Position numbers and translations under genes: made by a program. DNA of 64,000 nucleotides from Planctomycetota bacterium (GTDB lineage: Bacteria > Planctomycetota > UBA1135). The notes under the pieces were generated by a model, which saw only the letters and a list, made by a program, of their open reading frames with translations, had not been told where the DNA came from and did not search any database. Shown piece by piece: positions 1-64,000 of this stretch (position 1 is its first letter; the number at the start of each line of letters is the position of its first letter). Where the stretch lies: positions 310,001 through 374,000 of the forward strand of contig SHNF01000002.1 of NCBI GenBank assembly GCA_004295085.1. The letters are read 5' to 3'.

Positions 1-2
1 CC

Positions 3-500
3 GGCGACGGTGTGTTCGTGCTCGACGAGCGGAGCCCGCAGCCCAGTTGGAACCCGGTCTTCGACTCCCAGATCATGGATAACCGGGAGGCGAGCGTGCT
101 GCAGTTCTCGCCCGCCCACGCACGAGTGCCGGATCCCACCCTGCCATGGAAATGGCAAGTGGATGGTGCCGGCACCGTGCGCGGAGGAGCCTTTGGCGAG
201 GATGTGAGCGTCGCCCGACAGGACGGCGATTTCCTGCAGTTCCGAGGCATCGGCAAGGGCCTCGGCTTCCATACCTACTCGGGCGCCGGCATGGGTACGG
301 TCGTGATCAGCGCGCGCAGCTTGGCCGATGGCACGCCGCTGGGCGCGGTCACCGTGGACCTGAGCCAGCGTCCCGCGGACCGCCACGTGGTCCAGCTCGA
401 CTTCGGGCTGGTCCATCCCGTGCCCTTCGAGGCGCGCGTGAACGTGGTCCTCGACGCCGGGGAAGAGGTGGTTTACGACGTGCTGGAGTTCCAGCGCTGA
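3..500 (+). CDS. C-terminal part of an unrecognised protein (5' partial)
   Basis: The frame is open from the window edge to a TGA, so only the last 165 or so residues are seen. The fragment is rich in beta-prone stretches and Gly/Asp and ends in VYDVLEFQR. No catalytic motif or membrane segment is visible. It resembles a beta-sandwich tail of an exported or carbohydrate-active protein, but I recognise no family. The ferredoxin gene follows about 106 bp downstream on the same strand. Confidence 0.6.
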   Translation, partial: GDGVFVLDERSPQPSWNPVFDSQIMDNREASVLQFSPAHARVPDPTLPWKWQVDGAGTVRGGAFGEDVSVARQDGDFLQFRGIGKGLGFHTYSGAGMGTVVISARSLADGTPLGAVTVDLSQRPADRHVVQLDFGLVHPVPFEARVNVVLDAGEEVVYDVLEFQR

Positions 501-606
501 GCCAGGTCAGAGGACGTAGCGCCTCCGCCGAAGGAAGGCAAGCAGGAGCCGGAGCGGAGAAATCTCCGTGAACGGACCTTGGCGGCCCTGCTAAGGTGGA
601 GGTGCC

Positions 607-939
607 ATGACCTTCGTCGTCTGCGAGCCCTGCATCGGCACCAAGGATCACGCGTGCGTGGATGTCTGCCCCGTGGAATGCTTCTACGAAGATCCGGAGC
701 TGCTCGTCATCCACCCGGGCGAGTGCATCGACTGCGCGGCCTGCGAGCCCGAGTGTCCGGTGGACGCCATCTTCGCCGAGGACGACGTGCCGGAGCAGTG
801 GAAGAGCTACACCGAGCGCAACGCCGCGCCCTTCGAGAAGGATCCGCCGCCGGTGGCCCCCATGCGCAAGGACTGGGAGGCGCAGCGCAATACTCCCGGC
901 ACGGAGGCCTACAAGTACTACCAGAAGTACAAGAAGTAA
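607..939 (+). CDS. fdxA: 7Fe (3Fe-4S / 4Fe-4S) ferredoxin
   Basis: This 110-residue protein is a seven-iron ferredoxin, a small soluble electron carrier. The N-terminal cluster motif is C9-x7-C17-x3-C21-P and the second is C40-x2-C43-x2-C46-x3-C50-P, the arrangement of Azotobacter FdI-type ferredoxins. By analogy C9, C17 and C50 would hold the 3Fe-4S cluster, and C21, C40, C43 and C46 the 4Fe-4S cluster; C25 matches the free Cys24 of FdI. The C-terminal 50 residues are charged and end in YYQKYKK, as is common in this family. GGAGGT at 598-603 precedes the ATG. No redox partner is adjacent, so the role is general electron transfer by inference. Confidence 0.95.
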
Positions 940-951
940 GCCGGCAGCGGG

Positions 952-1485
952 TTACCTGGAGTCGAGCTGCGCAGGCACGACGGGCAGCAGCAGATAGTGC
1001 ACGCGCGCGTTGATCGGCTCCACGCCGTCCGGCTGGCGCACCTGCGCCCGGATCTTCCATCCCTCCGGCGTGCGCTCCTTCGCGACGACCGCGCCGCCGC
1101 CGGCCGTGGCGCCGCTCTCCACGGCACCGAGGAACAGCAGCCAGTCCGCCGGAGCGCGGGAAGGCGGGCGCACCAGGTCTCCATCCTTGGCGACCCCGGT
1201 CGCGGCGCCGGCGAGCATGGACGCCAGCGCATCCTCCAGCTTCTGCAGGTCCTCGTTGGCCCTGCGGATCACACCCTCGACCTGCCGCTCGGCGAACTGC
1301 CGCTCGACGGTGTTCGGGATCAGCACGAAGTTGGAAAGCGCGGACAAGCCGACGGCGGCGGCCAGAAGCGTCCCGAAGAGCCAGCGCAGGTGCGCCTGCC
1401 GCTCCTCCAGCCGCGCGATCTTCTCGCGCAGATCGTTCACGGTGCGCTCAGCGCCTGGTTTCTCCTCGCCCGGAATCTCAGTCAT
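952..1485 (-). CDS. coiled-coil single-pass membrane protein, unknown function
   Basis: Start chosen at the ATG giving MTEIPGEEK, because the longer GTG reading from 1611 adds 42 Arg-rich residues of low quality. The 177-residue product has a charged N-terminal helix (about 15-33, LREKIARLEERQAHL), one hydrophobic span (about 34-56) and a second helical stretch (RQFAERQVEGVIRRANEDLQ) before a small beta-rich C-terminal domain. This suggests a cytoplasmic coiled coil, one membrane pass and an extracytoplasmic domain. No family recognised. It converges on the ferredoxin gene with only 12 bp between the stops. Confidence 0.6.
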   Translation of the reverse strand: MTEIPGEEKPGAERTVNDLREKIARLEERQAHLRWLFGTLLAAAVGLSALSNFVLIPNTVERQFAERQVEGVIRRANEDLQKLEDALASMLAGAATGVAKDGDLVRPPSRAPADWLLFLGAVESGATAGGGAVVAKERTPEGWKIRAQVRQPDGVEPINARVHYLLLPVVPAQLDSR

Positions 1486-1725
1486 CGCGATGCTCAGCCA
1501 GATGCCGCCGATGTCGAAAAGCGCCAATCCCCTACGGAGCCGTTCCCGGACACTGCGGATGCGGCCCCACGCCTGGAGGGCGGCGCGGACAAGACATGCA
1601 TGAGAACGCACTCACGATACCGGACCCGGCCGGGGCCGACAAGAGCGCCGCCAGGACGGTCCGTGAGCCACAACCGGCGCTTGCTGACGACGCCGGTGCC
1701 GAGCTGTCATGCTGCCCGCCGCCGC

Positions 1726-2268
1726 ATGCGCGACCTCCGTTCCGCCGCCTCGTCCCTCCGCCTGGAGGCGGAGGCTCGCGCGTGCCGGATCCTGGCGGAG
1801 GAACTGGCGCGGGCTGCGCAGCGTTTTCCGGAAGTGGCGGCACGACTTCCGCCGGTCGAGCTCGCAGTGTCCGGGCGGATGACGCTCGCGCTGGCCACGG
1901 CACGCTGCTTCCGGCGGGACGGGAAGTCGCTGGCGCCCCGCATCACGATCAGCCGGCTTGCCCTGTTGGCGCTGGGCCCGGAGCGGCTGCGCGACACCCT
2001 CATCCACGAGGTCGCGCACGTGTATGCCGACGCCATGGCCGGCAGCCGGCAATGCCATGGAGCGCGCTGGCGCGGCGTTGCCTCGGCCTTGGGGATCCAG
2101 CCCCGGCGCCTGGCCTCGCCGGACGAGTCCCGCGAGATCCAGGAGTTCAAGGCCCGCCATGGACCGCCGCTGCGGCGCAGGAGGAGAAGGAGGAGGAGCT
2201 TGCTCGCCGCGGTGCTCGCGGACGGCTTCCGGGGCTTGCGCCGGCCGGCGGCCAATACGCGCCCATGA
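1726..2268 (+). CDS. SprT-like zinc metalloprotease domain protein
   Basis: A 180-residue SprT/Spartan-like protein. The zinc-peptidase signature is H94-E95-VA-H98 (IHEVAHVYAD) and a third ligand lies in the downstream C-H111-GARW motif, both typical of the SprT family. The preceding segment (PRITISRLALLALGPERLRDTL) matches the usual strand and helix before the active site. After the domain there is a run of eight Arg residues (about 146-153) and a short hydrophobic-basic tail. Family members cleave DNA-protein crosslinks or are uncharacterised; here substrate is unknown. ATG 1726 keeps the domain intact; the frame is open much further upstream but with biased composition. Confidence 0.8.
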   Translation: MRDLRSAASSLRLEAEARACRILAEELARAAQRFPEVAARLPPVELAVSGRMTLALATARCFRRDGKSLAPRITISRLALLALGPERLRDTLIHEVAHVYADAMAGSRQCHGARWRGVASALGIQPRRLASPDESREIQEFKARHGPPLRRRRRRRRSLLAAVLADGFRGLRRPAANTRP

Positions 2269-2314
2269 CCAAGAGCATCGACGAAGAACGCAGGTGACCG
2301 CTGGACCGTAGTCC

Positions 2315-2320
2315 TATAAT
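2315..2320 (+). promoter_or_regulatory. TATAAT -10 element
   Basis: A perfect TATAAT lies 36 nt upstream of the GTG start at 2357 in otherwise GC-rich DNA. The position 17 nt upstream (2292-2297, AGGTGA) is a poor -35 match. It would give a leader of about 30 nt for the small coiled-coil pair. Confidence 0.55.
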
Positions 2321-2356
2321 GGCTCGGTCGGTCCGACTCCATTCCGGACGAATTGC

Positions 2357-2650
2357 GTGGCCAAGGGTCGTACTCCCTCTTCTGCGCTTGCGCTGCGATC
2401 GATGCGCAAGCATTGCCAGCGTCTTGAGCGCTCGCTTCTCGCCGCGCGCGGAGAAGGGCCCGACCTCGGGCCGCTGAAAGCGCGCCAGAAGGCGTTGCGC
2501 GCCGAGATCCAGCAGTTGCGCGCGCAGATCCGCGAGCGCGAGCGCAACCCTTCGGCCGCGCTCGTGCCGGACGACCCGGTCCTCGCCTCCCTGCGCGATT
2601 CGATCCTGATGATGTCGAGGAGCCTTTCCATCCCCGTGAACCTGGACTGA
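2357..2650 (+). CDS. small basic coiled-coil protein, A-type (unnamed family)
   Basis: A 97-residue protein with a GTG start. The N-terminus MAKGRTPSSALAL is followed by a Lys/Arg-rich helix, a heptad-like coiled coil (ALRAEIQQLRAQIRERER) and a conserved tail LRDSILMMSRSLSIPVNLD. It is clearly paralogous to the gene at 34644-34937, which has the same length and the same MAKGRTPS start and xSLRDSI/LRDSI...PVxLD end. No signal peptide or membrane segment, so probably cytosolic; the basic charge permits nucleic-acid or ribosome binding, but that is conjecture. The next gene starts 3 bp after this stop, suggesting translational coupling. A TATAAT box sits upstream; no Shine-Dalgarno site is evident. 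Confidence 0.8.
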   Translation: MAKGRTPSSALALRSMRKHCQRLERSLLAARGEGPDLGPLKARQKALRAEIQQLRAQIRERERNPSAALVPDDPVLASLRDSILMMSRSLSIPVNLD

Positions 2651-2653
2651 GCC

Positions 2654-3061
2654 GTGGCGCGGGCCTCTTCCGCCGACAAGGTCCTGGCCGAAATGGTCCG
2701 GGACTACAAGCGTATGCGCCGGGGCGTGGTCCAGGGGCAGCGGGCGCAGTCCGACCCGGAGCTGGAGGCCATGCGCGCGCAGCTGCGCGCGCTCGAGGAG
2801 GAGCGGCGCGAGCTGCGCCGGCAGATCGCCGCGGCCAAGAAGTCCACGCTGCGCTCGCTGCGGCCTGAGGACGCCGAGGCGCTGGCGGCGATTCGCGGCG
2901 CCATCGACGCCGTGGCGGCCAAGCTGGAGCAGCTCGGATCTCCCGCGCCACCGGCGCAAGGAGCGGCGCCCCAGGCGCCCGCGGCTCTCTCCGCGGCGCA
3001 CCGCCGCCGGCGCCGCCGCCGCCTGGGACAGATCGTGACCTCCGCCGACGAGCTGCCGTAG
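2654..3061 (+). CDS. small basic coiled-coil protein, B-type (unnamed family)
   Basis: A 135-residue partner of the preceding gene, GTG start 3 bp after its stop. Residues about 5-22 (SSADKVLAEMVRDYKRMRR) align with the B-type paralog at 34310 (AADKVLAAMVKDYKRLRR). A coiled coil follows (LRALEEERRELRRQIAAAKK). Unlike its paralog it lacks the PVxLD tail and instead carries a Pro/Ala-rich linker and a run of seven Arg before LGQIVTSADELP. Function unknown; the pairing of one A-type with one B-type gene recurs 32 kb away, so the two products may form a hetero-oligomer. Confidence 0.75.
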   Translation: MARASSADKVLAEMVRDYKRMRRGVVQGQRAQSDPELEAMRAQLRALEEERRELRRQIAAAKKSTLRSLRPEDAEALAAIRGAIDAVAAKLEQLGSPAPPAQGAAPQAPAALSAAHRRRRRRRLGQIVTSADELP

Positions 3062-3181
3062 GGCAGTTTCCCGGGCGGGCGGCCCGGCCCGGGACGAGAG
3101 GAGCGATGAGGAGAACGGAGGCCGGTCTACGCTTTCCAGGGCGCCGGATTCCCGGCAGGCTTTCGCGGAGGTCGCAACGCC

Positions 3182-4792
3182 ATGAAACTTGCTCTGTCCC
3201 CGTCCGCTCGGGTCCTGCTCCTGCTCGCCGCCGCGCCATCCCTGGCCGGCGCGGCCCAGCACCCTCTGCTCCGGTTCGTGGGACAGCCCAACGAGCACCT
3301 CGGCATCGCCGTGGACGGGGCCGGCGACGCCGACGGCGACGGCGTCGCCGACCTGATCGTCGGCGCCACGGACCGAAACGGCGCCAGCACCAGCCCCGGC
3401 CGCGCGCGCCTCTATTCCGGCGCGGACGGCTCCCTCCTGCACACGTTCGTGGGCACGGACGCGGGCAGCGCCTTCGGGAACGCGGTCAGCGGGGCCGGCG
3501 ACATCGACCGCGACGGCTTTGACGATGTCATGGTCGGCGCGCGCTACGACGACGCGAACGGCATCTTCGCCGGCAGCGTGAACGTCTTCTCCGGCCGCGA
3601 CGGGAGCGTCCTGCATACGTTCTACGGCGATTCCGAGGGAGATCGCCTCGGAGCTGCGGTCGGTGCCGCGGGCGACGTCGACGCGGACGGCTGTCCGGAC
3701 GTGATCGCCGGAGCCATCTTCGACAGCAACAAGGGCTTCTGGTCGGGCAGCGCGCGCGTGTTCTCGGGGCGCAACGGCCGCATCCTGCACACATTTGACG
3801 GCGACTCCGCGTTCGACTTCCTCGGCACCGCGGTGGACGGCGCCGGCGACATCGATCAAGACGGCCACGACGACGTGATCGTCGGCGCCGACGGCGACGA
3901 CGACAACGCCTTCGATGCGGGCAGCGCCCGGGTCTACTCCGGGCGCGACGGCGCGGTGCTGTACACGTTCCATGGCGTGGGCGCCGAGGCCCACTTCGGC
4001 CACAGCGTGGGCGGCGCCGGCGACGTGAACGGAGACGGCATTCCGGACCTGGTCGTGGGCGCGCACGGCGCCGACGGCGCGCAGCCGGGCAGCGGCAAGG
4101 CCTACGTCTTCTCCGGCGCCGACGGCTCGCTCCTGCACGAGCTGTCCGGAGACGCCGGCGACGACGCCTTCGGCGTGAGCGTCAGCGGGGCCGGCGACGT
4201 GGACGGCGACGGGCTGGCCGACCTGATCGTCGGCGCCGACGGTGACGACGACTACGGCGCCCAGTGCGGCAGCGCGCGCGTGTTCTCCGGCGGCGACGGC
4301 TCCACCTTGTGCACGGTCTTCGGCGACTCCCTCGAGGATCACTTCGGCTTCTCCGTCGGCGGCGCGGGCGACGTGGACGGCGACGGGCTCGCCGACCTCA
4401 TCGCGGGCGCCTGGCTGGACGACGCCAACGGCGCCGACTCGGGCAGCGTGCTGGTGTTCTCCGGCTTCTTCGCGCGCCTGATCCTGAACCCGGACCCGCC
4501 GGCGGCGGGCCAGCCCGCGCTCCTGACCGCCGTCGGCGCGGAGCCGGGCGAGCGCATCGCCTTCGCCGCGTCCCTCGCGGGTGGCGGACCGACGCCCTCG
4601 TTCGCCGGGACCTTGCTGCTGACGCCGCCCGTGCTGGCGCTGGGGACGCGCGCTGCGGATCTCAACGGCATGGCGACCCTGGATCTCTCCGTCCCCTCGA
4701 CGCTCGCCGGCCGCGCCCTGTGGCTGCAGTCCGGCCGCAGCCGCGCCGGCACCTTCGACCTCTCCAGCCCCATCGCCACGGTCATCCGGTAG
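3182..4792 (+). CDS. exported FG-GAP (integrin-alpha-like) repeat protein
   Basis: A 536-residue exported protein with signal peptide MKLALSPSARVLLLLAAAPSLAGA. Seven FG-GAP repeats follow at about 65-residue spacing, each with a calcium-loop motif such as GDADGDGVADLIVGA, GDIDRDGFDDVMVGA or GDVDGDGLADLIVGA. Together they should fold as a seven-blade beta-propeller binding Ca2+. The last 100 residues are a separate beta module (from PAAGQPALLTAVGAEPGERIAF to LSSPIATVIR) resembling the ends of three nearby exported proteins. Probable surface adhesion or matrix protein; no enzymatic motif seen. Confidence 0.9.
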   Translation: MKLALSPSARVLLLLAAAPSLAGAAQHPLLRFVGQPNEHLGIAVDGAGDADGDGVADLIVGATDRNGASTSPGRARLYSGADGSLLHTFVGTDAGSAFGNAVSGAGDIDRDGFDDVMVGARYDDANGIFAGSVNVFSGRDGSVLHTFYGDSEGDRLGAAVGAAGDVDADGCPDVIAGAIFDSNKGFWSGSARVFSGRNGRILHTFDGDSAFDFLGTAVDGAGDIDQDGHDDVIVGADGDDDNAFDAGSARVYSGRDGAVLYTFHGVGAEAHFGHSVGGAGDVNGDGIPDLVVGAHGADGAQPGSGKAYVFSGADGSLLHELSGDAGDDAFGVSVSGAGDVDGDGLADLIVGADGDDDYGAQCGSARVFSGGDGSTLCTVFGDSLEDHFGFSVGGAGDVDGDGLADLIAGAWLDDANGADSGSVLVFSGFFARLILNPDPPAAGQPALLTAVGAEPGERIAFAASLAGGGPTPSFAGTLLLTPPVLALGTRAADLNGMATLDLSVPSTLAGRALWLQSGRSRAGTFDLSSPIATVIR

Positions 4793-4942
4793 CTGCTCGC
4801 CGGAAGGGCGGCTACGACCCTCGCCATCCTCGCCATCCCATCGCCCTCGCCAGCGTTCAGCTTCCACTCAGCTCGGTGGACTAGACTCCTCCGGCTCGAG
4901 ACCGGGCGTGTGCCCATCACGACCCGTGCCAAGGAGAAGCTC

Positions 4943-6082
4943 ATGTTCGTCTCCGCTGTCGCCCTTGCCTTCGCCTGGATCGGCGGCCATCCGCTGAGCG
5001 TGCAGGAGCCGGCCGAGTGGTCCAGGCTGCTCGACGCCAGCGCCTACACCCTCAGCCAGGCCATCGACAAGGGGCTCCGCGAGGCGGGCGAAGGCGTCCC
5101 GTTCCATGCCGAGCTGGAGCGGGACAAGGGGACGGTCGTCTTCTCGATCGACGTGGCCCAGGGCAGCCGCACCTGCAACGTGGTGCTCGACGCAAAAAGC
5201 GGCACGGTTCTGGAAAAGGAGCTGGAGGACGAGGACCACGCGGCCGAGGTCGGCGCCTGCCGCATCGGCCTGAAGGCCGCGATCGACGCCGCCGTGGACA
5301 AGAACCCCGGGCGGCCGGTGGAAGCGGAGCTTGTGCTGGTCCAGGGCAGGCCGGCAATCCGCGTGAAGGTGCTGGACGGCGGCAAGCTGGCGTCCGTGGA
5401 CATTGACGCTGCCATGGGCGAGGCGGCCGCCGCGCAGCCCGGGCCGGCGCCGGCGGAACCGGCCTACACCGACGTATTCCGCGTGGAAGCGGAAGAATGG
5501 ACGTCCACCGGCGCCAATCCTTACTTCATCCTGGAGCCGGGCTGGTTCCTGGTCCTGGAAGGCAAGGACGGGGACAAGGACGCACGCCTCACGATCACGG
5601 TGCTGGATGAGACGCGCCGGATCGCCGGCGTCGAGACACGCGTGGTCGAAGAGCGCGAAGAGGCCGGCGGCAGGCTGGTCGAGATCTCACGCAACTACTT
5701 CGCGATGTCGCGCCGGACCGGCAGCGTCTACTACTTCGGCGAGGACGTGGACATCTACAAGGACGGCACGGTCGTGAAGCACGAGGGCGCCTGGCTCGCA
5801 GGCGAGAACGGCGCGCGCTTCGGACTGATCATGCCGGGCACGCCGCTGCTCGGCGCCCGCTACTACCAGGAGATCGCGCCCGGAGTGGCCATGGACCGGG
5901 CGGAGATCGTGGGCCTGGCCGAGACCCTGGAGACACCCGCCGGCAGCTTCGAAGGTGTCCTCAAGATACGGGAATCGACCCCCCTGGAGCGGGGCACCGA
6001 GCACAAGTATCACGCCTGGGGCGTCGGCCTGGTCCGGGAAGAGGACCTGAAGCTGACGCGGTACGGGCGCGCCGGAGGCTAG
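4943..6082 (+). CDS. exported PepSY-domain protein
   Basis: Start set at ATG 4943 because AAGGAG (4931-4936) lies 6 nt upstream and the product begins with a signal peptide (MFVSAVALAFAWIGG); a GTG at 4910 is the alternative. The 379-residue protein has two PepSY-like units in its first half (about 25-85 and 90-150, e.g. TCNVVLDAKSGTVLEKELED), domains often found as inhibitors or sensors in secreted proteins. The second half (about 165-379) is a beta-rich domain of unknown function with YFGEDVDIYKDG and a closing HKYHAWGVGLVREEDLKL. A TAGACT hexamer at 4882-4887 could be the -10 box. Confidence 0.75.
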   Translation: MFVSAVALAFAWIGGHPLSVQEPAEWSRLLDASAYTLSQAIDKGLREAGEGVPFHAELERDKGTVVFSIDVAQGSRTCNVVLDAKSGTVLEKELEDEDHAAEVGACRIGLKAAIDAAVDKNPGRPVEAELVLVQGRPAIRVKVLDGGKLASVDIDAAMGEAAAAQPGPAPAEPAYTDVFRVEAEEWTSTGANPYFILEPGWFLVLEGKDGDKDARLTITVLDETRRIAGVETRVVEEREEAGGRLVEISRNYFAMSRRTGSVYYFGEDVDIYKDGTVVKHEGAWLAGENGARFGLIMPGTPLLGARYYQEIAPGVAMDRAEIVGLAETLETPAGSFEGVLKIRESTPLERGTEHKYHAWGVGLVREEDLKLTRYGRAGG

Positions 6083-6178
6083 GAGGCGGGCCTCAGGCTG
6101 TCAGAAACAGTGCCACAGCCCGCGAGGCGGGAGGTAAGGGCCGGAATACGCTGCAGAGCTCCGTACGGTCCGGAGAAT

Positions 6179-6550
6179 TCAGCTCACCAGAGCTGCACCC
6201 GGCAGCCGCCACTCGGCCTGCCGCTGCATGATGGCCGCGGCGGCGGCTTCCGCGTCGCGCTTGCGCATCCCTTCCAGGTCCAGCACGTTGCTGCCGCCCG
6301 AAGTCTCCAGGATCAGGCGGTCCCAGATGACGCCCTTGAGGCGGCGCACGGACGACACCTTGGCGAGCGACATCCGCTCTTCCTCCTTCACCCAGGGCAG
6401 GAGGAAGCTGCGCACGCGCACGGTACGGATGCTGTCCGCGCTGACTTCGAGCGTCTCCGGGAACAGGATGCGCGTGAGAGACCACTTCTGGAACAGCATG
6501 GCCCAGCGGCTGGAGCGCACGCGCAGGACCGACGGGACGGGAGCCACCAC
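6179..6550 (-). CDS. bacterial PH-like domain protein
   Basis: A 123-residue protein with a GTG start. The pattern (FPETLEVSADSIRTVRVR, then EEERMSLAKVSSVRR, then GVIWDRLILETSGG, and a final helix MRKRDAEAAAAAI) matches the bacterial pleckstrin-homology-like fold (bPH_2/DUF304 type), with alternating strands and a capping helix. There is no clear membrane segment. Ligand and partner are unknown. A TAGCAT hexamer ends 6 nt before the start codon, suggesting a leaderless transcript and supporting this start. Confidence 0.7.
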   Translation of the reverse strand: MVAPVPSVLRVRSSRWAMLFQKWSLTRILFPETLEVSADSIRTVRVRSFLLPWVKEEERMSLAKVSSVRRLKGVIWDRLILETSGGSNVLDLEGMRKRDAEAAAAAIMQRQAEWRLPGAALVS

Positions 6551-6556
6551 GGCGGG

Positions 6557-6562
6557 ATGCTA
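6557..6562 (-). promoter_or_regulatory. TAGCAT -10 element, 6 nt before a GTG start
   Basis: TANNNT-type hexamer read on the minus strand, separated from the GTG at 6550 by exactly six bases. The geometry is that of leaderless promoters. Confidence 0.5.
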
Positions 6563-6587
6563 GCGCAACCCGGCCGCGGAACGGGTC

Positions 6588-7982
6588 TCAGAGCGCGTGA
6601 ACGATAAGGTAGATACGCAGCGGGCCACCCGGCGTTCCCGGGCCTTCGTAGCTCACCGGCAGCAGCACGCCGGCGGAAGGGAGGTCCGGAGGGGCCGGTT
6701 CCAGGAGCGCGATGGACGGCCGCCATGGATGCGCGACGGGGCAGTCCATGTCCACGAAGGGCCGGTTGGCGAAGCTGGGCGCGAAAGCCATGACCTGCTC
6801 CCGCGCGTCCTGCTTGTGGATGGCCAGGCTCAGGCGCAGGGAACCCCCGTGTGCCACCACCGGCATGCTGTCGCTGCGGTTCACCGCGTTCGGGTATCCG
6901 AAGTCCTGGTCGGTGATGACACCGCCCGCGTAGCTCAGCTCCCGGTGCACCACGTCGAAGTCTCCCAGGTTGTCCGGAGCGTCCATGAAGCTCAAGGACA
7001 CGGTGTTCGCCCGGTCCAGCCGGCTGGCGGAAAGGCTGGGACGGCGCACGCGGGAGCTCCGGGTCCGGCCGTTGAAGTGAATGCCCTGCAGCAGGCTCGG
7101 CAGGCCGCTCGCGCCGTTGCAGAACCACTCCACGTGCACGCGGCCTTCGTCCCAGGGCCAGCCGAAGTGGGCGTAGCGCACGTAGCTCTCGTAGGCCAGC
7201 ACCAGGTTGCCCTGGTCGTCCAGCTCCAGCTCGGGCAGGACCTTCCCGCCCGCGGGCTCGCCCGAGATGGGCGGGTCGTCCTGGGGAAGGTCGTCCACGA
7301 GGACCATGGGGCCATCCACCGCCGGAGGCAGGACGCTGAAGTCCGCGCGGCAAAAGCGCAGGTCGAACTCGCGGTACGGCGGGTTCCGCCGCTCGTCCTC
7401 CACGTAGACGACGCCGACCACCGGCGGCACCACGCTCAAGGTGACGAGGTCCGGCATGGCGCCTGCATCCTTCGATTCCAGCAGCGGGTCGATCAGGAAA
7501 CCGATGCCGGGAGCGGCGGTCTCGATGAAGGGCAGGGCGCCCGGGCTGCAGCGCACGCGCACCATCTCGAGCCGGCTCATGGCGCGCGCGCCGTTGCTCC
7601 GCGGCCAGGTCACGACGAAGTCGTCGCCGACGGCGACCACGTCCGGCTTGCGGCAGGAGTCATAGCCGCTGCCGAAGACCGACGCCTCGGCGCTGCCCAG
7701 AACCCAGCAGTTGTAGCCGAGCGTGGGCATGTCCCAGGTCCCGGAGCCGAGGTACGTCAGGAGGCAGCCGTCCACCTGGGTCGCGCGCGAGGACAGGTCG
7801 GTGCGCCGCGAGGACCAGGCCACGAAGATGTCGCCGCGCGCGTTGATGGCCACAGCGGCGTGGTCGGCGTCGCCAAGCGCGGCGCAGGGCAGCTGCACGG
7901 TCTGCCCCATGGAGACCGTGTCTACCTGTGCCAGCAGCGGCACAGTAAGGGCTAAGCTCAGGAAAACAACGGCGACGCGCAC
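6588..7982 (-). CDS. exported protein of unknown function
   Basis: A 464-residue product when started at GTG 7982, which places a signal peptide (VRVAVVFLSLALTVPLLAQ) at the N-terminus. Repeated short beta motifs such as AVAINARGDIFVAWSS, DVVAVGDDFVVTWPRS and ELDDQGNLVLAYES are spaced like blades of a propeller of the sialidase/BNR kind, but a complete Asp-box set is not evident. Cysteines are scattered. It lies between the PH-like gene and the VCBS-repeat gene on the same strand. Family not recognised; a secreted propeller is inference. Confidence 0.7.
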   Translation of the reverse strand: MRVAVVFLSLALTVPLLAQVDTVSMGQTVQLPCAALGDADHAAVAINARGDIFVAWSSRRTDLSSRATQVDGCLLTYLGSGTWDMPTLGYNCWVLGSAEASVFGSGYDSCRKPDVVAVGDDFVVTWPRSNGARAMSRLEMVRVRCSPGALPFIETAAPGIGFLIDPLLESKDAGAMPDLVTLSVVPPVVGVVYVEDERRNPPYREFDLRFCRADFSVLPPAVDGPMVLVDDLPQDDPPISGEPAGGKVLPELELDDQGNLVLAYESYVRYAHFGWPWDEGRVHVEWFCNGASGLPSLLQGIHFNGRTRSSRVRRPSLSASRLDRANTVSLSFMDAPDNLGDFDVVHRELSYAGGVITDQDFGYPNAVNRSDSMPVVAHGGSLRLSLAIHKQDAREQVMAFAPSFANRPFVDMDCPVAHPWRPSIALLEPAPPDLPSAGVLLPVSYEGPGTPGGPLRIYLIVHAL

Positions 7983-8049
7983 GGGAGGGCGGGACGGAGG
8001 GCCGGCCGGAGAGTCTACAGACCCCCGCCCCCCTCGGGGCCGGCACGGG

Positions 8050-10713
8050 CTACGGCAGGATGCTGGTGCTGACGGTGTTGGACTTGACACTGCCGGCGCC
8101 GCCTGGGCCGCGGCGCGCCACCGCCTGCGTGTGCACGTCCTGGCCGGCGGGCGCCCCGGCGGGGACCGTGAGGACCAGCGCTGCCGTGCCGCCCGCGTCG
8201 GTCTGGGCGCTGCCCAGGCCTGTGATCGGCCGGAGCAGGTTGAGACAAAGGCCGCCGAGCTGCGGCGGGCACGGACCGGCGCCCGTGTCGTTCCGCGAAT
8301 ACAGGAAGTACACGGTCTCGCCGGGCAGGGCGTGGCTCACGGTGAAGACCGCCGGCTGGCCGCGGCGCAGTTCGCCCTGGCTGAGCGCCAGGTCGTTGGG
8401 CAGGCCGCCGACCAGGCCGCGCAGCACGACCACGCCCGGGTAATACCAGCTGGTGAAGGGCGAGTCGCGCTCCACCAGCACGGCCACGTCGCCGAGGCCG
8501 TCGCCGTCGTAGTCGCCGTGGTGGAGGTCCCAGGCCTGCTGGCCGACGCCGTAGCGGATGACCTCCTCGAAGGTCCCGTCGCCGCGGCCGAGCCACACGC
8601 AGATGTCCTGCGAGCCGAAATTGGCCGTCATCACGTCGCTGAAGCCGTCGGCGTTGACGTCGGAGGTCGCCACCGAGCGCACCTGGTCGAAACGCGAGGA
8701 CTGCGAGCCCATGTAGGAGTTGGCCAGGAAGAAGTCGCCGTTGCCGCGCCCGCGCCGCGCCGTCAAGCCGGTGCCGTCCAGGTTGTAGATCGCGGCCAGG
8801 TCCAGATGCCCGTCGGCATCCAGGTGGGTCACGGCGACGGCGTGGACGTCGCGGCCGGTGGCAACGGGCAGCGGCGCGTCGAAGCTGCCGTCGCCGTTGC
8901 CGAAGGAGATCTCCAGCGCGCCTTGCTGGCCGCTGGGCGTCAGCAGGTCCAGGTGGCCGTCCTCGTTGAAGTCGCCCAGGCCCAGCGCGTGCGTGTTGCC
9001 GTTGACGGTGTGGCGCAGGAAGGCGGAGAAGCCGGTGCCATCGCCGTTGTTCTTGGAGATCTGCACCACGCCGTAGCAGCCGCCCACGAGCACGTCGAGG
9101 TCGCCGTCCTCGTCCACGTCCGCCGTCTCGATGGCCTCGGGATCGCAGCCCACGGCGCCGAAGGTCATGCCCGCGCCGAACGCGCCCGTGCCGTCGTTGA
9201 GCCGGACGCGCAGGTTGGACGAGAATTGCAGGTAATCGGCGAACACGAGGTCCACGTAGCCGTCGCCGCTCACGTCGCTCAGGGTGAGGGCGTCGGGCAG
9301 GCGCGACGTGTTGTAGGTCTCGCCGGAGGCGAAGCTGCCGTCGCCGTTGTTGCGGCGCACGGTCAGCCCGTACCGGTCGTTGAAGTTGTGGCTGAAGCCG
9401 ACCACGAGGTCGAGGTCGCCGTCGAGGTCGATGTCGGCCGAACCCAGGTTGCTGAAGGATGTGGGCGCCTCGCGCGGGTCGCTCATCTCGATCACCGGCC
9501 GCTGCTCGAACGCGCCGTCGCCCGGGTTCAGGTACACGCAGGCCTCCAGCGAGCCGCTGGCCACCACGGTGACGTCGAGATCCGCGTCGCCGTCGAGGTC
9601 GGTGGCCTCGATGGAGCGCGGGAACTCGCCCGCGCGCAGCTCGCGCGCCGCGCCGAAGCCGCCCGCCCCGTCGCCCGGCACCAGCCACCACTTCTGCGTG
9701 ATCTCGGTGGGCACGAGCAGGTCGATCCAGCCGTCGCCGGTGACGTCGGCCGTCGCGACGTGCACGCCGCCGTTGCCGGGTCCCAGCGTGATGCGCTGGG
9801 CCGCGCCGAAGCCGGCCGCGCCGTTGTTCCGGAACAGCGCCACCGCTCCCACGCTCACGCCGCCGGCGCCCTCGTGCGTGTACAGCACGTCGTTGTCGCC
9901 GTCGTGGTCCACGTCGGCCATCTGCACCGCCGGGGACACGCCGATGAAGGCGCCGGGCAGTGCGTCCTTCACCTCCTGGACCGAGAACGCGCCGTTGTCG
10001 TTGCGCAGGATGCTGGCGCGGTTGCCTTCGTGCCCCACTACGAGATCGGGGTCGCCGTCGCCGTCCAGGTCGCCGGCGTCGATGTCGTTGCTGCACGAAC
10101 CTATCGTGTAGGTGCGCGGCGCCAGGAAACCGCCGTTCTGGTCGTTGAGCACCACCGCGAAGCTGGCGGCGCACACGATGTAGGCGTCGTGCGCCACGGC
10201 CACGTCCATCCAGCCGTCGCCGTTGAAGTCGGCCGCCGTCATGCCGTTGGGACCGGCGCCGCAGTTGAACCACCCGCCGTAGCTGAAGCTGCCGTCGCCG
10301 TTGTTGCGGAACAGCTCGAAGGTGAAGCCCTCCCAGAAGCGCCCGGTGTCGGCGGCCACCACGTCCACGTCGCCGTCGTTGTCGAAGTCCGCGGCCTCCA
10401 GGTCCCAGGCCCCCAGCACCAGCGCGTACTGCGCCGGCGGCAGGTAGCCGCCCGCGCCGTCGCCGAGCAGGATGCTGAGGCTGGGGTTGTAGTCGTAGCC
10501 CACGGCCGCCAGGTCCGGCGCGCCGTCGCCGTTGAAATCGGCCGTACGCGAGGCCCATGACAGCCCGTCCGGATAGCGCGCGATGTCGTAACCGATCCAC
10601 GGGGCATCGAACAGCACAGGGTCGGGCGCCTGGACGAGCGCGCCGGTCGTGACGGGAGCCTGGCTGGTCCAGGCGGCCATCGGAGCGAGGAGCAGGGAAG
10701 TGGCGAGCAGCAT
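8050..10713 (-). CDS. large exported VCBS/FG-GAP repeat protein
   Basis: An 887-residue protein starting MLLATSLLLAPMAAWTSQA (signal peptide); an ATG at 10749 would add 12 residues. I count fourteen VCBS/FG-GAP-like calcium loops, including DFNGDGAPDLAAVG, DFDNDGDVDVVAAD, DLDGDGDPDLVVGH, DIDLDGDLDLVVGF, DVDEDGDLDVLVGG and DYDGDGLGDVAVLV, enough for two seven-blade propellers. The final 120 residues form the beta module shared with neighbouring exported proteins (LRRGQPAVFTVSHALPGETVYF ... SNTVSTSILP). Probable surface or extracellular protein. Confidence 0.9.
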   Translation of the reverse strand: MLLATSLLLAPMAAWTSQAPVTTGALVQAPDPVLFDAPWIGYDIARYPDGLSWASRTADFNGDGAPDLAAVGYDYNPSLSILLGDGAGGYLPPAQYALVLGAWDLEAADFDNDGDVDVVAADTGRFWEGFTFELFRNNGDGSFSYGGWFNCGAGPNGMTAADFNGDGWMDVAVAHDAYIVCAASFAVVLNDQNGGFLAPRTYTIGSCSNDIDAGDLDGDGDPDLVVGHEGNRASILRNDNGAFSVQEVKDALPGAFIGVSPAVQMADVDHDGDNDVLYTHEGAGGVSVGAVALFRNNGAAGFGAAQRITLGPGNGGVHVATADVTGDGWIDLLVPTEITQKWWLVPGDGAGGFGAARELRAGEFPRSIEATDLDGDADLDVTVVASGSLEACVYLNPGDGAFEQRPVIEMSDPREAPTSFSNLGSADIDLDGDLDLVVGFSHNFNDRYGLTVRRNNGDGSFASGETYNTSRLPDALTLSDVSGDGYVDLVFADYLQFSSNLRVRLNDGTGAFGAGMTFGAVGCDPEAIETADVDEDGDLDVLVGGCYGVVQISKNNGDGTGFSAFLRHTVNGNTHALGLGDFNEDGHLDLLTPSGQQGALEISFGNGDGSFDAPLPVATGRDVHAVAVTHLDADGHLDLAAIYNLDGTGLTARRGRGNGDFFLANSYMGSQSSRFDQVRSVATSDVNADGFSDVMTANFGSQDICVWLGRGDGTFEEVIRYGVGQQAWDLHHGDYDGDGLGDVAVLVERDSPFTSWYYPGVVVLRGLVGGLPNDLALSQGELRRGQPAVFTVSHALPGETVYFLYSRNDTGAGPCPPQLGGLCLNLLRPITGLGSAQTDAGGTAALVLTVPAGAPAGQDVHTQAVARRGPGGAGSVKSNTVSTSILP

Positions 10714-10886
10714 GGATTTCGGCCGTGCAGTTCCGCGCCTGGCGCACACGACGCTGTTGCGCCCGCGAGCCTCGACAGGGACTGCGGCACCACTACCTGC
10801 GCAACAGCCGGCCCGAAGCCCTCAGCGAGCACTGCCGGCCACGCCCGCGCGCACCCCCCGGTGCCGGAAATCCCGGCCCTCGCTCG

Positions 10887-11978
10887 TCACTGCAGCACTT
10901 GCTCGACCACCTCGCTGCTGCGGCAGGTCGCCGGTTCCACCGCCTGCAGCAGCACGCGCCGGCCGGACGCGGCCGCTGGAACGGCGACGGAGATGCCAGC
11001 GTTGCCGGTCGCGTCGGCACTGGCCGCGCCGAGGGCGCGCGCAGCGGCGATGTCCAGCACCAGGCCGGGGCAGCCCGGGACCGGCGTCACCCCGGGCGCG
11101 CTGCCGACGGCGAAGACCACGCGCGCGCCCGGCGTCGCCGCTCCGGCGTCGATGCGGCTGGAGCTGCCGCCGGAGCCAGGCCAGGCTGGAGCCAGCAGCA
11201 GGCGCGGCGCCTGCGTCGAGGGGGCGCTGTTGGCTCCGACCGAGGCGAACACGGTGCGGGTCTCGCCAGGCTCGAGCCAGAGGTTCCACTGGTGGGCCGC
11301 GGTGAAGTCCCCCGGCCCGAAGGGCAGGCCGGTGTCCATGAGATCGTTGGGGCAGCAGTTCAGCAGGTGGAAGTCGCGCAGATAGGGCCAGTGGTCCACC
11401 TGCCAGTGGTCGGCGCCGCGCACGTACAGTTCGTCGAAGCCGAAAGTGCCGTGGTCGTCGATGCGGATGCGCTCCGGGCCGACGCGCACGGCCGTATCCG
11501 GCTGGCCGCCGAAGCCGGCCGCCACGTCGGCGTCGGCGTAGTGGAACAGGGGCAGGGCCAAAGGCGCGGCGTCGCGGTTGGTCACCGCCAGGGCCAGCAT
11601 CAGCTGCGCCGCGTTGGCGCCGGCATCCTTCAGCCAGCCGTGCAGGCTGGCGTCGAAGGGCAGTTCCGGCAGCGCCACCCAATCCAGGCGGAAATGCCCT
11701 GGCGTGTCCTCGTAGACCTCGGCGGTGGGCGGCGGGAAGGCCTGCTCGGCGCTGCCGGGGTCCGGCCGCCAGTAGTACCAGGTCTGGTTCATGTACTCGG
11801 CAATGCTGGTGCTCGGGCGCAGATCCGAGATGCCGGCGACGCGCGCGTCGAAGGGCGAGAAGCGGTCGCCGAAGTTCTGCCACTCGAAACGGGCGTCGCC
11901 GTCCAGCACGAAGCCGAGGGCGTAGGCGGCCGATCCGGCGAGAAGCGCCGCGGGAAGGATGCGCATGAGTCTGGGCAT
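10887..11978 (-). CDS. exported protein with shared C-terminal beta module
   Basis: A 363-residue protein with N-terminus MPRLMRILPAALLAGSAAYALG (signal peptide; a second ATG at 11966 is possible). The central 230 residues are rich in aromatic and His residues (YYWRPDPG, DHWQVDHWPYLRDF, HQWNLWLEPGETRTVFASVG), resembling a jelly-roll sandwich of unknown specificity. The last 80 residues (from TPGARVVFAVG through PVPGCPGLVLDI to SSEVVEQVLQ) match the C-terminal module of the HAF protein next door. The two may be surface-displayed by the same route. Confidence 0.7.
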   Translation of the reverse strand: MPRLMRILPAALLAGSAAYALGFVLDGDARFEWQNFGDRFSPFDARVAGISDLRPSTSIAEYMNQTWYYWRPDPGSAEQAFPPPTAEVYEDTPGHFRLDWVALPELPFDASLHGWLKDAGANAAQLMLALAVTNRDAAPLALPLFHYADADVAAGFGGQPDTAVRVGPERIRIDDHGTFGFDELYVRGADHWQVDHWPYLRDFHLLNCCPNDLMDTGLPFGPGDFTAAHQWNLWLEPGETRTVFASVGANSAPSTQAPRLLLAPAWPGSGGSSSRIDAGAATPGARVVFAVGSAPGVTPVPGCPGLVLDIAAARALGAASADATGNAGISVAVPAAASGRRVLLQAVEPATCRSSEVVEQVLQ

Positions 11979-12022
11979 GCTGTCCAGTACGGTGGCGGCC
12001 GCATCCAGGTCTAGGGGAAGTT

Positions 12023-13351
12023 CTAGGGGAAGTAGTGGATGCTGGGGTTGCTCACCGCGCAGGCGGAGGGCACGACGGCCTGCATCCACAGCGTCTGGCC
12101 GGAGAGCGCGGCCGGCGCCATGCCGGTGAAGCTGGCGTTGCCGGAGGGGCCGGCGCTGGTCACCGCGGCCACCGCCGGGCTCTGGATCTGCACGTTCAGC
12201 CCGGGGCAGCCCGGCACGGCGGTCGAGCCGGCCGCGAAGCCGTACACCAGGACGACCGCGGCTCCCGCGGGCGCGCCGCTGACCGTCAGCGTGTTCGGAG
12301 CCCCGGCGAGGCCGGGCGCGGGCCCGCGCAGGCGCAGGCCGTCGCGGCGCAGCAGGAAGCCGCGCGCCAGCCCGTTGAGCGTGCCGAACCCGACGATGTC
12401 GCCGGCGTCGTTGATCTCGTAGGCCTGCTGCAGCTCCCAGCCGGTTCCGGCGGGGATGAGGTCGTTCAGGTCCTGCATCACGCCGTTGCTGTACAGGAAG
12501 GGCACGACGGAGAGGCCTCCCTGGCAGAAGCCGACCGCCTCGCCGAGGTCGTTCATGCCATGGCCTTCGCTCAGGCTCATGCCCGGCAGCACGCCGAGGT
12601 CGGTGATTCCGGTCGCGCTCCAGATCGCGGCGTGCAGGGTTCCGCCTCCGGTCACGGAGGAGGTCCCGACCACGTCTCCCAGGTCGTTGATGTCGCGCGC
12701 CTCGCTGAAGCCGGTGGCGCCGATCAGGGTGCCCAGGTCCAGGACGCTGCCGCTCTGCCAGGTCACGGCGTGATAAGGCGCGCCGATGCCACCGAGATAC
12801 GAGCGGCCGGCGGCCACGCCGCGGTTGTTGATGGCCTCCGCCGAGCACGTGAAGGATCCGGCCAGCGGCACGAGCGGCAGCATCACACCACCGGAGTACA
12901 GGAAGCCGTACTGGTTGAACATGACGTCGTAAGACCAGCCGGCGATCTCGCCGCGCGCGTTGATGGCCTTGGAGTAGCTGTGCTGGCCGCCCAGCGTTCC
13001 GAGGTCCATGATCCCGCCCTGGCCCCAGCGCACCGCGTGCTCGGCCAGCGAGGGCAGCAGGTTCGACCAGCCCGCGCAGGCGCCGGCGGCGTTGACGTCG
13101 GCGGCGGTGCTCGCGGCGCCGGTGGGCAGCGTGCCCAGGTTCAGCATCACGCCGTCCACCCACAGGAAGCCGCGCACCTCGCCGTTGGCACGCGAGGCCT
13201 GGCCGGCCACGGCGCCGGCTTCGTTGACGCCATAGGCGATGCTGTTGGCGCCGCCGAGGGTGCCCAGGTCGACGACGTCGTAGCTCTGGGCCGCGGCGGG
13301 CGCGGCGGCGAGCAGCAAGGCAGCCAGGATGGAGTACGGATGGAGGCTCAT
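12023..13351 (-). CDS. exported HAF-repeat protein
   Basis: A 442-residue protein started at ATG 13351, giving signal peptide MSLHPYSILAALLLAAAPAAAQ. Seven HAF-type repeats follow, with motifs DLGTLGGANSIAYGVNEAG, DLGTLGGQHSYSKAINARG, DLGTLIGATGFSEARDIND and DLGVLPGMSLSEGHGMND; this family is a predicted extracellular propeller of unknown ligand. The C-terminal 110 residues are the shared module (GAPNTLTVSGAPAGAAVVLV ... PGCPGLNVQI ... LSGQTLWMQAVVP ... SNPSIHYFP). Two Cys flank the module's core. Confidence 0.85.
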   Translation of the reverse strand: MSLHPYSILAALLLAAAPAAAQSYDVVDLGTLGGANSIAYGVNEAGAVAGQASRANGEVRGFLWVDGVMLNLGTLPTGAASTAADVNAAGACAGWSNLLPSLAEHAVRWGQGGIMDLGTLGGQHSYSKAINARGEIAGWSYDVMFNQYGFLYSGGVMLPLVPLAGSFTCSAEAINNRGVAAGRSYLGGIGAPYHAVTWQSGSVLDLGTLIGATGFSEARDINDLGDVVGTSSVTGGGTLHAAIWSATGITDLGVLPGMSLSEGHGMNDLGEAVGFCQGGLSVVPFLYSNGVMQDLNDLIPAGTGWELQQAYEINDAGDIVGFGTLNGLARGFLLRRDGLRLRGPAPGLAGAPNTLTVSGAPAGAAVVLVYGFAAGSTAVPGCPGLNVQIQSPAVAAVTSAGPSGNASFTGMAPAALSGQTLWMQAVVPSACAVSNPSIHYFP

Positions 13352-13472
13352 GGAAGGAAGAAGTTCTCGAGCTGGGAACAGGAGGCCCGTGCGGCTCCAC
13401 ACTACCAAAACGGTCAAGCGCGGTTTTTTCCAGCCCCCGCAGCCGGCTCCGGCATACAAGGACTTGTAGGCC

Positions 13473-13715
13473 ATGATGACCGTGCCCGGCCCGCCGGATC
13501 TCGCCGTGGACCGCCGTCCGCAAGCAGACAAAGTCTGGACCGTCATCCTGCAGTGCTTCCAGGATCCGTCGGAGCGCCGGATCCTGCGCTATGACCGCTC
13601 CCCGCCGTTGCAGGCAGGAGACACGATCGACGGCGTGTGGCTGGTCCGGCGCGTCTGCCTGCAGGCGCCACGGTGCCCCGCTGGCTCCCAAGTGAGAGGT
13701 TCGAAGCGCCCTTAG
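13473..13715 (+). CDS. possible small protein (80 aa), unrecognised
   Basis: A plus-strand frame with ATG at 13473 (or 13476). The middle part (KVWTVILQCFQDPSERRILRY, then LQAGDTIDGVWLVRRV) reads like a compact beta-alpha-beta fold rather than random GC-rich translation. Its stop overlaps that of the minus-strand small gene by two bases, which fits tight convergent packing seen elsewhere in the window. No ribosome binding site is obvious and the first 16 and last 20 residues look less protein-like, so this call is tentative. Confidence 0.4.
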   Translation: MMTVPGPPDLAVDRRPQADKVWTVILQCFQDPSERRILRYDRSPPLQAGDTIDGVWLVRRVCLQAPRCPAGSQVRGSKRP

Positions 13716-13894
13716 AGGCAAGGCGGGCAGCAGCCGGAGGAGGCGGCCGGATCCGCCGCTTCGCGCTCCCCTTCCCGGCCTTCCCGGCCTTCCGAGTCTT
13801 CCGGCTTCACACCGGGCGCGCATGGGCGGGTCCGTGTAGTACCGCTGGTTTCCTGCGGCTCTTGGCGCGCGTCGTGAGCGTTCTTGTCCGGCAT
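13712..13894 (-). CDS. 60-residue hydrophilic protein with CCPPC tail
   Basis: ATG 13894 is preceded by a full Shine-Dalgarno site (AGGAGG, complement of 13900-13905) at 5 nt spacing, among the best in the window, which argues the gene is real. The product is polar and Glu/Arg/Asp-rich (GREGREGEREAADP) with no hydrophobic core, so probably disordered, and ends SSGCCPPCL. The Cys-Cys-Pro-Pro-Cys tail could bind a metal or be modified; no modification enzyme is adjacent. Function unknown. Confidence 0.5.
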   Translation of the reverse strand: MPDKNAHDARQEPQETSGTTRTRPCAPGVKPEDSEGREGREGEREAADPAASSGCCPPCL

Positions 13895-14052
13895 GACGTC
13901 CTCCTCTTGTTCTTGTCTCCGCACGGGCTTTCTTTCCGGCCCTGCGTCCCTACGCCCGCCAGGCGTTCCGGAGCCGGAATCCGGCGGAGTGTCAGGGATT
14001 GCCGTTGCTAGACTCGCGGCCCCGGACGCCGGCATGCCGGCATCGCAGATTC

Positions 14053-14080
14053 GAGCTGTTCGTGTGGAGCTGTTCGTGTG
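14053..14080 (+). repeat. 14-bp perfect tandem duplication in a leader
   Basis: GAGCTGTTCGTGTG occurs twice head to tail (14053-14066 and 14067-14080) and a third partial copy begins (GAG). It ends at the Shine-Dalgarno site of the gene starting at 14090, so copy number alters leader length. Confidence 0.85.
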
Positions 14081-14089
14081 GAGGTTGGA

Positions 14090-14404
14090 ATGGCGACTTG
14101 TTGCGTGTACGAGTACCTGAATCCGACCACGGGCGCCGTGGAAACCTGGTACGCCTGCAAAGCCGCGGGCGGAAAGTGCCGGAGGAAGGGTGCGAACTTC
14201 CGCTTGCTCCAGTCATTCCCGGTGGCCCAATGCCCGGACTGCAAGCCGTCCGGCGGCAGCGCGGCCGCCTCGGCCAGCCTGTGCCGCAGGCGCATCCGGG
14301 AAGCCCAGGAAGCGCTGGAGACCTGGACGGCGCTGCTGGAGGAAGGCGCGATCCACACGGAGCGCTCCACGGCGGGCGCGCGCAAAAAGGCGCGCACGCG
14401 CTGA
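14090..14404 (+). CDS. small Cys-containing protein, unrecognised
   Basis: A 104-residue protein; ATG 14090 has GGAGG at 14080-14084, 5 nt upstream, and is preferred over GTG 14078. The first half has seven Cys (MATCCVYEYLNPTTGAVETW, then CKAAGGKCRRKGANF and QCPDCKPSG) and ends in a C-x2-C pair, suggesting a small zinc- or disulfide-stabilised fold. The second half is a helix (CRRRIREAQEALETWTALLEE) with a basic tail KKARTR. No signal peptide. The stop is one base before the end of the convergent CARDB gene. Confidence 0.65.
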   Translation: MATCCVYEYLNPTTGAVETWYACKAAGGKCRRKGANFRLLQSFPVAQCPDCKPSGGSAAASASLCRRRIREAQEALETWTALLEEGAIHTERSTAGARKKARTR

Positions 14405-14405
14405 T

Positions 14406-15593
14406 TCAGCGTCTCCGCACGCTTCCGACCTTCCATTCCAGGGCCGTGGTCCGGCCGGCCGTGACCGCCACGGACAGGAAGACGTGGATCGGCTGCGCTC
14501 TCACGACTTCCACGCGCATCCACAGCTGCACGGCTCCGGCGCGCACCTGTGCGAACAGCAGCGCGCCGTCCTGCACCACGACGTGCACGTGGATCAGGAT
14601 GGAGCCGGCGGCGAGCGCGCAGTCGGCGGGAGCGCGGTGCAGGCTGGAGGCGCGGCTGCGGCGCTCCGGCGCCACCGTCGCCGTCCTTCCCGGCGCCGCG
14701 GGCGCCGCCAGGCCGCCCTGCGCGAGACCACCTCCCCGCAGGGGCGCTCCGGTCACCTCCAGCGCGCCGCGCGGGAAGCAGCTCGAGGACAGGGCGGCGT
14801 TGTTGCCCTCGTCGCTCTCCTCCACCTCGTCCAGATCGTCGGCGATCGCGCCCACGTAATAGGTGCCGGCGGCAGTGCTCGCAGGGATGGTGAGCGGCGT
14901 CGTTCCGGCCGAGGAGCTTCCTTGCGCCAGGCTGACGACGCTGCGATCGCCCAGGAGGACGTCTCCGGTGTCAATCGAGCTGTCCGTGGACAGGTAGTAG
15001 CCCACGCGGAAGCCGCCGGAGGCTCCCTCGCCCAGGTTCTGCACGGTGTCGTCCACCGTGATCTGCCCGCCCGACTCCACGCTGCACGGATCGTGCGTCA
15101 CGGAAGAGAGCAGCAGGTCGGCGCTGGCGTCGACCTGCAGCGAGCCCGCAGGCGAGCAGCTGGAGGAGCGGCGGCGGTTGTTGCCTTCGTCGCCTTCGGC
15201 GACCTGTTCCAGATCGTCGGCGATCGCGCCGAGGTAGTAGGTTCCGGGAGCGAGGCTCGCCGGAATGGTGAGCGGAGTCGTGGCGGACGAGGATGCGCCC
15301 GCGGGAAGGCCCGTGACCGTACGCTGCCCGAGCAGCGTGTCCTGCGCGTCGATCAGGGAATCCAGGGACAGGTAGATCCCGAGACGGAAGGCCGCGGCCG
15401 GCCGGCGGCCGTCGTTGTGCACCCGGTCGTTCACGCTGATCTGCTGGCCGGCACTGGCGCTGCAGGGGGCGTGGCTCAGCGCGCTGACCTGCAGGTCGGC
15501 GCGCTGCGACGGCAGGCGGCTGTCGCTGTCTGCGTCGCAACTGGCGCACAGCAATCCGGCCGACGTCAGGACGCGCGCGATCCGGGTGCGCAT
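14406..15593 (-). CDS. exported protein with two CARDB domains
   Basis: A 395-residue exported protein: N-terminus MRTRIARVLTSAGLLCASCD is a signal sequence, with Cys that could be lipidated although the lipobox is poor. Two CARDB (cell-adhesion-related, Ig-like) domains follow at about 30-145 and 150-260, with parallel motifs such as GIYLSLDSLIDAQDTLLG / GYYLSTDSSIDTGDVLLG and GTYYLGAIADDLEQV / GTYYVGAIADDLDEV. The last 130 residues form a different beta-rich region (ILIHVHVVVQDGALL ... IHVFLSVAVTAG). Each CARDB has one internal Cys pair. Likely surface-attached. Confidence 0.8.
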   Translation of the reverse strand: MRTRIARVLTSAGLLCASCDADSDSRLPSQRADLQVSALSHAPCSASAGQQISVNDRVHNDGRRPAAAFRLGIYLSLDSLIDAQDTLLGQRTVTGLPAGASSSATTPLTIPASLAPGTYYLGAIADDLEQVAEGDEGNNRRRSSSCSPAGSLQVDASADLLLSSVTHDPCSVESGGQITVDDTVQNLGEGASGGFRVGYYLSTDSSIDTGDVLLGDRSVVSLAQGSSSAGTTPLTIPASTAAGTYYVGAIADDLDEVEESDEGNNAALSSSCFPRGALEVTGAPLRGGGLAQGGLAAPAAPGRTATVAPERRSRASSLHRAPADCALAAGSILIHVHVVVQDGALLFAQVRAGAVQLWMRVEVVRAQPIHVFLSVAVTAGRTTALEWKVGSVRRR

Positions 15594-15729
15594 GCCTTCC
15601 CTACGCCCCGGCCGCGACCCAGGTCCGTTTCTCGGGACCTCCGCCTGGACAGCGGGTTACGCCGCCGGCGCCCGCAGCTAGCAAGGGCACACCCGGAGAA
15701 TCCTGCGGGCGCCTCAGCCCGTTCCTTGC

Positions 15730-17442
15730 ATGGCGCTGCACGCAATCCTGTTGCTCCTGGCTGGCCCGGGCCGGTGCCCGCAGGAAGCCGTCCCGCCGTC
15801 GCTGCACTACCGGGTGTCCTATGCCGGCACGGAGCGCGACAGCGACTGGCACGTGCGTGTCGAAGGGCGCGGCCTGGCCTACGGCGGCGGCCCGCTCTTC
15901 CTCCACCTCGAGGACTGGGGCGAGTGGACCGAGGTGGACAGCTACCACCTGCGCAATCTGACCTGCGACCCGCCGCTGCGCCGGCACGAGGGCTCGCGCT
16001 GCGACTGGCTGCTGGACCCTCCGGCGGACTGGGACGGCAGCCTGGCGCTGCAGTACGACATCGCGACGGTGGAGCTCGGCTCGCCCGTGCGCGGCAGTCA
16101 CGGCCTCGTGCCTTACCGTGCTCCCACTTACTGCTTCGGCTTCAGCACCAACACGCTGATCACGGCGGACCGCGCGGGCTGGGACACCAAGCCCAGGCTC
16201 ACGTTCCGGATCGAGGCACCGCCGGATTGGACCATCGCCAGCGGCCTGGGCGGCGTGGCCGTGGGCGTGCTCGAGGGCCAGTTCCCTGCGGAATACGACA
16301 ACGGCGTGATCTCCATGGGCCGGCCGGTGGCCCAGGACGCCGAGCGCAGCGCGGTGGCGTTGATCGAAGTGGTGCAGTGGGGCGGCGGCGAGAGCGTGGT
16401 GCCGTCCGTGCTCGACTTCGCGCGCGTGTTCGTGAACGAGTGCGCGCGGACCAGCGGCAGGCCGCCGCGCCAGCCGATCCGGCTGCTGATCACCGAGCCG
16501 GGCTTCGGCGGGACGCGCACCGACGGCTCGATCGCCATCGGCTGCCCCGAGCTGGGCCAGGGCGCGATGGGGCCCGGCACGCTGCACTTCGTCGCGCACG
16601 AGCTGTTCCACGACTGGCTGGGCGGGCAGCTGCGCGGAGAGGGCGAGCGCCTGGCCTGGTTCTGGGAGGGGTTCACGGATTACCTGTCCCTGTGGCACCT
16701 GGCGCGCGCCGGCATGGTGTCGCACGAGTGGTTCGCGCAGCGGCTCCTGGACTACGACCGCTCGCTCGCGGACAACGCGCACCGCGGGAGCGCGGCGTAC
16801 GCGGATCCCGCGGTGAACTGGCGCGATCCCGAGATCGAGCCGCTGGCCTACCAGGGCAGCGCGCTGCTGGCATTCTCGCTGGACGTCGCGCTGCGGCGCG
16901 CCGGGCGGGAGGGCCTGATGGAGATGATGCGCGCGCTGCTCGCCCGGCCCGGCGGGCGCTACGACCTGGAGGCTCTGCGGTCCTGGCTGGTGGACAACGG
17001 GCAGGCCGAGTTCTGGGAGCGGCGCTTCGCGGTCGCGGCCACGCCCGACTTGGCCGCCGATCTCGAATTCGCGGGGTTCGAGCACAAGTCCGTGGAGACG
17101 ACCCTCACCTACCTCGGCATCCAACTCGAGGGCGAAGGCCCGTTCGGGCGCATCCTGGCCGTGGATCCGCAAGGTCCGGCCGCCGCCTGCGGCGTGCGCG
17201 CGGACGACGTGGTCAGCGGTTGCTGGCCGGTGCACCAGCCGCCGACGGTGCTGGGACCCGAAGTCTCCACTCCTTACCGGTTCGGCCTGGGGCTGTACCA
17301 GACCGACGCCAAGGCCTGCAACCTCGGCGTCCGCCGCGGCGAGCAGGAGCTGGAGTTCGCGATTCCGCCGCGCCTCATTCCGGGCGGCCGCCGCTCCAGC
17401 TGGGCGCCGCGCGCGGACCGCATCGAACGATTCTTCCAATAG
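15730..17442 (+). CDS. M61-like metallopeptidase with C-terminal PDZ domain
   Basis: A 570-residue exported zinc aminopeptidase-like protein. The active site is H290-E291-LF-H294 with the third ligand E313 in WFWEGFTDYLS, the M1/M61 gluzincin arrangement; order (N-terminal beta domain, catalytic domain, then PDZ near 455-540 with GRILAVDPQGPAAACGVRADDVV) is that of glycyl aminopeptidase family M61. A short hydrophobic N-terminus (MALHAILLLLAGPG) suggests export. It is alone on this strand between the CARDB gene and a low-complexity exported protein. Probable peptide scavenging in the periplasm. Confidence 0.88.
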   Translation: MALHAILLLLAGPGRCPQEAVPPSLHYRVSYAGTERDSDWHVRVEGRGLAYGGGPLFLHLEDWGEWTEVDSYHLRNLTCDPPLRRHEGSRCDWLLDPPADWDGSLALQYDIATVELGSPVRGSHGLVPYRAPTYCFGFSTNTLITADRAGWDTKPRLTFRIEAPPDWTIASGLGGVAVGVLEGQFPAEYDNGVISMGRPVAQDAERSAVALIEVVQWGGGESVVPSVLDFARVFVNECARTSGRPPRQPIRLLITEPGFGGTRTDGSIAIGCPELGQGAMGPGTLHFVAHELFHDWLGGQLRGEGERLAWFWEGFTDYLSLWHLARAGMVSHEWFAQRLLDYDRSLADNAHRGSAAYADPAVNWRDPEIEPLAYQGSALLAFSLDVALRRAGREGLMEMMRALLARPGGRYDLEALRSWLVDNGQAEFWERRFAVAATPDLAADLEFAGFEHKSVETTLTYLGIQLEGEGPFGRILAVDPQGPAAACGVRADDVVSGCWPVHQPPTVLGPEVSTPYRFGLGLYQTDAKACNLGVRRGEQELEFAIPPRLIPGGRRSSWAPRADRIERFFQ

Positions 17443-17539
17443 CAGCAAAAGAACGGCCACCTCTCCGGCGGGCGGCGTAGGGAATGCAGGCGGCGGGCGC
17501 TTCAGGGGACCACGCGCGGCCGACAAGGAGGAAAGAGGA

Positions 17540-18505
17540 ATGAGCTCGATTGTGCAAGCAGGCCGGCCCTTGCTGGCCGGAATGGGGATGTTGCTGCTCT
17601 TGCCCGCGGCGCTGGGAGCACTCAACGGCGCGCAGGATCCGGCGCAGCGCCCGCAAGAACCTGGACGGCGCGGCGACCACGTCATGGACGTCGTGTCATC
17701 CTTCAAGATCGAGCACAATGAGATCCGGCGCCAGATCACGCAGCGGCTCCAGAACGTGGCGCAGGACAAGGGAGTCGCCATCCACACCGAGCAGGTGAGC
17801 ATCACCTCGCTGGACAATGACACGCTGGTGGTGGGTGCGCCCGCGGGCGGCGCCGGCGCCGCCAAGCCGAAGGAGGGCAACACGGGCACTCCGAATCCGG
17901 CCGACCCGACGCCCGGCCGCCAGGAGCCGGGACGGCAGGATCCCGGTCGTGACAATCCCAATCCGGGCGGCCAGGATCCGAACCAGCCGGGACGTGGCCA
18001 GGGAGGCCAGGGAGAGCGCGACCGCCAGGCCCAGGGCCAGACCGGCAACCAGTCCGCCAAGGACGTGATCGGGATCATGGTCGTGGTCGAGGAGATGGGA
18101 GCGGCCACCGGAGCGAACCGCGGCGGGCAAGCGGGCGCGACCGGTCCCGGAGTGGGCGGACCGGTCCAATCGGGTGTCTACATGGTGCGCGAGGGCCCGC
18201 AAGGCGGCGGCGTGCAGCTGGTCGACGAGAACGGGCAGGTGGCGGCCACGATCGCGCTGGATCCCAACCGCCGCATGGGCGCTCGCGGTGACGGCCGCGG
18301 CGACGACGGACGGGGCGGCGGACGCAGCGGCCAGGGCGAACCCGCCGAGCGGCCGCAGCAGCCGCCGGCCGGGCAGGAGCCGGGCCGCAATGCCCCGGCG
18401 ACCCAGGCGCAGGGAGCGCGCGACGGCGACGGCAAGCTGGACACGGACGCTTCGCACTGGCAGGCCGTGTACGTGGCCATCCTGGACCACCTGGCGCCGG
18501 GTTGA
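17540..18505 (+). CDS. exported low-complexity protein, unknown function
   Basis: A 321-residue protein with a very good ribosome binding site (AAGGAGG at 17525-17531) and a signal peptide (PLLAGMGMLLLLPAALGALNG). After a short helical region (about 45-95) there are Pro/Gly/Arg/Gln-rich stretches with repeated PGRQ/PGRD units (about 120-160), a small conserved-looking beta segment (SAKDVIGIMVVVEEMG), and a second Gly/Arg-rich linker. The C-terminus ends in a short helix (HWQAVYVAILDHLAPG). No family recognised; mostly disordered by appearance. Confidence 0.7.
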   Translation: MSSIVQAGRPLLAGMGMLLLLPAALGALNGAQDPAQRPQEPGRRGDHVMDVVSSFKIEHNEIRRQITQRLQNVAQDKGVAIHTEQVSITSLDNDTLVVGAPAGGAGAAKPKEGNTGTPNPADPTPGRQEPGRQDPGRDNPNPGGQDPNQPGRGQGGQGERDRQAQGQTGNQSAKDVIGIMVVVEEMGAATGANRGGQAGATGPGVGGPVQSGVYMVREGPQGGGVQLVDENGQVAATIALDPNRRMGARGDGRGDDGRGGGRSGQGEPAERPQQPPAGQEPGRNAPATQAQGARDGDGKLDTDASHWQAVYVAILDHLAPG

Positions 18506-18925
18506 GCCGCGACCGGGGAGAGGAGCAGTGTTGCGGGCAGCCGCCGCCGGCAGCGGAGGCGGCTGCTGTCGTCAGCGGCCCGGCCGGGTGCGCGCGCGCA
18601 GCCAGTACCGCGCGCTCCGCCTTTCGTCTGAATTCATGACGCACGCCATCGCGGGCGCGTTTCCAGGGTCCGCATTGGGAACGCGGCCTTCGGCCATGCT
18701 GCCGGGGCTGCCATGCCGAAGAGGCCGCAGGTGGGATTGGGGCGGCGCTCGAGTCATGGCCCACTTCTCCTTGGCGCCAACGACGACGCAAACCTGAGGT
18801 CTGCACTCGGTCAGCCTACCGAGGACCGAAGGACTAGCGCCGACTCGGCCAACAGATCGTGACGAATGCGCCGGAGGTTCCCCACACAAGACGTCCTATC
18901 CCACTGCCGTCTACTGCGAGCCATG
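18506..18925. other. 420-bp gap at the downstream edge of the metal operon
   Basis: No gene is supported here: the short frames lack ribosome binding sites and coherent composition. The left end holds a hairpin (18537-18566). From about 18640 onward the base composition becomes less GC-rich, as in the operon that follows. I saw no tRNA, integrase remnant or obvious inverted terminal repeat. Confidence 0.5.
18537..18566 (+). terminator. hairpin after the low-complexity gene
   Basis: Nine-base perfect stem (GCAGCCGCC / GGCGGCTGC) with a 12-base loop, 32 nt after the stop at 18505. There is no T-tract, so termination is plausible but not certain. Confidence 0.4.
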
Positions 18926-21900
18926 CTATGCGCCCTGTGCGCTTATGACCGTCGATGGATCGCCACGCCTTGTTGTCAGCAAGTAAAGCACCGGCAGCAC
19001 GATGAGCGTGAGGAGCGTCGACGAGACGAGGCCGCCGATGACGACCGTGGCAAGCGGCCGCTGGACCTCGGCACCCATTCCCATGTTCAGCGCCATCGGC
19101 AGGAATCCGAGCGCCGCCACCAGTGAAGTCATCAAAACCGGGCGCAGGCGGCGCTCACCCGCCTCGAGTACGGCCTCGCGAATCGGCAGCCCCTGCGCAA
19201 CGAGTTGCTGGATCGTCGAGACGAGCACCATGTCGCCGAGCACGGAGACGCCCGACAAGGCGATGAAACCAACGCCGGCGGAGACACTGAAGGGCATGTC
19301 GCGCACCCACAACGCGATGATGCCGCCGACCGCGGCGAAGGGCACGCCGGTGAACACGCGCAGCGCGTCCAGGACGCGCCCGTAGGTGAAGTAGAGGAGG
19401 ATGAAGATGAGACCGAGCGCCACCGGGACAACGACGAACAAGCGGCTTCGCGCACGCTCGTAGTGCTCGAACTGGCCGCCGAAGCGCACGTAGTAGCCCT
19501 CGGGCAAGACGACGCGCCCGTCGATCGCGTCCATTGCCTCAGCCACGAAGCTGCCGACGTCGCGGCCGCGGACATTGGCCTGAACGACGACGCGACGCTT
19601 GCCCCACTCGCGATTGATCGTCGCTGCACCCTCGTCCCGCTCGACGCGCGCCAGCATCCCGAGCGGCACACGATCGCCGTTGGCCGCGACCACCAACACG
19701 TCTGCCAGCGCGTGCTCGTCCGTCCGGTAGCGGTCGTCGAGGCGGACCGCGATCGGGAATCGGCGCTCCCCCTCCTGCAGCTCGCCTACCTTAATCCCGC
19801 CGAGCGCTTCCACCAGCGCCAGGACTTCCTGGGCCGGAATCCCGTGGCGCGCGATGGCATCGCGGTCTACCACGACACGGACGAGCGGCTGCCCGGTCAG
19901 CTGCTCCGAATACAAGTCGCTGGCTCCAGGAATCCCCTCGAGCAGCGCCCGCACCTCGGCCGCCTTCTCCCGGAGGACTGAAAGGTCGTCTCCGAAGATC
20001 TTGACGCCGACGTCCGCGCGGATGCCAGCGACCATCTCGTTGACGCGCATCTCGATCGGCTGGGTGAAGATCGCGCGCATGCCCGGCAGCCCGGCCGTCA
20101 AGACCTGCATCGCAGCGACCAGATCCGCCTGCGTGTGAGCCTTGCGCCATTGCCCCCGCGGCTTCAGGCTGACGAACACATCGGAGAGCTCGAGCCCCAT
20201 CGGATCAGTGGCCACTTCGGCGGTGCCCGTGCGCGTCCATACGCGCTCGATCTCATCCGGAAATGCCGAGAGCAGCGCCCGCTCGATCTGGGTGCCATAG
20301 CGGACCGACTCCTCCGCGGACACCCCGGAGAGGCGGACCGTGTTGATGACGATCGTCCCCTCGTCGAGCCGCGGGACGAACTCGCTCCCCAGGCGGGACG
20401 CAAGCCATGCCCCCCCGCAGACGGCCGCGGCCGCGCCGAGGACGACCACCGCACGCCAGCGCAGCGCGGCAGCCAGGACCGGCCGGTAGAGACGCTGGAG
20501 ACCGCGCACCAGCATGTTCTCTTGGTGCTTGGGCTTCGACGGCAGGACCAGGCTCGCGAGCACCGGCATGAGGGTAAGCGACAGCAGCATCGAGCCAATC
20601 AGGGCGAAGATTACGGTCAGCGCCATCGGCCGGAATAGCTTGCCCTCGATCCCTTCCAGAGCCAGGACCGGCAGGTACACGATCATGATGATCAGCTCGC
20701 CGAACATGGTCGGGCCCCGGACCTCGAGCACCGCGTCGCGGACGATGTCCGTGCGGCTGCGCGTCCTGCCCTCGAGCCCGAGCCGGCGCACGGCGTTCTC
20801 TACCTGGATCACCGAGCTGTCGACGACCAGACCGAAGTCGATCGCACCCAGGCTCATCAGGCTGCCGGCGATCCCCGCGCGTGCCATGAGATTGAAGGCG
20901 AATAGCAGCGACAGGGGGATCGCCGCAGCGACGATCAGGCCGGCGCGCAGGTTGCCAAGGAACACAAAGAGCACGGCGATCACGAGCAGTGCTCCCTCGA
21001 AGAGATTGGTGCGCACGGTGCGCAGCACTCGGTCGACCAGTGCGGTGCGCTCATAGACCGGTTCGAGGTGGACGCCGGCGGGGAGCGACTTCTCGACTTC
21101 GGCGAGACGCGCCGACAGCGCCCGCGTCACGTCGTGGCTGTTCTCCCCCATGAGGAGGAAGCCGAGCCCAAGGACGACCTCACCCTTGCCGTCCGCGGTC
21201 ACGGCTCCCCGCCGCAGCGCATGTCCATCGACGACCCGTGCCACGTCCCGGACCCGGGTCGGGACGCCGTTCTCGGACGCCACAACAATGCCCTCGATGT
21301 CCTCTGCCCGGGCGACGATCCCGACTCCCTGCACCAAGGCCGCCTCTCCCGCGCCCTCGAGCGTCCCGCCACCGACATTCTGATTGTTGTGCTCGATCGC
21401 CTCGACGAGCTGCGCCAGTGAAAGGCCCCGCTTCTGAAGTTCGCTGGGATCCACGACGACCTGGAATTGGCGCTCCTCGCCTCCCCAGGCATTGACTTCG
21501 GCCACGCCACGCACGGACCTCAGCTGCGAACGGACGATCCAATCGTGGGCTGTTCGCAGCTCGGAAAGTGAGGCACCCTCGCCTGTGACGAGGTAGTGGA
21601 AGACCTCTCCCAGCCCCGTTGCGACCGGACCCATCTGTGGCCGCTCGATCCCCGCCGGTAGCTCGACGCCGCCAAGCCTCTCGGCGACCACCTGCCGTGC
21701 GAGCCAGATGTCGGTCCCGTCCTCGAAGGTGACCGTGACCTGCGAGAGGCCGAAGCGCGAGAGCGAGCGCACCTCCGCAAGCCCCGGCAGACCACCGATC
21801 GCCAGTTCGACCAGGGCCGTTGCCTGGCGTTCGATCTCGAGGGGAGCGAGGGCGGGTGCAACCGTGTTGATCTGCACCTGCACCGGCGTCGTGTCCGGAA

Positions 21901-22015
21901 ATGCATCGATCGGGAGACGGCGGAAGGCGAGGACACCTGCCAGCGCGACTCCCACCCAGGCCAGCACGACGACCAGTCGGTGGCTGAGAGAAAGTTGGAT
22001 GATGCGTGCGAGCAC
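18926..22015 (-). CDS. HME-RND heavy-metal efflux pump (CzcA/CusA family), S-type signature
   Basis: A 1,029-residue inner-membrane proton-driven transporter of the heavy-metal RND family, moving metal ions from periplasm or membrane through the adaptor and outer-membrane factor. The N-terminus (LPIDAFPDTTPVQVQINT) and QPIEMRVNE segment are typical. The family signature in TM4 is D393-FGLVVD399-SSVIQVE406-N; the DSSV/DSAV form is usually associated with a subgroup distinct from the DGAV form of CzcA. GTG start 6 bp after the adaptor stop. It is the last gene of the eight-gene operon. Substrate cannot be fixed from sequence alone. Confidence 0.93.
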   Translation of the reverse strand: MLARIIQLSLSHRLVVVLAWVGVALAGVLAFRRLPIDAFPDTTPVQVQINTVAPALAPLEIERQATALVELAIGGLPGLAEVRSLSRFGLSQVTVTFEDGTDIWLARQVVAERLGGVELPAGIERPQMGPVATGLGEVFHYLVTGEGASLSELRTAHDWIVRSQLRSVRGVAEVNAWGGEERQFQVVVDPSELQKRGLSLAQLVEAIEHNNQNVGGGTLEGAGEAALVQGVGIVARAEDIEGIVVASENGVPTRVRDVARVVDGHALRRGAVTADGKGEVVLGLGFLLMGENSHDVTRALSARLAEVEKSLPAGVHLEPVYERTALVDRVLRTVRTNLFEGALLVIAVLFVFLGNLRAGLIVAAAIPLSLLFAFNLMARAGIAGSLMSLGAIDFGLVVDSSVIQVENAVRRLGLEGRTRSRTDIVRDAVLEVRGPTMFGELIIMIVYLPVLALEGIEGKLFRPMALTVIFALIGSMLLSLTLMPVLASLVLPSKPKHQENMLVRGLQRLYRPVLAAALRWRAVVVLGAAAAVCGGAWLASRLGSEFVPRLDEGTIVINTVRLSGVSAEESVRYGTQIERALLSAFPDEIERVWTRTGTAEVATDPMGLELSDVFVSLKPRGQWRKAHTQADLVAAMQVLTAGLPGMRAIFTQPIEMRVNEMVAGIRADVGVKIFGDDLSVLREKAAEVRALLEGIPGASDLYSEQLTGQPLVRVVVDRDAIARHGIPAQEVLALVEALGGIKVGELQEGERRFPIAVRLDDRYRTDEHALADVLVVAANGDRVPLGMLARVERDEGAATINREWGKRRVVVQANVRGRDVGSFVAEAMDAIDGRVVLPEGYYVRFGGQFEHYERARSRLFVVVPVALGLIFILLYFTYGRVLDALRVFTGVPFAAVGGIIALWVRDMPFSVSAGVGFIALSGVSVLGDMVLVSTIQQLVAQGLPIREAVLEAGERRLRPVLMTSLVAALGFLPMALNMGMGAEVQRPLATVVIGGLVSSTLLTLIVLPVLYLLTTRRGDPSTVISAQGA

Positions 22016-22021
22016 CCGCTC

Positions 22022-23365
22022 TCATTCCTCCGCGCAGCAGCCCGCGCCGATCTCGCCCTTCAACGTCTCCGTTTTTAGGAGGAAGCTGCCGGACACGACC
22101 ACTCGCTCGCCGGCAACGACACCCTGAGCGATGGCTAGTACGTCACCGTGGCGCGCCGAGACTTTGACACGCCGCGTCTCATAGCGTCCGGGCTCCAGCT
22201 CGACGAACACCAGATCGACGCCCCTGGTGGTCTGGACCGCGCCCCGCGGAACCAACACCCGCGCTTCCTTCGGACCGAGCACGATCCGAGCTCGGACAAA
22301 CAGGTTCGACCGGAGGGCCCCCTGGGGGTTTTCCAGGAACACGCGCGCGGTCGCTGTCCTCGTATGGCGGTCGATCTCCGGCGCGATGTAAGCAATGCTG
22401 CCGGCAAACTCTTCGTCACCAAGCGCAGGCGACGTGATGAGGACGTGTTGCCCAGAGCGGACCCGGGCGAGTGCCAGCTCGGGCACGTCCAGCTCTGCCC
22501 ACATCGTGCCGGTGTCGACGATCTCGCACAGTACCTCGTCAGGACCTACCATGCGACCGATCGTAGCGGTCCGATGTATGCACGTGCCGGACAGGGGCGC
22601 GGTGAGCGTGAAAGTACTGCCACTCTCGGGATCCACGCCGACGACGCCGAGCGCAGCTTCCGCCGCGGCCTTTTCCGCGAGGGCGATGTCGAGCTCGGAC
22701 TGCGCCTCCTGCAGGTCCTTTTGCGCCGCCATGCTCCTCTCCAAGAGCCCCTTGGCGCGCTCATGTGCCGCGCGCGCCACCTCGATCCGCGAGCTCGCAG
22801 CGAGCAGACGCGATTGCTCCGCGCCGATCTCGGCGCTCTCGATCCGCACGAGCGGCGCACCCTTCTCGACATGCGCTCCGACCTCGACCAGGATCTCGCG
22901 GACGATGCCGCGCGCCCGGGCATTGACTTCCGCGCGCCGGGTCGCATCGAAGGCGATCGTGCCAAGGACTTCGATCTCGTCCGCAGCTTCCTCGCCGCGA
23001 GCCACGACGGTCTCGATGCCGGCCAGCCGCGCCGTCTCCGCGCTCGCGAGCTGCACCTTGACGCCGCTCGCCGGCGCATCCGAATCGAGACTCACGGCCG
23101 GGCGACCACCGCGCTCGGGGTGGCAGATCGGGCAGAAGGATTCGGGGAAGCCGTGCTCGGGGCACCAATCCCCCTTGGCTTGGAAGATTGGGACGAGCTT
23201 GGGGTTGCACTTTGTGCACACGGCCTCGGCAACACCATGCTCGGCGCAGAAGGCATCCGCTGACGGCACGCTGGCAGCCTCATCCGGCTCTCGGTCCGGC
23301 GCGGAGCCCTCTGTGCAAGCGGCAAGGCAGCCCGCGGCGAGTATGAGAATGGCGAGCGCACGCAT
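22022..23365 (-). CDS. RND periplasmic adaptor lipoprotein with N-terminal Cys/His modules
   Basis: A 447-residue membrane-fusion protein (CzcB/CusB family). N-terminus MRALAILILAAGCLAAC has a lipobox with C17 as the likely lipidated residue. It then carries two copies of a C-x2-H-x6-C-x2-C motif (C40/H43/C50/C53 and C68/H71/C78/C81), a probable metal-binding extension not part of the core adaptor. The core follows: lipoyl half (RARGIVREILVEVGAHVEKGAP), coiled-coil hairpin (about 215-290), second lipoyl half and beta-barrel (ELDVPELALARVRSGQ). C-terminus ends GAGCCAEE. ATG 23365 overlaps the preceding stop by one base (TGATG). Confidence 0.92.
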   Translation of the reverse strand: MRALAILILAAGCLAACTEGSAPDREPDEAASVPSADAFCAEHGVAEAVCTKCNPKLVPIFQAKGDWCPEHGFPESFCPICHPERGGRPAVSLDSDAPASGVKVQLASAETARLAGIETVVARGEEAADEIEVLGTIAFDATRRAEVNARARGIVREILVEVGAHVEKGAPLVRIESAEIGAEQSRLLAASSRIEVARAAHERAKGLLERSMAAQKDLQEAQSELDIALAEKAAAEAALGVVGVDPESGSTFTLTAPLSGTCIHRTATIGRMVGPDEVLCEIVDTGTMWAELDVPELALARVRSGQHVLITSPALGDEEFAGSIAYIAPEIDRHTRTATARVFLENPQGALRSNLFVRARIVLGPKEARVLVPRGAVQTTRGVDLVFVELEPGRYETRRVKVSARHGDVLAIAQGVVAGERVVVSGSFLLKTETLKGEIGAGCCAEE

Positions 23366-23712
23366 CACTTGTCTTCCGGCTTCGGCGGTCGGACCATTTT
23401 CCGGCTCGGATCGCACTGGACGCACTGCGATTCGGGTAGGCCGTGTTCGGCGCACCAGTCCCCGGTTGCCTTGAACGCGGCAGCGAGGGAGGCGTCGCAG
23501 CGAGTGCATGCGGACTCGGGAACGGAGTGCTCCGCACACCAGTCCTCGTAGGAGCCGGGTGCGGCACCGCTCACTCCGTGCGCGGAGGCCGGAGCCTTCT
23601 TGTGTCCGTCTTCGGAAGAATCCTCTCGGGAGCACCCGATCACCAACGCGATGGTGAGACAGGCAGCGAAGGCAGGCAAGCGAGTGATGTTCATGGATGA
23701 TCTCCGTTTCAT
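23365..23712 (-). CDS. small lipoprotein made of two CxxHx6CxxC modules
   Basis: A 115-residue predicted lipoprotein (lipobox VIGC, C27). The mature part is little more than two copies of the module found in the next gene's adaptor: C59/H62/C69/C72 and C87/H90/C97/C100, again exactly 28 residues apart. Each has the consensus CxEHxxPExxCxxC. Likely a free periplasmic metal receptor or chaperone for the pump; this is inference. ATG 23712 is 3 bp after the CzcA-type stop; an alternative ATG at 23694 has GGAGA about 7 nt upstream and still leaves a signal sequence. Confidence 0.85.
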   Translation of the reverse strand: MKRRSSMNITRLPAFAACLTIALVIGCSREDSSEDGHKKAPASAHGVSGAAPGSYEDWCAEHSVPESACTRCDASLAAAFKATGDWCAEHGLPESQCVQCDPSRKMVRPPKPEDK

Positions 23713-23715
23713 GGA

Positions 23716-26700
23716 TCAGAGGCTATCGTGAGGAACAGTGGCCATCGGATTCGGCGCACCGCCCGCCTGCACCCTCTTCGCTCGACCTCCCTCGAAGATC
23801 CGGTACAGGGCGGGAAGCACCAGCAGCGTCAGGAGCGTGCTGGAGATCAGTCCGCCGATGACGACGGTGGCGAGCGGCTTTTGAACCTCCGCGCCCGTGC
23901 CTGTCGCCATGGCCATCGGCACGAAGCCGAGCGAAGCCACCATGGCCGTCATCAGGACGGGTCGGAGGCGGACCAAACCGCCATGAATTATGGCTTCGGA
24001 GAGCTCGCCACCACGAGCGCGCAGCTGGTTGATGAAGGTGACGAGCACGAGGCCATTGAGAACAGCGACCCCCGAAAGAGCGATGAACCCCACGGCAGCC
24101 GAAATCGAGAACGGCATGTCGCGGAGCCATAGTGCGACAATCCCTCCGGTAAGGCCCAGTGGCACTCCTGAGAAGACGAGCAGAGCCTGCCGGGCCGATT
24201 GGAACGTGGTGTACAGGAGCAGGAAGATCAGGACGAAACAGGCGGGAACGACGACCGACAATCGCTTGCGGGCGGCCACGAGGTTCTCGAACTGACCGCC
24301 CCATTCGAGCCACGAGCCGACCGGCAGATCGAGCGCGTTGACACGCGTCTGTGCTTCTGCGGCGAAGGAGCCGAGATCGCGGCCCCGCACATTGCACTGG
24401 ACCACGATCCGCCGCTTGCCGTTCTCGCGGCTGACCTGGTTCGGGCCCTCGGAGACCTCGATGGAAGCAACCGCACCGAGAGGTACGAAGCCTGGGCCGA
24501 TCCGGATGTGTCCCGCCGAGACCGGTGAAACGGTTTCGGCCGACGCTTCCGCGCCCGGGGCGAGAGGGATTGGCAGCTCCTCGAGCCGGTGGACGTCCTC
24601 GCGGACCGCATCCGGCAGGCGCACGACCAGGTCGAATCTGCGGTCTCCCTCGAACACGAGCCCGGCTTGTCGGCCGCCGATGGCCGCCGCGACGACGTCC
24701 TGCACGTCCGCGACGCCCAGGCCGATTCGCGAGATCGCGGCGCGATCGATCCGGATATTCATGGTCGGTAGTCCGGTTGTCTGTTCAACGCGGATGTCGG
24801 CCGCGCCAGGGATCCGGCGCAGGACTCCGGCGATCGTCTGCGCCGTGCGCTCCATGGCGGGGAAGTCGTCTCCATAGACTTTGATTGCGACGTCGCCGCG
24901 CACGCCGGCGATCAGCTCGTTGAAGCGCATCTGGATCGGCTGCGTGAACTCGTAGTTGTGGCCGGCAGCCTCCTGCACAGCCGCCTCCAGCCGCTGCTGC
25001 AGAGTGGACTTGGGAAGCTCCGGATCAGGCCACTCCTCGTGCGGCTTGAGAATGATGAAAGTGTCCGAAACGTTCGGCGGCATCGGATCCGAGGCCATTT
25101 CGGCCGTCCCCGTCTTCGAGAACACGAACGCGACCTCGGGAAAAGCACTGACGATTCTCTCGACTTCAAGCTGCATCTCCGTCGACTGTGCGATCCCGGT
25201 GCTCGGGATCCGCATCGCATGCATCGCGATGTCCTTCTCATCCAGGGTCGGAACGAACTCCTGCCCCAGATGATTGAAGAGCAGCAGTGCCCCTGCGAAA
25301 GCGGCGGCCGCTCCTCCAACGACCCACCACCGCCGCCGCACAGCCATCTCGAGGACCGGCTTGTAGCCGCGTTTGGCTGCGCGCACCAGGACGTTCTCCT
25401 TCTCCGCGACCCTGCCCCGGATCACGAGCGCGACCATAGCTGGAACAAAGGTCAGGGACAGGACGAAGGCGGCGACCAGCGCGAAGATCACGGTCATCGC
25501 CATCGGGCGGAACATCTTGCCTTCGATGCCGGTCAGCGCAAGGATCGGCAGGTAGACCGTGATGATGATGCACGCGCCGAACACGGCCGGGCCAAGGACC
25601 TGACGGCTCGCCTCGAGCACGGCTTCGCGTCTCTCTCCGGTCGCGAGCCGTCGACCCAGAGCGCGTTGCTTCTCGGCCAGGAGGCGCAGCGAGTTCTCGA
25701 CGATGATGACCGCGCCGTCGACGATCAGGCCGAAATCGATCGCGCCGAGGCTCATCAGGTTGCCGCTGATCCGGCTCTGGACCATCCCCGTGGCGGTCAA
25801 CAGCATGGACAGCGGGATCGCGAGAGCGGTCAGGATGGCTGCTCGGATGTTCCCGAGCAGAAGGAAGAGTACTGCGATGACGAGGATCGCACCCTCGAAG
25901 AGGTTCTTCTCGACCGTCTTCACAGTCGCGTCGACGAGTTTGGTCCGGTTGAGGACCGTCTTGACGTGGATGCCGGGCGGGAGCGATTTCGAGACCTCGC
26001 GCATCTTCGCGTCGACGGCGGAGGACACCGTCCGGCTGTTCGCGCCGATCAGCATGAGTGCCGTGCCGACGACGACCTCCGAGCCATCCTCGCTTGCGCT
26101 GCCGGTGCGCAACTCACCTCCGATCCCGACTTCGGCGACGTCGTGGACGTGGATCGGGACACCGTCCCGGGTCGCGATCACGATCGCCGACAGCTCGTCC
26201 AGGGTCTCGATCCGGCCCGCGGCACGAACGACATAGGCCTCGCCGAGGTGCTCGACGAATCCGGCTCCGGTGCTCACGTTGTTGCGCTCCAGGGCTTCGA
26301 TCACCTCGCGGAAGGTCAGGCCAAAGCCCACGAGCTTCTGCGGATCGGGCCGCACTTGGTACTGCTTGAGGTAGCCTCCGATGGAGTCGACTCCAGCAAC
26401 TTCGGGCACGCTCTTGAGCTGCGGGCGGATGATCCAGTCCTGCACCGTGCGCAGGTAGGCGGCGCGCTCGATCTCGGAGTGGAGTCGCTCGCCTTCCGCG
26501 GTGAGATAGCTGCCGTCCGATTGCCATCCAGGCTGTCCGTCCACGACGCCAGCCGCAGGGCTGCCAGGTTGGTCGAAGCCGACCGTCCACATGTAGATTT
26601 CACCCAATCCGGTCGCGATCGGCCCCATTGCCGGCTCGGCGCCGGGCGGCAAGCTCCCACGTACCTGCCCAAGCCGTTCGTTGACCTGATTGCGCGCGAA

Positions 26701-27012
26701 GTAGATGTCGACTTCGTCCTCGAAGATCGCCGTCACCTGTGAAAAGCCATTGCGCGAGAGCGACCTGGAGTACTCGAGACCCGGAATTCCCGCAAGGGAA
26801 GTCTCGACGAGGAAAGTCACCTGCTTCTCGATCTCCAGCGGCGAAAGCGCAGGCGCCACTGTGTTGATGTGGACCTGGTTGTTCGTGATGTCCGGCACAG
26901 CGTCGATGGGCAGATGCGACAGTGAGTACGCGCCCATGGCAGCCGCCATCAGCGTCAACACGATGATCAAGCCCGGGTGGTAGATCGAGAAGCGCAGGAT
27001 GCGTTGCAGCAC
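23716..27012 (-). CDS. czcA: HME-RND heavy-metal efflux pump (CzcA family), DGAV signature
   Basis: A 1,098-residue heavy-metal RND transporter. The TM4 signature is D426-FGLIVD432-GAVIIVE439-N, the DFGx3DGAVx3EN form typical of CzcA/CnrA/NccA-like pumps for Zn, Co, Cd or Ni. N-terminal SHLPIDAVPDITNNQVHINT and QPIQMRFNELIAGVRGDVAIKVYG are family hallmarks. It is longer than the second pump of the operon, with an extra periplasmic insertion near 145-180. It starts 3 bp after the P1B-ATPase stop. It may share the single outer-membrane factor with the other pump. Confidence 0.93.
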   Translation of the reverse strand: MLQRILRFSIYHPGLIIVLTLMAAAMGAYSLSHLPIDAVPDITNNQVHINTVAPALSPLEIEKQVTFLVETSLAGIPGLEYSRSLSRNGFSQVTAIFEDEVDIYFARNQVNERLGQVRGSLPPGAEPAMGPIATGLGEIYMWTVGFDQPGSPAAGVVDGQPGWQSDGSYLTAEGERLHSEIERAAYLRTVQDWIIRPQLKSVPEVAGVDSIGGYLKQYQVRPDPQKLVGFGLTFREVIEALERNNVSTGAGFVEHLGEAYVVRAAGRIETLDELSAIVIATRDGVPIHVHDVAEVGIGGELRTGSASEDGSEVVVGTALMLIGANSRTVSSAVDAKMREVSKSLPPGIHVKTVLNRTKLVDATVKTVEKNLFEGAILVIAVLFLLLGNIRAAILTALAIPLSMLLTATGMVQSRISGNLMSLGAIDFGLIVDGAVIIVENSLRLLAEKQRALGRRLATGERREAVLEASRQVLGPAVFGACIIITVYLPILALTGIEGKMFRPMAMTVIFALVAAFVLSLTFVPAMVALVIRGRVAEKENVLVRAAKRGYKPVLEMAVRRRWWVVGGAAAAFAGALLLFNHLGQEFVPTLDEKDIAMHAMRIPSTGIAQSTEMQLEVERIVSAFPEVAFVFSKTGTAEMASDPMPPNVSDTFIILKPHEEWPDPELPKSTLQQRLEAAVQEAAGHNYEFTQPIQMRFNELIAGVRGDVAIKVYGDDFPAMERTAQTIAGVLRRIPGAADIRVEQTTGLPTMNIRIDRAAISRIGLGVADVQDVVAAAIGGRQAGLVFEGDRRFDLVVRLPDAVREDVHRLEELPIPLAPGAEASAETVSPVSAGHIRIGPGFVPLGAVASIEVSEGPNQVSRENGKRRIVVQCNVRGRDLGSFAAEAQTRVNALDLPVGSWLEWGGQFENLVAARKRLSVVVPACFVLIFLLLYTTFQSARQALLVFSGVPLGLTGGIVALWLRDMPFSISAAVGFIALSGVAVLNGLVLVTFINQLRARGGELSEAIIHGGLVRLRPVLMTAMVASLGFVPMAMATGTGAEVQKPLATVVIGGLISSTLLTLLVLPALYRIFEGGRAKRVQAGGAPNPMATVPHDSL

Positions 27013-27015
27013 GGC

Positions 27016-29202
27016 TCAATCTTCGGAAGTGCGGCTGGGTTGGAGCAGCCGTAGCGCGTTGAGCACTACGAGCAGGGAGACGCCCATGTCGGCGGCGATC
27101 GCCCCCCACAGGGAGGCGAAGCCGGCGAACGCTAGGACGAAGAAAACGGCCTTGACCGCAAGAGACACGATCACATTCTGTCGGATCACGCGCACGGTTC
27201 GGCGTGAATGCCCGATCAGCCAGGACACGTGGGAGAGATCATCCCCCATCAGCGCCACGTCCGCGGTCTCGAGCGCCGCATCCGTCCCGGCGGCGCCCAT
27301 CGCGATGCCGAGGCTCGAGCGCGCGAGGGCCGGAGCGTCATTGACTCCGTCGCCGACCATCGCAACCCTTCCGTGCTCGGCAACGAGCTCCTCGATTGCC
27401 TGGACCTTGTCCTGCGGCAGCAACTCGGCCCTGACTTCGTCGATGCCGGCCTCCCTGGCGACCCTCTCCGCGGTCCCGCGGTTGTCTCCGGAGAGCATCA
27501 CAACCCGCTCGATTCCTGCTCGGCGCAACTTCTGGATCGACGCTGCGGCACCATCGCGCAGGCGATCGGCGAGCGCAACATAGCCGCAGATGTGCTCCTC
27601 TCGTCCAACGACGACCACGCTCGAGCCGGAGCTTGCCAGCGCCTCGAGCTCCCGATGAATCTCCTCACTTTCCTGTCCACGCTCGTCCAGGTAGCGGTGA
27701 GAGCCAAGCCAGTGGTCGACCCCTTCGATCCTCGCGTGCGCACCCTTGCCGGGGAGCATCTGGAAGTCGGTTGCCGGAACCGGTCGAATGCCCTTCTGTG
27801 CGGCATGCTCGACGATGGCGCGCGCAAGTGGATGAGTCGATCGCATCTCGACGGCAGCGGCGATCGCGAGCAGCTCCGCCTCGTCATGTCCCGCGCGTGG
27901 CACGACAGCGCTGACGCGGGGGCGGCCCTCTGTGAGCGTACCGGTCTTGTCGAGCGCGATTGCCACGAGTCGCGCCGGCGCCTCGAGATACGCGCCTCCC
28001 TTCACCAGGACGCCTTGCCGCGCCGCGGCGGCGAGCGCGGCGACGACGCTGACCGGGGTCGCGATCACCAGCGCGCAGGGACAGGCGATGACCAGCAGGA
28101 CCAGCGCCTGGTAGAACCACTTCTCCCACAATCCACCGAGGAGGGGAGGCACGACGGCCAGCAGCACGGCGGCCGCCATGACGGTTGGCGTGTAAATGCG
28201 TGCAAAGCGCTCAACCCACTGTTCGCTGGGTGAGCGACGCGCGTGCGCCTCTCCGACCATCTTCGCGATCTGTGAGAGAGTACTATCGGCAAACGGCTTG
28301 ACCGTCCTCACTTCGACGGCGCTTTCCTCGTTGACCGTACCGGCGAAAACCTCGCTGCCCTCTTCTTTCAGCACGGGAACGGACTCGCCAGTGATCGGCG
28401 CCTGGTTGACCGTTGTCCGCCCGCGCACGATCCGGCCGTCGAGGGGAAACTTCTCCCCAGGCTTCACGACCACGAAGGCGCCCACGGCCACGGAGGCTGC
28501 GTCGACGAGTTCCTCGTTGTTTCCGGGGCCGAGGACCCGGGCCCTGGACGGACTGAGTGTCATCAGCGCGGCGATCGCCTTGCGGGCGCGGCCGATGCTC
28601 CAGGACTCGAGGGCGAGCGATACCGCGAACAGGAAGGCAACGGTCGCCGCCTCGAACCACTCACCGATGCCAATTGCGCCGAGGATCGCGACGCACATGA
28701 GCAAGTTCATGTCCAGGCGCGCGCGCCGCAGCGCAAGCCAGGCCTTGGGCGCGACGAACCACGCGCCAAGGACGGTGGACGCAAGAAAAGCGCAGCGCGC
28801 GACGAGCGGCGCGCCGGTTCCTTCCTCGCCCCCAATCGCAGCGCGCCAGCCGGCCCCCGCCACGTGGGTGCTGAAGCCAAGGGCGAGCAGGAAACCGCTC
28901 GCGGCCGTCGTCCAAGCGCGCCGGAGGCGGCCGGAATCGGTCGACCCCTCCTCGGTGCCGCGCTCTTCCCACGGCTCGGCAGTCATGCCCGTGCGGGCGA
29001 CGGCAGCGAGCACGCCTTCCGGACTCGTTCCGCCTGGATCGAGTTCCACGGTCATCCTGCGCTGGAGCAGGTCGAAGTTGAGGGACTTTAGGCCATCGAG
29101 GGCCGCAAGCTGCTCGCGCAAGGTCGCGATCTCCTCCGCGCAGTCCATGCCGCGGATGAGGAAGGAGACGCTTCGCTCTGTCGGTGTGTTCTTGGCGCCC
29201 AT
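27016..29202 (-). CDS. P1B-type (Zn/Cd/Pb) metal-transporting ATPase
   Basis: A 728-residue inner-membrane ATPase that exports divalent soft metals to the periplasm. Motifs in order: HMA-like domain with GMDC21AEE, TGES (271-274), CPC (374-376) in the transmembrane metal site, DKTGT (418-422, phosphorylated Asp), HP (457-458), GDGVNDAP, and a C-terminal DMGVSLLVVLNALRLL helix with the Asp typical of the P1B-2 (ZntA/CadA) group. The N-terminal HMA keeps only one Cys of CxxC. ATG overlaps the adaptor stop by one base (TGATG), so it is translationally coupled. Confidence 0.93.
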   Translation of the reverse strand: MGAKNTPTERSVSFLIRGMDCAEEIATLREQLAALDGLKSLNFDLLQRRMTVELDPGGTSPEGVLAAVARTGMTAEPWEERGTEEGSTDSGRLRRAWTTAASGFLLALGFSTHVAGAGWRAAIGGEEGTGAPLVARCAFLASTVLGAWFVAPKAWLALRRARLDMNLLMCVAILGAIGIGEWFEAATVAFLFAVSLALESWSIGRARKAIAALMTLSPSRARVLGPGNNEELVDAASVAVGAFVVVKPGEKFPLDGRIVRGRTTVNQAPITGESVPVLKEEGSEVFAGTVNEESAVEVRTVKPFADSTLSQIAKMVGEAHARRSPSEQWVERFARIYTPTVMAAAVLLAVVPPLLGGLWEKWFYQALVLLVIACPCALVIATPVSVVAALAAAARQGVLVKGGAYLEAPARLVAIALDKTGTLTEGRPRVSAVVPRAGHDEAELLAIAAAVEMRSTHPLARAIVEHAAQKGIRPVPATDFQMLPGKGAHARIEGVDHWLGSHRYLDERGQESEEIHRELEALASSGSSVVVVGREEHICGYVALADRLRDGAAASIQKLRRAGIERVVMLSGDNRGTAERVAREAGIDEVRAELLPQDKVQAIEELVAEHGRVAMVGDGVNDAPALARSSLGIAMGAAGTDAALETADVALMGDDLSHVSWLIGHSRRTVRVIRQNVIVSLAVKAVFFVLAFAGFASLWGAIAADMGVSLLVVLNALRLLQPSRTSED

Positions 29203-30515
29203 CAGTGCTCGTGCTGGGCCGAGGCCTTGCCGTGCTCGGCCTTGAGGCGGAACGCGCCGGCGACGACGACGAATTCGCCTGGCTGCAGGCCAGCGAGTAC
29301 CGGAACGTGGACACCGACCGGAGTACCGATCTCAATCTCGTGCTTGCAGAACACGCTGCCTCCGGCCTCGACCGGAACGAAGACGGCCGGACGGCCTTCG
29401 ACGGTCAGGACGGCGCCGTCCGGAACAGCAAGTGCCAGAACTCCTGCGCCGAGCGCCGACTCGATTTCGACCTGGATAAACATTCCTGGCAACATCGTTT
29501 CATCCGGATTCGGCACCTCGACTCGCACTTCCGCGGTTCGCGTCGAGGCCTCGAGCACGGGGGAGATGGCAGCGACACGGCCCTCGCAGCCGCCGTGCTT
29601 CAGGGCTGGGACCTCGACCTTGGCAGGGGCGCCAACCGCGACCTCTGCGAGACGCGACTCACTGACTTCGGCGATGGCCCAGAGGATCGACAGGTCGCCA
29701 ATGACCAGCAGGCGGTCCTTGCCTGGATCGACGAGCTCACCGAGAGTCGGCGCAACCTCGACGACGCGGCCGGCAATCGGCGCCGTGATCGGGAAGCGTG
29801 GATCGACCTTGCCACTCCGCTCGAGCTCGTGAATCGAAGACTCGCTCATGCCCAATAGCAACAGACGATTCCTCGCCGCGGCCTCGATTGCACGCGCGAC
29901 CTCGAGATCGCGCTCGGCCTGACGCAACCCGGTCTCCAGGCGCTGGACATCGGATAGCGCGATCCCCTGGACCCGTTCAAAGAGCTCCTTGGCGCGCTCG
30001 TAGGAACTGCGCGCGATCTCGAGCGTCGGCCCGGCAGTGGAGGCCACCGTGCGCTTCTGGAGATAGTCGCTCTGGGCTTCGCCCAGCTCCGGGCTCTCCA
30101 CCACGAGCAGCACATCACCCTTCGCCACGCTGTCTCCGGACCGCACGCGCAGCTCGGCGATCCGCCCGGCGACCGCCGAGCCGATGCGCGCCACCGCCCC
30201 TTGGGGAAAGGCGAGATGACCGGGCGCAGAGATGGTAGGCGTAAGTGCCACCTCGCGCACGGGCGCAACCTCGATGCCGTAGCGGGCGAGCGCGTCCGTG
30301 CCGAGTTCGACGTCGTCATCGCAGTCACGGCGATCCTCTGCAACGTGGTGGGCGTCATCCTTCGGCTCGGCCTGCTCCGTGCCGGTTTCGTCGTGGTCCT
30401 CATGCTCTGCGGCACTCCCTCCGCTACAGCCAGCCCCGGCTGCACAGAGCAGCATGAGAAAGGCGGCCTGGACGGTGCCCCGGAAAGAAGATGTGCGGGT
30501 GCTGCTGGAGTTCAT
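29202..30515 (-). CDS. czcB: RND periplasmic adaptor (CzcB-like) lipoprotein, His/Asp-rich N-terminus
   Basis: A 437-residue membrane-fusion protein. The N-terminus has a hydrophobic segment ending in AAGAGC (probable lipoprotein) and then an acidic His-rich stretch (EHEDHDE, DDAHH, about 35-70) that could sequester divalent metal. The core has lipoyl half-motif RIGSAVAGRIAELRVRSGDSVAKGD, a coiled-coil hairpin (about 150-215), beta-barrel, and a final domain (KHEIEIGTPVGVHVPVLAGLQ). It ends in another His cluster (HGKASAQHEH). Starts 2 bp after the outer-membrane-factor stop. Likely partners the DGAV-type pump, by CzcCBA analogy. Confidence 0.9.
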   Translation of the reverse strand: MNSSSTRTSSFRGTVQAAFLMLLCAAGAGCSGGSAAEHEDHDETGTEQAEPKDDAHHVAEDRRDCDDDVELGTDALARYGIEVAPVREVALTPTISAPGHLAFPQGAVARIGSAVAGRIAELRVRSGDSVAKGDVLLVVESPELGEAQSDYLQKRTVASTAGPTLEIARSSYERAKELFERVQGIALSDVQRLETGLRQAERDLEVARAIEAAARNRLLLLGMSESSIHELERSGKVDPRFPITAPIAGRVVEVAPTLGELVDPGKDRLLVIGDLSILWAIAEVSESRLAEVAVGAPAKVEVPALKHGGCEGRVAAISPVLEASTRTAEVRVEVPNPDETMLPGMFIQVEIESALGAGVLALAVPDGAVLTVEGRPAVFVPVEAGGSVFCKHEIEIGTPVGVHVPVLAGLQPGEFVVVAGAFRLKAEHGKASAQHEH

Positions 30516-30517
30516 GG

Positions 30518-31909
30518 CTAAGGTTGCTGCGGAGTCCAGGTCAGGACGGAGCGAAGGACGGAAGGGCCGCCCACCGAGCGTTGGAGGCGGATGTGGGCCG
30601 AAGTCACCGCGCGCGAGACGTCGATCCGGCGCGCTTGGGATTGCTGCAGAGCCTGGTCAGCGAACAGCAGCGCCGTGGCATCCACCAACCCAAGCTGAAA
30701 GGCTTCCGCGATCTCGGCGCGCCGGCGCTCCTGCAAGGGGATCAGGTCATCCACGATGCGTTCCAGGCTCTCCTGCGCCCCGACGAAGGTCTCGAGGGCG
30801 CTTCGGACATCCTCGACCACGCCGCGGCGCGCTTGGGTCAGCCGGTGGCGTTGCTCGGAGGTCAGCGCCCGGGCTCGCTCTCGGCGCGCCTGGCCTGTAT
30901 CGAACAGTGGCAGCGGCGTCGAGATGCTTGGTCCCAAGGACCATTCGCCATCACGCTCTGCCTCGACTCCGGCGCTTGCTCCGTCCAGCGCCCGACCGCC
31001 CGCGAGCGCCTCCTCGTCCTCGCGTGCACGCAACTCCCACTCGATGGCCAGGAGCTCGGGCCGGTGCTCCAGGGCGGCGTCGATCCATGCTTGCTCCGTC
31101 GCGGGGATCGGCTCGAACGGGCTCCACGGATCCAGCGTCCACGTCGCGGACCCGGACGGCTCGCCGATCGCGCGGGACAGGGCGAAGCGCGCGACCCGGA
31201 GCTCGCGGCGGCGAAGGTCAAGCTCGACGCCGAGCAGCATCCGTTCGGCATCGAGCGCGGTGACATCGTGGCGCGTACCCTGGCCGAAGTCGAGCCGGGC
31301 CTGTGCCACCTCACGCAGGCGGTCGAGCACGGTGAGACGCTGCTCCAGTACAACGACCAGAGCTTCGAGGGCCTGGACTTCGGAGTAGCGCTGCTCGATT
31401 CCGGCCACAACGTCCAGTGCGGTCGAGAGAGCGTTGGCGACCTCCGCCTCCAGCCGATTGCCTGCCGCGCTGGCGCGGCGTGGTCGCTGTAGGATGGCGA
31501 GCAGATCCGCAGCGAGGCCCGCTTCGACATCCGGACTTCCTCCTCCCTCGGGAAACCGCAAGACGATGCTGAGAATCGGGTTGGGAAGCAGGGCGGCAAG
31601 TTCGGCATCGGCCTGCGCCGCTCGCACACGGGCCAGAGCAGCCTGCAGCTCCGGACTTGTCTCCACCCCGCGCCGCAGCGCACTGGCCACGGAAAGAGCA
31701 TCGGCCGGCCCGGCTCTGGCATCTATTGGACCACCCTCGCTGCGGAATGCTACTGCGTCCGCAAACTCCAACGAGCGGGCGATGGCACCCCCTGGATCCG
31801 GCTGTGGGTGTGCGACCGTGCATCCGGCCGCCAGGACGGCGACCAGAATCCCGCGGAGACAGCGCCTTTCCGGCGCCGCACTGAACGTAATCGTGGAAGC
31901 GAGAGTCAT
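30518..31909 (-). CDS. czcC: TolC-family outer-membrane efflux protein (CzcC-like)
   Basis: A 463-residue outer-membrane factor. Signal peptide or lipoprotein start GILVAVLAAGC. Long alpha-helical hairpins with internal duplication follow: SVASALRRGVETSPELQAALARVRAAQADAEL and AALEHRPELLAIEWELRAREDEEAL begin the two halves, as in TolC/CzcC. PLPLFDTGQARRERARA is the typical second-repeat motif. It forms the outer channel of the tripartite pumps; it is the only such gene in the operon. AAGGA lies 3 nt upstream of the ATG. Confidence 0.9.
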   Translation of the reverse strand: MTLASTITFSAAPERRCLRGILVAVLAAGCTVAHPQPDPGGAIARSLEFADAVAFRSEGGPIDARAGPADALSVASALRRGVETSPELQAALARVRAAQADAELAALLPNPILSIVLRFPEGGGSPDVEAGLAADLLAILQRPRRASAAGNRLEAEVANALSTALDVVAGIEQRYSEVQALEALVVVLEQRLTVLDRLREVAQARLDFGQGTRHDVTALDAERMLLGVELDLRRRELRVARFALSRAIGEPSGSATWTLDPWSPFEPIPATEQAWIDAALEHRPELLAIEWELRAREDEEALAGGRALDGASAGVEAERDGEWSLGPSISTPLPLFDTGQARRERARALTSEQRHRLTQARRGVVEDVRSALETFVGAQESLERIVDDLIPLQERRRAEIAEAFQLGLVDATALLFADQALQQSQARRIDVSRAVTSAHIRLQRSVGGPSVLRSVLTWTPQQP

Positions 31910-32017
31910 GGGTCCTTGCGTTTCGCGGAGAACACGTCGTCTCCGACACGGTCTCGAATTCGAAGGCGCACCGACGCCCAGTGGCGTGGCGCGACGTTCA
32001 CAATGCGAGATGCGCGA

Positions 32018-32437
32018 CTACGTCCGCAGGACCAGATTCGTTGCGGCGCGGCGCGGCCGAGGCGGGCCAAGGCAAGGCGCGACAGGACCGCGGAGATACG
32101 CCGCCGCCCCATCGTCAATCACGGAATATGGCACGCCTATATGCGACAGATCGACCTGGACGCGAGTAGGAACGCGCTTGGGATCACTGCCGCCAAGAAG
32201 CAAGTCCGAGCAAGTGCAGCACGAATCGCGATCCTCAGGACGCGAGCAGCAACCCGGCTCCAGTTCACGGACCGGCACGCAGTCGAGACAACTCGAGCTG
32301 GCGGACGCCTGCTCGATCGCAACATGGCCCTGCGATCCGATGCAGAGCACGAAATCCCGGGCCGGAGTGAGTCCAGTAGGTACACAGAACACAAGAACCG
32401 CCCTCGCGACCCAGGTGCCGATTCGTCCGTGGACCAT
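32018..32437 (-). CDS. Cys-rich small membrane-anchored protein leading the metal operon
   Basis: A 139-residue protein, first gene of the operon. One hydrophobic segment (about 8-24) serves as a signal or anchor. Then comes FVLCIGSQGHVAIE (C32, H38) and a Cys-rich region with C50-x2-C53, C63-C64 and C73-C74-x-C76. I have seen the C-x-G-x2-GH-x2-IE pattern in unnamed proteins beside metal-efflux genes, but know no function. Likely a periplasmic metal-responsive or redox protein (inference). A TAGCAT hexamer 6 nt before the ATG marks the probable operon promoter. Confidence 0.7.
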   Translation of the reverse strand: MVHGRIGTWVARAVLVFCVPTGLTPARDFVLCIGSQGHVAIEQASASSSCLDCVPVRELEPGCCSRPEDRDSCCTCSDLLLGGSDPKRVPTRVQVDLSHIGVPYSVIDDGAAAYLRGPVAPCLGPPRPRRAATNLVLRT

Positions 32438-32853
32438 GCACAGATGCTAGCACGCCAGCAGCGGAAGCGGAAGCCAGGCAGCGTGGTGAGAGCCAATTGA
32501 CCGGGTAGGCTTGCCCTTGAGTCGCCGGGCTGGCGATGTGCCCTGCCTGCGGCGCTTTGTTGACGGCATTGACCTCGTATTGCCTTGTCTGACAGTCCCT
32601 TAGAGCAATGCCCGTGGCGGACAGACCGGTCCGGCTGACTCGCTCTTGCACCGCCCGGCTGGCCTTACGGCATTGGTGTCATCCCACTCCTCCCCAAGGA
32701 GGTTCCGAAGAACCAGCAGAATGGCCATCCTCAGAGGCAGATGCCACGCACATACCACGCACGGTGACGGGCGAGCGCCGCCCGCCGCAATCCGCTCCGC
32801 TGAATTGTGCACCTGGGTGCGGCGCCCGCTGGTCTATCCTGGGAGGTGCATTC
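32438..32853. other. 416-bp divergent intergenic region at the metal-operon head
   Basis: Holds the minus-strand operon promoter at its left end and the plus-strand flavoprotein ribosome binding site (GGGAGGTG, 32841-32848) at its right end. Composition changes from the lower-GC operon to high GC around 32,740. No supported gene, repeat pair or integration site was seen. Confidence 0.5.
32444..32449 (-). promoter_or_regulatory. TAGCAT -10 element, probable promoter of the metal operon
   Basis: Read on the minus strand, TAGCAT ends six bases before ATG 32437, identical in sequence and spacing to the hexamer before the gene at 6550. TTCCGC (32472-32467, minus) sits 17 bp further upstream as a weak -35. 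No MerR-type spaced palindrome was recognised. Confidence 0.5.
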
Positions 32854-34254
32854 ATGGCCAAGGGCGCGACCTACGCGGCGGTCGTCATCGGCACCGGACA
32901 GGGCGGCGTGCCGCTGGCCAAGGCTCTGGCCGAGGCCGGCTGGAAGACCGCGATCGTCGAGAAGGAGGCGGTCGGCGGCACCTGCATCAACTACGGCTGC
33001 ACGCCCACCAAGACCATGGTGGCGAGCGCCCGGGTCGCCTACCTGGCCCGGCGCGCCGCGGACTACGGGGTGCGCACCGGCACGGTGGCGGTGGACCTCG
33101 CGCGCGTGCGCCGGCGCAAGCGCGCCCTCGTGCGCCAGTTCCGCGCCGGCAGCGAAGCCGGGCTGCGCTCCACGCGGCGCCTGCACCTCCTGTTCGGCAC
33201 GGCCAGCTTCGCGGGGCCGCACGAGCTCCGCGTCCGGTCCCGGGACGGCGCCGTGCGCCTGCTGCGCGCCCGGCACGTCTTCATCAACGTCGGCTGCCGC
33301 CCGCGTCCGGCGCGCGTTCCGGGGATCGAGAGCGTGCGCACGCTCGATTCCACGTCCATCATGGAGCTGGACCGCGCGCCGCGCCACCTCGCCATCCTCG
33401 GCGGCGGCTACGTCGGGATCGAGTTCGGCCAGATGTTCCGCCGCTTCGGCAGCGCGGTGACCATCCTCGATCGCGGCTCCCACCTGCTCGACCGCGAGGA
33501 CGAGGACGTCTCCGCGGGCGTGGAGGAGGTCCTGCGCGGAGACGGGGTCAAGCTCCTGCTGCGCGCCGAGGTGGACCGCATCGGCAGGACTGCCGGCGGC
33601 CGCATCGCGCTCGCGGCGCGCGCGGGGCGGCGGCGCCACCGCGTCGTGGCCGACCAGCTGCTGGTCGCGACCGGACGCGAGCCCAACACGCACGACCTGG
33701 ACGCGGAGGCCGCCGGCATCACCCTGGACGAGCGCGGCTTCGTGGTCGTCAACGACCGGCTGGAGACCTCCGTGCCGGGCGTCTATGCGCTGGGTGACGT
33801 CACCGGCGGTCCCGCGTTCACGCACATCTCCTGGGATGACCACCGCATCCTGGAAGCCAACCTCCTGCACGGCGGCGACGCCAGCACCAGGGGGCGCCTG
33901 GTGCCCTACACCGTGTACCTGGACCCGCAGCTCGGGCGGGTCGGCATGAGCGAGCGCGAGGCGCGCGCGTCCGGCCGCCGGGTCCGCGTCGCCACGCTGC
34001 CGATGGCGCACGTGGCGCGCGCTCTCGAGATGGACGAGACCCGCGGCTTCCTCAAGGTGATCGTGGACGCGCACGACGACCGGATCCTCGGCGCGGCCGT
34101 CCTCGGCGTCGAGGGCGGCGAGATCATGAGCGCGATCTCGATCGCGATGATGGCAGGCCTGCCTTACCCGCGCCTGCGCGACGGCATCTTCGCCCACCCG
34201 ACGCTGATGGAAGCCTTGAACAACCTGTTCTTCCACCTCACGGACGCGGAGTGA
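32854..34254 (+). CDS. mercuric-reductase-like FAD/NAD(P) disulfide oxidoreductase
   Basis: A 466-residue class-I pyridine nucleotide-disulfide oxidoreductase. FAD-binding VVIGTGQGGVPLAKALAEAG is followed by the redox-active disulfide C44-x4-C49 (GTCINYGCTPTK), NAD-binding LGGGYVGIEFGQMF, second FAD motif VPGVYALGDVTG, and the dimerisation domain with HPTLMEAL supplying the His-Glu pair. Unlike true MerA it has no N-terminal HMA domain and no C-terminal Cys pair (ends HLTDAE), so mercury reduction is doubtful. ATG 32854 has GGGAGGTG upstream. Proximity to the metal operon may be coincidental. Confidence 0.88.
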   Translation: MAKGATYAAVVIGTGQGGVPLAKALAEAGWKTAIVEKEAVGGTCINYGCTPTKTMVASARVAYLARRAADYGVRTGTVAVDLARVRRRKRALVRQFRAGSEAGLRSTRRLHLLFGTASFAGPHELRVRSRDGAVRLLRARHVFINVGCRPRPARVPGIESVRTLDSTSIMELDRAPRHLAILGGGYVGIEFGQMFRRFGSAVTILDRGSHLLDREDEDVSAGVEEVLRGDGVKLLLRAEVDRIGRTAGGRIALAARAGRRRHRVVADQLLVATGREPNTHDLDAEAAGITLDERGFVVVNDRLETSVPGVYALGDVTGGPAFTHISWDDHRILEANLLHGGDASTRGRLVPYTVYLDPQLGRVGMSEREARASGRRVRVATLPMAHVARALEMDETRGFLKVIVDAHDDRILGAAVLGVEGGEIMSAISIAMMAGLPYPRLRDGIFAHPTLMEALNNLFFHLTDAE

Positions 34255-34268
34255 GTCCCGGCGCGCAT

Positions 34269-34297
34269 TTGCACTTGCGCCGGCTCTCTGGTCTAAT
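34269..34297 (+). promoter_or_regulatory. promoter-like TTGCAC-17 bp-TCTAAT
   Basis: TTGCAC at 34269-34274 and TCTAAT at 34292-34297 are exactly 17 bp apart; the ATG at 34310 follows the -10 by 12 nt, so the leader would be very short. Confidence 0.5.
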
Positions 34298-34309
34298 CCC
34301 GAGCTCCGC

Positions 34310-34612
34310 ATGGCCAAGGGACGCGCCGCAGCAGCCGACAAAGTACTCGCCGCAATGGTGAAGGACTACAAGCGCCTCCGCCGCAGCCTGACCGAGGGCG
34401 GGGCCGTCGGCGACGACCCAGAGCTGGCCGTGCTGCTGCAGCGCAAGAAGGCGCTGGCGCAGGAGCTGCGGGAAGTGCGCCAGACGCTCGCGGCGCTCAA
34501 GAAATCGCCGCGGAAGAAGCTCGCCCCCGCGGACGAGAAGGCGCTGTCCGGACTGCGCGAGTCCATCCTGGCGCTGTCGAATAGCCTGGGCGTCCAAGTA
34601 CCCCTGGACTGA
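34310..34612 (+). CDS. small basic coiled-coil protein, B-type (unnamed family)
   Basis: A 100-residue protein. N-terminal AAADKVLAAMVKDYKRLRRSL aligns with the B-type paralog at 2654, while the tail LRESILALSNSLGVQVPLD matches the A-type tails, so it bridges the two subtypes and shows they are one family. The middle is a predicted coiled coil (LAQELREVRQTLAALKKS). No signal peptide. It has its own promoter-like sequence and no Shine-Dalgarno site. Confidence 0.8.
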   Translation: MAKGRAAAADKVLAAMVKDYKRLRRSLTEGGAVGDDPELAVLLQRKKALAQELREVRQTLAALKKSPRKKLAPADEKALSGLRESILALSNSLGVQVPLD

Positions 34613-34643
34613 CTGCGCCGGCCGCACCTCCTCTCCACCGCGC

Positions 34644-34937
34644 ATGGCAAAGGGCCGCACTCCCTCCACAGCACGGGCGCTGGCGTCCCTGGTCCGGAAC
34701 TACCAGAGGCTGCAGCGCAGTCTCCTGGACACGCGCGGCGAGACGCCGGAGGCGGCGGCGCTGCTGCAGCGCCGGCAGGAGATCCGGCGCGAGCTGCAGG
34801 AGCTCCGCGCCCGGATCCAGGCGGCCCGGAAGGGCGCGCCCGCGCGCAGCGCCGCCGACGATCCGGCGCTGGCGGCGCTGCGCGATTCGATCCTGCGCAT
34901 GTCCCGGATCCTGGCGCTTCCGGTGGACCTGGACTGA
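34644..34937 (+). CDS. small basic coiled-coil protein, A-type (unnamed family)
   Basis: A 97-residue paralog of the gene at 2357, same length, same MAKGRTPS start and same ending pattern (LRDSILRMSRILALPVDLD). The core RRQEIRRELQELRARIQAARK is a coiled coil. It lies 31 bp after the B-type partner with no promoter between, so it is probably cotranscribed. Order here is B then A, reversed relative to the locus at 2.4-3.1 kb. It converges on the S46 peptidase gene with 13 bp between stops. Confidence 0.8.
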   Translation: MAKGRTPSTARALASLVRNYQRLQRSLLDTRGETPEAAALLQRRQEIRRELQELRARIQAARKGAPARSAADDPALAALRDSILRMSRILALPVDLD

Positions 34938-34950
34938 GCGCGGCCGTGCC

Positions 34951-36651
34951 CTACTCGGCGTAGCCCGCGGACCTGCCTTCCAGCTCGTCCGCCAGCGCGT
35001 CGGCGCCGTAGACCTTGCGCATGGCCTCGATGATGATGGCCGGATGCACGGACACGGAGCGCGCGACCTCGTCGGTGTACACGTACATGTTGCCGAGCAT
35101 CTCGATGTTGCCGTCGAACACCAGGCCCACGAGCTCGCCGTCCCGGTTGAGCACCGGGCTGCCGGAGTTGCCGCCGATGATGTCGCAGGAGCTGACGAAG
35201 TTGACCGGCGTGGCCAGGTCCAGCTCCGGCAGCTTGTCGATCCACGGCTGGGGCAGGTTGAACGGCTCCTGGCGCCCGAACTCGGTCCAGCGCGCGTACA
35301 GCCCGAACAGGCTGGTGAACCAGGGCGCGATCGTGCCGTTGTACTCGAAGCCCTGGACGACGCCGTCGCTCAGGCGCAGCGAGCCGCTGGCGTCCGGCGG
35401 GATCTGCGTGCCGTACACCGCGAAGAAGGCCTCGCCGACGCGGCGCGCCTGCGCCTGCTCCTGCGCGCGCAGTTCCTGCACCCGGGCGGAATCGCCGGCC
35501 GCGGCCGCCTTCTTCTTCTCCGCCACGAGCTCCGCGATCCGGTCCCAGGCGTCGCCGTAGCGCGCGCTCAGTTCCGGATCGGCCGCGACCTTGGCGCGGA
35601 TCGCCTCCTCGGCGGCGCGCTTGCGCTCCAGGATGGCGGGATTGCGCAGGCCGTCCAGGTAGCCCTGGAAGGCCTTGCGCGCGTTTTCCAGCGTCAGCAC
35701 GCGCGCGCGCGTGTCCGCGGCCCGCTGCGGGTCGTCCCGGCCCTCCGCGTACAGCTGCTCGAGCATGGCATGCAGTCCTTCCAGCCGCGACGGGAACTCC
35801 ACGTCGCGCAGGTACTCCATCTGCGCCAGGCTCATGAGGCGCCCGGTGTTGCCCGGGCTTCCCACCACGAACACGGCGTCGCCTGCGCGCGGCCCCGCGG
35901 TGTTCCACTTCAGGTAGTGCGCGGACGTGTCCGCGGGCTTGCCGTCCTCGTAGGCGCGGCACAGGGCGAAGTCCAGGGCGTAGCGCGGATACGTGAAGTT
36001 GTCGAAGTCGCCGCCGAACTTGGCGCTCTGCAGGTGCGGCGCGCCGACCAGGCGCACGTCGGAGTAGACCTTGTACAGGTACAGGTGCTGCAGCCCGCCC
36101 TGGTACAAGGACACGATGCGCGGCTCCAGGCCGGGGTGCTCGGCGCGCGTCTGCTCCAGCAGCGCCTGGCGGTTGCGCTCGCGCAGGCCCTCGACGGCCA
36201 TGCCGTCCAGGTCCGGCGTCACGCCGGCGTCCAGCGCCGCGGTGACGTCCTCGATGGCCACGAGCTGCTGCACGGTCAGCCCCGGCGCGGCCACCTCCTG
36301 CGCCATGCCGGCGGCGAAGTAGCCGTTGCCCAGCCAGTCCTGGCCGGGCGGGGACAGCTGCGCCACGTAGTCGCGCGCGCAGTGGTGATTGGTGAGGATC
36401 AGCCCGCGCGGGCTCACGAACGCGGCCGAGCAGCCGCCGCCGAAGCGCAGGGCGCTGCGGCGCGCGTGCTCCAGCCACTCCGGCGAGGGCACGAAGCCGT
36501 ACTCCTCCTGCAGGTACTGCGCCGGGACCTGGTCGAAGGTCCACATGCGGCCCAGCTCCTCGTGCTCCTGCGCGGGCAGCGCGGTGACGGCGAGCAGCAA
36601 CAGGCCGGCGCAGACGCCCAGCCCACGGCGCAGGTGCAGGTTCCAGGACAT
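34951..36651 (-). CDS. S46-family serine peptidase (dipeptidyl-peptidase 7/11-like)
   Basis: A 566-residue exported serine peptidase. Signal peptide HLRRGLGVCAGLLLLAVTALPAQ. Family S46 hallmarks: GGGCSAAFVSPRGLILTNHHC (catalytic His, about residues 71-91), KFGGDFDNFTYPRY (Asp region) and CDIIGGNSGSPV (catalytic Ser). Characterised DPP7/DPP11 are about 700 residues, so this one is notably short, mostly in the middle helical region. Start at ATG 36651 is favoured over 36663 because a TATGCT hexamer ends 7 nt upstream. Likely releases dipeptides in the periplasm. Confidence 0.87.
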   Translation of the reverse strand: MSWNLHLRRGLGVCAGLLLLAVTALPAQEHEELGRMWTFDQVPAQYLQEEYGFVPSPEWLEHARRSALRFGGGCSAAFVSPRGLILTNHHCARDYVAQLSPPGQDWLGNGYFAAGMAQEVAAPGLTVQQLVAIEDVTAALDAGVTPDLDGMAVEGLRERNRQALLEQTRAEHPGLEPRIVSLYQGGLQHLYLYKVYSDVRLVGAPHLQSAKFGGDFDNFTYPRYALDFALCRAYEDGKPADTSAHYLKWNTAGPRAGDAVFVVGSPGNTGRLMSLAQMEYLRDVEFPSRLEGLHAMLEQLYAEGRDDPQRAADTRARVLTLENARKAFQGYLDGLRNPAILERKRAAEEAIRAKVAADPELSARYGDAWDRIAELVAEKKKAAAAGDSARVQELRAQEQAQARRVGEAFFAVYGTQIPPDASGSLRLSDGVVQGFEYNGTIAPWFTSLFGLYARWTEFGRQEPFNLPQPWIDKLPELDLATPVNFVSSCDIIGGNSGSPVLNRDGELVGLVFDGNIEMLGNMYVYTDEVARSVSVHPAIIIEAMRKVYGADALADELEGRSAGYAE

Positions 36652-36658
36652 CGCCGAT

Positions 36659-36668
36659 AGCATAGACT
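36659..36668. promoter_or_regulatory. overlapping divergent -10 elements
   Basis: TATGCT on the minus strand (36664-36659) lies 7 nt before ATG 36651, and TAGACT on the plus strand (36663-36668) lies 30 nt before ATG 36699. The two hexamers overlap, so the S46 and ceramidase-fusion genes share a 47-bp regulatory space. Confidence 0.45.
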
Positions 36669-36698
36669 CCGCTGCTCCCGCGGACCGGCGCAGCGGCC

Positions 36699-39600
36699 AT
36701 GAGCCTGACCGGCAGCCTGGTGATCGTCGCGGCGGCCGCGTGCGCGCCGCCGCAGGAGCCCGGCACGCACGCGGTCGGGGTGGCGCGCGCCGACATCACG
36801 CCGGAGGGCCCGGTGCGGCTGAGCGGCTACGCGGCGCGCCAGGGCGAATCGGACGGGGTGGAGCAGCGCCTGACCGTGACCGCGCTGGCCATCGGCGGCG
36901 GCGCGCAGGCGCCCGCGCTCCTGATCAGCGTGGACACCGCGGCGATCCCGGCGGTCCTGACCCAGGAGATCACGTCCTTCCTGCAGCAGGAGGCCGGAAT
37001 CCCGCGCGAACGGATCGTGCTGAGCTGCACGCACACGCACACCGGGGCCTGGTTGTGGCCCTCGATCCCGAACATGTTCGGCGGCCCGGTGCCGGAAGAC
37101 CAGGTCGAGCGCGCCCGGCAGCACACGCGCGCGGTGGTGGCGAAGATCGAGCAGGCGGCGCTGGCCGCGCTGGCGGACCTTGCGCCGGCGCGCCTGGATT
37201 TCACGCGCGGACTGTGCCGCTTCGCCGCCAACCGGCGCACGGCAGGCGGCCCCGTGGACCACGACGTGGAGCTGCTGCGCGCCCGCGCGCCGGACGGGGT
37301 CCTGCGCGCGCTGCTGGTCAACTACGCCTGCCACTGCACGACCCTGGGCGGCGACTTCAACCGCGTGTGCGGCGACTGGGCCGGCTACGCGCGCGAGTAC
37401 CTCGAAGCCGCGCACCCCGGCGCCCTGGCCCTGATGACCATCGGCTGCGGCGCGGACGCCAATCCTGCGCCCCTCGGCACGCTGGAATTCGCGCAGCGCA
37501 ACGGCCGCGAGCTCGCGGACGCGGTGGAGCGCGCGCTGGACGGCGAGTTCACGGCCGTCCGCAGCCCCCTGCAGGCGCGCCTGCAGGAGCTGTCCCTGGC
37601 GTTCGAACCCCTGCCCACCGGGGAGCAGTGGCGCGAGCGCGCGGGCTGGGACTGGGCGCACGGCGCCCATCACGCGCGCCGGAACCTGGAGCGCCTGGAG
37701 CGCGGCGAGACCCTGCCGCAGAGCCTGCCGTACCCGGTCCAGTGCTGGAGCTTCGGGGACGAGCTGGCGCTCGCGTTCCTGGGCGGCGAAGTGGTCGTGG
37801 ACTACGCGCTGCGCCTGAAGCACGAGCTGGACTCCGACCGCTTCTGGGTGAGCGCGTACTGCAACGACGTCGCCTGCTACATCCCATCCGAGCGCATCCT
37901 GCGCGAAGGCGGATACGAGGCCGAATGGGCCATGATCTATTACGATCAGCCGGCGCGCCTGGCGTCCGGAGTGGAGGACCGCATCCTCGCCGCGGTGCAC
38001 GACCTGCTGCCGGACGGGTTCGAAGCGCGCACCGGCATCGATGTCGCGCGCACCGAGGGCGTGCCACCGCGGCCGCCGCGGCGCTCACTCGCCTGCATGC
38101 GCACCGATCCTGGCCTGGAGGTGCAGCTCGTGGCCTGCGAACCGCTCGTGGTGGATCCGGTGGCGATCGATTTCGGGCCGGACGGACGCTTGTGGGTCGC
38201 CGAGATGCACGACTATCCGCAGGGCGTGACCGGCCGTTTCGAGCCAGGTGGGCGCATCCGGGCCCTGCAGGACCGGGACGGGGACGGTGTCTTCGACCAG
38301 GCGGCGGTGTTCCTGGATTCCATCCCTTTTCCCACCGGCCTGCTGGCGTGGCGGCAGGGGCTGCTCGTGTGCGCGGCGCCCGACATCCTGTACGCGGAAG
38401 ACGGCGACGGCGACGGCCGCGCCGAGCGCGTGCGCCCGCTGTTCTCCGGTTTCGACACCGGCAACTACCAGGCGCGCGTGAACAGCCTCAGCTACGGGCT
38501 GGATGGCTGGGTCCACGGCGCCAACGGGCTGTTCGGCGGCACCATTCGCAGCTTCTCCGGCGGCGATCCCGTGCGCCTCGACGGTTTCGACTTCCGCATG
38601 AACCCGGACACGGGCGCGTTCGAGACCGTCACCGGCCTGACCCAGTACGGCCGCTGCCGCGACGATTTCGGCAACTGGCTCGGCTGCGACAACGGCACGC
38701 TCCTCTATCACTACGTGCTGGAGGAGCGCCACCTGCGCCGCAATCCGCACCTGGCGCCGCCGCCGCTGCGCCTTCCGATCGCCGCGGGCGACGATCCCAA
38801 CCAGCTGTTTCCGATCAGCCGTCCCAGCGCGCGCTTCAACGACCCGGGCAACCTCCTGCGCGTGACGTCGGCCTGCGGCCTCACGATCTACCGCGACGAC
38901 CGGCTGGGAGCCGAGTACGCCGGCGACGCGTTCGTGTGCGAGCCGGTGCACAACCTGGTGCGGCGCCTGGAGCTGGCGCAGAACGGCAGCACGTACGCGG
39001 CCCATCCGGCGCCGCCGGAGTCCGGCGAGTTCCTGTCCTCGGAGGACAACTGGTTCCGGCCGGTGCAGGTGCGCACCGGGCCGGACGGAGCGCTGTGGAT
39101 CGTGGACATGTACCGCTTCGTCATCGAGCACCCGCGCTGGATTCCGGCGGAAACCCAGGCGGCCCTGGACCTGCGCGCCGGCGACACCATGGGGCGGATC
39201 TACCGCGTGGCGCCGCGGGCGCCGGACGCGCGCGGGCTGCGCCCCTGGCCGCGGCTGGCGGACGCCGGCGCGGCCGAGCTGGCCGGCGCGCTGGAATCAC
39301 GCAACGGCGCCGTGCGCGACCAGGCGCACATGCTGCAGGCGTGGTTTCCGGAACGCTGCGACGCCGCGGCGGTGGCGCGGATCGCCCGCGGCGGGCCGCT
39401 TCCCGCGGCGCGCGCGCAGGCTCTGGCGGTGCTGTCCGGCGCCGGCAAGCTCACGCATCCGGACCTGGCCGCCGCGCTCCAGGACTCCGACGCCGAGGTG
39501 CGGCGCGTCGCGCTGGAGCTGGGCGCCGAGCGCATCGCCGGCTCGATCCCCCTGCTCGACGCGGCGCTGGCGCTGCGGGAGGATCCGAATCCGCGCGTGC

Positions 39601-41351
39601 GGGCGCAGCTCGCCATCGTGCTCGGAGCCGCGCCCTTCCCGGAGGCCGGCAGCGCGCTGGCCGCCCTCCTGCGTGCGCCTCCGGCGGATGCGTGGGAGCG
39701 GGCGGCGCAGCTGAGCTCGCTGTTGCCGCACCTCGGGCCGGTGGTGCAGCGCTACTTCGCCGCGCCGCTCCACGATCCTGAAGTCGCCGCCGCCCTCCTG
39801 AGCAGCGCCGTGGCGCAGCGCGACGCCGCCGCCGTGGCGGAGATCGTGGCGGCGCTGTCCGGATCCGCAGGCCCGGCGGAGGACCTGGCCGTGCGCCTCG
39901 CGCTGCTGGCGGCGCTCCTGGACGCCCGCGAGCGTCTCGACCTGGAGCTGGAGCGCGCGCACACGGCGGGCGCGCTCGCGGCCGACCTGGACCGGCGCAT
40001 GGCCGGGCTCCAGGACCTGCTCGCGCAGGCGCGGCGCCTGGCGGCGGAGCCGTCCGCGCCGCTCGACCTGCGCTGCGCCGCCGTTGCCGTCCTCGGCCGC
40101 GTGGCTGCCGCGCGGGAGGCGGACCTGGATGCGCTGGCGGAGCTGCTGAGCGCGCAACAGGATCCGCGGCTGCAGCAGGCGGCCGTCGAGCGCCTGTCCG
40201 GCGCCGGCGGCGCGCCCGGCGCGGAGCTGCTGCTGGCCTGCATCGGCGAGCTGGCGCCGGAACCGCGGCGCGCGGCGCTGGACGCCCTGCTGAGCCGCCC
40301 GGAATGGATCGGCATCCTGCTGCAGCGCATGCAGCAGGAGGAAGGGCTGCGCCGCCTGCTCGACGCCACCCGCCGCCAGCTCCTGCTCCAGCATCCCCTG
40401 CCGCAGGTGCGGTCGCAGGCCGCGGCCCTGCTGGCGCCTGCCTTCAGCGGCGACGCGCAGGCCCTGCTGGCGCGCCTGGAGCCGGCCAGGAGCCTGGCCG
40501 GCAACCGGGCCCGCGGCGCCGAGCACTTCGCCGGCCTGTGCGCGACCTGTCACGCGCTGGAGGAGGTGGGCACGGCGCTGGGTCCCGATCTCGCGGCACT
40601 CAGCGACAAGTCACCGCAGTACCTGCTCACCGCCATCGCCGCGCCCAACCAGGCGGTCCTGGAGCAGTATTTCGGCTACTGGGCGCGGACCGCGGATGGA
40701 CGCTCCATCCAGGGCCTGCTGGCCGAAGAGAACAGCCACAGCGTGACGCTGGCCACGGTGGACGGCGGGCGCCAGCGCCTGCTGCGCGCCGAGATCCGCG
40801 AGCTCGTGAACACGCGCTCCTCGTTCATGCCCGAAGGCCTGCTGCAAGGCCTGAGCGTGCAGGACGCCGCCGACCTGCTGGCGTTCCTGCGCGACGCGCG
40901 GCCCGGGCCCAAGCGCTTCCCCGGCAACCGCCCGGAGCCCGTGCCGGCGGACGCCGGCGGCCTGTGGGTGCTGCGCGCCGCCAACGCCTCGATCTACGGC
41001 GGCGAGATCTGCTTCGAGGAGCCGTTCCAGAACATCGGCTACTGGTCCGGGGAAGCCGACCGTGCCGAATGGACCGTGCTGGTGGATGCGCCGGTGGAGG
41101 TCGAGGTGGAGCTGGAATGGGCCTGCGACGACTCCTGCGCCGGCAACGCCTTCCTTCTGCAAGGTGGCGGCATCGACCTGCGCGGGTTGGTTTCCGGCAC
41201 GGGCGGCTGGCCCGAGTACCGGACCACGAGCCTGGGCCGCGCCTCCCTGGAGGCCGGCCGCCAGCGCGTGGTGCTGCGTCCGGACGGCGCTCCGCGCCAC
41301 GCCTTGATGGACTTGCGCGCGCTGCGGCTGGTGCCGTGCGCGCCGCGCTAG
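36699..41351 (+). CDS. fusion: neutral-ceramidase-like + PVC dehydrogenase propeller + HEAT + heme CxxCH
   Basis: A 1,550-residue exported protein. Domain order: signal peptide (1-25); neutral/alkaline ceramidase-like domain (about 26-450; VGVARADITPEGPVRLSGYA, LSCTHTHTGAW); PVC membrane-bound dehydrogenase propeller (about 460-840; DPVAIDFGPDGRLWVAEMHDYP, RPVQVRTGPDGALWIVDMYR); HEAT repeats (about 850-1250); PVC-type heme domain with C1281-ATC1284-H1285; and a C-terminal sandwich domain (about 1412-1550, IYGGEICFEEPFQNIGYW). The propeller-HEAT-heme part is a well-known planctomycete architecture; the ceramidase front is the unusual part. Probable periplasmic oxidation coupled to lipid or glycan breakdown; substrate unknown. 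Confidence 0.9.
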   Translation: MSLTGSLVIVAAAACAPPQEPGTHAVGVARADITPEGPVRLSGYAARQGESDGVEQRLTVTALAIGGGAQAPALLISVDTAAIPAVLTQEITSFLQQEAGIPRERIVLSCTHTHTGAWLWPSIPNMFGGPVPEDQVERARQHTRAVVAKIEQAALAALADLAPARLDFTRGLCRFAANRRTAGGPVDHDVELLRARAPDGVLRALLVNYACHCTTLGGDFNRVCGDWAGYAREYLEAAHPGALALMTIGCGADANPAPLGTLEFAQRNGRELADAVERALDGEFTAVRSPLQARLQELSLAFEPLPTGEQWRERAGWDWAHGAHHARRNLERLERGETLPQSLPYPVQCWSFGDELALAFLGGEVVVDYALRLKHELDSDRFWVSAYCNDVACYIPSERILREGGYEAEWAMIYYDQPARLASGVEDRILAAVHDLLPDGFEARTGIDVARTEGVPPRPPRRSLACMRTDPGLEVQLVACEPLVVDPVAIDFGPDGRLWVAEMHDYPQGVTGRFEPGGRIRALQDRDGDGVFDQAAVFLDSIPFPTGLLAWRQGLLVCAAPDILYAEDGDGDGRAERVRPLFSGFDTGNYQARVNSLSYGLDGWVHGANGLFGGTIRSFSGGDPVRLDGFDFRMNPDTGAFETVTGLTQYGRCRDDFGNWLGCDNGTLLYHYVLEERHLRRNPHLAPPPLRLPIAAGDDPNQLFPISRPSARFNDPGNLLRVTSACGLTIYRDDRLGAEYAGDAFVCEPVHNLVRRLELAQNGSTYAAHPAPPESGEFLSSEDNWFRPVQVRTGPDGALWIVDMYRFVIEHPRWIPAETQAALDLRAGDTMGRIYRVAPRAPDARGLRPWPRLADAGAAELAGALESRNGAVRDQAHMLQAWFPERCDAAAVARIARGGPLPAARAQALAVLSGAGKLTHPDLAAALQDSDAEVRRVALELGAERIAGSIPLLDAALALREDPNPRVRAQLAIVLGAAPFPEAGSALAALLRAPPADAWERAAQLSSLLPHLGPVVQRYFAAPLHDPEVAAALLSSAVAQRDAAAVAEIVAALSGSAGPAEDLAVRLALLAALLDARERLDLELERAHTAGALAADLDRRMAGLQDLLAQARRLAAEPSAPLDLRCAAVAVLGRVAAAREADLDALAELLSAQQDPRLQQAAVERLSGAGGAPGAELLLACIGELAPEPRRAALDALLSRPEWIGILLQRMQQEEGLRRLLDATRRQLLLQHPLPQVRSQAAALLAPAFSGDAQALLARLEPARSLAGNRARGAEHFAGLCATCHALEEVGTALGPDLAALSDKSPQYLLTAIAAPNQAVLEQYFGYWARTADGRSIQGLLAEENSHSVTLATVDGGRQRLLRAEIRELVNTRSSFMPEGLLQGLSVQDAADLLAFLRDARPGPKRFPGNRPEPVPADAGGLWVLRAANASIYGGEICFEEPFQNIGYWSGEADRAEWTVLVDAPVEVEVELEWACDDSCAGNAFLLQGGGIDLRGLVSGTGGWPEYRTTSLGRASLEAGRQRVVLRPDGAPRHALMDLRALRLVPCAPR

Positions 41352-42784
41352 CGGTACCACAGTTCGTCGGTCTTGGCGCGGCGGCCGGAGGCGTAGCTGC
41401 TGCTGGCGGAGGCGCTGCTGGCCCAGGCGCGGCCGTCGGGCCCGACCAGCTCGACGGCGTCGATCTCGTTCCAGCCCTGACCGCGGTCGGTGTCCAGCAG
41501 GATGCGCAGGCCGGACACGCGGTAGCTGGTGGCCGGGAAGCTGACTTCGAAGACGCCGGGCGTGTGCAGCGGGTCCACGCCGCTCCACAGCGTGTGCGTG
41601 GCGCCGTTCTCGTCGATGGCGATCACTTCCACCACGGCGCCGGCCACGTTCACCTCGAAGATGCGCACCGCGCTGGCGCGCAGGGGCGACGCGTAGCCGA
41701 GCTGGATCCACTGCATCCCCATGTCGGCGCCGGAACTGGCCCAGGCCTTGGGATTGTCGCGCATGGGATCCGAGTCCGGAGGACCGACCATCTGCTCGGC
41801 GCTCCAGGCCGGCACCGTGGACTGCGTCTGCTGCGCGACCCCGAGCGCCTCGCGCACCTCCGGGTCGGTCTCGCGCGCGCGCCACCGGTCGATGAAGGCG
41901 CGGATGGCGTCGCTGCGGTACTCGCCGATGACCTGGGCCGCCGCCAGGCGCACCGGCTGTTCCAGGTTCGAGGCGTACTGGAACACGGACAAGGCCGCGT
42001 CCAGGTCGTCGGCCTGCACCAGCCCGACCAGGAACTGGCGCGCCGCCGTGTCCGGCGCCGACCCCAGCAGGCGCAGGAGCGCGGCGTTGGCGTCCCGGGC
42101 CAGCAGCTCGACCACGCGCTGGCAGGCGCCGCGCTGCAGCTCCGGCCAGGGGAGGGTCCACGCCAGGGCCTCGAGTCCGGCGGCCGCGGACGTGCCGCGG
42201 CCGATGGCGCCGAGCGCCGCCAAGCTGGCGTCGGCCAGGGATTCCTCGCTGCTGAGGCGCAGCACCTGCAGCAGGATCGCCACCACGCGCTCGCTGCCGG
42301 CGAAGCGGCCGTCGCCCAGCATGGCGATCAGGTTGCGGCGCAGCGCCGCGGGCTCGCCGGTGTCGTGGATGCAGGCGGCGATGTCCTCCAGCAGCACGTC
42401 GGCGTAGGCCTCCACCGCCAGGCGGAAATACTCGGAGCCGCGGCCGCCGTTGCGGAAGGACAGGACGTACTGGTCCAGGTACCAGCGCGGGTCGCGCTCC
42501 CCTTCCCCGGTGTCGGCGCGCACGGGCAGTGGACGCGCCGCGGCGCCGGCGTCGCGCGGCCGCGCCAGGGCCAGGTCCAGCTCCTGGCGCAGCCTCTGCA
42601 TCTGCTCGGCGTTGCGCGCCAGCTCCTGCTCCATCCGCTGAAGGCGCGCCAGCACCGTCGGGTCCTCCGCGGGCGCGGCGGAGGGAGCCGTGCTGCGGCC
42701 GCCCCCGGCCGCCAGCACTGCATAGACCAGGGCTCCGATGATCAGGCTCAGGCCGCACAGCAGGAGGACAGGGAGACGGCGCAT
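41348..42784 (-). CDS. membrane-anchored HEAT-like / discoidin-like protein
   Basis: A 478-residue protein: N-terminal membrane anchor (LPVLLLCGLSLIIGALVYAVLAA), a coiled coil (about 43-72, LARLQRMEQELARNAEQMQRLRQELD), helical HEAT-like repeats (about 100-320) and a C-terminal discoidin/F5-8C-like sandwich (about 335-460, WIQLGYASPLRASAVRIF and GWNEIDAVELVG). Probably an envelope scaffold with a carbohydrate-binding head. The stop overlaps the stop of the convergent fusion gene within a CTAG. The C-terminal pattern resembles the sandwich fused to DUF-type proteins in planctomycetes, but I cannot name the family. Confidence 0.7.
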   Translation of the reverse strand: MRRLPVLLLCGLSLIIGALVYAVLAAGGGRSTAPSAAPAEDPTVLARLQRMEQELARNAEQMQRLRQELDLALARPRDAGAAARPLPVRADTGEGERDPRWYLDQYVLSFRNGGRGSEYFRLAVEAYADVLLEDIAACIHDTGEPAALRRNLIAMLGDGRFAGSERVVAILLQVLRLSSEESLADASLAALGAIGRGTSAAAGLEALAWTLPWPELQRGACQRVVELLARDANAALLRLLGSAPDTAARQFLVGLVQADDLDAALSVFQYASNLEQPVRLAAAQVIGEYRSDAIRAFIDRWRARETDPEVREALGVAQQTQSTVPAWSAEQMVGPPDSDPMRDNPKAWASSGADMGMQWIQLGYASPLRASAVRIFEVNVAGAVVEVIAIDENGATHTLWSGVDPLHTPGVFEVSFPATSYRVSGLRILLDTDRGQGWNEIDAVELVGPDGRAWASSASASSSYASGRRAKTDELWYR

Positions 42785-42837
42785 GCTCGCCTAGGGACGC
42801 CAGTATGCCACATACGATGCGCCACGGCGCTCCTTGG

Positions 42838-42843
42838 TAGTCT
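42838..42843 (+). promoter_or_regulatory. TAGTCT -10 element, 6 nt before ATG
   Basis: TANNNT hexamer separated by six bases from ATG 42850, as expected for a leaderless mRNA. Confidence 0.45.
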
Positions 42844-42849
42844 TCCGGC

Positions 42850-44478
42850 ATGCGCCACGGAATCCTCTGCTTCCTGCTGCTCACCGGCTGCGCCGACGCG
42901 GCGCGACGCGACGAGGTGCCCCTGTTCGCGAACCTGGGCCGCCACCACCGCGCGGTGAGCACGTCCTCGGAGCGCGCGCAGCGCTACTTCGACCAGGGGC
43001 TGGTCCTCGCCTACGGGTTCAACCGCGCGGAGTCCGCACGATCCTTCCAGCAGGCCGCCGCCCTGGATCCGGGCTGCGCCATGGCCTGGTGGGGCATCGC
43101 CTACGCCAGCGGCCCGGACATCAACTTCCCCATGGGGCCGGAACAGGCGCGCTCGGCCTTCCACGCGGTGCAGCGCGCGGCGGCCGCGGCGGCGCGCGCC
43201 ACCCCGGTGGAGCAGGCCCTGGTGCGGGCCATGGCCGCGCGCTACGCATGGCCGAATCCGGAGGACCGCCGGCCCCTGGACCTGGCCTATGCCGAGGCCA
43301 TGGAGCAGGCCTGGCTGCAGTTTCCGGACGATCCGGACGTCGCCGCGCTGTACGCCGAAGCCTTGATGGACCTGCGGCCCTGGGACCTCTGGACGGGCGA
43401 CGGCCAGCCCCAGCCCGGCACCGAGCGCATCCTCCAGGTGCTGGAGCAAGCGCTGCAGGCGCACCCTGCTCATCCGGCCCTGCTGCACTTCTACGTGCAC
43501 GCGGTGGAGGCCTCGCCGCACCCGGAGAAGGCGCTCGCGGCGGCCGGCCGCCTCAGCGGCGCGGTGCCCGGAGCCGGTCACCTGGAGCACATGCCCTCGC
43601 ACATCTACGTGCGCGTGGGACGCTACCAGGACGCCATCGACAGCAACCGGCGCGCCGTGGCCGCCGACGCGGCCTACCTGAAGCGCTCGCCCGGCTCGGG
43701 TCCTTACCACTATTACCGCGCGCACAGCTACCACCTGCTCAGTTTCGCGGCGATGATGCAGGGATCCAGCGCCGTGGCCCTGGCCGCGGCGCGCGATTCC
43801 GTGGCCGCGATCCCGCCCTCCGCCCTGGAGGAGATCCTGCCCTTCGTGGACGGCTACCTCACGTTCCCGATGCACGTGCTGCTGCGCTTCGGGCGCTGGG
43901 AGGACGTGCTGCGCGAGCCGGCGCCGGACCCGAAGCTGCGCGTCGCCACCGCGCTGTGGCATTACGCGCGCGGCGCGGCATTGGCCAACCTGGACCGCGT
44001 CGCGGAAGCGCAGGCGGAGCAGGAGGCGCTGGCGGCCGCGGTGGGCGCCCTGGCCGAGGGTGACTTCGTGGGGCTCAACCCGGCGCGCGCGGTGCTGGAG
44101 GTGGCAGGCCGCATGCTGGCCGGCGAAATCGCCGCGCGCGCGGGCGGGACCGAGGCCGCGGTGGGCGAGCTGCGCGCCGCCGCGGCCGCGGAGGACGCGC
44201 TGCGCTACAACGAGCCCCCGGACTGGATGACGCCGGCCCGCCACGCGCTGGGCGCGGTGCTGCTCAACGCCGGGCGCATCGCCGAGGCCGAAGCGGAGTA
44301 CCGCGAGGACCTGGCCCGCAACCCGGGCAACGGCTGGTCGCTGTTCGGCCTGGCCCGCTGCCTGCGCGCCCGCGGCGCCGAGGCGGAGGCCGAGGCTACC
44401 GAGCGGCTCTTCCAGCGCGTCTGGAGCCACGCCGACGTCGAACTGACGTCTTCGTGCTTCTGCCAGGCCGGCCGCTGA
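42850..44478 (+). CDS. TPR-repeat lipoprotein
   Basis: A 542-residue lipoprotein (MRHGILCFLLLTGC, C14 lipidated). Helical TPR pairs run through the protein, for example YFDQGLVLAYGFNRAESARSF, AAALDPGCAMAWWGIAYA, RVGRYQDAIDSNRRAVAAD and RIAEAEAEYREDLARNPGN. Conserved HYYRAHSYHLLSF and HMPSHIYVRVGRY motifs mark a TPR subfamily common in soil bacteria, of unknown function. Ends CFCQAGR. The 3' end overlaps the convergent XRE gene by 83 bp. Confidence 0.85.
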   Translation: MRHGILCFLLLTGCADAARRDEVPLFANLGRHHRAVSTSSERAQRYFDQGLVLAYGFNRAESARSFQQAAALDPGCAMAWWGIAYASGPDINFPMGPEQARSAFHAVQRAAAAAARATPVEQALVRAMAARYAWPNPEDRRPLDLAYAEAMEQAWLQFPDDPDVAALYAEALMDLRPWDLWTGDGQPQPGTERILQVLEQALQAHPAHPALLHFYVHAVEASPHPEKALAAAGRLSGAVPGAGHLEHMPSHIYVRVGRYQDAIDSNRRAVAADAAYLKRSPGSGPYHYYRAHSYHLLSFAAMMQGSSAVALAAARDSVAAIPPSALEEILPFVDGYLTFPMHVLLRFGRWEDVLREPAPDPKLRVATALWHYARGAALANLDRVAEAQAEQEALAAAVGALAEGDFVGLNPARAVLEVAGRMLAGEIAARAGGTEAAVGELRAAAAAEDALRYNEPPDWMTPARHALGAVLLNAGRIAEAEAEYREDLARNPGNGWSLFGLARCLRARGAEAEAEATERLFQRVWSHADVELTSSCFCQAGR

Positions 44479-44944
44479 GGCGGCGGCCGCGCCTGCGCTC
44501 CTGCTGCTGCGGCGGCGGCGCCACGGCCGAGCGGTCCGCGTTGCGCAGCTCCAGGATGGCGGCCTTCTGGCGCTCGCGGGGGACGGTGCGGCCGGTCTCC
44601 CAGCCGTTCACGGAGCCGAGGCTGACGCCCAGCCGCCGGGCGAACTGGCCCTGCGTCAGGCGCAGGCGCCGGCGCGTGCTGCGCACCGTGTCCTTGCGCC
44701 ATTTCTCGCCGAACGCGACGGGCACCGGCTTCCCGGCCTTCTCCGCCAGGGCCCGCGCCTGGCGCGCGGCGTTGGACCGGAGCTGGGAGAGGGCGCGGTC
44801 CTGCGCCTTCAAACGCCGCTTCAACGCGGCGCCGTCCCGGCGCAGCTGCGCCGCCAGTTTGCGCAGCGGGCGCACCATGATGCGGGCCTCCTTGCGCGCA
44901 AGACGAGAGATTTCCTGCTTCAGGACGGAGGCGACGTTGGGCAT
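44396..44944 (-). CDS. XRE-family DNA-binding regulator with coiled-coil N-terminus
   Basis: A 182-residue protein starting MPNVASVLKQEISRLARKEA, a start conserved in a family of small regulators. Residues about 1-75 form a basic coiled coil (KKLAAQLRR/LKAQDRALSQLRSNAA); a helix-turn-helix follows (RRLRLTQGQFARRLGVSLGSVNGWETGRTVPR), of the Cro/C1 type. The C-terminus is a long Arg-rich tail (about 40 residues, ending RRAGRAAR) generated where the frame runs opposite to the TPR gene. It is the only transcription regulator recognised in the window; targets unknown. TATACT lies 22 nt upstream. Confidence 0.82.
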   Translation of the reverse strand: MPNVASVLKQEISRLARKEARIMVRPLRKLAAQLRRDGAALKRRLKAQDRALSQLRSNAARQARALAEKAGKPVPVAFGEKWRKDTVRSTRRRLRLTQGQFARRLGVSLGSVNGWETGRTVPRERQKAAILELRNADRSAVAPPPQQQERRRGRRLSGRPGRSTKTSVRRRRGSRRAGRAAR

Positions 44945-45257
44945 CACTTGTTCGGGGTTTGCAGCGAGTATACAAGCCAATTCGCCAGTTAGACCATGGT
45001 TCCAGTACCTCCTTGTTCTCAAATCCGCTGCGTGCGAGCAGCGCTCGCTTCGGATTGTCAGAATCCAGGCCTTGCGCATTTTCGAGTGGTGATTCTGGCA
45101 GGACCATTGCCGCCAGGCGGGGGGTTCCGGCACGTGCGCATGCCAGCGAGTGCACAGTCCCAAGAAAACGGACCCCGGCGCGCAGGCGTCTGGCACAATT
45201 CTGCCCCTTTGCCGCGCCCCGGCCCGCTGGTGGCGCGGCAGCCAGCCGACCACCAGG
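44945..45257. other. 313-bp divergent intergenic region
   Basis: Lies between the XRE regulator and the M13 peptidase. It is less GC-rich than its flanks and contains the minus-strand TATACT; no gene, tRNA or repeat is supported. It is a plausible operator region for the XRE protein. Confidence 0.4.
44967..44972 (-). promoter_or_regulatory. TATACT -10 element for the XRE gene
   Basis: TATACT on the minus strand, 22 nt before ATG 44944, in a stretch locally richer in A/T. A convincing -35 was not found. Confidence 0.45.
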
Positions 45258-47318
45258 ATGCTGCACCGGAAACCTCACCTTCTCCTTCCAGCCGCGGCGC
45301 TCACGGCGCTGGCGGCCTGCGCCATGCGAACCGAGCACAGCTCCGCCGGCACGCTGCCGGCAGCGGAAGCCCGTGGACTGGACCCGGCCGACCGCGACCA
45401 GGCCGTGGATCCGGGCCAGGACTTCTACCGCTACGCCAACGGCGGCTGGCTGGCCCGCAACCCGGTGCCGCCCGAGTACTCGCGCTGGGGCGTGTTCCAC
45501 GAGGTCAACGACCGCAACGAGAAGATCCTGCACGAGATCCTCGAAGAAGCGGCCGCCGCCGCGTCCCAGGGCGGAACGGCCGCGCAGCTCGGCGCCTTCT
45601 ACGCCAGCGGCATGGACACCGCGCGCATCCAACAGGCCGGCGCGGCGCCGCTGCGCGCCGAGCTGGAGCGCATCCAGGCGGTCTCGAGCCTGGAGCAGCT
45701 CCGCGACGCCCTGGCGCGCTTGCACCAGATCGGCGTGCCCGCGTGGTTCGGCTTCGGCTCGGAGGTGGACCCGGCCGACAGCACGCGCGTGGTGGCCTTC
45801 GCCTTCCAGGCGGGACTGGGCCTGCCGGACCGCGACTACTACACGCGCGAGGACGAAGGCTCGCAGAAGCTGCGCGAGCAGTACGTGGAGCACGTGGAGC
45901 GCATGCTGCGGCTGCTCGGCGACGACGCCGCTGCCGCCCGGCGCAACGCGCTCATCGTCATGGAGATGGAGACCGCGCTGGCCAAGGCTTCGCTCACCAA
46001 CGTGGAGATGCGCAATCCGCAGGTGTACGCCAACCAGCTCACCATCGCCCAGGCCAACGCGCTGACGCCCAGTTTCGGCTGGGGCGCGTACTGCGCCGCC
46101 GCGGGCGTGCCGGGCAATCCGACCGTCAACATCGTCGGCCCCAAGATGTTCCAGGAAGCGGACCGCATGCTGGCCGCGCTGCCGCTCGAGCAGTGGAAGA
46201 CCTACCTGCGCTGGCACCTGGTCAATGCCGCCGCGCCGTACCTCAGCTCCGCCTTCGAGCAGGAGAACTTCCGCTTCCACCAGACGGTGCTCAACGGCGT
46301 GGCCGAGATGAAACCGCGCTGGAAGCGGGTGCTGGACGCCACCGAGGCCGGCCTGGGTGAGCCGCTGGGCCGTGCCTTCGTGGAGCGGGCCTTCAGCCCG
46401 GCCGCCAAGCAGCGCTGCGAGGAGATGGTGCGCAACCTCATCGCCGCCTACCGCCAGCGCCTGGCGAACCTGGACTGGATGAGTCCGGCCACGCGCGAGC
46501 AGGCGATCGCCAAGCTGGACGCCTTCCAGTACAAGATCGGCTACCCCGAGCGCTGGCGCGACTTCTCCGGCCTGCAGGTGGACCGCGGCGCGTTCGCGCT
46601 CAACGTCATGCACGCCACCGAGTTCAACTTCCGTTACCAGATGTCCAAGGTGGGCAAGCCGGTGGACGAAAGCGAGTGGGAGATGCCGGCGCACGCCGTA
46701 AACGCCTACTACCACCCCATGCGCAACGAGATCGTGTTCCCGGCCGGCATCCTGCAGCCGCCGTTCTTCAGCGAGCACGCCGACGACGCCGTGAACTACG
46801 GCGCCATGGGCGCGGTGATCGGCCACGAGATCACCCACGGCTTCGACGACTCCGGCAGCCAGTTCGACGGCGCCGGCAACCTGCGCAACTGGTGGACCGA
46901 GCAGGACCGGGCCGAGTTCGATCAGCGCGCCCAGGCGGTGGTGGAGCAGTTCAACGGCTACGTGGCCGTGGACGATCTGCACGTGAACGGCGCGCTCACG
47001 CTGGGCGAGAACATCGCCGACCTGGGCGGGCTCAACATCGCCTACCAGGCGCTGCAGATCGCGCTGCAGGGCCGGCCGCGCCCGCCCATCGGCGGGCTGA
47101 CGCCGGAGCAGCGCTTCTTCCTGTCCTGGGCGCAGGCCTGGCGCGAGAACGCCCGGCCCGAGGCCATCCGCGTGCAGGTGAACACCAATCCGCACGCGCC
47201 GGCGCGGTTCCGCGCCATCGGGCCGCCGTCCAACATGCCCGAGTTCGCCCGCGCCTTCGGCCTGGACGGCGGCTCGCCCATGGTGCGGGCCGGCGGCCAG
47301 CAGGTGCGGATCTGGTAG
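45258..47318 (+). CDS. M13-family zinc metallopeptidase (neprilysin/PepO-like) lipoprotein
   Basis: A 686-residue peptidase. The N-terminus MLHRKPHLLLPAAALTALAAC is a lipoprotein signal (C21). M13 motifs: VNAYYHPMRNEIVFPAGILQ, H523-EIT-H527 (zinc), E584 in ENIADLGG, and the C-terminal NTNPHAPARFRAIGPPSNMPEF. Length and order match the family. Expected to cut oligopeptides in the periplasm. The frame is open upstream to 45150 but the lipobox fixes the start. The downstream antiporter begins 17 bp after the stop. Confidence 0.93.
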   Translation: MLHRKPHLLLPAAALTALAACAMRTEHSSAGTLPAAEARGLDPADRDQAVDPGQDFYRYANGGWLARNPVPPEYSRWGVFHEVNDRNEKILHEILEEAAAAASQGGTAAQLGAFYASGMDTARIQQAGAAPLRAELERIQAVSSLEQLRDALARLHQIGVPAWFGFGSEVDPADSTRVVAFAFQAGLGLPDRDYYTREDEGSQKLREQYVEHVERMLRLLGDDAAAARRNALIVMEMETALAKASLTNVEMRNPQVYANQLTIAQANALTPSFGWGAYCAAAGVPGNPTVNIVGPKMFQEADRMLAALPLEQWKTYLRWHLVNAAAPYLSSAFEQENFRFHQTVLNGVAEMKPRWKRVLDATEAGLGEPLGRAFVERAFSPAAKQRCEEMVRNLIAAYRQRLANLDWMSPATREQAIAKLDAFQYKIGYPERWRDFSGLQVDRGAFALNVMHATEFNFRYQMSKVGKPVDESEWEMPAHAVNAYYHPMRNEIVFPAGILQPPFFSEHADDAVNYGAMGAVIGHEITHGFDDSGSQFDGAGNLRNWWTEQDRAEFDQRAQAVVEQFNGYVAVDDLHVNGALTLGENIADLGGLNIAYQALQIALQGRPRPPIGGLTPEQRFFLSWAQAWRENARPEAIRVQVNTNPHAPARFRAIGPPSNMPEFARAFGLDGGSPMVRAGGQQVRIW

Positions 47319-47335
47319 CGTGGGCCGCCGCTAGC

Positions 47336-48418
47336 GTGCTGCGCGAGCTGTCCCGCGTGGGCCGGGTGGCGTTCCTGGCCGCGTTCGGCCTGAGCGCCGC
47401 CGTGCTCGTCATGGAGCACCTGCTGCACGTCCACGGAACGCCGCTGTTCCTGGTCAGCGCCGGGGGCATCCTGGCGCTGGCCTACTGCGTGGGGCTGGCC
47501 ACCGAGCGCATCGGCGCGCTCACGGGCCCGCAGGTCGGCGGCATCCTCAACGCCACTTTCGGCAACGTGGCCGAGCTGATCATCGCCTTCTTCGCGCTGA
47601 AGGCCGGCATGCTCGAGGTGGTGAAGGCGTCGATCACCGGCTCCATCATCGGCAACCTGCTGCTGGTGTTCGGCGCCAGCCTGGTCGTCGGCGGGCTGCG
47701 CCACGGCACGCAGCGGTTCAGCCAGCGGGAAGCGGCCCTGGACGGCAAGCTGCTGCTGCTGGCGGTGATCAGCTTGTTCGTGCCGGCGGTGTTCGCCGCC
47801 ACCGACCACTCCAGCGACACCGGCGCCGGGCGCCTGGCCGAGAGCACGTTCGTGGCCGCGGTCCTCATCGTGCTCTACTTCCTGGCGCTGCTGTACCGCT
47901 TCCGCAACCCGGACAAGGTGCTCGGCGGCAAGCACCCGGAAGAGCACGCGGGGCCGGCCTGGCCGGCGCGCGTGGCCGTGGGCGTGCTGCTGGCGAGCGC
48001 CGTGCTCCTGGCGCTGCTCTCGGAGACCCTGGTCGCCTCCATCGAGCCGTTCATCACCGCCTTCCACCTCACGCCGTTCTTCGTGGGCGTGATCCTGATC
48101 CCGACCATCGGCAACCTGGCCGAGCACATGGTGGCGGTGCAGCTCGCCGCCCGCAACCACATGGACTTCGCGCTGGCCGTCACCACCGGCTCCAGCCTGC
48201 AGATCGCCTTGTTCGTGGCGCCTGTGCTGGTGCTGCTCGGCCGGATGCTCGGCCAGCCCATGGACCTCGTGTTCGCGCCGCTGGAAATCGCGGCCGTGAG
48301 CGTGACCGCCTTCCTGGCCGCCTTCATCATCGAGGACGGCGAGTCCAACTGGCTGGAGGGCGCGCTCCTGCTCGGCGTTTACCTCATCCTGGGCGTCAGC
48401 TTCTTCTATCTGCAATGA
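47336..48418 (+). CDS. Ca2+/H+ antiporter (CaCA family, Cax/ChaA-like)
   Basis: A 360-residue membrane protein with about 11 hydrophobic helices. Two inverted alpha-repeats are visible: GGILNATFGNVAELIIAFFALKAG in the first half and GVILIPTIGNLAEHMVAVQLA in the second, each with the GNxxE ion-binding signature. A short acidic/His loop (about 205-220, GGKHPEEHAGP) separates the halves. Exchanges Ca2+ (or other divalent cations) for protons at the inner membrane. GTG 47336 is the best start after the peptidase stop; no strong ribosome binding site. Confidence 0.9.
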   Translation: MLRELSRVGRVAFLAAFGLSAAVLVMEHLLHVHGTPLFLVSAGGILALAYCVGLATERIGALTGPQVGGILNATFGNVAELIIAFFALKAGMLEVVKASITGSIIGNLLLVFGASLVVGGLRHGTQRFSQREAALDGKLLLLAVISLFVPAVFAATDHSSDTGAGRLAESTFVAAVLIVLYFLALLYRFRNPDKVLGGKHPEEHAGPAWPARVAVGVLLASAVLLALLSETLVASIEPFITAFHLTPFFVGVILIPTIGNLAEHMVAVQLAARNHMDFALAVTTGSSLQIALFVAPVLVLLGRMLGQPMDLVFAPLEIAAVSVTAFLAAFIIEDGESNWLEGALLLGVYLILGVSFFYLQ

Positions 48419-48475
48419 TGTAACCTGTGGCGGGGACCGGCATCCAAGACCGGGAGCAGCCTCGTAGCCCCACCC

Positions 48476-49018
48476 ATGCAGCGACTCCTCAGTCTCTTGC
48501 GCCTCGTTGTGCCGGGCCTGGCCGGCCTGGCCGCCGCCTGCGGCAGCGGCCCCTCCGACCAGGAGGTGGCGCAACGCCTGGCGGCCGCGGGGGGGGACGC
48601 GAGCGCGGACGCGGGAGACTCCATCGTGAAGATCCACAGGACGGACGCGGAATGGAAGGCCCAGTTGACGCCCGAGCAGTACCGGGTGACGCGCCAGCAG
48701 GGCACGGAGCGGGCGTTCACCGGCGCGCTCTGGAACGAACACCGTAGAGGTACGTATGCGTGCGTCGGCTGCGCGCTGCCGCTGTTCCGCTCGGAGGCCA
48801 AGTTCGAGTCGGGCACCGGCTGGCCCAGCTTCTGGCGGCCGCTGCAGGCCGGCAACGTGGAGCTGCACGAGGACCGCGGCTTCGGCACGGTGCGCACCGA
48901 AGTGCGCTGCGCCCGCTGCGACGCCCACCTGGGGCACGTGTTCGACGATGGTCCCGCGCCCACCGGGCTGCGCTATTGCATGAACTCGGCCGCACTTTCG
49001 TTCCAACCGGAAGCCTGA
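48476..49018 (+). CDS. msrB: methionine-R-sulfoxide reductase MsrB, exported lipoprotein form
   Basis: A 180-residue MsrB with an N-terminal lipoprotein-like signal ([14 protein letters not shown]22). Two CxxC pairs for zinc (C96/C99 in YACVGC and RCARC), [23 protein letters not shown]168MNSAAL with catalytic C168 are all present. It repairs oxidised methionine, here presumably in envelope proteins. The unusual feature is the export signal and a 25-residue Asp/Ala linker. ATG 48476 is 57 bp after the antiporter stop. Confidence 0.92.
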
Positions 49019-49215
49019 AGCGCGCGCGGCCGGCCGAAAGGAACGCTTCTGCGTACCTTCCCTAATTCCGCGCCACTTCTTCACGCCTAGCCTATCTGGA
49101 GTCTCGCGAGTTCCCCAACTCGCGAGCCGCGCGATCGGGCGTGCAAACCCTGGGTGCGCCCCGCGTCGGTCCCCCTTACTCCCTTTACCCCCCTTTCGCT
49201 CCGCGAGGAGTGAGC

Positions 49216-51222
49216 ATGCATTCCCCGTTGTTCCGACGTCTTGCTCTTTCCCTGACCATGTGCGCCGCGAGCGCGGCATCGGCCCTCCCCGTCGCGGCCC
49301 TGGGCCCCGCGCCAGGACAGTCGCCCGGCGGCGCCGGCGGGCGCCAGAAGGACGACACCCGATCGAACGGGCACTCCGCGCAGGCGCGCGGCGACGGCGA
49401 CTTCGTGGTGCACGTGAACGATCTGCTGCCCCCGCCCGGCGCGCGCCTCAGCGGAATCGTGGATCCGCACCTGAGCAACGCCGCGCTGCCCATATTCGAC
49501 CGCATCGCGCCGGACGGCGCCGTCATCCGCGGGCACGTGTTCATGCAGTCCAGCTCGATCCAGCCCGACTACATCGGCGGAATCATCGAGCAGGCGCACG
49601 ACCTGGGCTTCCGGATCATGGTGACGTTCCACGGCACCCCACAGTCCATGAGCACGCAGCCGGGCGACAGCCTGTACTACAACTATCCGCCCGTGAACCC
49701 CGAGGCCTGGGCGGCCCTGCTGGTGACGGTGCTGCAGAGCATCTACGCCGCCTCCGGCCACCTGCCGGACTACGTGAAGATCTGGAACGAGCCGGAGCGC
49801 CCGGAGACCTGGCTCGGCGGCCGCGAGGAATTCCTGGTCCTGTACGCGGCGGCCTCGCAGGCCCTGGAGGACGCGATCACCACCGGCGCCCTGCCGGCCG
49901 GCATGATGAAGATCGGAGGTCCCGGCATGGCCGGCGCGGACTCCACCATGTCCATCGAGGAGGGCGCGCGTCCCCTGTTGTACGACATCATGGACGACGC
50001 CGTCGCGCTGGGATACCCCCTCGACTACATCTGCTGGCACAGCTACGACGTGCACTACCTGATCGGCAACGCGCTGCGCTACTACCCGCAGGTGCAGCAG
50101 ATGCGCGACTACGCCGCGTCCGTCGGCCTCCCCGACGTGGAAGTGCTGATCGACGAGTGGAACCTCAAGCCGTCCGCCATCGGCCTGGAGAAGCCCATGG
50201 AGCTGGACACGCAGCGCTGCGCGGGAAACGCCCTGATCTTCCTGGCCGCCGCCGCGCAGACCGACGTGGACGGGCTGCTGTTCTTCCAGCTGCAGGACGT
50301 GGACGGCCAGAACCAGATCCAGGACCTCACCGGCGCCGGCACCGGGCTGTTCTCGCGGCGCGGCATGCGCAAGCCGGTCATGCGCATCTTCGAGCTCATG
50401 TGCGGCCAGAACGGCATGTTCAGCGAGACCGGCGTGCAGGTGGAATACCCGGTGAACGAGTGGTCGGCCGGCATGTACGCCAGCCGCGTCGGCAACCGCG
50501 TGCGCGTGGCCTTGTCGAACGACCCGGTGTACCACCGCTGGATCTGGGTGGCGGCTTCGGAGGAGCGCGGCGTGCGCCCCGGCGTCCTCGAGAACGCGTA
50601 CGACGCGCTCAACGCGCTCGGACTGGCGTTCAGCATCGCCAACCTCACGGATGAAGGCGGCCTCACCCTCGAGGAGGCGTACATGTTCCTGGAGGTCTAC
50701 CCCCTGGCCGACGAGGCCTTGTTCCTGGAGGACAAGCCGCGCGAGATCCGGATCCAGGTGGCGGGAGCGGCGCCGGAGCTGGTCAGGCTCGCCTGGCCGG
50801 CGTACCGCTTCGACGACACGCACAACAACCCGGCGCTGCGCCGCACGGAATTCCTCGGCCTGCTGCAGATGGATGAAGAGATGTCGCGGCGCAGCGCCTA
50901 CGACACGGTCGTCCCGCTGGTGCTGGCCGAGGGCGGGAGCCCGCCCCCGTTCGATCCGGCCCGGCTCTGGACCAACGATCAGGTGTTCGCCCAGGACTTC
51001 GGCCTGAGCGACCCCAACGACGCCCGCACCATCTTCGGGGTCTACCGCGAGACGGTGGAGGCGTCGCGGCTCGCCTACAACGAGCTGCTGGGCCTGAACT
51101 TCCAGCCGGCCTCCATCCTCATGCCCGATGTGCCCGAGAACGTCGGCCTCGCGTGCAGCGACGGCGTCATCAGCGTGACGCTCCAGCCTGGCGACGCCAT
51201 CGTGTTCGACCTCACCTTCTGA
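49216..51222 (+). CDS. exported GH-A clan (GH39-like) glycosidase, copy 1
   Basis: A 668-residue secreted protein; ATG 49216 has GAGGAG at 49205-49210, 5 nt upstream, and yields a signal peptide (FRRLALSLTMCAASAASA). The TIM-barrel signatures of clan GH-A are present: acid/base E192 in YVKIWNEPERPETWLGG and nucleophile E314 in VLIDEWN, reminiscent of GH39 beta-xylosidases. The C-terminal 280 residues are a beta domain (SWPAYRFD-like AWPAYRFDDTHNNPALRR). Paralog follows 231 bp downstream. Substrate unassigned. Confidence 0.85.
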   Translation: MHSPLFRRLALSLTMCAASAASALPVAALGPAPGQSPGGAGGRQKDDTRSNGHSAQARGDGDFVVHVNDLLPPPGARLSGIVDPHLSNAALPIFDRIAPDGAVIRGHVFMQSSSIQPDYIGGIIEQAHDLGFRIMVTFHGTPQSMSTQPGDSLYYNYPPVNPEAWAALLVTVLQSIYAASGHLPDYVKIWNEPERPETWLGGREEFLVLYAAASQALEDAITTGALPAGMMKIGGPGMAGADSTMSIEEGARPLLYDIMDDAVALGYPLDYICWHSYDVHYLIGNALRYYPQVQQMRDYAASVGLPDVEVLIDEWNLKPSAIGLEKPMELDTQRCAGNALIFLAAAAQTDVDGLLFFQLQDVDGQNQIQDLTGAGTGLFSRRGMRKPVMRIFELMCGQNGMFSETGVQVEYPVNEWSAGMYASRVGNRVRVALSNDPVYHRWIWVAASEERGVRPGVLENAYDALNALGLAFSIANLTDEGGLTLEEAYMFLEVYPLADEALFLEDKPREIRIQVAGAAPELVRLAWPAYRFDDTHNNPALRRTEFLGLLQMDEEMSRRSAYDTVVPLVLAEGGSPPPFDPARLWTNDQVFAQDFGLSDPNDARTIFGVYRETVEASRLAYNELLGLNFQPASILMPDVPENVGLACSDGVISVTLQPGDAIVFDLTF

Positions 51223-51241
51223 GCTCTCCTGGGCCCCGGCG

Positions 51242-51274
51242 GCCCCGCCGGCGCAGTTGCGGCGCCGGCGGGGC
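51242..51274 (+). terminator. 13-bp GC-rich hairpin between the glycosidase paralogs
   Basis: GCCCCGCCGGCGC (51242-51254) pairs perfectly with GCGCCGGCGGGGC (51262-51274), seven-base loop. It starts 20 nt after the stop. No T-run follows, so it may be an RNA-stabilising or weak terminator structure. Confidence 0.6.
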
Positions 51275-51453
51275 TCTCCGGCGGTGCTGCCACCGCTCGC
51301 CCCGGCCTTGCCTGCTCCGCTATAAGGCTGCAGCCGAGCAGGCCGGACTCCCCCCTTCGCGGCCGTGCGGCCGCACAGCGTCCGGACTCCCCTTCCCCGA
51401 CTTCCGCTCGCGCCCGATCCGGCGCCTGTCCCCTTGCAGGTACCTGCATCGCC

Positions 51454-53409
51454 ATGCTCATTCCCCTTCTCCCCGCTCTCTGCGCTCTTTCTTCCCTGGC
51501 CCCGGCGGACGCCTTGGTCCGCACGGCGGAGGCATCCGCTCCTCCGCCGCAGGAGTACGCGAGCTGGAGCGCCAGCGACCAGTCCCCCGACGACGGCTTC
51601 CGCGTCCAGGCGCGGGGCCACGGTGCGTTCACGCTGCGCGTCAACAACCTGCTCCCGCCGGAGGGCAACCGCCTGAGCGGCGCGGTGGACCCGCACCTGA
51701 GCGACGCCTCGAGCCTCGTGTTCCGCACCGTGGCTATGCCGGGGGCGCTGCTGCGCGGCAACGTGAACATGCAGTCGGAGGTGGACCAGTCCGAGTACGC
51801 CTGCCGCCTGGTGCAGAACGCGCACGCGCTCGGCTACCGCATCATGCTGACGTTCATCGGCACCGCGCAGAGCTACAGCAGCCGCCCGGAGGAGCCCGAC
51901 TACCACCGGTATCCGCCCACGGATCCGGCGCTCTGGGCCGAGGACCTGATCGCGCTGCTGGGGTCCATGTGGACCGGCTGCGGCGACGTGCCCGACTACG
52001 TCAAGATCTGGAACGAGCCCGACCGGCCCGAGTACTGGCTGGGAGACCGCAACGAGTTCCTGGACCTGTTCGTCACCGCGTCCCATGCGCTGGGCGACGC
52101 GATCGACAGCGGACGTCTCCCGGCCGGGCTCATGAAGATCGGCGGTCCCGGCATGGCCGGGGCCGCATCCGCCATGGGCGGGAGCGAGCCGGTGCTGTAT
52201 TCGATCCTGGAGCAAGCGGCGGCGCAGCAGTTCCCGCTCGACTTCCTGTGCTGGCACCACTACATCATCGGCAACGGGCTGCGCTTCTACGGCACCGTGC
52301 AGGACCTGCGCAGCCGGGCGGCCGCGCTCGGCCTGGCGCAGGTGGAGCTGCACGTGGACGAGTGGAACATCTACCCCTCGGCGCAGAACCTCGAGAACCC
52401 CCTGGAGCTGGACTCGGCGCGCGCGGCCGCCAACGCCGCCATCTTCGTGGCCGCGGCCGGCCAGACCGACCCGGACGGCGTGTTCTTCTTCCAGCTCCAG
52501 GACGTGGACGCCCAGAGCCAGATCCTCGACCTCACCGGCGCCGGCAACGGCCTCATGACGCGGCGCGGAGTGAAGAAGCCGGTGTTCCGCATGATGGAGC
52601 TGGTCCGCCCCATGCTGAGCGAGTCGCGGGTGCGCGTCACGTATCCGCGCAACGAATGGTCCGCCGGCGTGTTCGCCACGCGCCTGGGCAACCGCGTGCA
52701 GGTGGTGGTGGCCAACGATCCGGTCGATCACCAGTGGATCTGGACCGAAGCCTGCCTGGAGCGCGGCGGCGAGCCGGGGCTGCTCGACGCCGCGGTGGAC
52801 CTCCTGGATTCGCTGCACCTGCCGATCAGCTTCTCCAACCTCGTGAACGTGGCCGGGCTCACGCCAGAGCAGGCCTTGATCGTGCTGGACGTGCGCCCCA
52901 TCAGTGAAGAGGCCCTGGCGCTGGCCGGGATGCCCCGCACCGTGTTCCTGCAGGTCGAGGATGTGCCGCACGAGGCCATCGCGCTGAGCTGGCCGGCCTA
53001 CCGCTTCGACAGCGGCCACAACAACCCGGCCGCGCGCCGCGACGAGCTGCTGCCGACCCTGGAGTGGATCGAGGACACGGCCCGCTTCGCCGGCTACAGC
53101 GTCGTGGCCCCGCGCCTGACCGCGCTCGGAGTCACGGTGCCGCCGTACGACCCGGAGGTGGTCCTGGCCAACGAGGAGTCGTTCGCGCTGTACTTCGGCG
53201 TGACCATGGACATCGCCCGCGACCTCTATCCCCTTTACCGGAACACGGTCGAGGAACAGCGCCTGGCCCACGTGGACCTGGTCAGCAACCTGCCGGCCTC
53301 CATGCTCACGCCGGACTGGCCTGCAGGCCTGGGCATCCACTACGCGAACGGCGTCATCAGCCTGACCCTGGAGGCGGGTGGCGCGGCGGTGTTCCAGTTC
53401 ACCTTCTGA
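51454..53409 (+). CDS. exported GH-A clan (GH39-like) glycosidase, copy 2
   Basis: A 651-residue paralog of the preceding gene, colinear throughout (NNLLPPEGNRLSGAVDPHLSD / NDLLPPPGARLSGIVDPHLSN). Signal peptide MLIPLLPALCALSSLAPADA. Catalytic pair E188 (YVKIWNEPDRPEYWLG) and E303 (LHVDEWN) are both kept, so both copies look active. C-terminal beta domain ends AVFQFTF, like IVFDLTF in copy 1. The likely origin is tandem duplication followed by considerable divergence. Frame starts at ATG 51454; TATAAG at 51321-51326 is a possible -10. Confidence 0.85.
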   Translation: MLIPLLPALCALSSLAPADALVRTAEASAPPPQEYASWSASDQSPDDGFRVQARGHGAFTLRVNNLLPPEGNRLSGAVDPHLSDASSLVFRTVAMPGALLRGNVNMQSEVDQSEYACRLVQNAHALGYRIMLTFIGTAQSYSSRPEEPDYHRYPPTDPALWAEDLIALLGSMWTGCGDVPDYVKIWNEPDRPEYWLGDRNEFLDLFVTASHALGDAIDSGRLPAGLMKIGGPGMAGAASAMGGSEPVLYSILEQAAAQQFPLDFLCWHHYIIGNGLRFYGTVQDLRSRAAALGLAQVELHVDEWNIYPSAQNLENPLELDSARAAANAAIFVAAAGQTDPDGVFFFQLQDVDAQSQILDLTGAGNGLMTRRGVKKPVFRMMELVRPMLSESRVRVTYPRNEWSAGVFATRLGNRVQVVVANDPVDHQWIWTEACLERGGEPGLLDAAVDLLDSLHLPISFSNLVNVAGLTPEQALIVLDVRPISEEALALAGMPRTVFLQVEDVPHEAIALSWPAYRFDSGHNNPAARRDELLPTLEWIEDTARFAGYSVVAPRLTALGVTVPPYDPEVVLANEESFALYFGVTMDIARDLYPLYRNTVEEQRLAHVDLVSNLPASMLTPDWPAGLGIHYANGVISLTLEAGGAAVFQFTF

Positions 53410-53526
53410 GCGCGCGCCGGCGCCTGATCCCGCTCGGCGTCGTGCACGGCTGGCCGGGCACCCTCGCGTACTTCCGGGTGCTCGGCCACGACCCCTGGGC
53501 CGGGCTGGCGGCGCCGTGAGCGGCGG

Positions 53527-54039
53527 TCAGGAGCCGCTCTTGACGCCCAGCACCTCCAGCGCCGCCTGGTAATTGGGCTCCTCGGCGATCTCGGGCACCT
53601 GCTGGGCGTACACCACCTGGTCCTTCTCGTCCACGACCAGCACGGCGCGCGACATGAGCCCCTGCAACGGCCCTTCCTGGATCACCACGCCGTAGTCCTG
53701 GCCGAAGGAGCTGCGGAAGCTGGAGAGCGTCTCGGCGTTCGCCAGGCCCTCGCTGCCGCAGAAGCGCTTCTGCGCGAACGGCAGGTCGGCGGAGATGTTC
53801 AGGACCACGACACCGGGCAGCTTGCTGGCCTTCACCTGGAACGTGCGCACCGAGAGCGCGCACACGGACGTGTCGATGCTCGGGAAGATGTTCAGGATCT
53901 TCTTCTTCCCCTTGTACGTGGCGAGGCTGGCCTCGCTCAGGTCCTGGCGCACGAGATGGAAATCGGGCGCCTTGGAGCCGGGCCTGGGGAGATCGCCCGC
54001 GGTGCGCACGGGCTTGCCCTTGAACGTGATCGTGGTCAT
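53527..54039 (-). CDS. tpx: thiol peroxidase Tpx (atypical 2-Cys peroxiredoxin)
   Basis: A 170-residue peroxiredoxin. Start at ATG 54039 gives MTTITFKGKPVRTAGDLP, the usual Tpx N-terminus; ATG 54054 would add five residues. Peroxidatic C60 lies in PSIDTSVCALSVRTF and resolving C94 in RFCGSEGL, spaced as in E. coli Tpx (C61/C95). Reduces hydrogen peroxide and alkyl hydroperoxides with thioredoxin. It lies between the glycosidase copy 2 (convergent) and the M14 peptidase (divergent). Confidence 0.95.
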   Translation of the reverse strand: MTTITFKGKPVRTAGDLPRPGSKAPDFHLVRQDLSEASLATYKGKKKILNIFPSIDTSVCALSVRTFQVKASKLPGVVVLNISADLPFAQKRFCGSEGLANAETLSSFRSSFGQDYGVVIQEGPLQGLMSRAVLVVDEKDQVVYAQQVPEIAEEPNYQAALEVLGVKSGS

Positions 54040-54098
54040 GGCCTCTTCTCGCAAAGGAAGGTGACGTCGAATCGGTCCACCACTCTAACGGGTCCATC

Positions 54099-54104
54099 TA
54101 TAGT
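54099..54104 (+). promoter_or_regulatory. TATAGT -10 element, 8 nt before ATG
   Basis: TATAGT precedes ATG 54113 by eight bases; implies a start of transcription at or next to the start codon. Confidence 0.5.
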
Positions 54105-54112
54105 GCGCCGCC

Positions 54113-56998
<2,886 letters not shown>

Positions 56999-57015
56999 TC
57001 CAGAGGCGCGCGCGA

Positions 57016-58152
57016 TCATTCCACTCGTGCGTGGAAGCGCACGCCGCGCTTCTGCAGCTCCTCCAGCATCGCCTCCAGCAGCCCCGGCTCGCGCCCGGGG
57101 ATCTCGGGCGGGTGCACCCCCGGCCGGCGGAAGCGCCCTTCCGCCAGGAAGCGGGCCATGATGGTGGCCGGGAAGGCCGTGGTGCGCGACATGCTGCGGA
57201 ATCCGGACTTCGGATCATGATGATCCAGCAGGTCCCAGGCGTAGGTCCTGGATCTTCCATTCTCCCGGCCCCGGACGATCACGCGCATGACGGTCAGGTC
57301 GCCTTCGTCCTCGGAGTACGTCCACTTCGGAAACAGCAGCGCGGAAGTCAGGTCCAGCGGGCGCAGGTTCTGCCCTCCGACCGTCACGGCTTCCTTGGAG
57401 AAGAAGCCGGTCTCACGCAGCACGCGCATCAGCTCGATGTGGCCCGGATAGCGCATCGTCTTCTCTTTCATGTCCGGGACCTGCCCCAGCGTGCGGATCA
57501 GACTGCGCAGCCCGTCCGTGTTGAAGGCCTCCAGCGTGCCGACACCTGGGAAGTCCAGCAGCTCCGGCTCCGACAGCGCTTCCTTCACCGTGATCCTGCC
57601 ACTCACCACCAGGCGCGCGGGGCGCGTGTACTCCTCGATCACGTCGCTCGGCGCGAATCCGGCCTTGTACTGGTAAGGCCAGCGCCGCTCGATCGGCAGG
57701 CCGCCCACGTAGATCTCGAGGCTCTGGCAGGGATCCAGCCGGCCGGCAGCGTAGCCGCACATCAGGTTGCTCATGCCGGGCGCGACCCCGCAGTCGATCA
57801 CCGCGCACACCCCGGCCTTCTCTGCCAGCGGCGACAGCTCCATGGCGTCTTCGGCCATGAAGCTGATGTCCACGTAGTCGCGGCCGGCCTCGATGACCGC
57901 GCGCAGGGTCTGCAGGCCCAGAACGCTGCTCAGTGCGCCGAGCACGATGTCGTAACCGGCCGCCAGCTTGCGCACGCTGGCCGGGTCCGCCAGGTCGGCC
58001 TTGGTGATCGCCAGCCCGTGTTGCGCCTGCAGGCGTGCCAGCGCCTGCGGCCGTCTGTCGGCGACCGTGACCTGGAAGCTCGGATCGGCGGCCAGATCCA
58101 CCGCCATGCACGAGCCGACCATGCCGCCGCCCAGGACGAGTGCACGCGTCAT
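57016..58152 (-). CDS. saccharopine-dehydrogenase-like (NADP-binding) protein
   Basis: A 378-residue cytosolic oxidoreductase. N-terminal Rossmann fold RALVLGGGMVGSCMAVDLA (6-21 region) and KADLADPASVRKLAAGYDIVLGAL are typical of saccharopine dehydrogenase family; DCGVAPGMSNLM and the C-terminal domain (HIELMRVLRETGFFSKE) match the Lys9/LYS1-like bacterial members. Biochemical substrate in such bacterial homologs is generally unknown. ATG 58152 preceded by TATCCT at 8 nt. Divergent from the endonuclease III homolog with 45 bp between starts. Confidence 0.88.
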   Translation of the reverse strand: MTRALVLGGGMVGSCMAVDLAADPSFQVTVADRRPQALARLQAQHGLAITKADLADPASVRKLAAGYDIVLGALSSVLGLQTLRAVIEAGRDYVDISFMAEDAMELSPLAEKAGVCAVIDCGVAPGMSNLMCGYAAGRLDPCQSLEIYVGGLPIERRWPYQYKAGFAPSDVIEEYTRPARLVVSGRITVKEALSEPELLDFPGVGTLEAFNTDGLRSLIRTLGQVPDMKEKTMRYPGHIELMRVLRETGFFSKEAVTVGGQNLRPLDLTSALLFPKWTYSEDEGDLTVMRVIVRGRENGRSRTYAWDLLDHHDPKSGFRSMSRTTAFPATIMARFLAEGRFRRPGVHPPEIPGREPGLLEAMLEELQKRGVRFHARVE

Positions 58153-58160
58153 CGCGGCGC

Positions 58161-58187
58161 AGGATAGCGGCGCCTCCGGGCTACACT
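58161..58187. promoter_or_regulatory. face-to-face leaderless-type promoters
   Basis: TATCCT on the minus strand (58166-58161) lies 8 nt before ATG 58152, and TACACT on the plus strand (58182-58187) lies 10 nt before ATG 58198. Both fit TANNNT. Confidence 0.45.
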
Positions 58188-58197
58188 CGGTCCGGCC

Positions 58198-58881
58198 ATG
58201 AGCAAGCCGCGCCTGCGTGACCTGGTCGCGCGCCTGCAACGCCGCTACGGGTCGCCGCCTGCTCCCATGCGCGATCCGTTGCACCTGATCCTCTGGGAGA
58301 ACATCGGCTACCTGTGCGACGACGAGCAGCGCGGCGCCGCGTTCGAGGCCCTGCGCACCCGGGTCGGCCTGGACCCGAAGAAGATCGCGGCCGCGCCGCT
58401 GGCGCAGCTCACGGAGATCGCGCGCATCGGCGGCATCCATCCGGAGCTGCGGGCGCGCCGCTTTCGGGAGATCGCGCGCCTGGCGCTGGAGCAGCACGGC
58501 GGTGACCTGAAGCCGCTGCTGGCCCTGCCGCCGGCGCAGGCCAGGAAGTCGTTCCGCGCCTTTCCGGCCATCGGCGAGCCCGGGGCCGAGAAGATCCTGC
58601 TGTTCGCCCAGGCCCGGCCGCTCCTGGCCCTGGAATCGAACGGGCTGCGCGTGCTCCTGCGCCTGGGCTTCGGCGAGGAGGCGCCGAGCTACGCCAGCAG
58701 CTACAAGTCCGTGCGCATGGATCTGGAGCCTGAGATCGGCGACGACTGCGCTTTCCTGACGACCGCCCACCAGCTGCTGCGCCGTCACGGGCAGGAGCTG
58801 TGCAGGCGCAGCCAGCCCCGGTGCAGCGAATGCGTGCTTTTCTCCGTCTGCCCTTACCCGTCGCGGGTCGAGAACGGATAG
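58198..58881 (+). CDS. endonuclease III-like HhH-GPD protein with altered catalytic residues
   Basis: A 227-residue member of the Nth/MutY superfamily. The C-terminal 4Fe-4S loop is intact: C202-x6-C209-x2-C212-x5-C218. The helix-hairpin-helix (FPAIGEPGAEKILLFA) is recognisable, but the lysine of the usual GVGRKTA is replaced (Pro at that place), and the catalytic Asp of VDTHV is Glu146 (ALESNGLRV). Thus it lacks the AP-lyase Lys and may be a non-lyase glycosylase or structural DNA-binding protein. It overlaps the convergent gene by 28 bp. Confidence 0.85.
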   Translation: MSKPRLRDLVARLQRRYGSPPAPMRDPLHLILWENIGYLCDDEQRGAAFEALRTRVGLDPKKIAAAPLAQLTEIARIGGIHPELRARRFREIARLALEQHGGDLKPLLALPPAQARKSFRAFPAIGEPGAEKILLFAQARPLLALESNGLRVLLRLGFGEEAPSYASSYKSVRMDLEPEIGDDCAFLTTAHQLLRRHGQELCRRSQPRCSECVLFSVCPYPSRVENG

Positions 58882-59975
58882 TCCACATATTCGAGCGACC
58901 AGGGCTCGGACACCTCCAGGCACTCCGCATAGCGGCGCGCCGGGTCGAAGAAGAGCGAGCCGAGATCCGGCGCGCGGAAGCCGAAGTCCAGTGCGAAGGG
59001 CGAGATGCCGCGGTCCGGGCCCAGCGGCCCGCTGAAGCGGTCGCTCTCGTAATAGCGTGGGACCCCGATGGCCACGCGCGCGTCGCGGTAGGGAACGGCG
59101 CGGTCCAGCAGGCACCCGTCGCCGGCCAGCTCGCCGGAGCGCAGCAGGGGCCACAGGCGCGCGGTGGTCGACTCCAGCCGGTAGGGAATGACGCCCGCCA
59201 GCAGTCTCGGCTCGCGCACGCCCTCGCCGTCCTGCGCCGGCCGCAGCACGTAACCGTGCCGCGCGAACTCCACGCCTCCGGCGGGTGCCAGCGCCGCCCG
59301 GGCGTCGGAGTCGCGCAGCCCGAAGATGCCGTGCCCGCCGGACTCCACGAACACGACCGGATGCCTGCCCTGCGCGCTCGGGCGCCCGCCGCCGTCCACC
59401 AGCAGGACGTCGCCGCGGATCCGCACCGCGGCGCCGGCGATGCCGCCCGCCGGGCCGGCGTAGACCCGGCCACGGAAGTGCGCCTGCGTGAACAGGAGCA
59501 CCACCGCGCCGCTGCCGCGGGACACGACCACCTGCAGGTTCTCGCCGTCGTTCTCATGCGTCTGGTGCAGGCCCAGGTCCAGGCCGGCCCAGTCCCGCGG
59601 TTGGAACAGGTGGTAGCTCAGGAACCAGTGCGTGGGCGTCTCGAGCACCGCGTAATACACCGTGGGCACCAGCTCGAAGTACGGGAAGTTGTCCCAGTTG
59701 TTCCGCCCGTACAGGTCGCCGTCGAAGTCCACCGGCGCCGGGAGGTCCTGGCGCCCCTTCGTGGGATGGCTCTCGTGCAGGATCCAGGGCGCGTACGCGC
59801 GCGCCAGCTCCAGGTGCCGGTCCACGACCGGCGGGCGGGTGACCTGCCGCAGCGGTTCGACCCGCAGCGGCCCGGCGCAGGCGTTCAGGAACGGCAGCGC
59901 GACCGCGTAGAGGGCCGGCAACAGCAGCAGCCAGCGCCAGCGCCGCCGCTTCACTTCGGCTGGCCTTCCTGCCAC
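58854..59975 (-). CDS. exported VPS62/DUF946-like protein, unknown function
   Basis: A 373-residue protein with a GTG start and hydrophobic N-terminus (RRWRWLLLLPALYAVALPFLNAC) that may be a lipoprotein signal (C33). The region APWILHESHPTKGRQDL, then DFDGDLYGRNNWDNF, VYYAVLETPTHWFLSYHLFQP and HENDGENLQVVV resembles vacuolar protein sorting 62-like domains. No catalytic site is known. It converges with the endonuclease III homolog, stop overlapping by 28 bp. Confidence 0.7.
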   Translation of the reverse strand: MAGRPAEVKRRRWRWLLLLPALYAVALPFLNACAGPLRVEPLRQVTRPPVVDRHLELARAYAPWILHESHPTKGRQDLPAPVDFDGDLYGRNNWDNFPYFELVPTVYYAVLETPTHWFLSYHLFQPRDWAGLDLGLHQTHENDGENLQVVVSRGSGAVVLLFTQAHFRGRVYAGPAGGIAGAAVRIRGDVLLVDGGGRPSAQGRHPVVFVESGGHGIFGLRDSDARAALAPAGGVEFARHGYVLRPAQDGEGVREPRLLAGVIPYRLESTTARLWPLLRSGELAGDGCLLDRAVPYRDARVAIGVPRYYESDRFSGPLGPDRGISPFALDFGFRAPDLGSLFFDPARRYAECLEVSEPWSLEYVDYPFSTRDG

Positions 59976-60202
59976 GCACTCAAGGGGCGCGCCGTCACGC
60001 CTTCAGGCGAAGCGCTGGTCCAGCGTGCGCAGGTACGCGTACAGGCCCGCGTCCTGCACCGGCATCAACCGCGCCTCCTGGCCGGACTCGGAGTTGCGCG
60101 CATGCCCGTACGATACCGTGCCAGCACCGGACCGTGGGCCGTTGCCGCCGGTTCCCTTCCAGGTTTCCGCAAATGTGGAAGGGATCCGGCTGAGGTCCCG
60201 GG

Positions 60203-61609
60203 TCAGCGGCCGCGCAGCTCGGGCTCGACCAGCACCCACCAGCCGCACTCGGACTCCAGCAGGCCGCCGTCGTCCTTGAGCACCCAGGGCAGGCGGTCGC
60301 CGGACATCTCGGTGGTGTCCCGGACGCGGCACACGACGCGGTACAGGCCTGGCTCGAACTCGTCCGGACGCATCTTGAACGCGTGTTCGCCCTTGCCGTT
60401 GCGGCGCGACTGCGCCGCCGGCTTGTCTTCCAGCGGCGCCAGCGGCCCGCGCTCCGACCGGCTCTTCTCGCCCGCGCCCGCGGGAGGAGGCGGCGCCTGC
60501 TCCGCCGGCAGCACCCACCAGCGCACCTCGAGCTCGTGGGACTTCGGCTGCAGCACGGTCACCCCCAGCTCGTGCGGCTTGTCGCCGCGCAAGATGCCGT
60601 CCTTCGCGCCGGCTTCGGGACGCGCGTAGGGGTGCGCGTCCGGGACCACGGCGTCGATCGGGTCCACGTAGCGGTACAGGTTCAGGACGATCTGCTCGCG
60701 GCACACGGGGCAGTAGTCGCGGCCGGCGTTCATGGCGCAGCCGCGCACCGACGGCTTCCAGGTGCCGCGCACGCGGCCGCCGCCGCCGCGATGGATGCCG
60801 ACCTCGGTGCCACGCACGTCCAGCCAGTGGCGCCACGGCACCTTCTTCGGGTCGTCGGTGGTGGCCAGGTTGGGCGCCTCGCCGGGCGGGCCGGTGTAGC
60901 CGACGTCGTCGTCGTACTCGTCGGCCAGGCCGGCGAAGGCGTGTCCCCACTCGTGGTACACGACCTGGTCGGGGCGGCCGCCCAGGGTGGCGATGCCGCC
61001 GCCGCCGGTTCCGTGCGATCCGGACGGCACGAACACGCACACCAGGCCGTCGTGCTCGGGCAGCTCTGCCAGCCAGCGGTGCACGCGGCTTCCGTCCACG
61101 GCCACCTGCCCGCTGCTCAGGCCGGAGGCCGCGGCGCGCAGCGCGGTGTCCTTCTCGCGCCCGTAGCCGCCGACGCCGCTCTCGGCGCTGAACAGGTTGC
61201 AGCGGATGAAGTTGTGGTAGCCGTAGTACTCGCCCAGCACCGGATGCTGGCGGAACAGGTCGGGCACGTAGCGGGCCAGGCGGTCGAAGGATTCCTGCTC
61301 CTCCCGCATGTAGCCGTCGCCCATGACGACGACGTCCACGCGGTTGGCGGAGGGGCCGGCGCGCTCCATGTCGGCGCAGCCGAGGTAGCCGCTGGGCTGG
61401 CCGATGCGGCGCGTGGCGGTGCGCCCGCCGTCCGTCTCCGGATAGCGCGCCATGGCCGTGAGGTACTTCTGGTACGCGGCGTGGTATTCGCCCTTGGAGG
61501 CCAGCCGCTCCGCGCTCTCGATCAACTCGGCCGCCTTCTCCGCATCGGTCTTGAGCTGCGGGACGGCCAGCAGGAATCCGAGGAGGAGGGCCGAAGGCAT
61601 AGGTTCCAT
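60203..61609 (-). CDS. M64-family (IgA-peptidase-like) metallopeptidase
   Basis: A 468-residue protein. N-terminal short hydrophobic segment (MPSALLLGFLLAVPQL), a helical TPR-like part (about 20-55), then the M64 domain: VVVMGDGYMREEQESF (the family's GDGYT-like motif), H219-EWG-H223-AFAGLADEY zinc site and CAMNAGRDYCPVCREQI. The C-terminal 120 residues are a beta domain (VLQPKSHELEVRWWVLP). Likely exported. It begins 14 bp after the moaA stop; possibly cotranscribed with it, but the functions are unrelated. Confidence 0.9.
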   Translation of the reverse strand: MEPMPSALLLGFLLAVPQLKTDAEKAAELIESAERLASKGEYHAAYQKYLTAMARYPETDGGRTATRRIGQPSGYLGCADMERAGPSANRVDVVVMGDGYMREEQESFDRLARYVPDLFRQHPVLGEYYGYHNFIRCNLFSAESGVGGYGREKDTALRAAASGLSSGQVAVDGSRVHRWLAELPEHDGLVCVFVPSGSHGTGGGGIATLGGRPDQVVYHEWGHAFAGLADEYDDDVGYTGPPGEAPNLATTDDPKKVPWRHWLDVRGTEVGIHRGGGGRVRGTWKPSVRGCAMNAGRDYCPVCREQIVLNLYRYVDPIDAVVPDAHPYARPEAGAKDGILRGDKPHELGVTVLQPKSHELEVRWWVLPAEQAPPPPAGAGEKSRSERGPLAPLEDKPAAQSRRNGKGEHAFKMRPDEFEPGLYRVVCRVRDTTEMSGDRLPWVLKDDGGLLESECGWWVLVEPELRGR

Positions 61610-61623
61610 TATTCCGTGGTCCC

Positions 61624-62649
61624 CTACCCGCCGCGCGTGTGCATCTCCAGGTGCGGATCCTCGCGCAGGCTCCGGATGGAGAGCAGTGGGGCCTCGTGGC
61701 GTGCCGCCAGGCGCGCCTCCGCCCCGCGGTCGGCGCGGGCGCTCCAGGCGGCGCGCACGCGCTCGGCCAGCTCCTCCGGGCTTGCGCCGGCACGCAGCGG
61801 CCCGCGCAGGTCCACTCCCTGCGCCGCGTACAGGCACAGGTACCACATGCCGTCGGCGGTCAGCCGGCTGCGGTCGCAGGAGCTGCAGAAGGGAGCGGTC
61901 ACGGAGGCGATGATGCCGAAGGTCGTGCCGTCCGGCAGGCGGAACCGCTGCGCCGGCGCGCTCGTGTCCTCCCGGAGCGGCTCGATCGCGCCGTAGCGGG
62001 CGCGCAGCCGCTCCAGGATCTCCGCGCGCGCGACCACGTGCTCCGGCGACCAGCGCGTGGCGCCACCCACGTCCATGTACTCGATGTAGCGCAGCTCCGC
62101 GCCGGCCGCGCGCGCGTAGTCGAGCAGGTCCTCCAGCTCGTCGTCGTTGACGCCGCGCATGAGCACGGAGTCGAGCTTGGTGCCCCTGAACCCGGCGCGC
62201 TGCGCCGCCTCGACTCCGGCCAGCACCGCGGCCAGATCGTCCCGGCGCGTCAGGGCGCGGAAGCGCTCGCGGCGCAGCGTGTCCAGGCTCACCGTGACGC
62301 GGTGCAGCCCGGCCGCGCGCAAGGCCGCCGCGTGCTCGGCCAGCAGCACGCCGTTGGTGGTCATGGCCAGGTCCCGCAGGCGCGGCTCGCCGGCCAGCAT
62401 CGCCACGAGCGCGGGGAGCTCGCGGCGCAGCAGCGGCTCGCCGCCGGTCAGGCGCAGCTTGTCCACGCCCAGGCCGGCGAAGACCCGCACCAGCGCCAGG
62501 ATCTCCTCGAAGCGCAGGATGTCCCGGCGCGGCAGCCACACGTACTCCTCCTCCGGCATGCAGTACGCGCAGCGCAGGTTGCAGCGGTCGGTGACCGACA
62601 GGCGCAGGTTGCGCAGCGGCCGGGCGCAGCGGTCTCTCAAGGACCGCAT
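61624..62649 (-). CDS. moaA: GTP 3',8-cyclase MoaA
   Basis: A 341-residue radical SAM enzyme for the first step of molybdenum-cofactor synthesis (GTP to 3',8-cyclo-7,8-dihydro-GTP). Radical-SAM cluster C23-x3-C27-x2-C30 (DRCNLRCAYC), TGGEPLL, and the second cluster C255-x2-C258-x13-C272 (FCSSCDRSRLTADGMWYLC) are present, and it ends in the GlyGly tail typical of MoaA. No other moa gene is visible in the window, so the pathway is completed elsewhere. Confidence 0.95.
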   Translation of the reverse strand: MRSLRDRCARPLRNLRLSVTDRCNLRCAYCMPEEEYVWLPRRDILRFEEILALVRVFAGLGVDKLRLTGGEPLLRRELPALVAMLAGEPRLRDLAMTTNGVLLAEHAAALRAAGLHRVTVSLDTLRRERFRALTRRDDLAAVLAGVEAAQRAGFRGTKLDSVLMRGVNDDELEDLLDYARAAGAELRYIEYMDVGGATRWSPEHVVARAEILERLRARYGAIEPLREDTSAPAQRFRLPDGTTFGIIASVTAPFCSSCDRSRLTADGMWYLCLYAAQGVDLRGPLRAGASPEELAERVRAAWSARADRGAEARLAARHEAPLLSIRSLREDPHLEMHTRGG

Positions 62650-62754
62650 GATAACGGTTGACCGCTCCGCTGGCCGTCCAGGGCCGCCGGCGGGCCTCCG
62701 GGGCGGCCCGGCCGCCGATGGCCGCCCGTCGGTCGCCGGCCGCCAGCGGCCCGG

Positions 62755-62760
62755 TATAGT
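62755..62760 (+). promoter_or_regulatory. TATAGT -10 element
   Basis: TATAGT in the 174-bp divergent region between moaA and the membrane protein, 39 nt before ATG 62800 and 63 nt before ATG 62824. Confidence 0.4.
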
Positions 62761-62823
62761 GCCGTCCGTCGGCGCTGGTCCATCTCTGTTTGCACTGGCA
62801 TGGTCCGAGCTGGAACCATCATC

Positions 62824-63363
62824 ATGAAGCAGGCTCCGCACTTCCCGGGCCGCACACGCTGGTTGGCGTGCGCCCTCGCCGCGCTCCTGTGCGCGCTCGC
62901 TGCCGCCGGAGCTCCCGCGCGCGCAGAACGGTCCAGCGCCGTACCGGGGAATCAGTTCGGCGTGCTGTTGGACGAGGAAACGTGGCTGATGCTCTACCTG
63001 ACCGGCAAGCTCGCCGACGGCGCCCGCGCCTGGCTCGAGGATCGCAACTACGCAGTGCAGGTGGTGACGTCCTCGAACGCCGCCGTTCCGCTCACGGAGC
63101 AGGACGAATTCGTCGTGAACGATCTGTCGCTGTCCTCGAGCTCCGATTCCAACGGTGTCGTCACCTTGATCGTCACTCCCGTCGTGCAAGGGCTTCCCAA
63201 TAATCCGGTTCTGGTCACCAAGCACGATTTTCACCCGGAATGGATGCTGGGACTGCTCATCGGGATCATCGTCCTGGTGCTGGTGCTGTGGGCGCTGGAC
63301 CGCCGCTTCCTGCAGCGACGATTGCGGGAGCTGGGCCGGGAGCTGCGCGACCGCGGCGCCTAG
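62824..63363 (+). CDS. exported single-pass membrane protein, unknown function
   Basis: A 179-residue protein: signal peptide (RTRWLACALAALLCALAAAGAPARA), an extracytoplasmic beta-rich region (about 38-130) and a C-terminal membrane helix (about 142-162, MLGLLIGIIVLVLVLWAL) followed by a basic helix (RRFLQRRLRELGRELRDRG). ATG 62824 is preferred to ATG 62800 for signal-peptide shape. No family recognised. Confidence 0.65.
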   Translation: MKQAPHFPGRTRWLACALAALLCALAAAGAPARAERSSAVPGNQFGVLLDEETWLMLYLTGKLADGARAWLEDRNYAVQVVTSSNAAVPLTEQDEFVVNDLSLSSSSDSNGVVTLIVTPVVQGLPNNPVLVTKHDFHPEWMLGLLIGIIVLVLVLWALDRRFLQRRLRELGRELRDRGA

Positions 63364-63371
63364 CCTGCGCC

Positions 63372-64000
63372 TCAGCGCTCCACCGGCCGCGACACGCGCA
63401 GCCCGCGCGAATAATTCAGCGTGCGCGGCGGATCGCGCTGCGCCAGTCCGTAGGCGCACAGGGTCGCGGGCATGGACCAGCACGCATACGTGTAGCACTT
63501 CTGCCTGCCCTCCTGGACCGGGTTCGCGCAGTCTCCAGGAGGGCCCGGGAATGCCGGGGGTGACGGCATGTACCAGTCCCGGAACCACTCGCCCACGTTG
63601 CCGTGCATGTCGTACAGGCCGCTGGCGTTGGGCCGGAAACTCCCGACGGGAGCGTGGAAACGGAACCCGTCGTCCCATTCCTCGGTCCCCTGGGGCGCGA
63701 AATCGCGCGCTGCGGCGTCGGCGATGTTCTCCTTCCCGCGCAGGCAGTCGGGGACGTCCCCCCAGGACCACTTCTGCTGACCGGAGGCCGGGCGCATGCA
63801 CGCGTAGTCCCACTGGACCGCCGTGGGCAGGGTCAGGCCCAGGCGCCGCGCAAACTCCCGGCTGTCCTCCCAGCTCACCGACTCCACGGGATGCAGGCTG
63901 GTGAAGGCGTAGCCGGCGGACACGGTACCGGCCGCGAAGTGCGCCGGCTGGGTGCCCATGATCCTGGCCCACTGCGCCTGGGTCACCTCGTACCTGCCCA
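63372..64000 (-). CDS. formylglycine-generating-enzyme-family protein (5' partial)
   Basis: The last 208 or so residues are present; the frame runs off the window end (codons seen from 63998). GRYEVTQAQWARIMG, HPVESVSWEDSREFARRLGLTLPTAVQWDYACM, YDMHGNVGEWFRDWY and a closing RGLRVSR are the FGE-sulfatase fold signature. The region before the end is unusual: KCYTYACWSMPATLC replaces the normal RGGSW motif, so enzymatic maturation of sulfatases is unlikely; such FGE-like folds often have other binding roles. Four nearby Cys suggest disulfides. Confidence 0.85.
   Translation of the reverse strand, partial: GRYEVTQAQWARIMGTQPAHFAAGTVSAGYAFTSLHPVESVSWEDSREFARRLGLTLPTAVQWDYACMRPASGQQKWSWGDVPDCLRGKENIADAAARDFAPQGTEEWDDGFRFHAPVGSFRPNASGLYDMHGNVGEWFRDWYMPSPPAFPGPPGDCANPVQEGRQKCYTYACWSMPATLCAYGLAQRDPPRTLNYSRGLRVSRPVER

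Follow-up and report, generated by a model that had tools for sequence, protein, structure and literature searches.

Two places in the 64 kb stretch of planctomycete DNA analysed here (the window) each contain two adjacent genes for small basic proteins, labelled A and B. Do the four genes belong together, do they have relatives elsewhere, and what might their products do? Orphan genes abound, and few have been studied. A single-lineage family with two subfamilies at two loci provides a compact case for asking how partners arise for a new small protein, and, if its members are true DNA binders, it would be one more instance in which a small coiled-coil nucleoid protein arose.

Four genes form one protein-coding family

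The coordinates given for the four open reading frames in an initial annotation, the length of 97 aa for both A proteins and the gene order of A-B at one locus and B-A at the other are all correct, and the four genes share one strand (Table 1). The stop codon of A1 and the start codon of B1 are 3 nt apart. The candidate -10 box before A1 is the one exact TATAAT on either strand of the window; shuffled sequences contained 0.40 copies on average, and at least one copy in 34 of 100 shuffles. No match was obtained by a two-hexamer promoter scan of positions 1600-3400, nor by a consensus scan of positions 34000-35200 whose second hexamer had to carry A in its second place.

Table 1. Positions of the family genes, their neighbours and promoter-like elements in the window.
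Feature	Position	Strand	Description	Basis
SprT-like protein	1726..2268	+	Upstream of A1; not a family member; Arg8 run	Start chosen by the analyst
Candidate -10 box, TATAAT	2315..2320	+	36 nt upstream of the A1 start	
A1	2357..2650	+	97 aa; GTG start; pI 11.3	ORF, alignment
B1	2654..3061	+	135 aa; GTG start; C-terminal extension with Arg7	
Pyridine nucleotide-disulphide oxidoreductase	32848..34254	+	Upstream of B2	Start chosen by the analyst
Promoter-like TTGCAC-17-TCTAAT	34269..34297	+	12 nt upstream of the B2 start	Spotted by eye
B2	34310..34612	+	100 aa; ATG start; A-like C-terminus	
A2	34644..34937	+	97 aa; ATG start; pI 11.5	
S46 peptidase	34951..36663	-	Convergent with A2	

All six pairs of proteins are similar, with 29-54% identity, in agreement with the proposal that they form one family. 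Identical residues number 52/97 for A1-A2, 41/89 for B1-B2, 43/97 for A2-B2, 40/97 for A1-B2, 28/79 for A2-B1 and 23/79 for A1-B1. Each pair scored above every one of its shuffled controls, 500 plain and 500 heptad-preserving, including the weakest, A1-B1 (z of 5.8 and 6.5, respectively). A1 and A2 differ at 37, 28 and 45 first, second and third codon positions and use a different codon at 26 of their 52 identical residues. A six-frame conservation test, which covered this pair alone, found the proposed frame to be the best conserved (BLOSUM sum of 242 versus 67-144), one antisense frame nonetheless being 42/97 identical. All four genes are protein-coding.

The tree of the four proteins splits A1 and A2 from B1 and B2 with a bootstrap of 100, and B2 has the shortest of the four branches. 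Fourteen alignment columns are invariant; Arg5, Arg22, Arg25, Arg55 and Arg80 (A2 numbering) are identical in all members. Three of the four keep a C-terminal LD, and B2 has an A-like C-terminus, QVPLD. The A and B types therefore stand as two subfamilies but not as two kinds of protein, since both belong to one family and B2 carries the A-like end.

Charge, predicted structure and proposed function

The annotation also described basic coiled-coil proteins, a description supported by isoelectric points of 10.1-11.5 in all four and by predicted models, from which the proteins are probably helical. The two models made, of A2 and B2, each show three predicted helices, the middle one forming a long coiled coil, and the C-terminal part of both proteins is predicted helix; with pLDDT of 69 and 74 and pTM of 0.34 and 0.31, the models are too weak to define how the helices pack. 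Fold searches with these models using Foldseek gave no usable match. In every member the polar face of helix 1 is basic: its Lys and Arg residues point away from the hydrophobic face by over 90 degrees, apart from R24 of B1 (48) and R24 of B2 (68). The helix is strongly amphipathic, with a moment of 1.15-1.62. These helix-1 figures have no shuffled control, and part of the segregation follows from the calculation, since the moment includes Lys and Arg themselves. KGR occupies residues 3-5 of A1, A2 and B2 and is absent from B1; the N-termini of A1 and A2 read KGRTPS, of which B2 retains KGR only.

The Arg7 run described in the tail of B1 is present (codons CGC CGC CGG CGC CGC CGC CGC). It lies inside a GC-rich triplet tract, and the unrelated SprT-like neighbour has its own Arg run close to its end, so the tail is weak evidence of adaptation.

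Charge scores for g-e' contacts, which assume a parallel helix-2 register, are 0 for A1:A1, -2 for A2:A2 and +2 for both B1:B1 and B2:B2. Neighbouring genes give +3 (A1:B1) and 0 (A2:B2), and cross-locus pairs give +3 (B1:B2) and +2 (A2:B1). Each A protein thus fits its neighbouring B better than itself. However, B homodimers score no worse than the mixed pair of the second locus, and cross-locus pairs equal or exceed neighbours, which weakens the idea that neighbours pair.

We give a probability of about one in three to the reading that this is a lineage-restricted paralogous family whose three-helix proteins form a subunit-mixing oligomer on nucleic acid, like a small nucleoid-associated protein. 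Gene duplication would have produced its members, which are small, basic, probably of three helices and now found at two loci. Helix 2 (about residues 35-64) would join the subunits as a coiled coil; its invariant Glu50 and Arg55 would occupy g and e positions, the arrangement of a g-e' salt bridge between parallel helices. In helix 1 the Lys/Arg face, together with the N-terminal KGR tail of three of the four members, would grip a polyanion, most likely DNA or RNA. The adjacent A and B genes would supply subunits able to mix, and the family would act like a small oligomeric nucleoid-associated protein, roughly as GapR or H-NS do. Several points count against this reading besides the low model confidence, the limits of the helix-1 figures and the charge scores: B1 has no KGR tail, no DNA- or RNA-binding family model scored over its cut-off, the genome already has two HU-family genes, and the coiled-coil profile attracts unrelated proteins weakly. 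Charge suggests that the proteins may bind nucleic acid or ribosomes, as the annotation had it, although absence from sister genera would argue against a ribosomal or other core role. A bolder version, in which the family is a lineage-specific chromatin- or RNA-organising class built of mixed A/B coiled-coil oligomers, with a KGR hook, the helix-1 face, two condition-tuned sets and the Arg-rich tail of B1, appears quite improbable.

Helical coiled-coil proteins often serve as adaptors, chaperones or coats, and the four proteins may have an adaptor, chaperone-like or granule-coat role in which the basic helix docks on an acidic protein or on a membrane instead of on nucleic acid. The strong amphipathicity of helix 1 and the lack of a nucleic-acid-binding model over cut-off are consistent with such a role, but isoelectric points of 10-11.5 and invariant Arg residues are unusual in granule coats or secretion chaperones, and no family model of this sort matches. 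We regard this role as possible but doubtful.

Search for relatives

We searched for known families that resemble the four proteins. Profile searches and scans against Pfam, NCBIfam, PHROGs, PADLOC and the PDB gave nothing convincing, which supports the annotation's view that the signature belongs to no familiar family; the Pfam scan reached E values of 10, and HMMER filters lose many weak matches. The best NCBIfam match had an E of 0.0025, and all were far under their cut-offs. The best PADLOC match had an E of 0.014, and no anti-phage defence or toxin-antitoxin model matched in PADLOC or NCBIfam. The best PDB match by profile (E of 0.0093) is a designed coiled coil. The best PHROG matches, also weak, include a terminase small subunit for A2 (E of 0.0053) and a head scaffolding protein for B1 (E of 0.0081).

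Further A/B pairs in related genomes, for which the annotation had proposed a search, were sought by profile and none was found: the four-member profile yielded nothing credible from 25 other family genomes, from 153 of the order or class, or from a sample of 391 from the phylum, these sets overlapping. Held-out members scored 54-96 bits and unrelated background at most 27-29 bits, a gap that gives weight to the absence of relatives about as divergent as these. No match came from pattern scans of 84,980 species genomes or of viral contigs (IMG/VR); such scans detect close relatives only, the genus is represented by one genome, and metagenomes lie outside the search. A tblastn search of plasmids and phages gave no match at a credible E value. 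The own genome has these four members only, and among the genomes searched the family is an orphan restricted to it. The proposed obligate pair is not supported, because the genes turned up in no other genome and the co-retention of A and B at two loci of one genome is a single history. We found no publication joining at least three of the terms small basic coiled-coil protein, paralogous pair, heterodimer and Planctomycetota.

Within the family set, matches at E of 0.01 or below occurred in 6 of the 25 other genomes (best 2.8e-4), and all six were rejected as lying inside or spanning large open frames. Four (L011, L012, L014 and L015) are HGD-D 2-hydroxyglutaryl-CoA dehydratase proteins, one (L013) is a PDZ/thioredoxin protein and one (L010) crosses an in-frame stop into a histone-deacetylase frame. 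The sole phylum match outside the own genome (L018; 29.4 bits, E of 6.7e-6) is the strongest result against a full absence of relatives. It was taken as coiled-coil likeness because it occupies little of its frame, which is large, at 468 residues, and has no Pfam match. A match from a single-sequence search (L009; E of 9.9e-4) lies in a 755-residue frame and is absent from the list of the later profile search. The coiled-coil profile also attracts weak matches from unrelated proteins.

Neighbourhood and origin of the genes

The S46 peptidase has close relatives in 3 of the 25 sister genomes, with 57-61% identity, and the SprT-like protein has weak matches in six of them, with 29-36% identity. 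Around the S46 relatives, 35 other frames of the window were searched by tblastn in about 40 kb of G007, a 28 kb contig of G005 and a 3,850-base contig of G014, and none was found except an FG-GAP-like frame in G007. A PVC-type haem-binding protein adjoins the S46 peptidase and is at most a hint at the PVC superphylum. No match to Rfam at gathering score was present in the window.

The genes may be remnants or passengers of mobile elements or phages from an unsampled source, fast-evolving and perhaps counter-defence or regulatory in role. Their occurrence in a single genome, in two unrelated contexts, and their absence beside the S46 relatives of sister genomes point this way, as do the weak terminase and scaffolding matches. 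On the other side, the 64 kb window has no tRNA, the standout DNA likeness between the two loci is limited to the genes, and the 2 kb bins that contain them have a GC content of 0.717 and 0.706, like their surroundings. The empty viral pattern scan and the phage and plasmid tblastn result also weigh against such an origin, which we consider somewhat unlikely.

Orphan status would also fit duplicated, newly born and weakly constrained open reading frames of trivial function, as would NG86 dN/dS values that are not low: 0.42/0.88 for A1-A2, 0.51/0.78 for B1-B2, 0.52/0.81 for A2-B2, 0.64/0.85 for A1-B2, 0.95/1.01 for A1-B1 and 0.81/0.74 for A2-B1. However, saturation may be close for dS, and high GC may compress it, so these ratios may overstate relaxation. 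Four copies have stayed intact despite their divergence, and the invariant columns, the LD end and the third-position excess argue for constraint; we consider triviality unlikely. The finding is a real yet modest curiosity.

Comparison with known systems

WXG100 proteins (EsxA/EsxB) are of similar size, helical and encoded by tandem paralogues, as the A and B genes are in size (about 100 aa), predicted helices and layout, but a paralogous helical-hairpin pair acting like these secreted heterodimers is very unlikely, as none of the four sequences contains Trp, and hence none has a WXG motif, the proteins are very basic (pI 10-11.5), and the Pfam scan at E up to 10 gave no WXG100 model.

GapR (PF10073) is known from Caulobacter. 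This nucleoid-associated protein of 89 residues has its coiled coil in helix H1, binds DNA through H2 and forms tetramers through H3 (PMC7373187). The family resembles it in size (about 90-100 aa) and would resemble it in three helices and coiled-coil oligomerisation, as predicted, and in DNA binding by a helix, which for the family is a guess. The coil of GapR is its first helix and the DNA-binding helix its second, whereas the family has its basic face on helix 1 and its coil in helix 2. The Pfam scan at E up to 10 did not give PF10073 for any of the four, and in the own genome it has one weak place, elsewhere, at an E of 0.056, below cut-off.

H-NS has a QGR motif that continues as QGRTPA. 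The family shares with H-NS a coiled coil, predicted here, and a short basic GR motif, KGRTPS in A1 and A2. In H-NS the QGR motif enters the DNA minor groove (PMC6424460). The motif of the family lies in an N-terminal tail, whereas that of H-NS lies in a loop of the DNA-binding domain; the family lacks the H-NS layout of an N-terminal coiled coil followed by a DNA-binding domain with the QGR-type motif. PF00816 (H-NS) is likewise missing from that Pfam scan and has ten weak places in the own genome, none at these genes and none over cut-off.

Taxonomically restricted (orphan) genes are a recognised category (PMC1824705). The A and B genes resemble them in being short and in having no homologues found outside one genome, and differ in already numbering four, arranged in two pairs and clearly divided into two subfamilies.

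Four paralogous genes at two loci

The four open reading frames proposed in the initial annotation, two each of subfamilies A and B, were all found on the plus strand with the ends it had given (see table). Their proteins share 14 invariant columns across the common length in a MAFFT alignment. Every pair scores higher than any of its composition-preserving or heptad-preserving shuffles (500 of each kind), down to the weakest pair, A1-B1, with a score of 79 versus best shuffles of 69 and 62; coiled-coil composition alone is thus an unlikely cause of the likeness. A1 and A2 differ 37, 28 and 45 times at codon positions 1, 2 and 3, respectively, and their proposed frame is better conserved than any of the other five (BLOSUM sum 242 versus 67-144). 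By both the third-position excess and the conservation, this frame is coding. The four genes form a real and well-observed orphan paralogous family; the obligate pairing and ribosome binding that had also been claimed go further than the evidence reaches.

Features of the two A/B loci and of other parts of the window
Feature	Coordinates	Strand	Description
SprT-like gene	1726-2268	+	Arg8 run near end, mostly AGG codons
A1	2357-2650	+	Locus 1
B1	2654-3061	+	Locus 1; Arg7 run in CGC/CGG codons, two genes after the Arg8 run
Likely heavy-metal efflux island	23716-31909	-	CusA/CzcA-type RND pump, heavy-metal-type P-ATPase, CusB/HlyD-like adaptor, outer membrane efflux protein; between the two A/B loci
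B2	34310-34612	+	Locus 2
A2	34644-34937	+	Locus 2
Possible fusion	36699-41351	+	One frame of 1550 aa; contains CxxCH regions of the PVC haem-binding type

Predicted structure of the A and B proteins

All four proteins have a pI of 10.1-11.5, and none contains more than one aromatic residue. AlphaFold models built from four-row alignments contain helices at residues 8-30, 35-64 and 74-90 of A2 (pLDDT 69, pTM 0.34) and 5-31, 37-65 and 73-93 of B2 (pLDDT 74, pTM 0.31); the predicted helices are credible, though not the way they pack. In all four proteins helix 1 has a strongly amphipathic character and its Lys/Arg lie on the polar side, as judged by a moment that itself includes Lys/Arg and has no shuffled control; of these Lys/Arg, R24 comes closest to the hydrophobic face (48 degrees away in B1, 68 degrees in B2). 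In helix 2 (A2 numbering), with Leu/Ile set at a and d, the invariant residues Glu50 and Arg55 fall on g and e, spaced in this assumed register as for a parallel g-e' salt bridge. The g-e' scores, which depend on three positions and on the assumed register and geometry, are 0, -2 and +1 for A1:A1, A2:A2 and A1:A2; +3, +1, +2 and 0 for A1:B1, A1:B2, A2:B1 and A2:B2; and +2, +3 and +2 for B1:B1, B1:B2 and B2:B2. They fit A benefiting from B more than B requires A, and do not fit B preferring its neighbour A.

Distribution among related genomes

The genome holding the window (4.1 Mb, 90% complete, 0.26% contamination) contains only these four members: the family-wide profile search lists four places in it at E ≤ 0.01, and in a separate search that gave 14 matches the best one after these four has E 0.17. 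A search with the A2 sequence alone hit, at E ≤ 0.01, this genome and one other out of 41. Again counting this genome, the four-row profile matched 7 of the 26 genomes of the taxonomic family, a set with a single genome of the genus, at E ≤ 0.01, 2 of 154 of the order at E ≤ 1e-3, and 2 of 392 in the phylum sample at E ≤ 1e-5; in the class, the only match among 154 genomes at E ≤ 1e-5 was the genome itself. These sets overlap, and up to 32 (order), 32 (class) and 12 (phylum) candidates were scored per genome; with 12, all four genes were still recovered. Outside this genome, the phylum search scored at most 29.4 bits. Leave-one-out profiles gave the omitted member 53.6 to 96.4 bits versus 23.6 to 27.2 bits for the best unrelated frame, the background being the six-frame translation of the loci matched in our searches (L001-L049) minus those with the four genes. 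A relative as divergent as the paralogues are among themselves should have shown up.

Seven profile matches from other genomes were checked by Pfam and rejected: the frames around them are 390 to 496 residues long, and six carry another family's domain. Weak repeated matches came from 2-hydroxyglutaryl-CoA dehydratase D proteins in four genomes of the same taxonomic family (L011, L012, L014 and L015), whose likeness to the profile is probably a coincidence of helix composition. A stretch of a 468-residue frame with no Pfam match (L018, in G266:C323) matches the profile at 29.4 bits; the frame looked phage-like by appearance.

Pattern scans, which detect close relatives only, gave nothing credible in 84,980 species genomes (two scans) or in viral contigs (three scans). 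Searching phages with B2 by tblastn gave zero matches, and plasmids searched with B2 and A1 gave nothing credible (best E 0.8 and 0.3).

History and genomic setting of the two pairs

The sole internal branch of the four-member tree separates A1 and A2 from B1 and B2 with a bootstrap of 100, both on the whole alignment and on 95 gap-free columns, and B1 and B2 have in common length differences from A1/A2 of two residues and of one residue. The A-B pair was likely copied as a block, short of proof because the tree is unrooted and its root cannot be placed without an outgroup. Neither copying nor inverting a block explains why the same-strand order is A-B in locus 1 but B-A in locus 2; the simplest route we see would start from an A-B-A-B tandem array, with the outer genes later lost at one of the loci. 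Standout DNA likeness between the loci is found within the genes only.

A1-B1 is flanked by the SprT-like gene and by a gene read by eye as FG-GAP-like, with no NCBIfam match; B2-A2 is flanked by a pyridine nucleotide-disulphide oxidoreductase gene and a convergent S46 peptidase gene, the latter having different neighbours in other genomes of the taxonomic family. The flanking genes of both loci give no pointer to a shared pathway. Each pair may form its own short operon, since candidate promoter-like stretches precede A1 (TATAAT 36 nt upstream, the window's only copy) and B2 (by eye, TTGCAC-17-TCTAAT ending 12 nt upstream); neither locus gave a promoter-like site in the consensus scans.

Elsewhere in the window, the likely efflux island falls within a region of reduced GC, 65-69% over 20-32 kb versus 69-74% in the remaining 2 kb bins. 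The 1550-aa frame is possibly a fusion, because its first part presumably resembles neutral ceramidase and it also has the haem-binding regions.

Possible function and comparison with known proteins

The four proteins have no convincing match in Pfam, NCBIfam, PHROG, PADLOC or the PDB, and Foldseek returned nothing at E < 5. NG86 dN/dS between members ranges from about 0.5 (A1-A2) to about 1.1 (A2-B1), so weak constraint is possible. The genome has two HU-family genes and therefore already a standard nucleoid protein. Model tests for membership in the GapR and H-NS families failed. Our best-supported guess is a mode of action like that of a small nucleoid-associated protein, in which helix 2 would mediate oligomerisation while helix 1 and the N-terminal tail would bind a polyanion. 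The two nearest working models are GapR (PMC7373187) and H-NS (PMC6424460).

Follow-up and report, generated by a model that had tools for sequence, protein, structure and literature searches.

A recurrent CHCC module in free lipoproteins and RND adaptors, a candidate periplasmic metal-capture unit for a divalent-type efflux pump

A short cysteine-histidine module with the pattern CxxHx6CxxC (hereafter CHCC) was found four times on the minus strand of the window, the whole 64,000-nucleotide stretch of planctomycete DNA that was analysed. A lipoprotein of 115 aa carries two of the copies, and the product of the adjacent RND adaptor gene carries the other two. The module is a recurrent and so far uncatalogued family, present in free and in adaptor-fused form. 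Judged from sequence, with a probability of about 0.58, these modules would be periplasmic thiolate metal-capture units for a Zn/Cd-type pump, to which the tethered lipoprotein would supply the ions.

The lipoprotein modules are encoded at 23497-23538 (CAEHSVPESACTRC) and 23413-23454 (CAEHGLPESQCVQC), and the adaptor modules at 23207-23248 (CAEHGVAEAVCTKC) and 23123-23164 (CPEHGFPESFCPIC), all on the minus strand. Their positions, two in the lipoprotein and two at the adaptor N-terminus, agree with the preliminary description, and six-frame translation of the entire window gave these four matches and no others, against about 0.07 expected by chance (mean 0.065 and maximum 1 in 200 shuffled six-frame translations). 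The same description gave the pattern as CxEHxxPExxCxxC with an identical 28-residue spacing. The C/H/C/C spacing was present in all four copies, but one copy carries AE instead of PE; the Cys-to-Cys distance between paired modules is indeed 28 residues in both window proteins, whereas relatives also show 24, 26, 27, 30, 32 and 33. No Pfam or NCBIfam model scored over its cut-off on the modules of the window lipoprotein and adaptor, no PDB chain matched the lipoprotein in sequence or gave a convincing relative of the module, and no description of it was found in open-licence papers.

The modules belong to a seven-gene metal-efflux operon (18926-31909, minus strand) with intergenic gaps of at most about 6 bases. 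In 5′ to 3′ order, it encodes an outer-membrane efflux factor (30518-31909), an ordinary CzcB-type adaptor with a His-rich tail and without the CHCC module (29202-30515), a P1B ATPase of the cadmium family (27016-29202, TIGR01512 over cut-off), HME-RND pump 2 (23716-27012, TM4 motif DFGLIVDGAV), the module lipoprotein (23365-23712), the 447-aa module adaptor (22022-23365) and HME-RND pump 1 (18926-22015, TM4 motif DFGLVVDSSV, N-L-D-E site), the partner of the module adaptor. Pump 2 probably works with the ordinary adaptor. The module adaptor starts at ATG 23365, which the lipoprotein stop codon overlaps as TGATG. This adaptor passed TIGR01730 (177.6 bits, cut-off 94.9), and pump 1 passed TIGR00914 for CusA/CzcA-family HME-RND pumps (1151.7 bits, cut-off 701.45). 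Inspection of the N-termini showed a lipobox in the lipoprotein (VIGC) and in the module adaptor (LAAC). The small protein had been taken to be diffusible; it is separate from the adaptor, but its VIGC lipobox indicates that it is probably a lipoprotein tethered to the membrane.

In the pump tree, pump 1 was placed inside a Myxococcota clade (SH-aLRT 99-100), beside locus L106 at 73% identity, and a topology holding the Myxococcota rows together without pump 1 was rejected (AU p 0.006). Because pump 1 comes from a planctomycete genome and groups within Myxococcota, horizontal transfer is likely, and the lipoprotein-adaptor-pump block was likely acquired in this way, with a binning error as a residual alternative.

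The motif search among RND adaptors that had been proposed earlier was carried out, and showed that the module recurs in three phyla, almost always beside a CzcA-type pump. Profile searches detected the tandem in 78 of 392 sampled Planctomycetota genomes, in 57 of 195 genomes of the Myxococcota phylum and in 33 of 132 genomes of the Ignavibacterium phylum, where nearly all matches were adaptor-sized frames. Locus L007, from genome G154 of the window's phylum, showed 100% identity over 3150 bases to L038, a Planctomycetota record, which identifies that phylum. When 84,980 species genomes were scanned with a single pattern, 268 stretches were confirmed and the 80 best retained. These 80 loci are the closest to one query. 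The locus counts given below rest on related sequences and are non-independent. Gene ends in the relatives are those of stop-to-stop frames. Two main layouts were observed, adaptor-pump-lipoprotein in Planctomycetota and lipoprotein-adaptor-pump in Myxococcota and the window. An RND pump lay just downstream of 70 of the 74 module adaptors, and a same-strand pump was found within 3.5 kb of most tandem free proteins (49/58). Only two of 72,556 plasmids, both planctomycete, yielded relatives, and none was confirmed on viral contigs. The mobilizable plasmid pK2D_1 carries the module lipoprotein in one gene set with czcC, czcB, czcA, cadA, trxA and czcD.

A profile scan of the retrieved DNA recovered 391 distinct modules, of which 365 carried all four CHCC ligands. 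The His was conserved in 100% of the modules, Cys2 in 99%, Cys3 in 98% and Cys1 in 95%, percentages that are biased upward because the profile itself favours C/H/C/C; all other positions were below 90%, with the non-ligand residues W, E, P and S strongly conserved. Modules outside the CHCC set were mostly of the CxH form or had His or probable selenocysteine (Sec) at position 4, and those without Cys1 were mostly the CxH form, which is one residue shorter. The exchange of Cys for His at ligand 4 was observed in three settings: module 2 of the lipoprotein in L040; module 2 of eight adaptors of the Pirellulales type, which reads GWCxEHGVxxCPLxH and differs in spacing; and module 1 of the thioredoxin fusions in L126 and L127. 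Since His in place of Cys retains a metal ligand and would break a disulfide, these swaps weaken a disulfide-only reading of the cysteines.

Four loci carried an in-frame UGA, read as a residue, on a conserved Cys. It fell on a Cys of the adaptor tail in L038 (5652-5654, GAG-U-ADDE-stop) and in L008 (3103-3105, GAG-U-AD-stop, where L101 has GAGCAD); in L027 (1378-1380) and L026 (minus strand, positions 1378-1380 of the reverse complement) it fell on ligand 4 of the third module. In L026 and L027, the UGA connects a membrane-anchored module part with an adaptor frame that lacks its own signal peptide. A hairpin begins about 18 nt 3′ of each UGA, of which only that of L008 clearly beats shuffled sequences in stability. 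Both tRNA-Sec and SelB scored over their cut-offs in the genome of L027 (G199), whereas tRNA-Sec only was found for L038 (G725), SelB only for L026 (G173), and neither over cut-off for L008 (G160, a 61% complete genome). Selenocysteine is thus probable in the L026, L027 and L038 adaptors or modules and may occur in L008. The replacement of Cys by Sec would suggest a reactive or soft-metal thiolate at these positions. The genome of the window, with tRNA-Sec and SelB over their cut-offs (G000:C6:261729-261821 and G000:C5:371872-373743), probably makes selenoproteins as well.

The module adaptors were also distinguished by their C-termini. Their alignment showed an invariant Gly-Cys near the end, with the consensus SIGAGCC, and in the window the GAGCC tail is encoded at 22034-22048 (minus strand). 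Such a Cys tail was present in 72 of 74 module adaptors. The 9 adaptors of other kinds mostly have His-rich ends, and the Cys tail was seen in only one of them, that of L088. The adaptor ends in L038-L117 likewise showed that the GAGCC tail tracks the CHCC modules. The number of modules per adaptor ranged from one to six, with variable spacing. An AlphaFold2 model of the window adaptor (pLDDT 87, pTM 0.59) had the usual core of such adaptors, with ZneB (fold match E 1.4e-25) and CusB as the nearest matches. The chain of an RND adaptor goes outward from the inner membrane and then returns (PMC4446572). Both the Cys tail and the N-terminal modules should therefore be located near the pump, at the inner-membrane end. 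The lipoprotein tandem was modelled as two similar knuckles with a joining helix (mean pLDDT 84) in a metal-free run, and a Foldseek search of this model against the PDB returned no structural relative.

The pumps paired with module adaptors form a single class. The TM4 motif DFGxxxDS[SA] was present in 64 of 67 classifiable paired pumps versus 1 of 14 other RND pumps of the same loci, and the sole exception among the others lay behind a degenerate module adaptor, again in L088. In the window, pump 1 is of the DFGxxxDS[SA] class and pump 2 has DFGxxxDGA, the signature of HME1/HME2 (PMC3637150). The copper site of CusA consists of M573, M623, E625 and M672 (PMC8092243). At these positions 59 of 63 paired pumps had N-L/V-D-E; pump 1 has N, L and E at M573, M623 and M672 and D at E625. 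A copper pump of the CusA/HME4 type for Cu(I)/Ag(I) was ruled out by the absent Met triad and the DFGxxxD motif in TM4. The lack of the Met triad in the paired pumps makes Zn/Cd-like divalent ions likelier than Cu. The closest solved structure to pump 1 was ZneA, and the pump class, this likeness and the gene set of pK2D_1 would together make Zn/Cd-like divalent ions the likelier substrates, away from Cu(I). Of the metals listed in the preliminary description (Zn, Cd, Cu and Hg), Cu has become less likely and Zn/Cd-like ions are favoured.

A thioredoxin-like gene of the TlpA/AhpC type was found directly 3′ of the pump in 12 of the 22 lipoprotein-adaptor-pump operons with enough downstream sequence versus 0 of 41 loci with other layouts, including adaptor-pump-lipoprotein (Fisher 2e-7, a value that does not allow for kinship between loci). 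In the solitary tandems L122-L127, from several genomes of the Myxococcus phylum, the tandem and a thioredoxin domain are combined in one lipoprotein, located at about 6.4-7.6 kb of each stretch; five of the six stretches had no pump or adaptor nearby, and in L127 an adaptor and a pump lie roughly 2.4 kb downstream. In the window, no thioredoxin-like gene was found near the efflux operon.

We propose a model in which each CHCC module would be a small knuckle with one metal site formed by three Cys and one His. Tandem modules on the tethered lipoprotein and on the adaptor N-terminus would form a periplasmic thiolate trap for divalent ions of soft or borderline character (Zn2+ or Cd2+ in the first place, possibly Hg2+ or Pb2+), and the captured ions would be concentrated at the mouth of one divalent-type HME-RND pump clade. 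The GAGCC tail, expected at this inner-membrane end as well, could act as a second thiol site and might hand the ion onward, while thioredoxin-like proteins in some lineages would hold the thiols reduced. Metal binding, the identity of the metal, its transfer and the direction from lipoprotein to adaptor to pump are what we infer. The role proposed earlier, a metal receptor comparable to CusF plus CusB, fits the free-plus-fused layout, the tie to a metal-type RND pump and the near-invariant C/H/C/C ligands. More tentatively, the CHCC modules, the GAGCC tail, a dedicated thioredoxin-like reductase and, in some species, Sec at a module ligand or in the tail might constitute a redox-maintained thiolate/selenolate relay that passes soft metals to this distinct RND clade. 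If true, this relay would do with thiols what the Cus relay does with methionines, and some RND adaptors would be selenoproteins.

The chief rival to metal capture is that the modules are structural zinc knuckles which hold Zn2+ permanently and dock lipoprotein, adaptor and pump to one another, with no cargo. Structural zinc commonly sits in saturated Cys3His sites, and such a site may hold the metal too firmly for hand-over, which is a point against the capture model; the full four-ligand sites, the strong conservation of W, E, P and S and a weak likeness of a sub-family to B-box zinc fingers are all as a structural knuckle would have them. However, the presence of one to six modules per adaptor at variable spacing speaks against it, and a probable Sec ligand and thioredoxin partners would be unusual for such sites, so that we regard this reading as unlikely, though a serious competitor. 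The same thioredoxin-like genes, adjacent to and fused with modules, and the in-frame UGA at Cys positions would suit a primarily redox role, in which thiol/disulfide or selenol switches respond to oxidants or to thiol stress caused by metals and either gate the pump or protect it. Against such switches, the His at the second position of every module and the Cys4-to-His exchange in three settings fit a ligand and not a disulfide partner, and the near-exclusive pairing with one metal pump clade argues in the same direction; a redox switch is accordingly rated as rather improbable. The case named earlier as refuting, that the Cys form only structural disulfides, gains from the periplasmic location and from the even number of Cys per tandem, but each module holds three Cys, single-module adaptors exist, His is conserved and can replace Cys, and probable Cys-to-Sec changes at ligand positions occur along with associated thioredoxin-like proteins, making this the least credible reading by a wide measure. 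The thiolate capture of Zn/Cd-type ions is thus retained as the preferred reading.

The arrangement has precedents. In the E. coli Cus system, CusF and the CusB N-terminus, and in Cupriavidus the C-terminal CusF-like domain of SilB, likewise provide a capture unit in stand-alone and adaptor-fused forms; these forms, and metal transfer from CusF to CusB to CusA, have been described (PMC4446572). CusF, however, folds as a beta-barrel and serves as metallochaperone for Cu(I)/Ag(I), whereas the present system uses small CHCC knuckles, its separate protein is a lipoprotein and its pump lacks the Met triad. Neither a CusF model nor a PDB chain resembling CusF matched the window lipoprotein or adaptor. 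HMBD (PF19335, CPMHPx...CPxCGM) is also a short CxxH...CxxC unit at the N-terminus of CusB-like adaptors, but has about 10 residues from His to CxxC, compared with 6 in the CHCC module. Membership in PF19335 was rejected, since 16 modules gave no match at E up to 10 with hmmscan and the hhalign probability was 10%; nor was this family among those listed for 55 module lipoproteins. On contig C3 of the window's own genome (L036), a CusB-like adaptor carries one HMBD and a degenerate second copy in the same N-terminal place. The divalent ZneCAB/CzcCBA systems contain the closest adaptor core (ZneB) and pump (ZneA), yet lack CHCC modules, and the ordinary CzcB-type adaptors of the sampled loci have His-rich tails. 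In ZneB, Zn2+ is bound at the interface of the beta-barrel and membrane-proximal domains (PMC4446572).

The ligand spacing CxxH...CxxC is similar in B-box and other CHCC zinc fingers, which gave weak Pfam matches. B-box and similar zinc fingers are eukaryotic intracellular domains, and the resemblance is likely convergence; the sub-threshold matches to DUF5879, B-box Trim66 and CxC6 were taken as chance or convergence. In line with the earlier statement on CusF, no sequence relation of the module to CusF could be detected, nor one to HMBD or any PDB chain. By sequence comparison, it belongs to neither CusF nor HMBD and would resemble the CusF/CusB, SilB and HMBD adaptors in its working. The free-plus-fused layout is already known from CusF/SilB and HMBD adaptors; the CHCC module itself has no entry in Pfam or NCBIfam.

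The periplasmic loading of divalent-type RND pumps is far less understood than loading in the Cus system for Cu(I). The CHCC module has well-defined ligands, exists both separately and as part of adaptors, and accompanies a single pump clade in three phyla. It makes metal delivery to such pumps directly testable, and the ligand swaps and probable Sec variants are natural mutants that indicate which atoms matter. It can also serve as an annotation marker for many hypothetical lipoproteins.

Two further genes were observed in the window. An FAD-dependent pyridine nucleotide-disulfide oxidoreductase (32848-34254) adjoins the efflux operon and is divergent from it; it resembles PRK06370, MerA and lipoamide dehydrogenase, under the curated NCBIfam cut-offs. 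At 36699-41351, a 1550-aa protein has an N-terminus resembling ceramidase together with DUF7133, and matches cytochrome c weakly.
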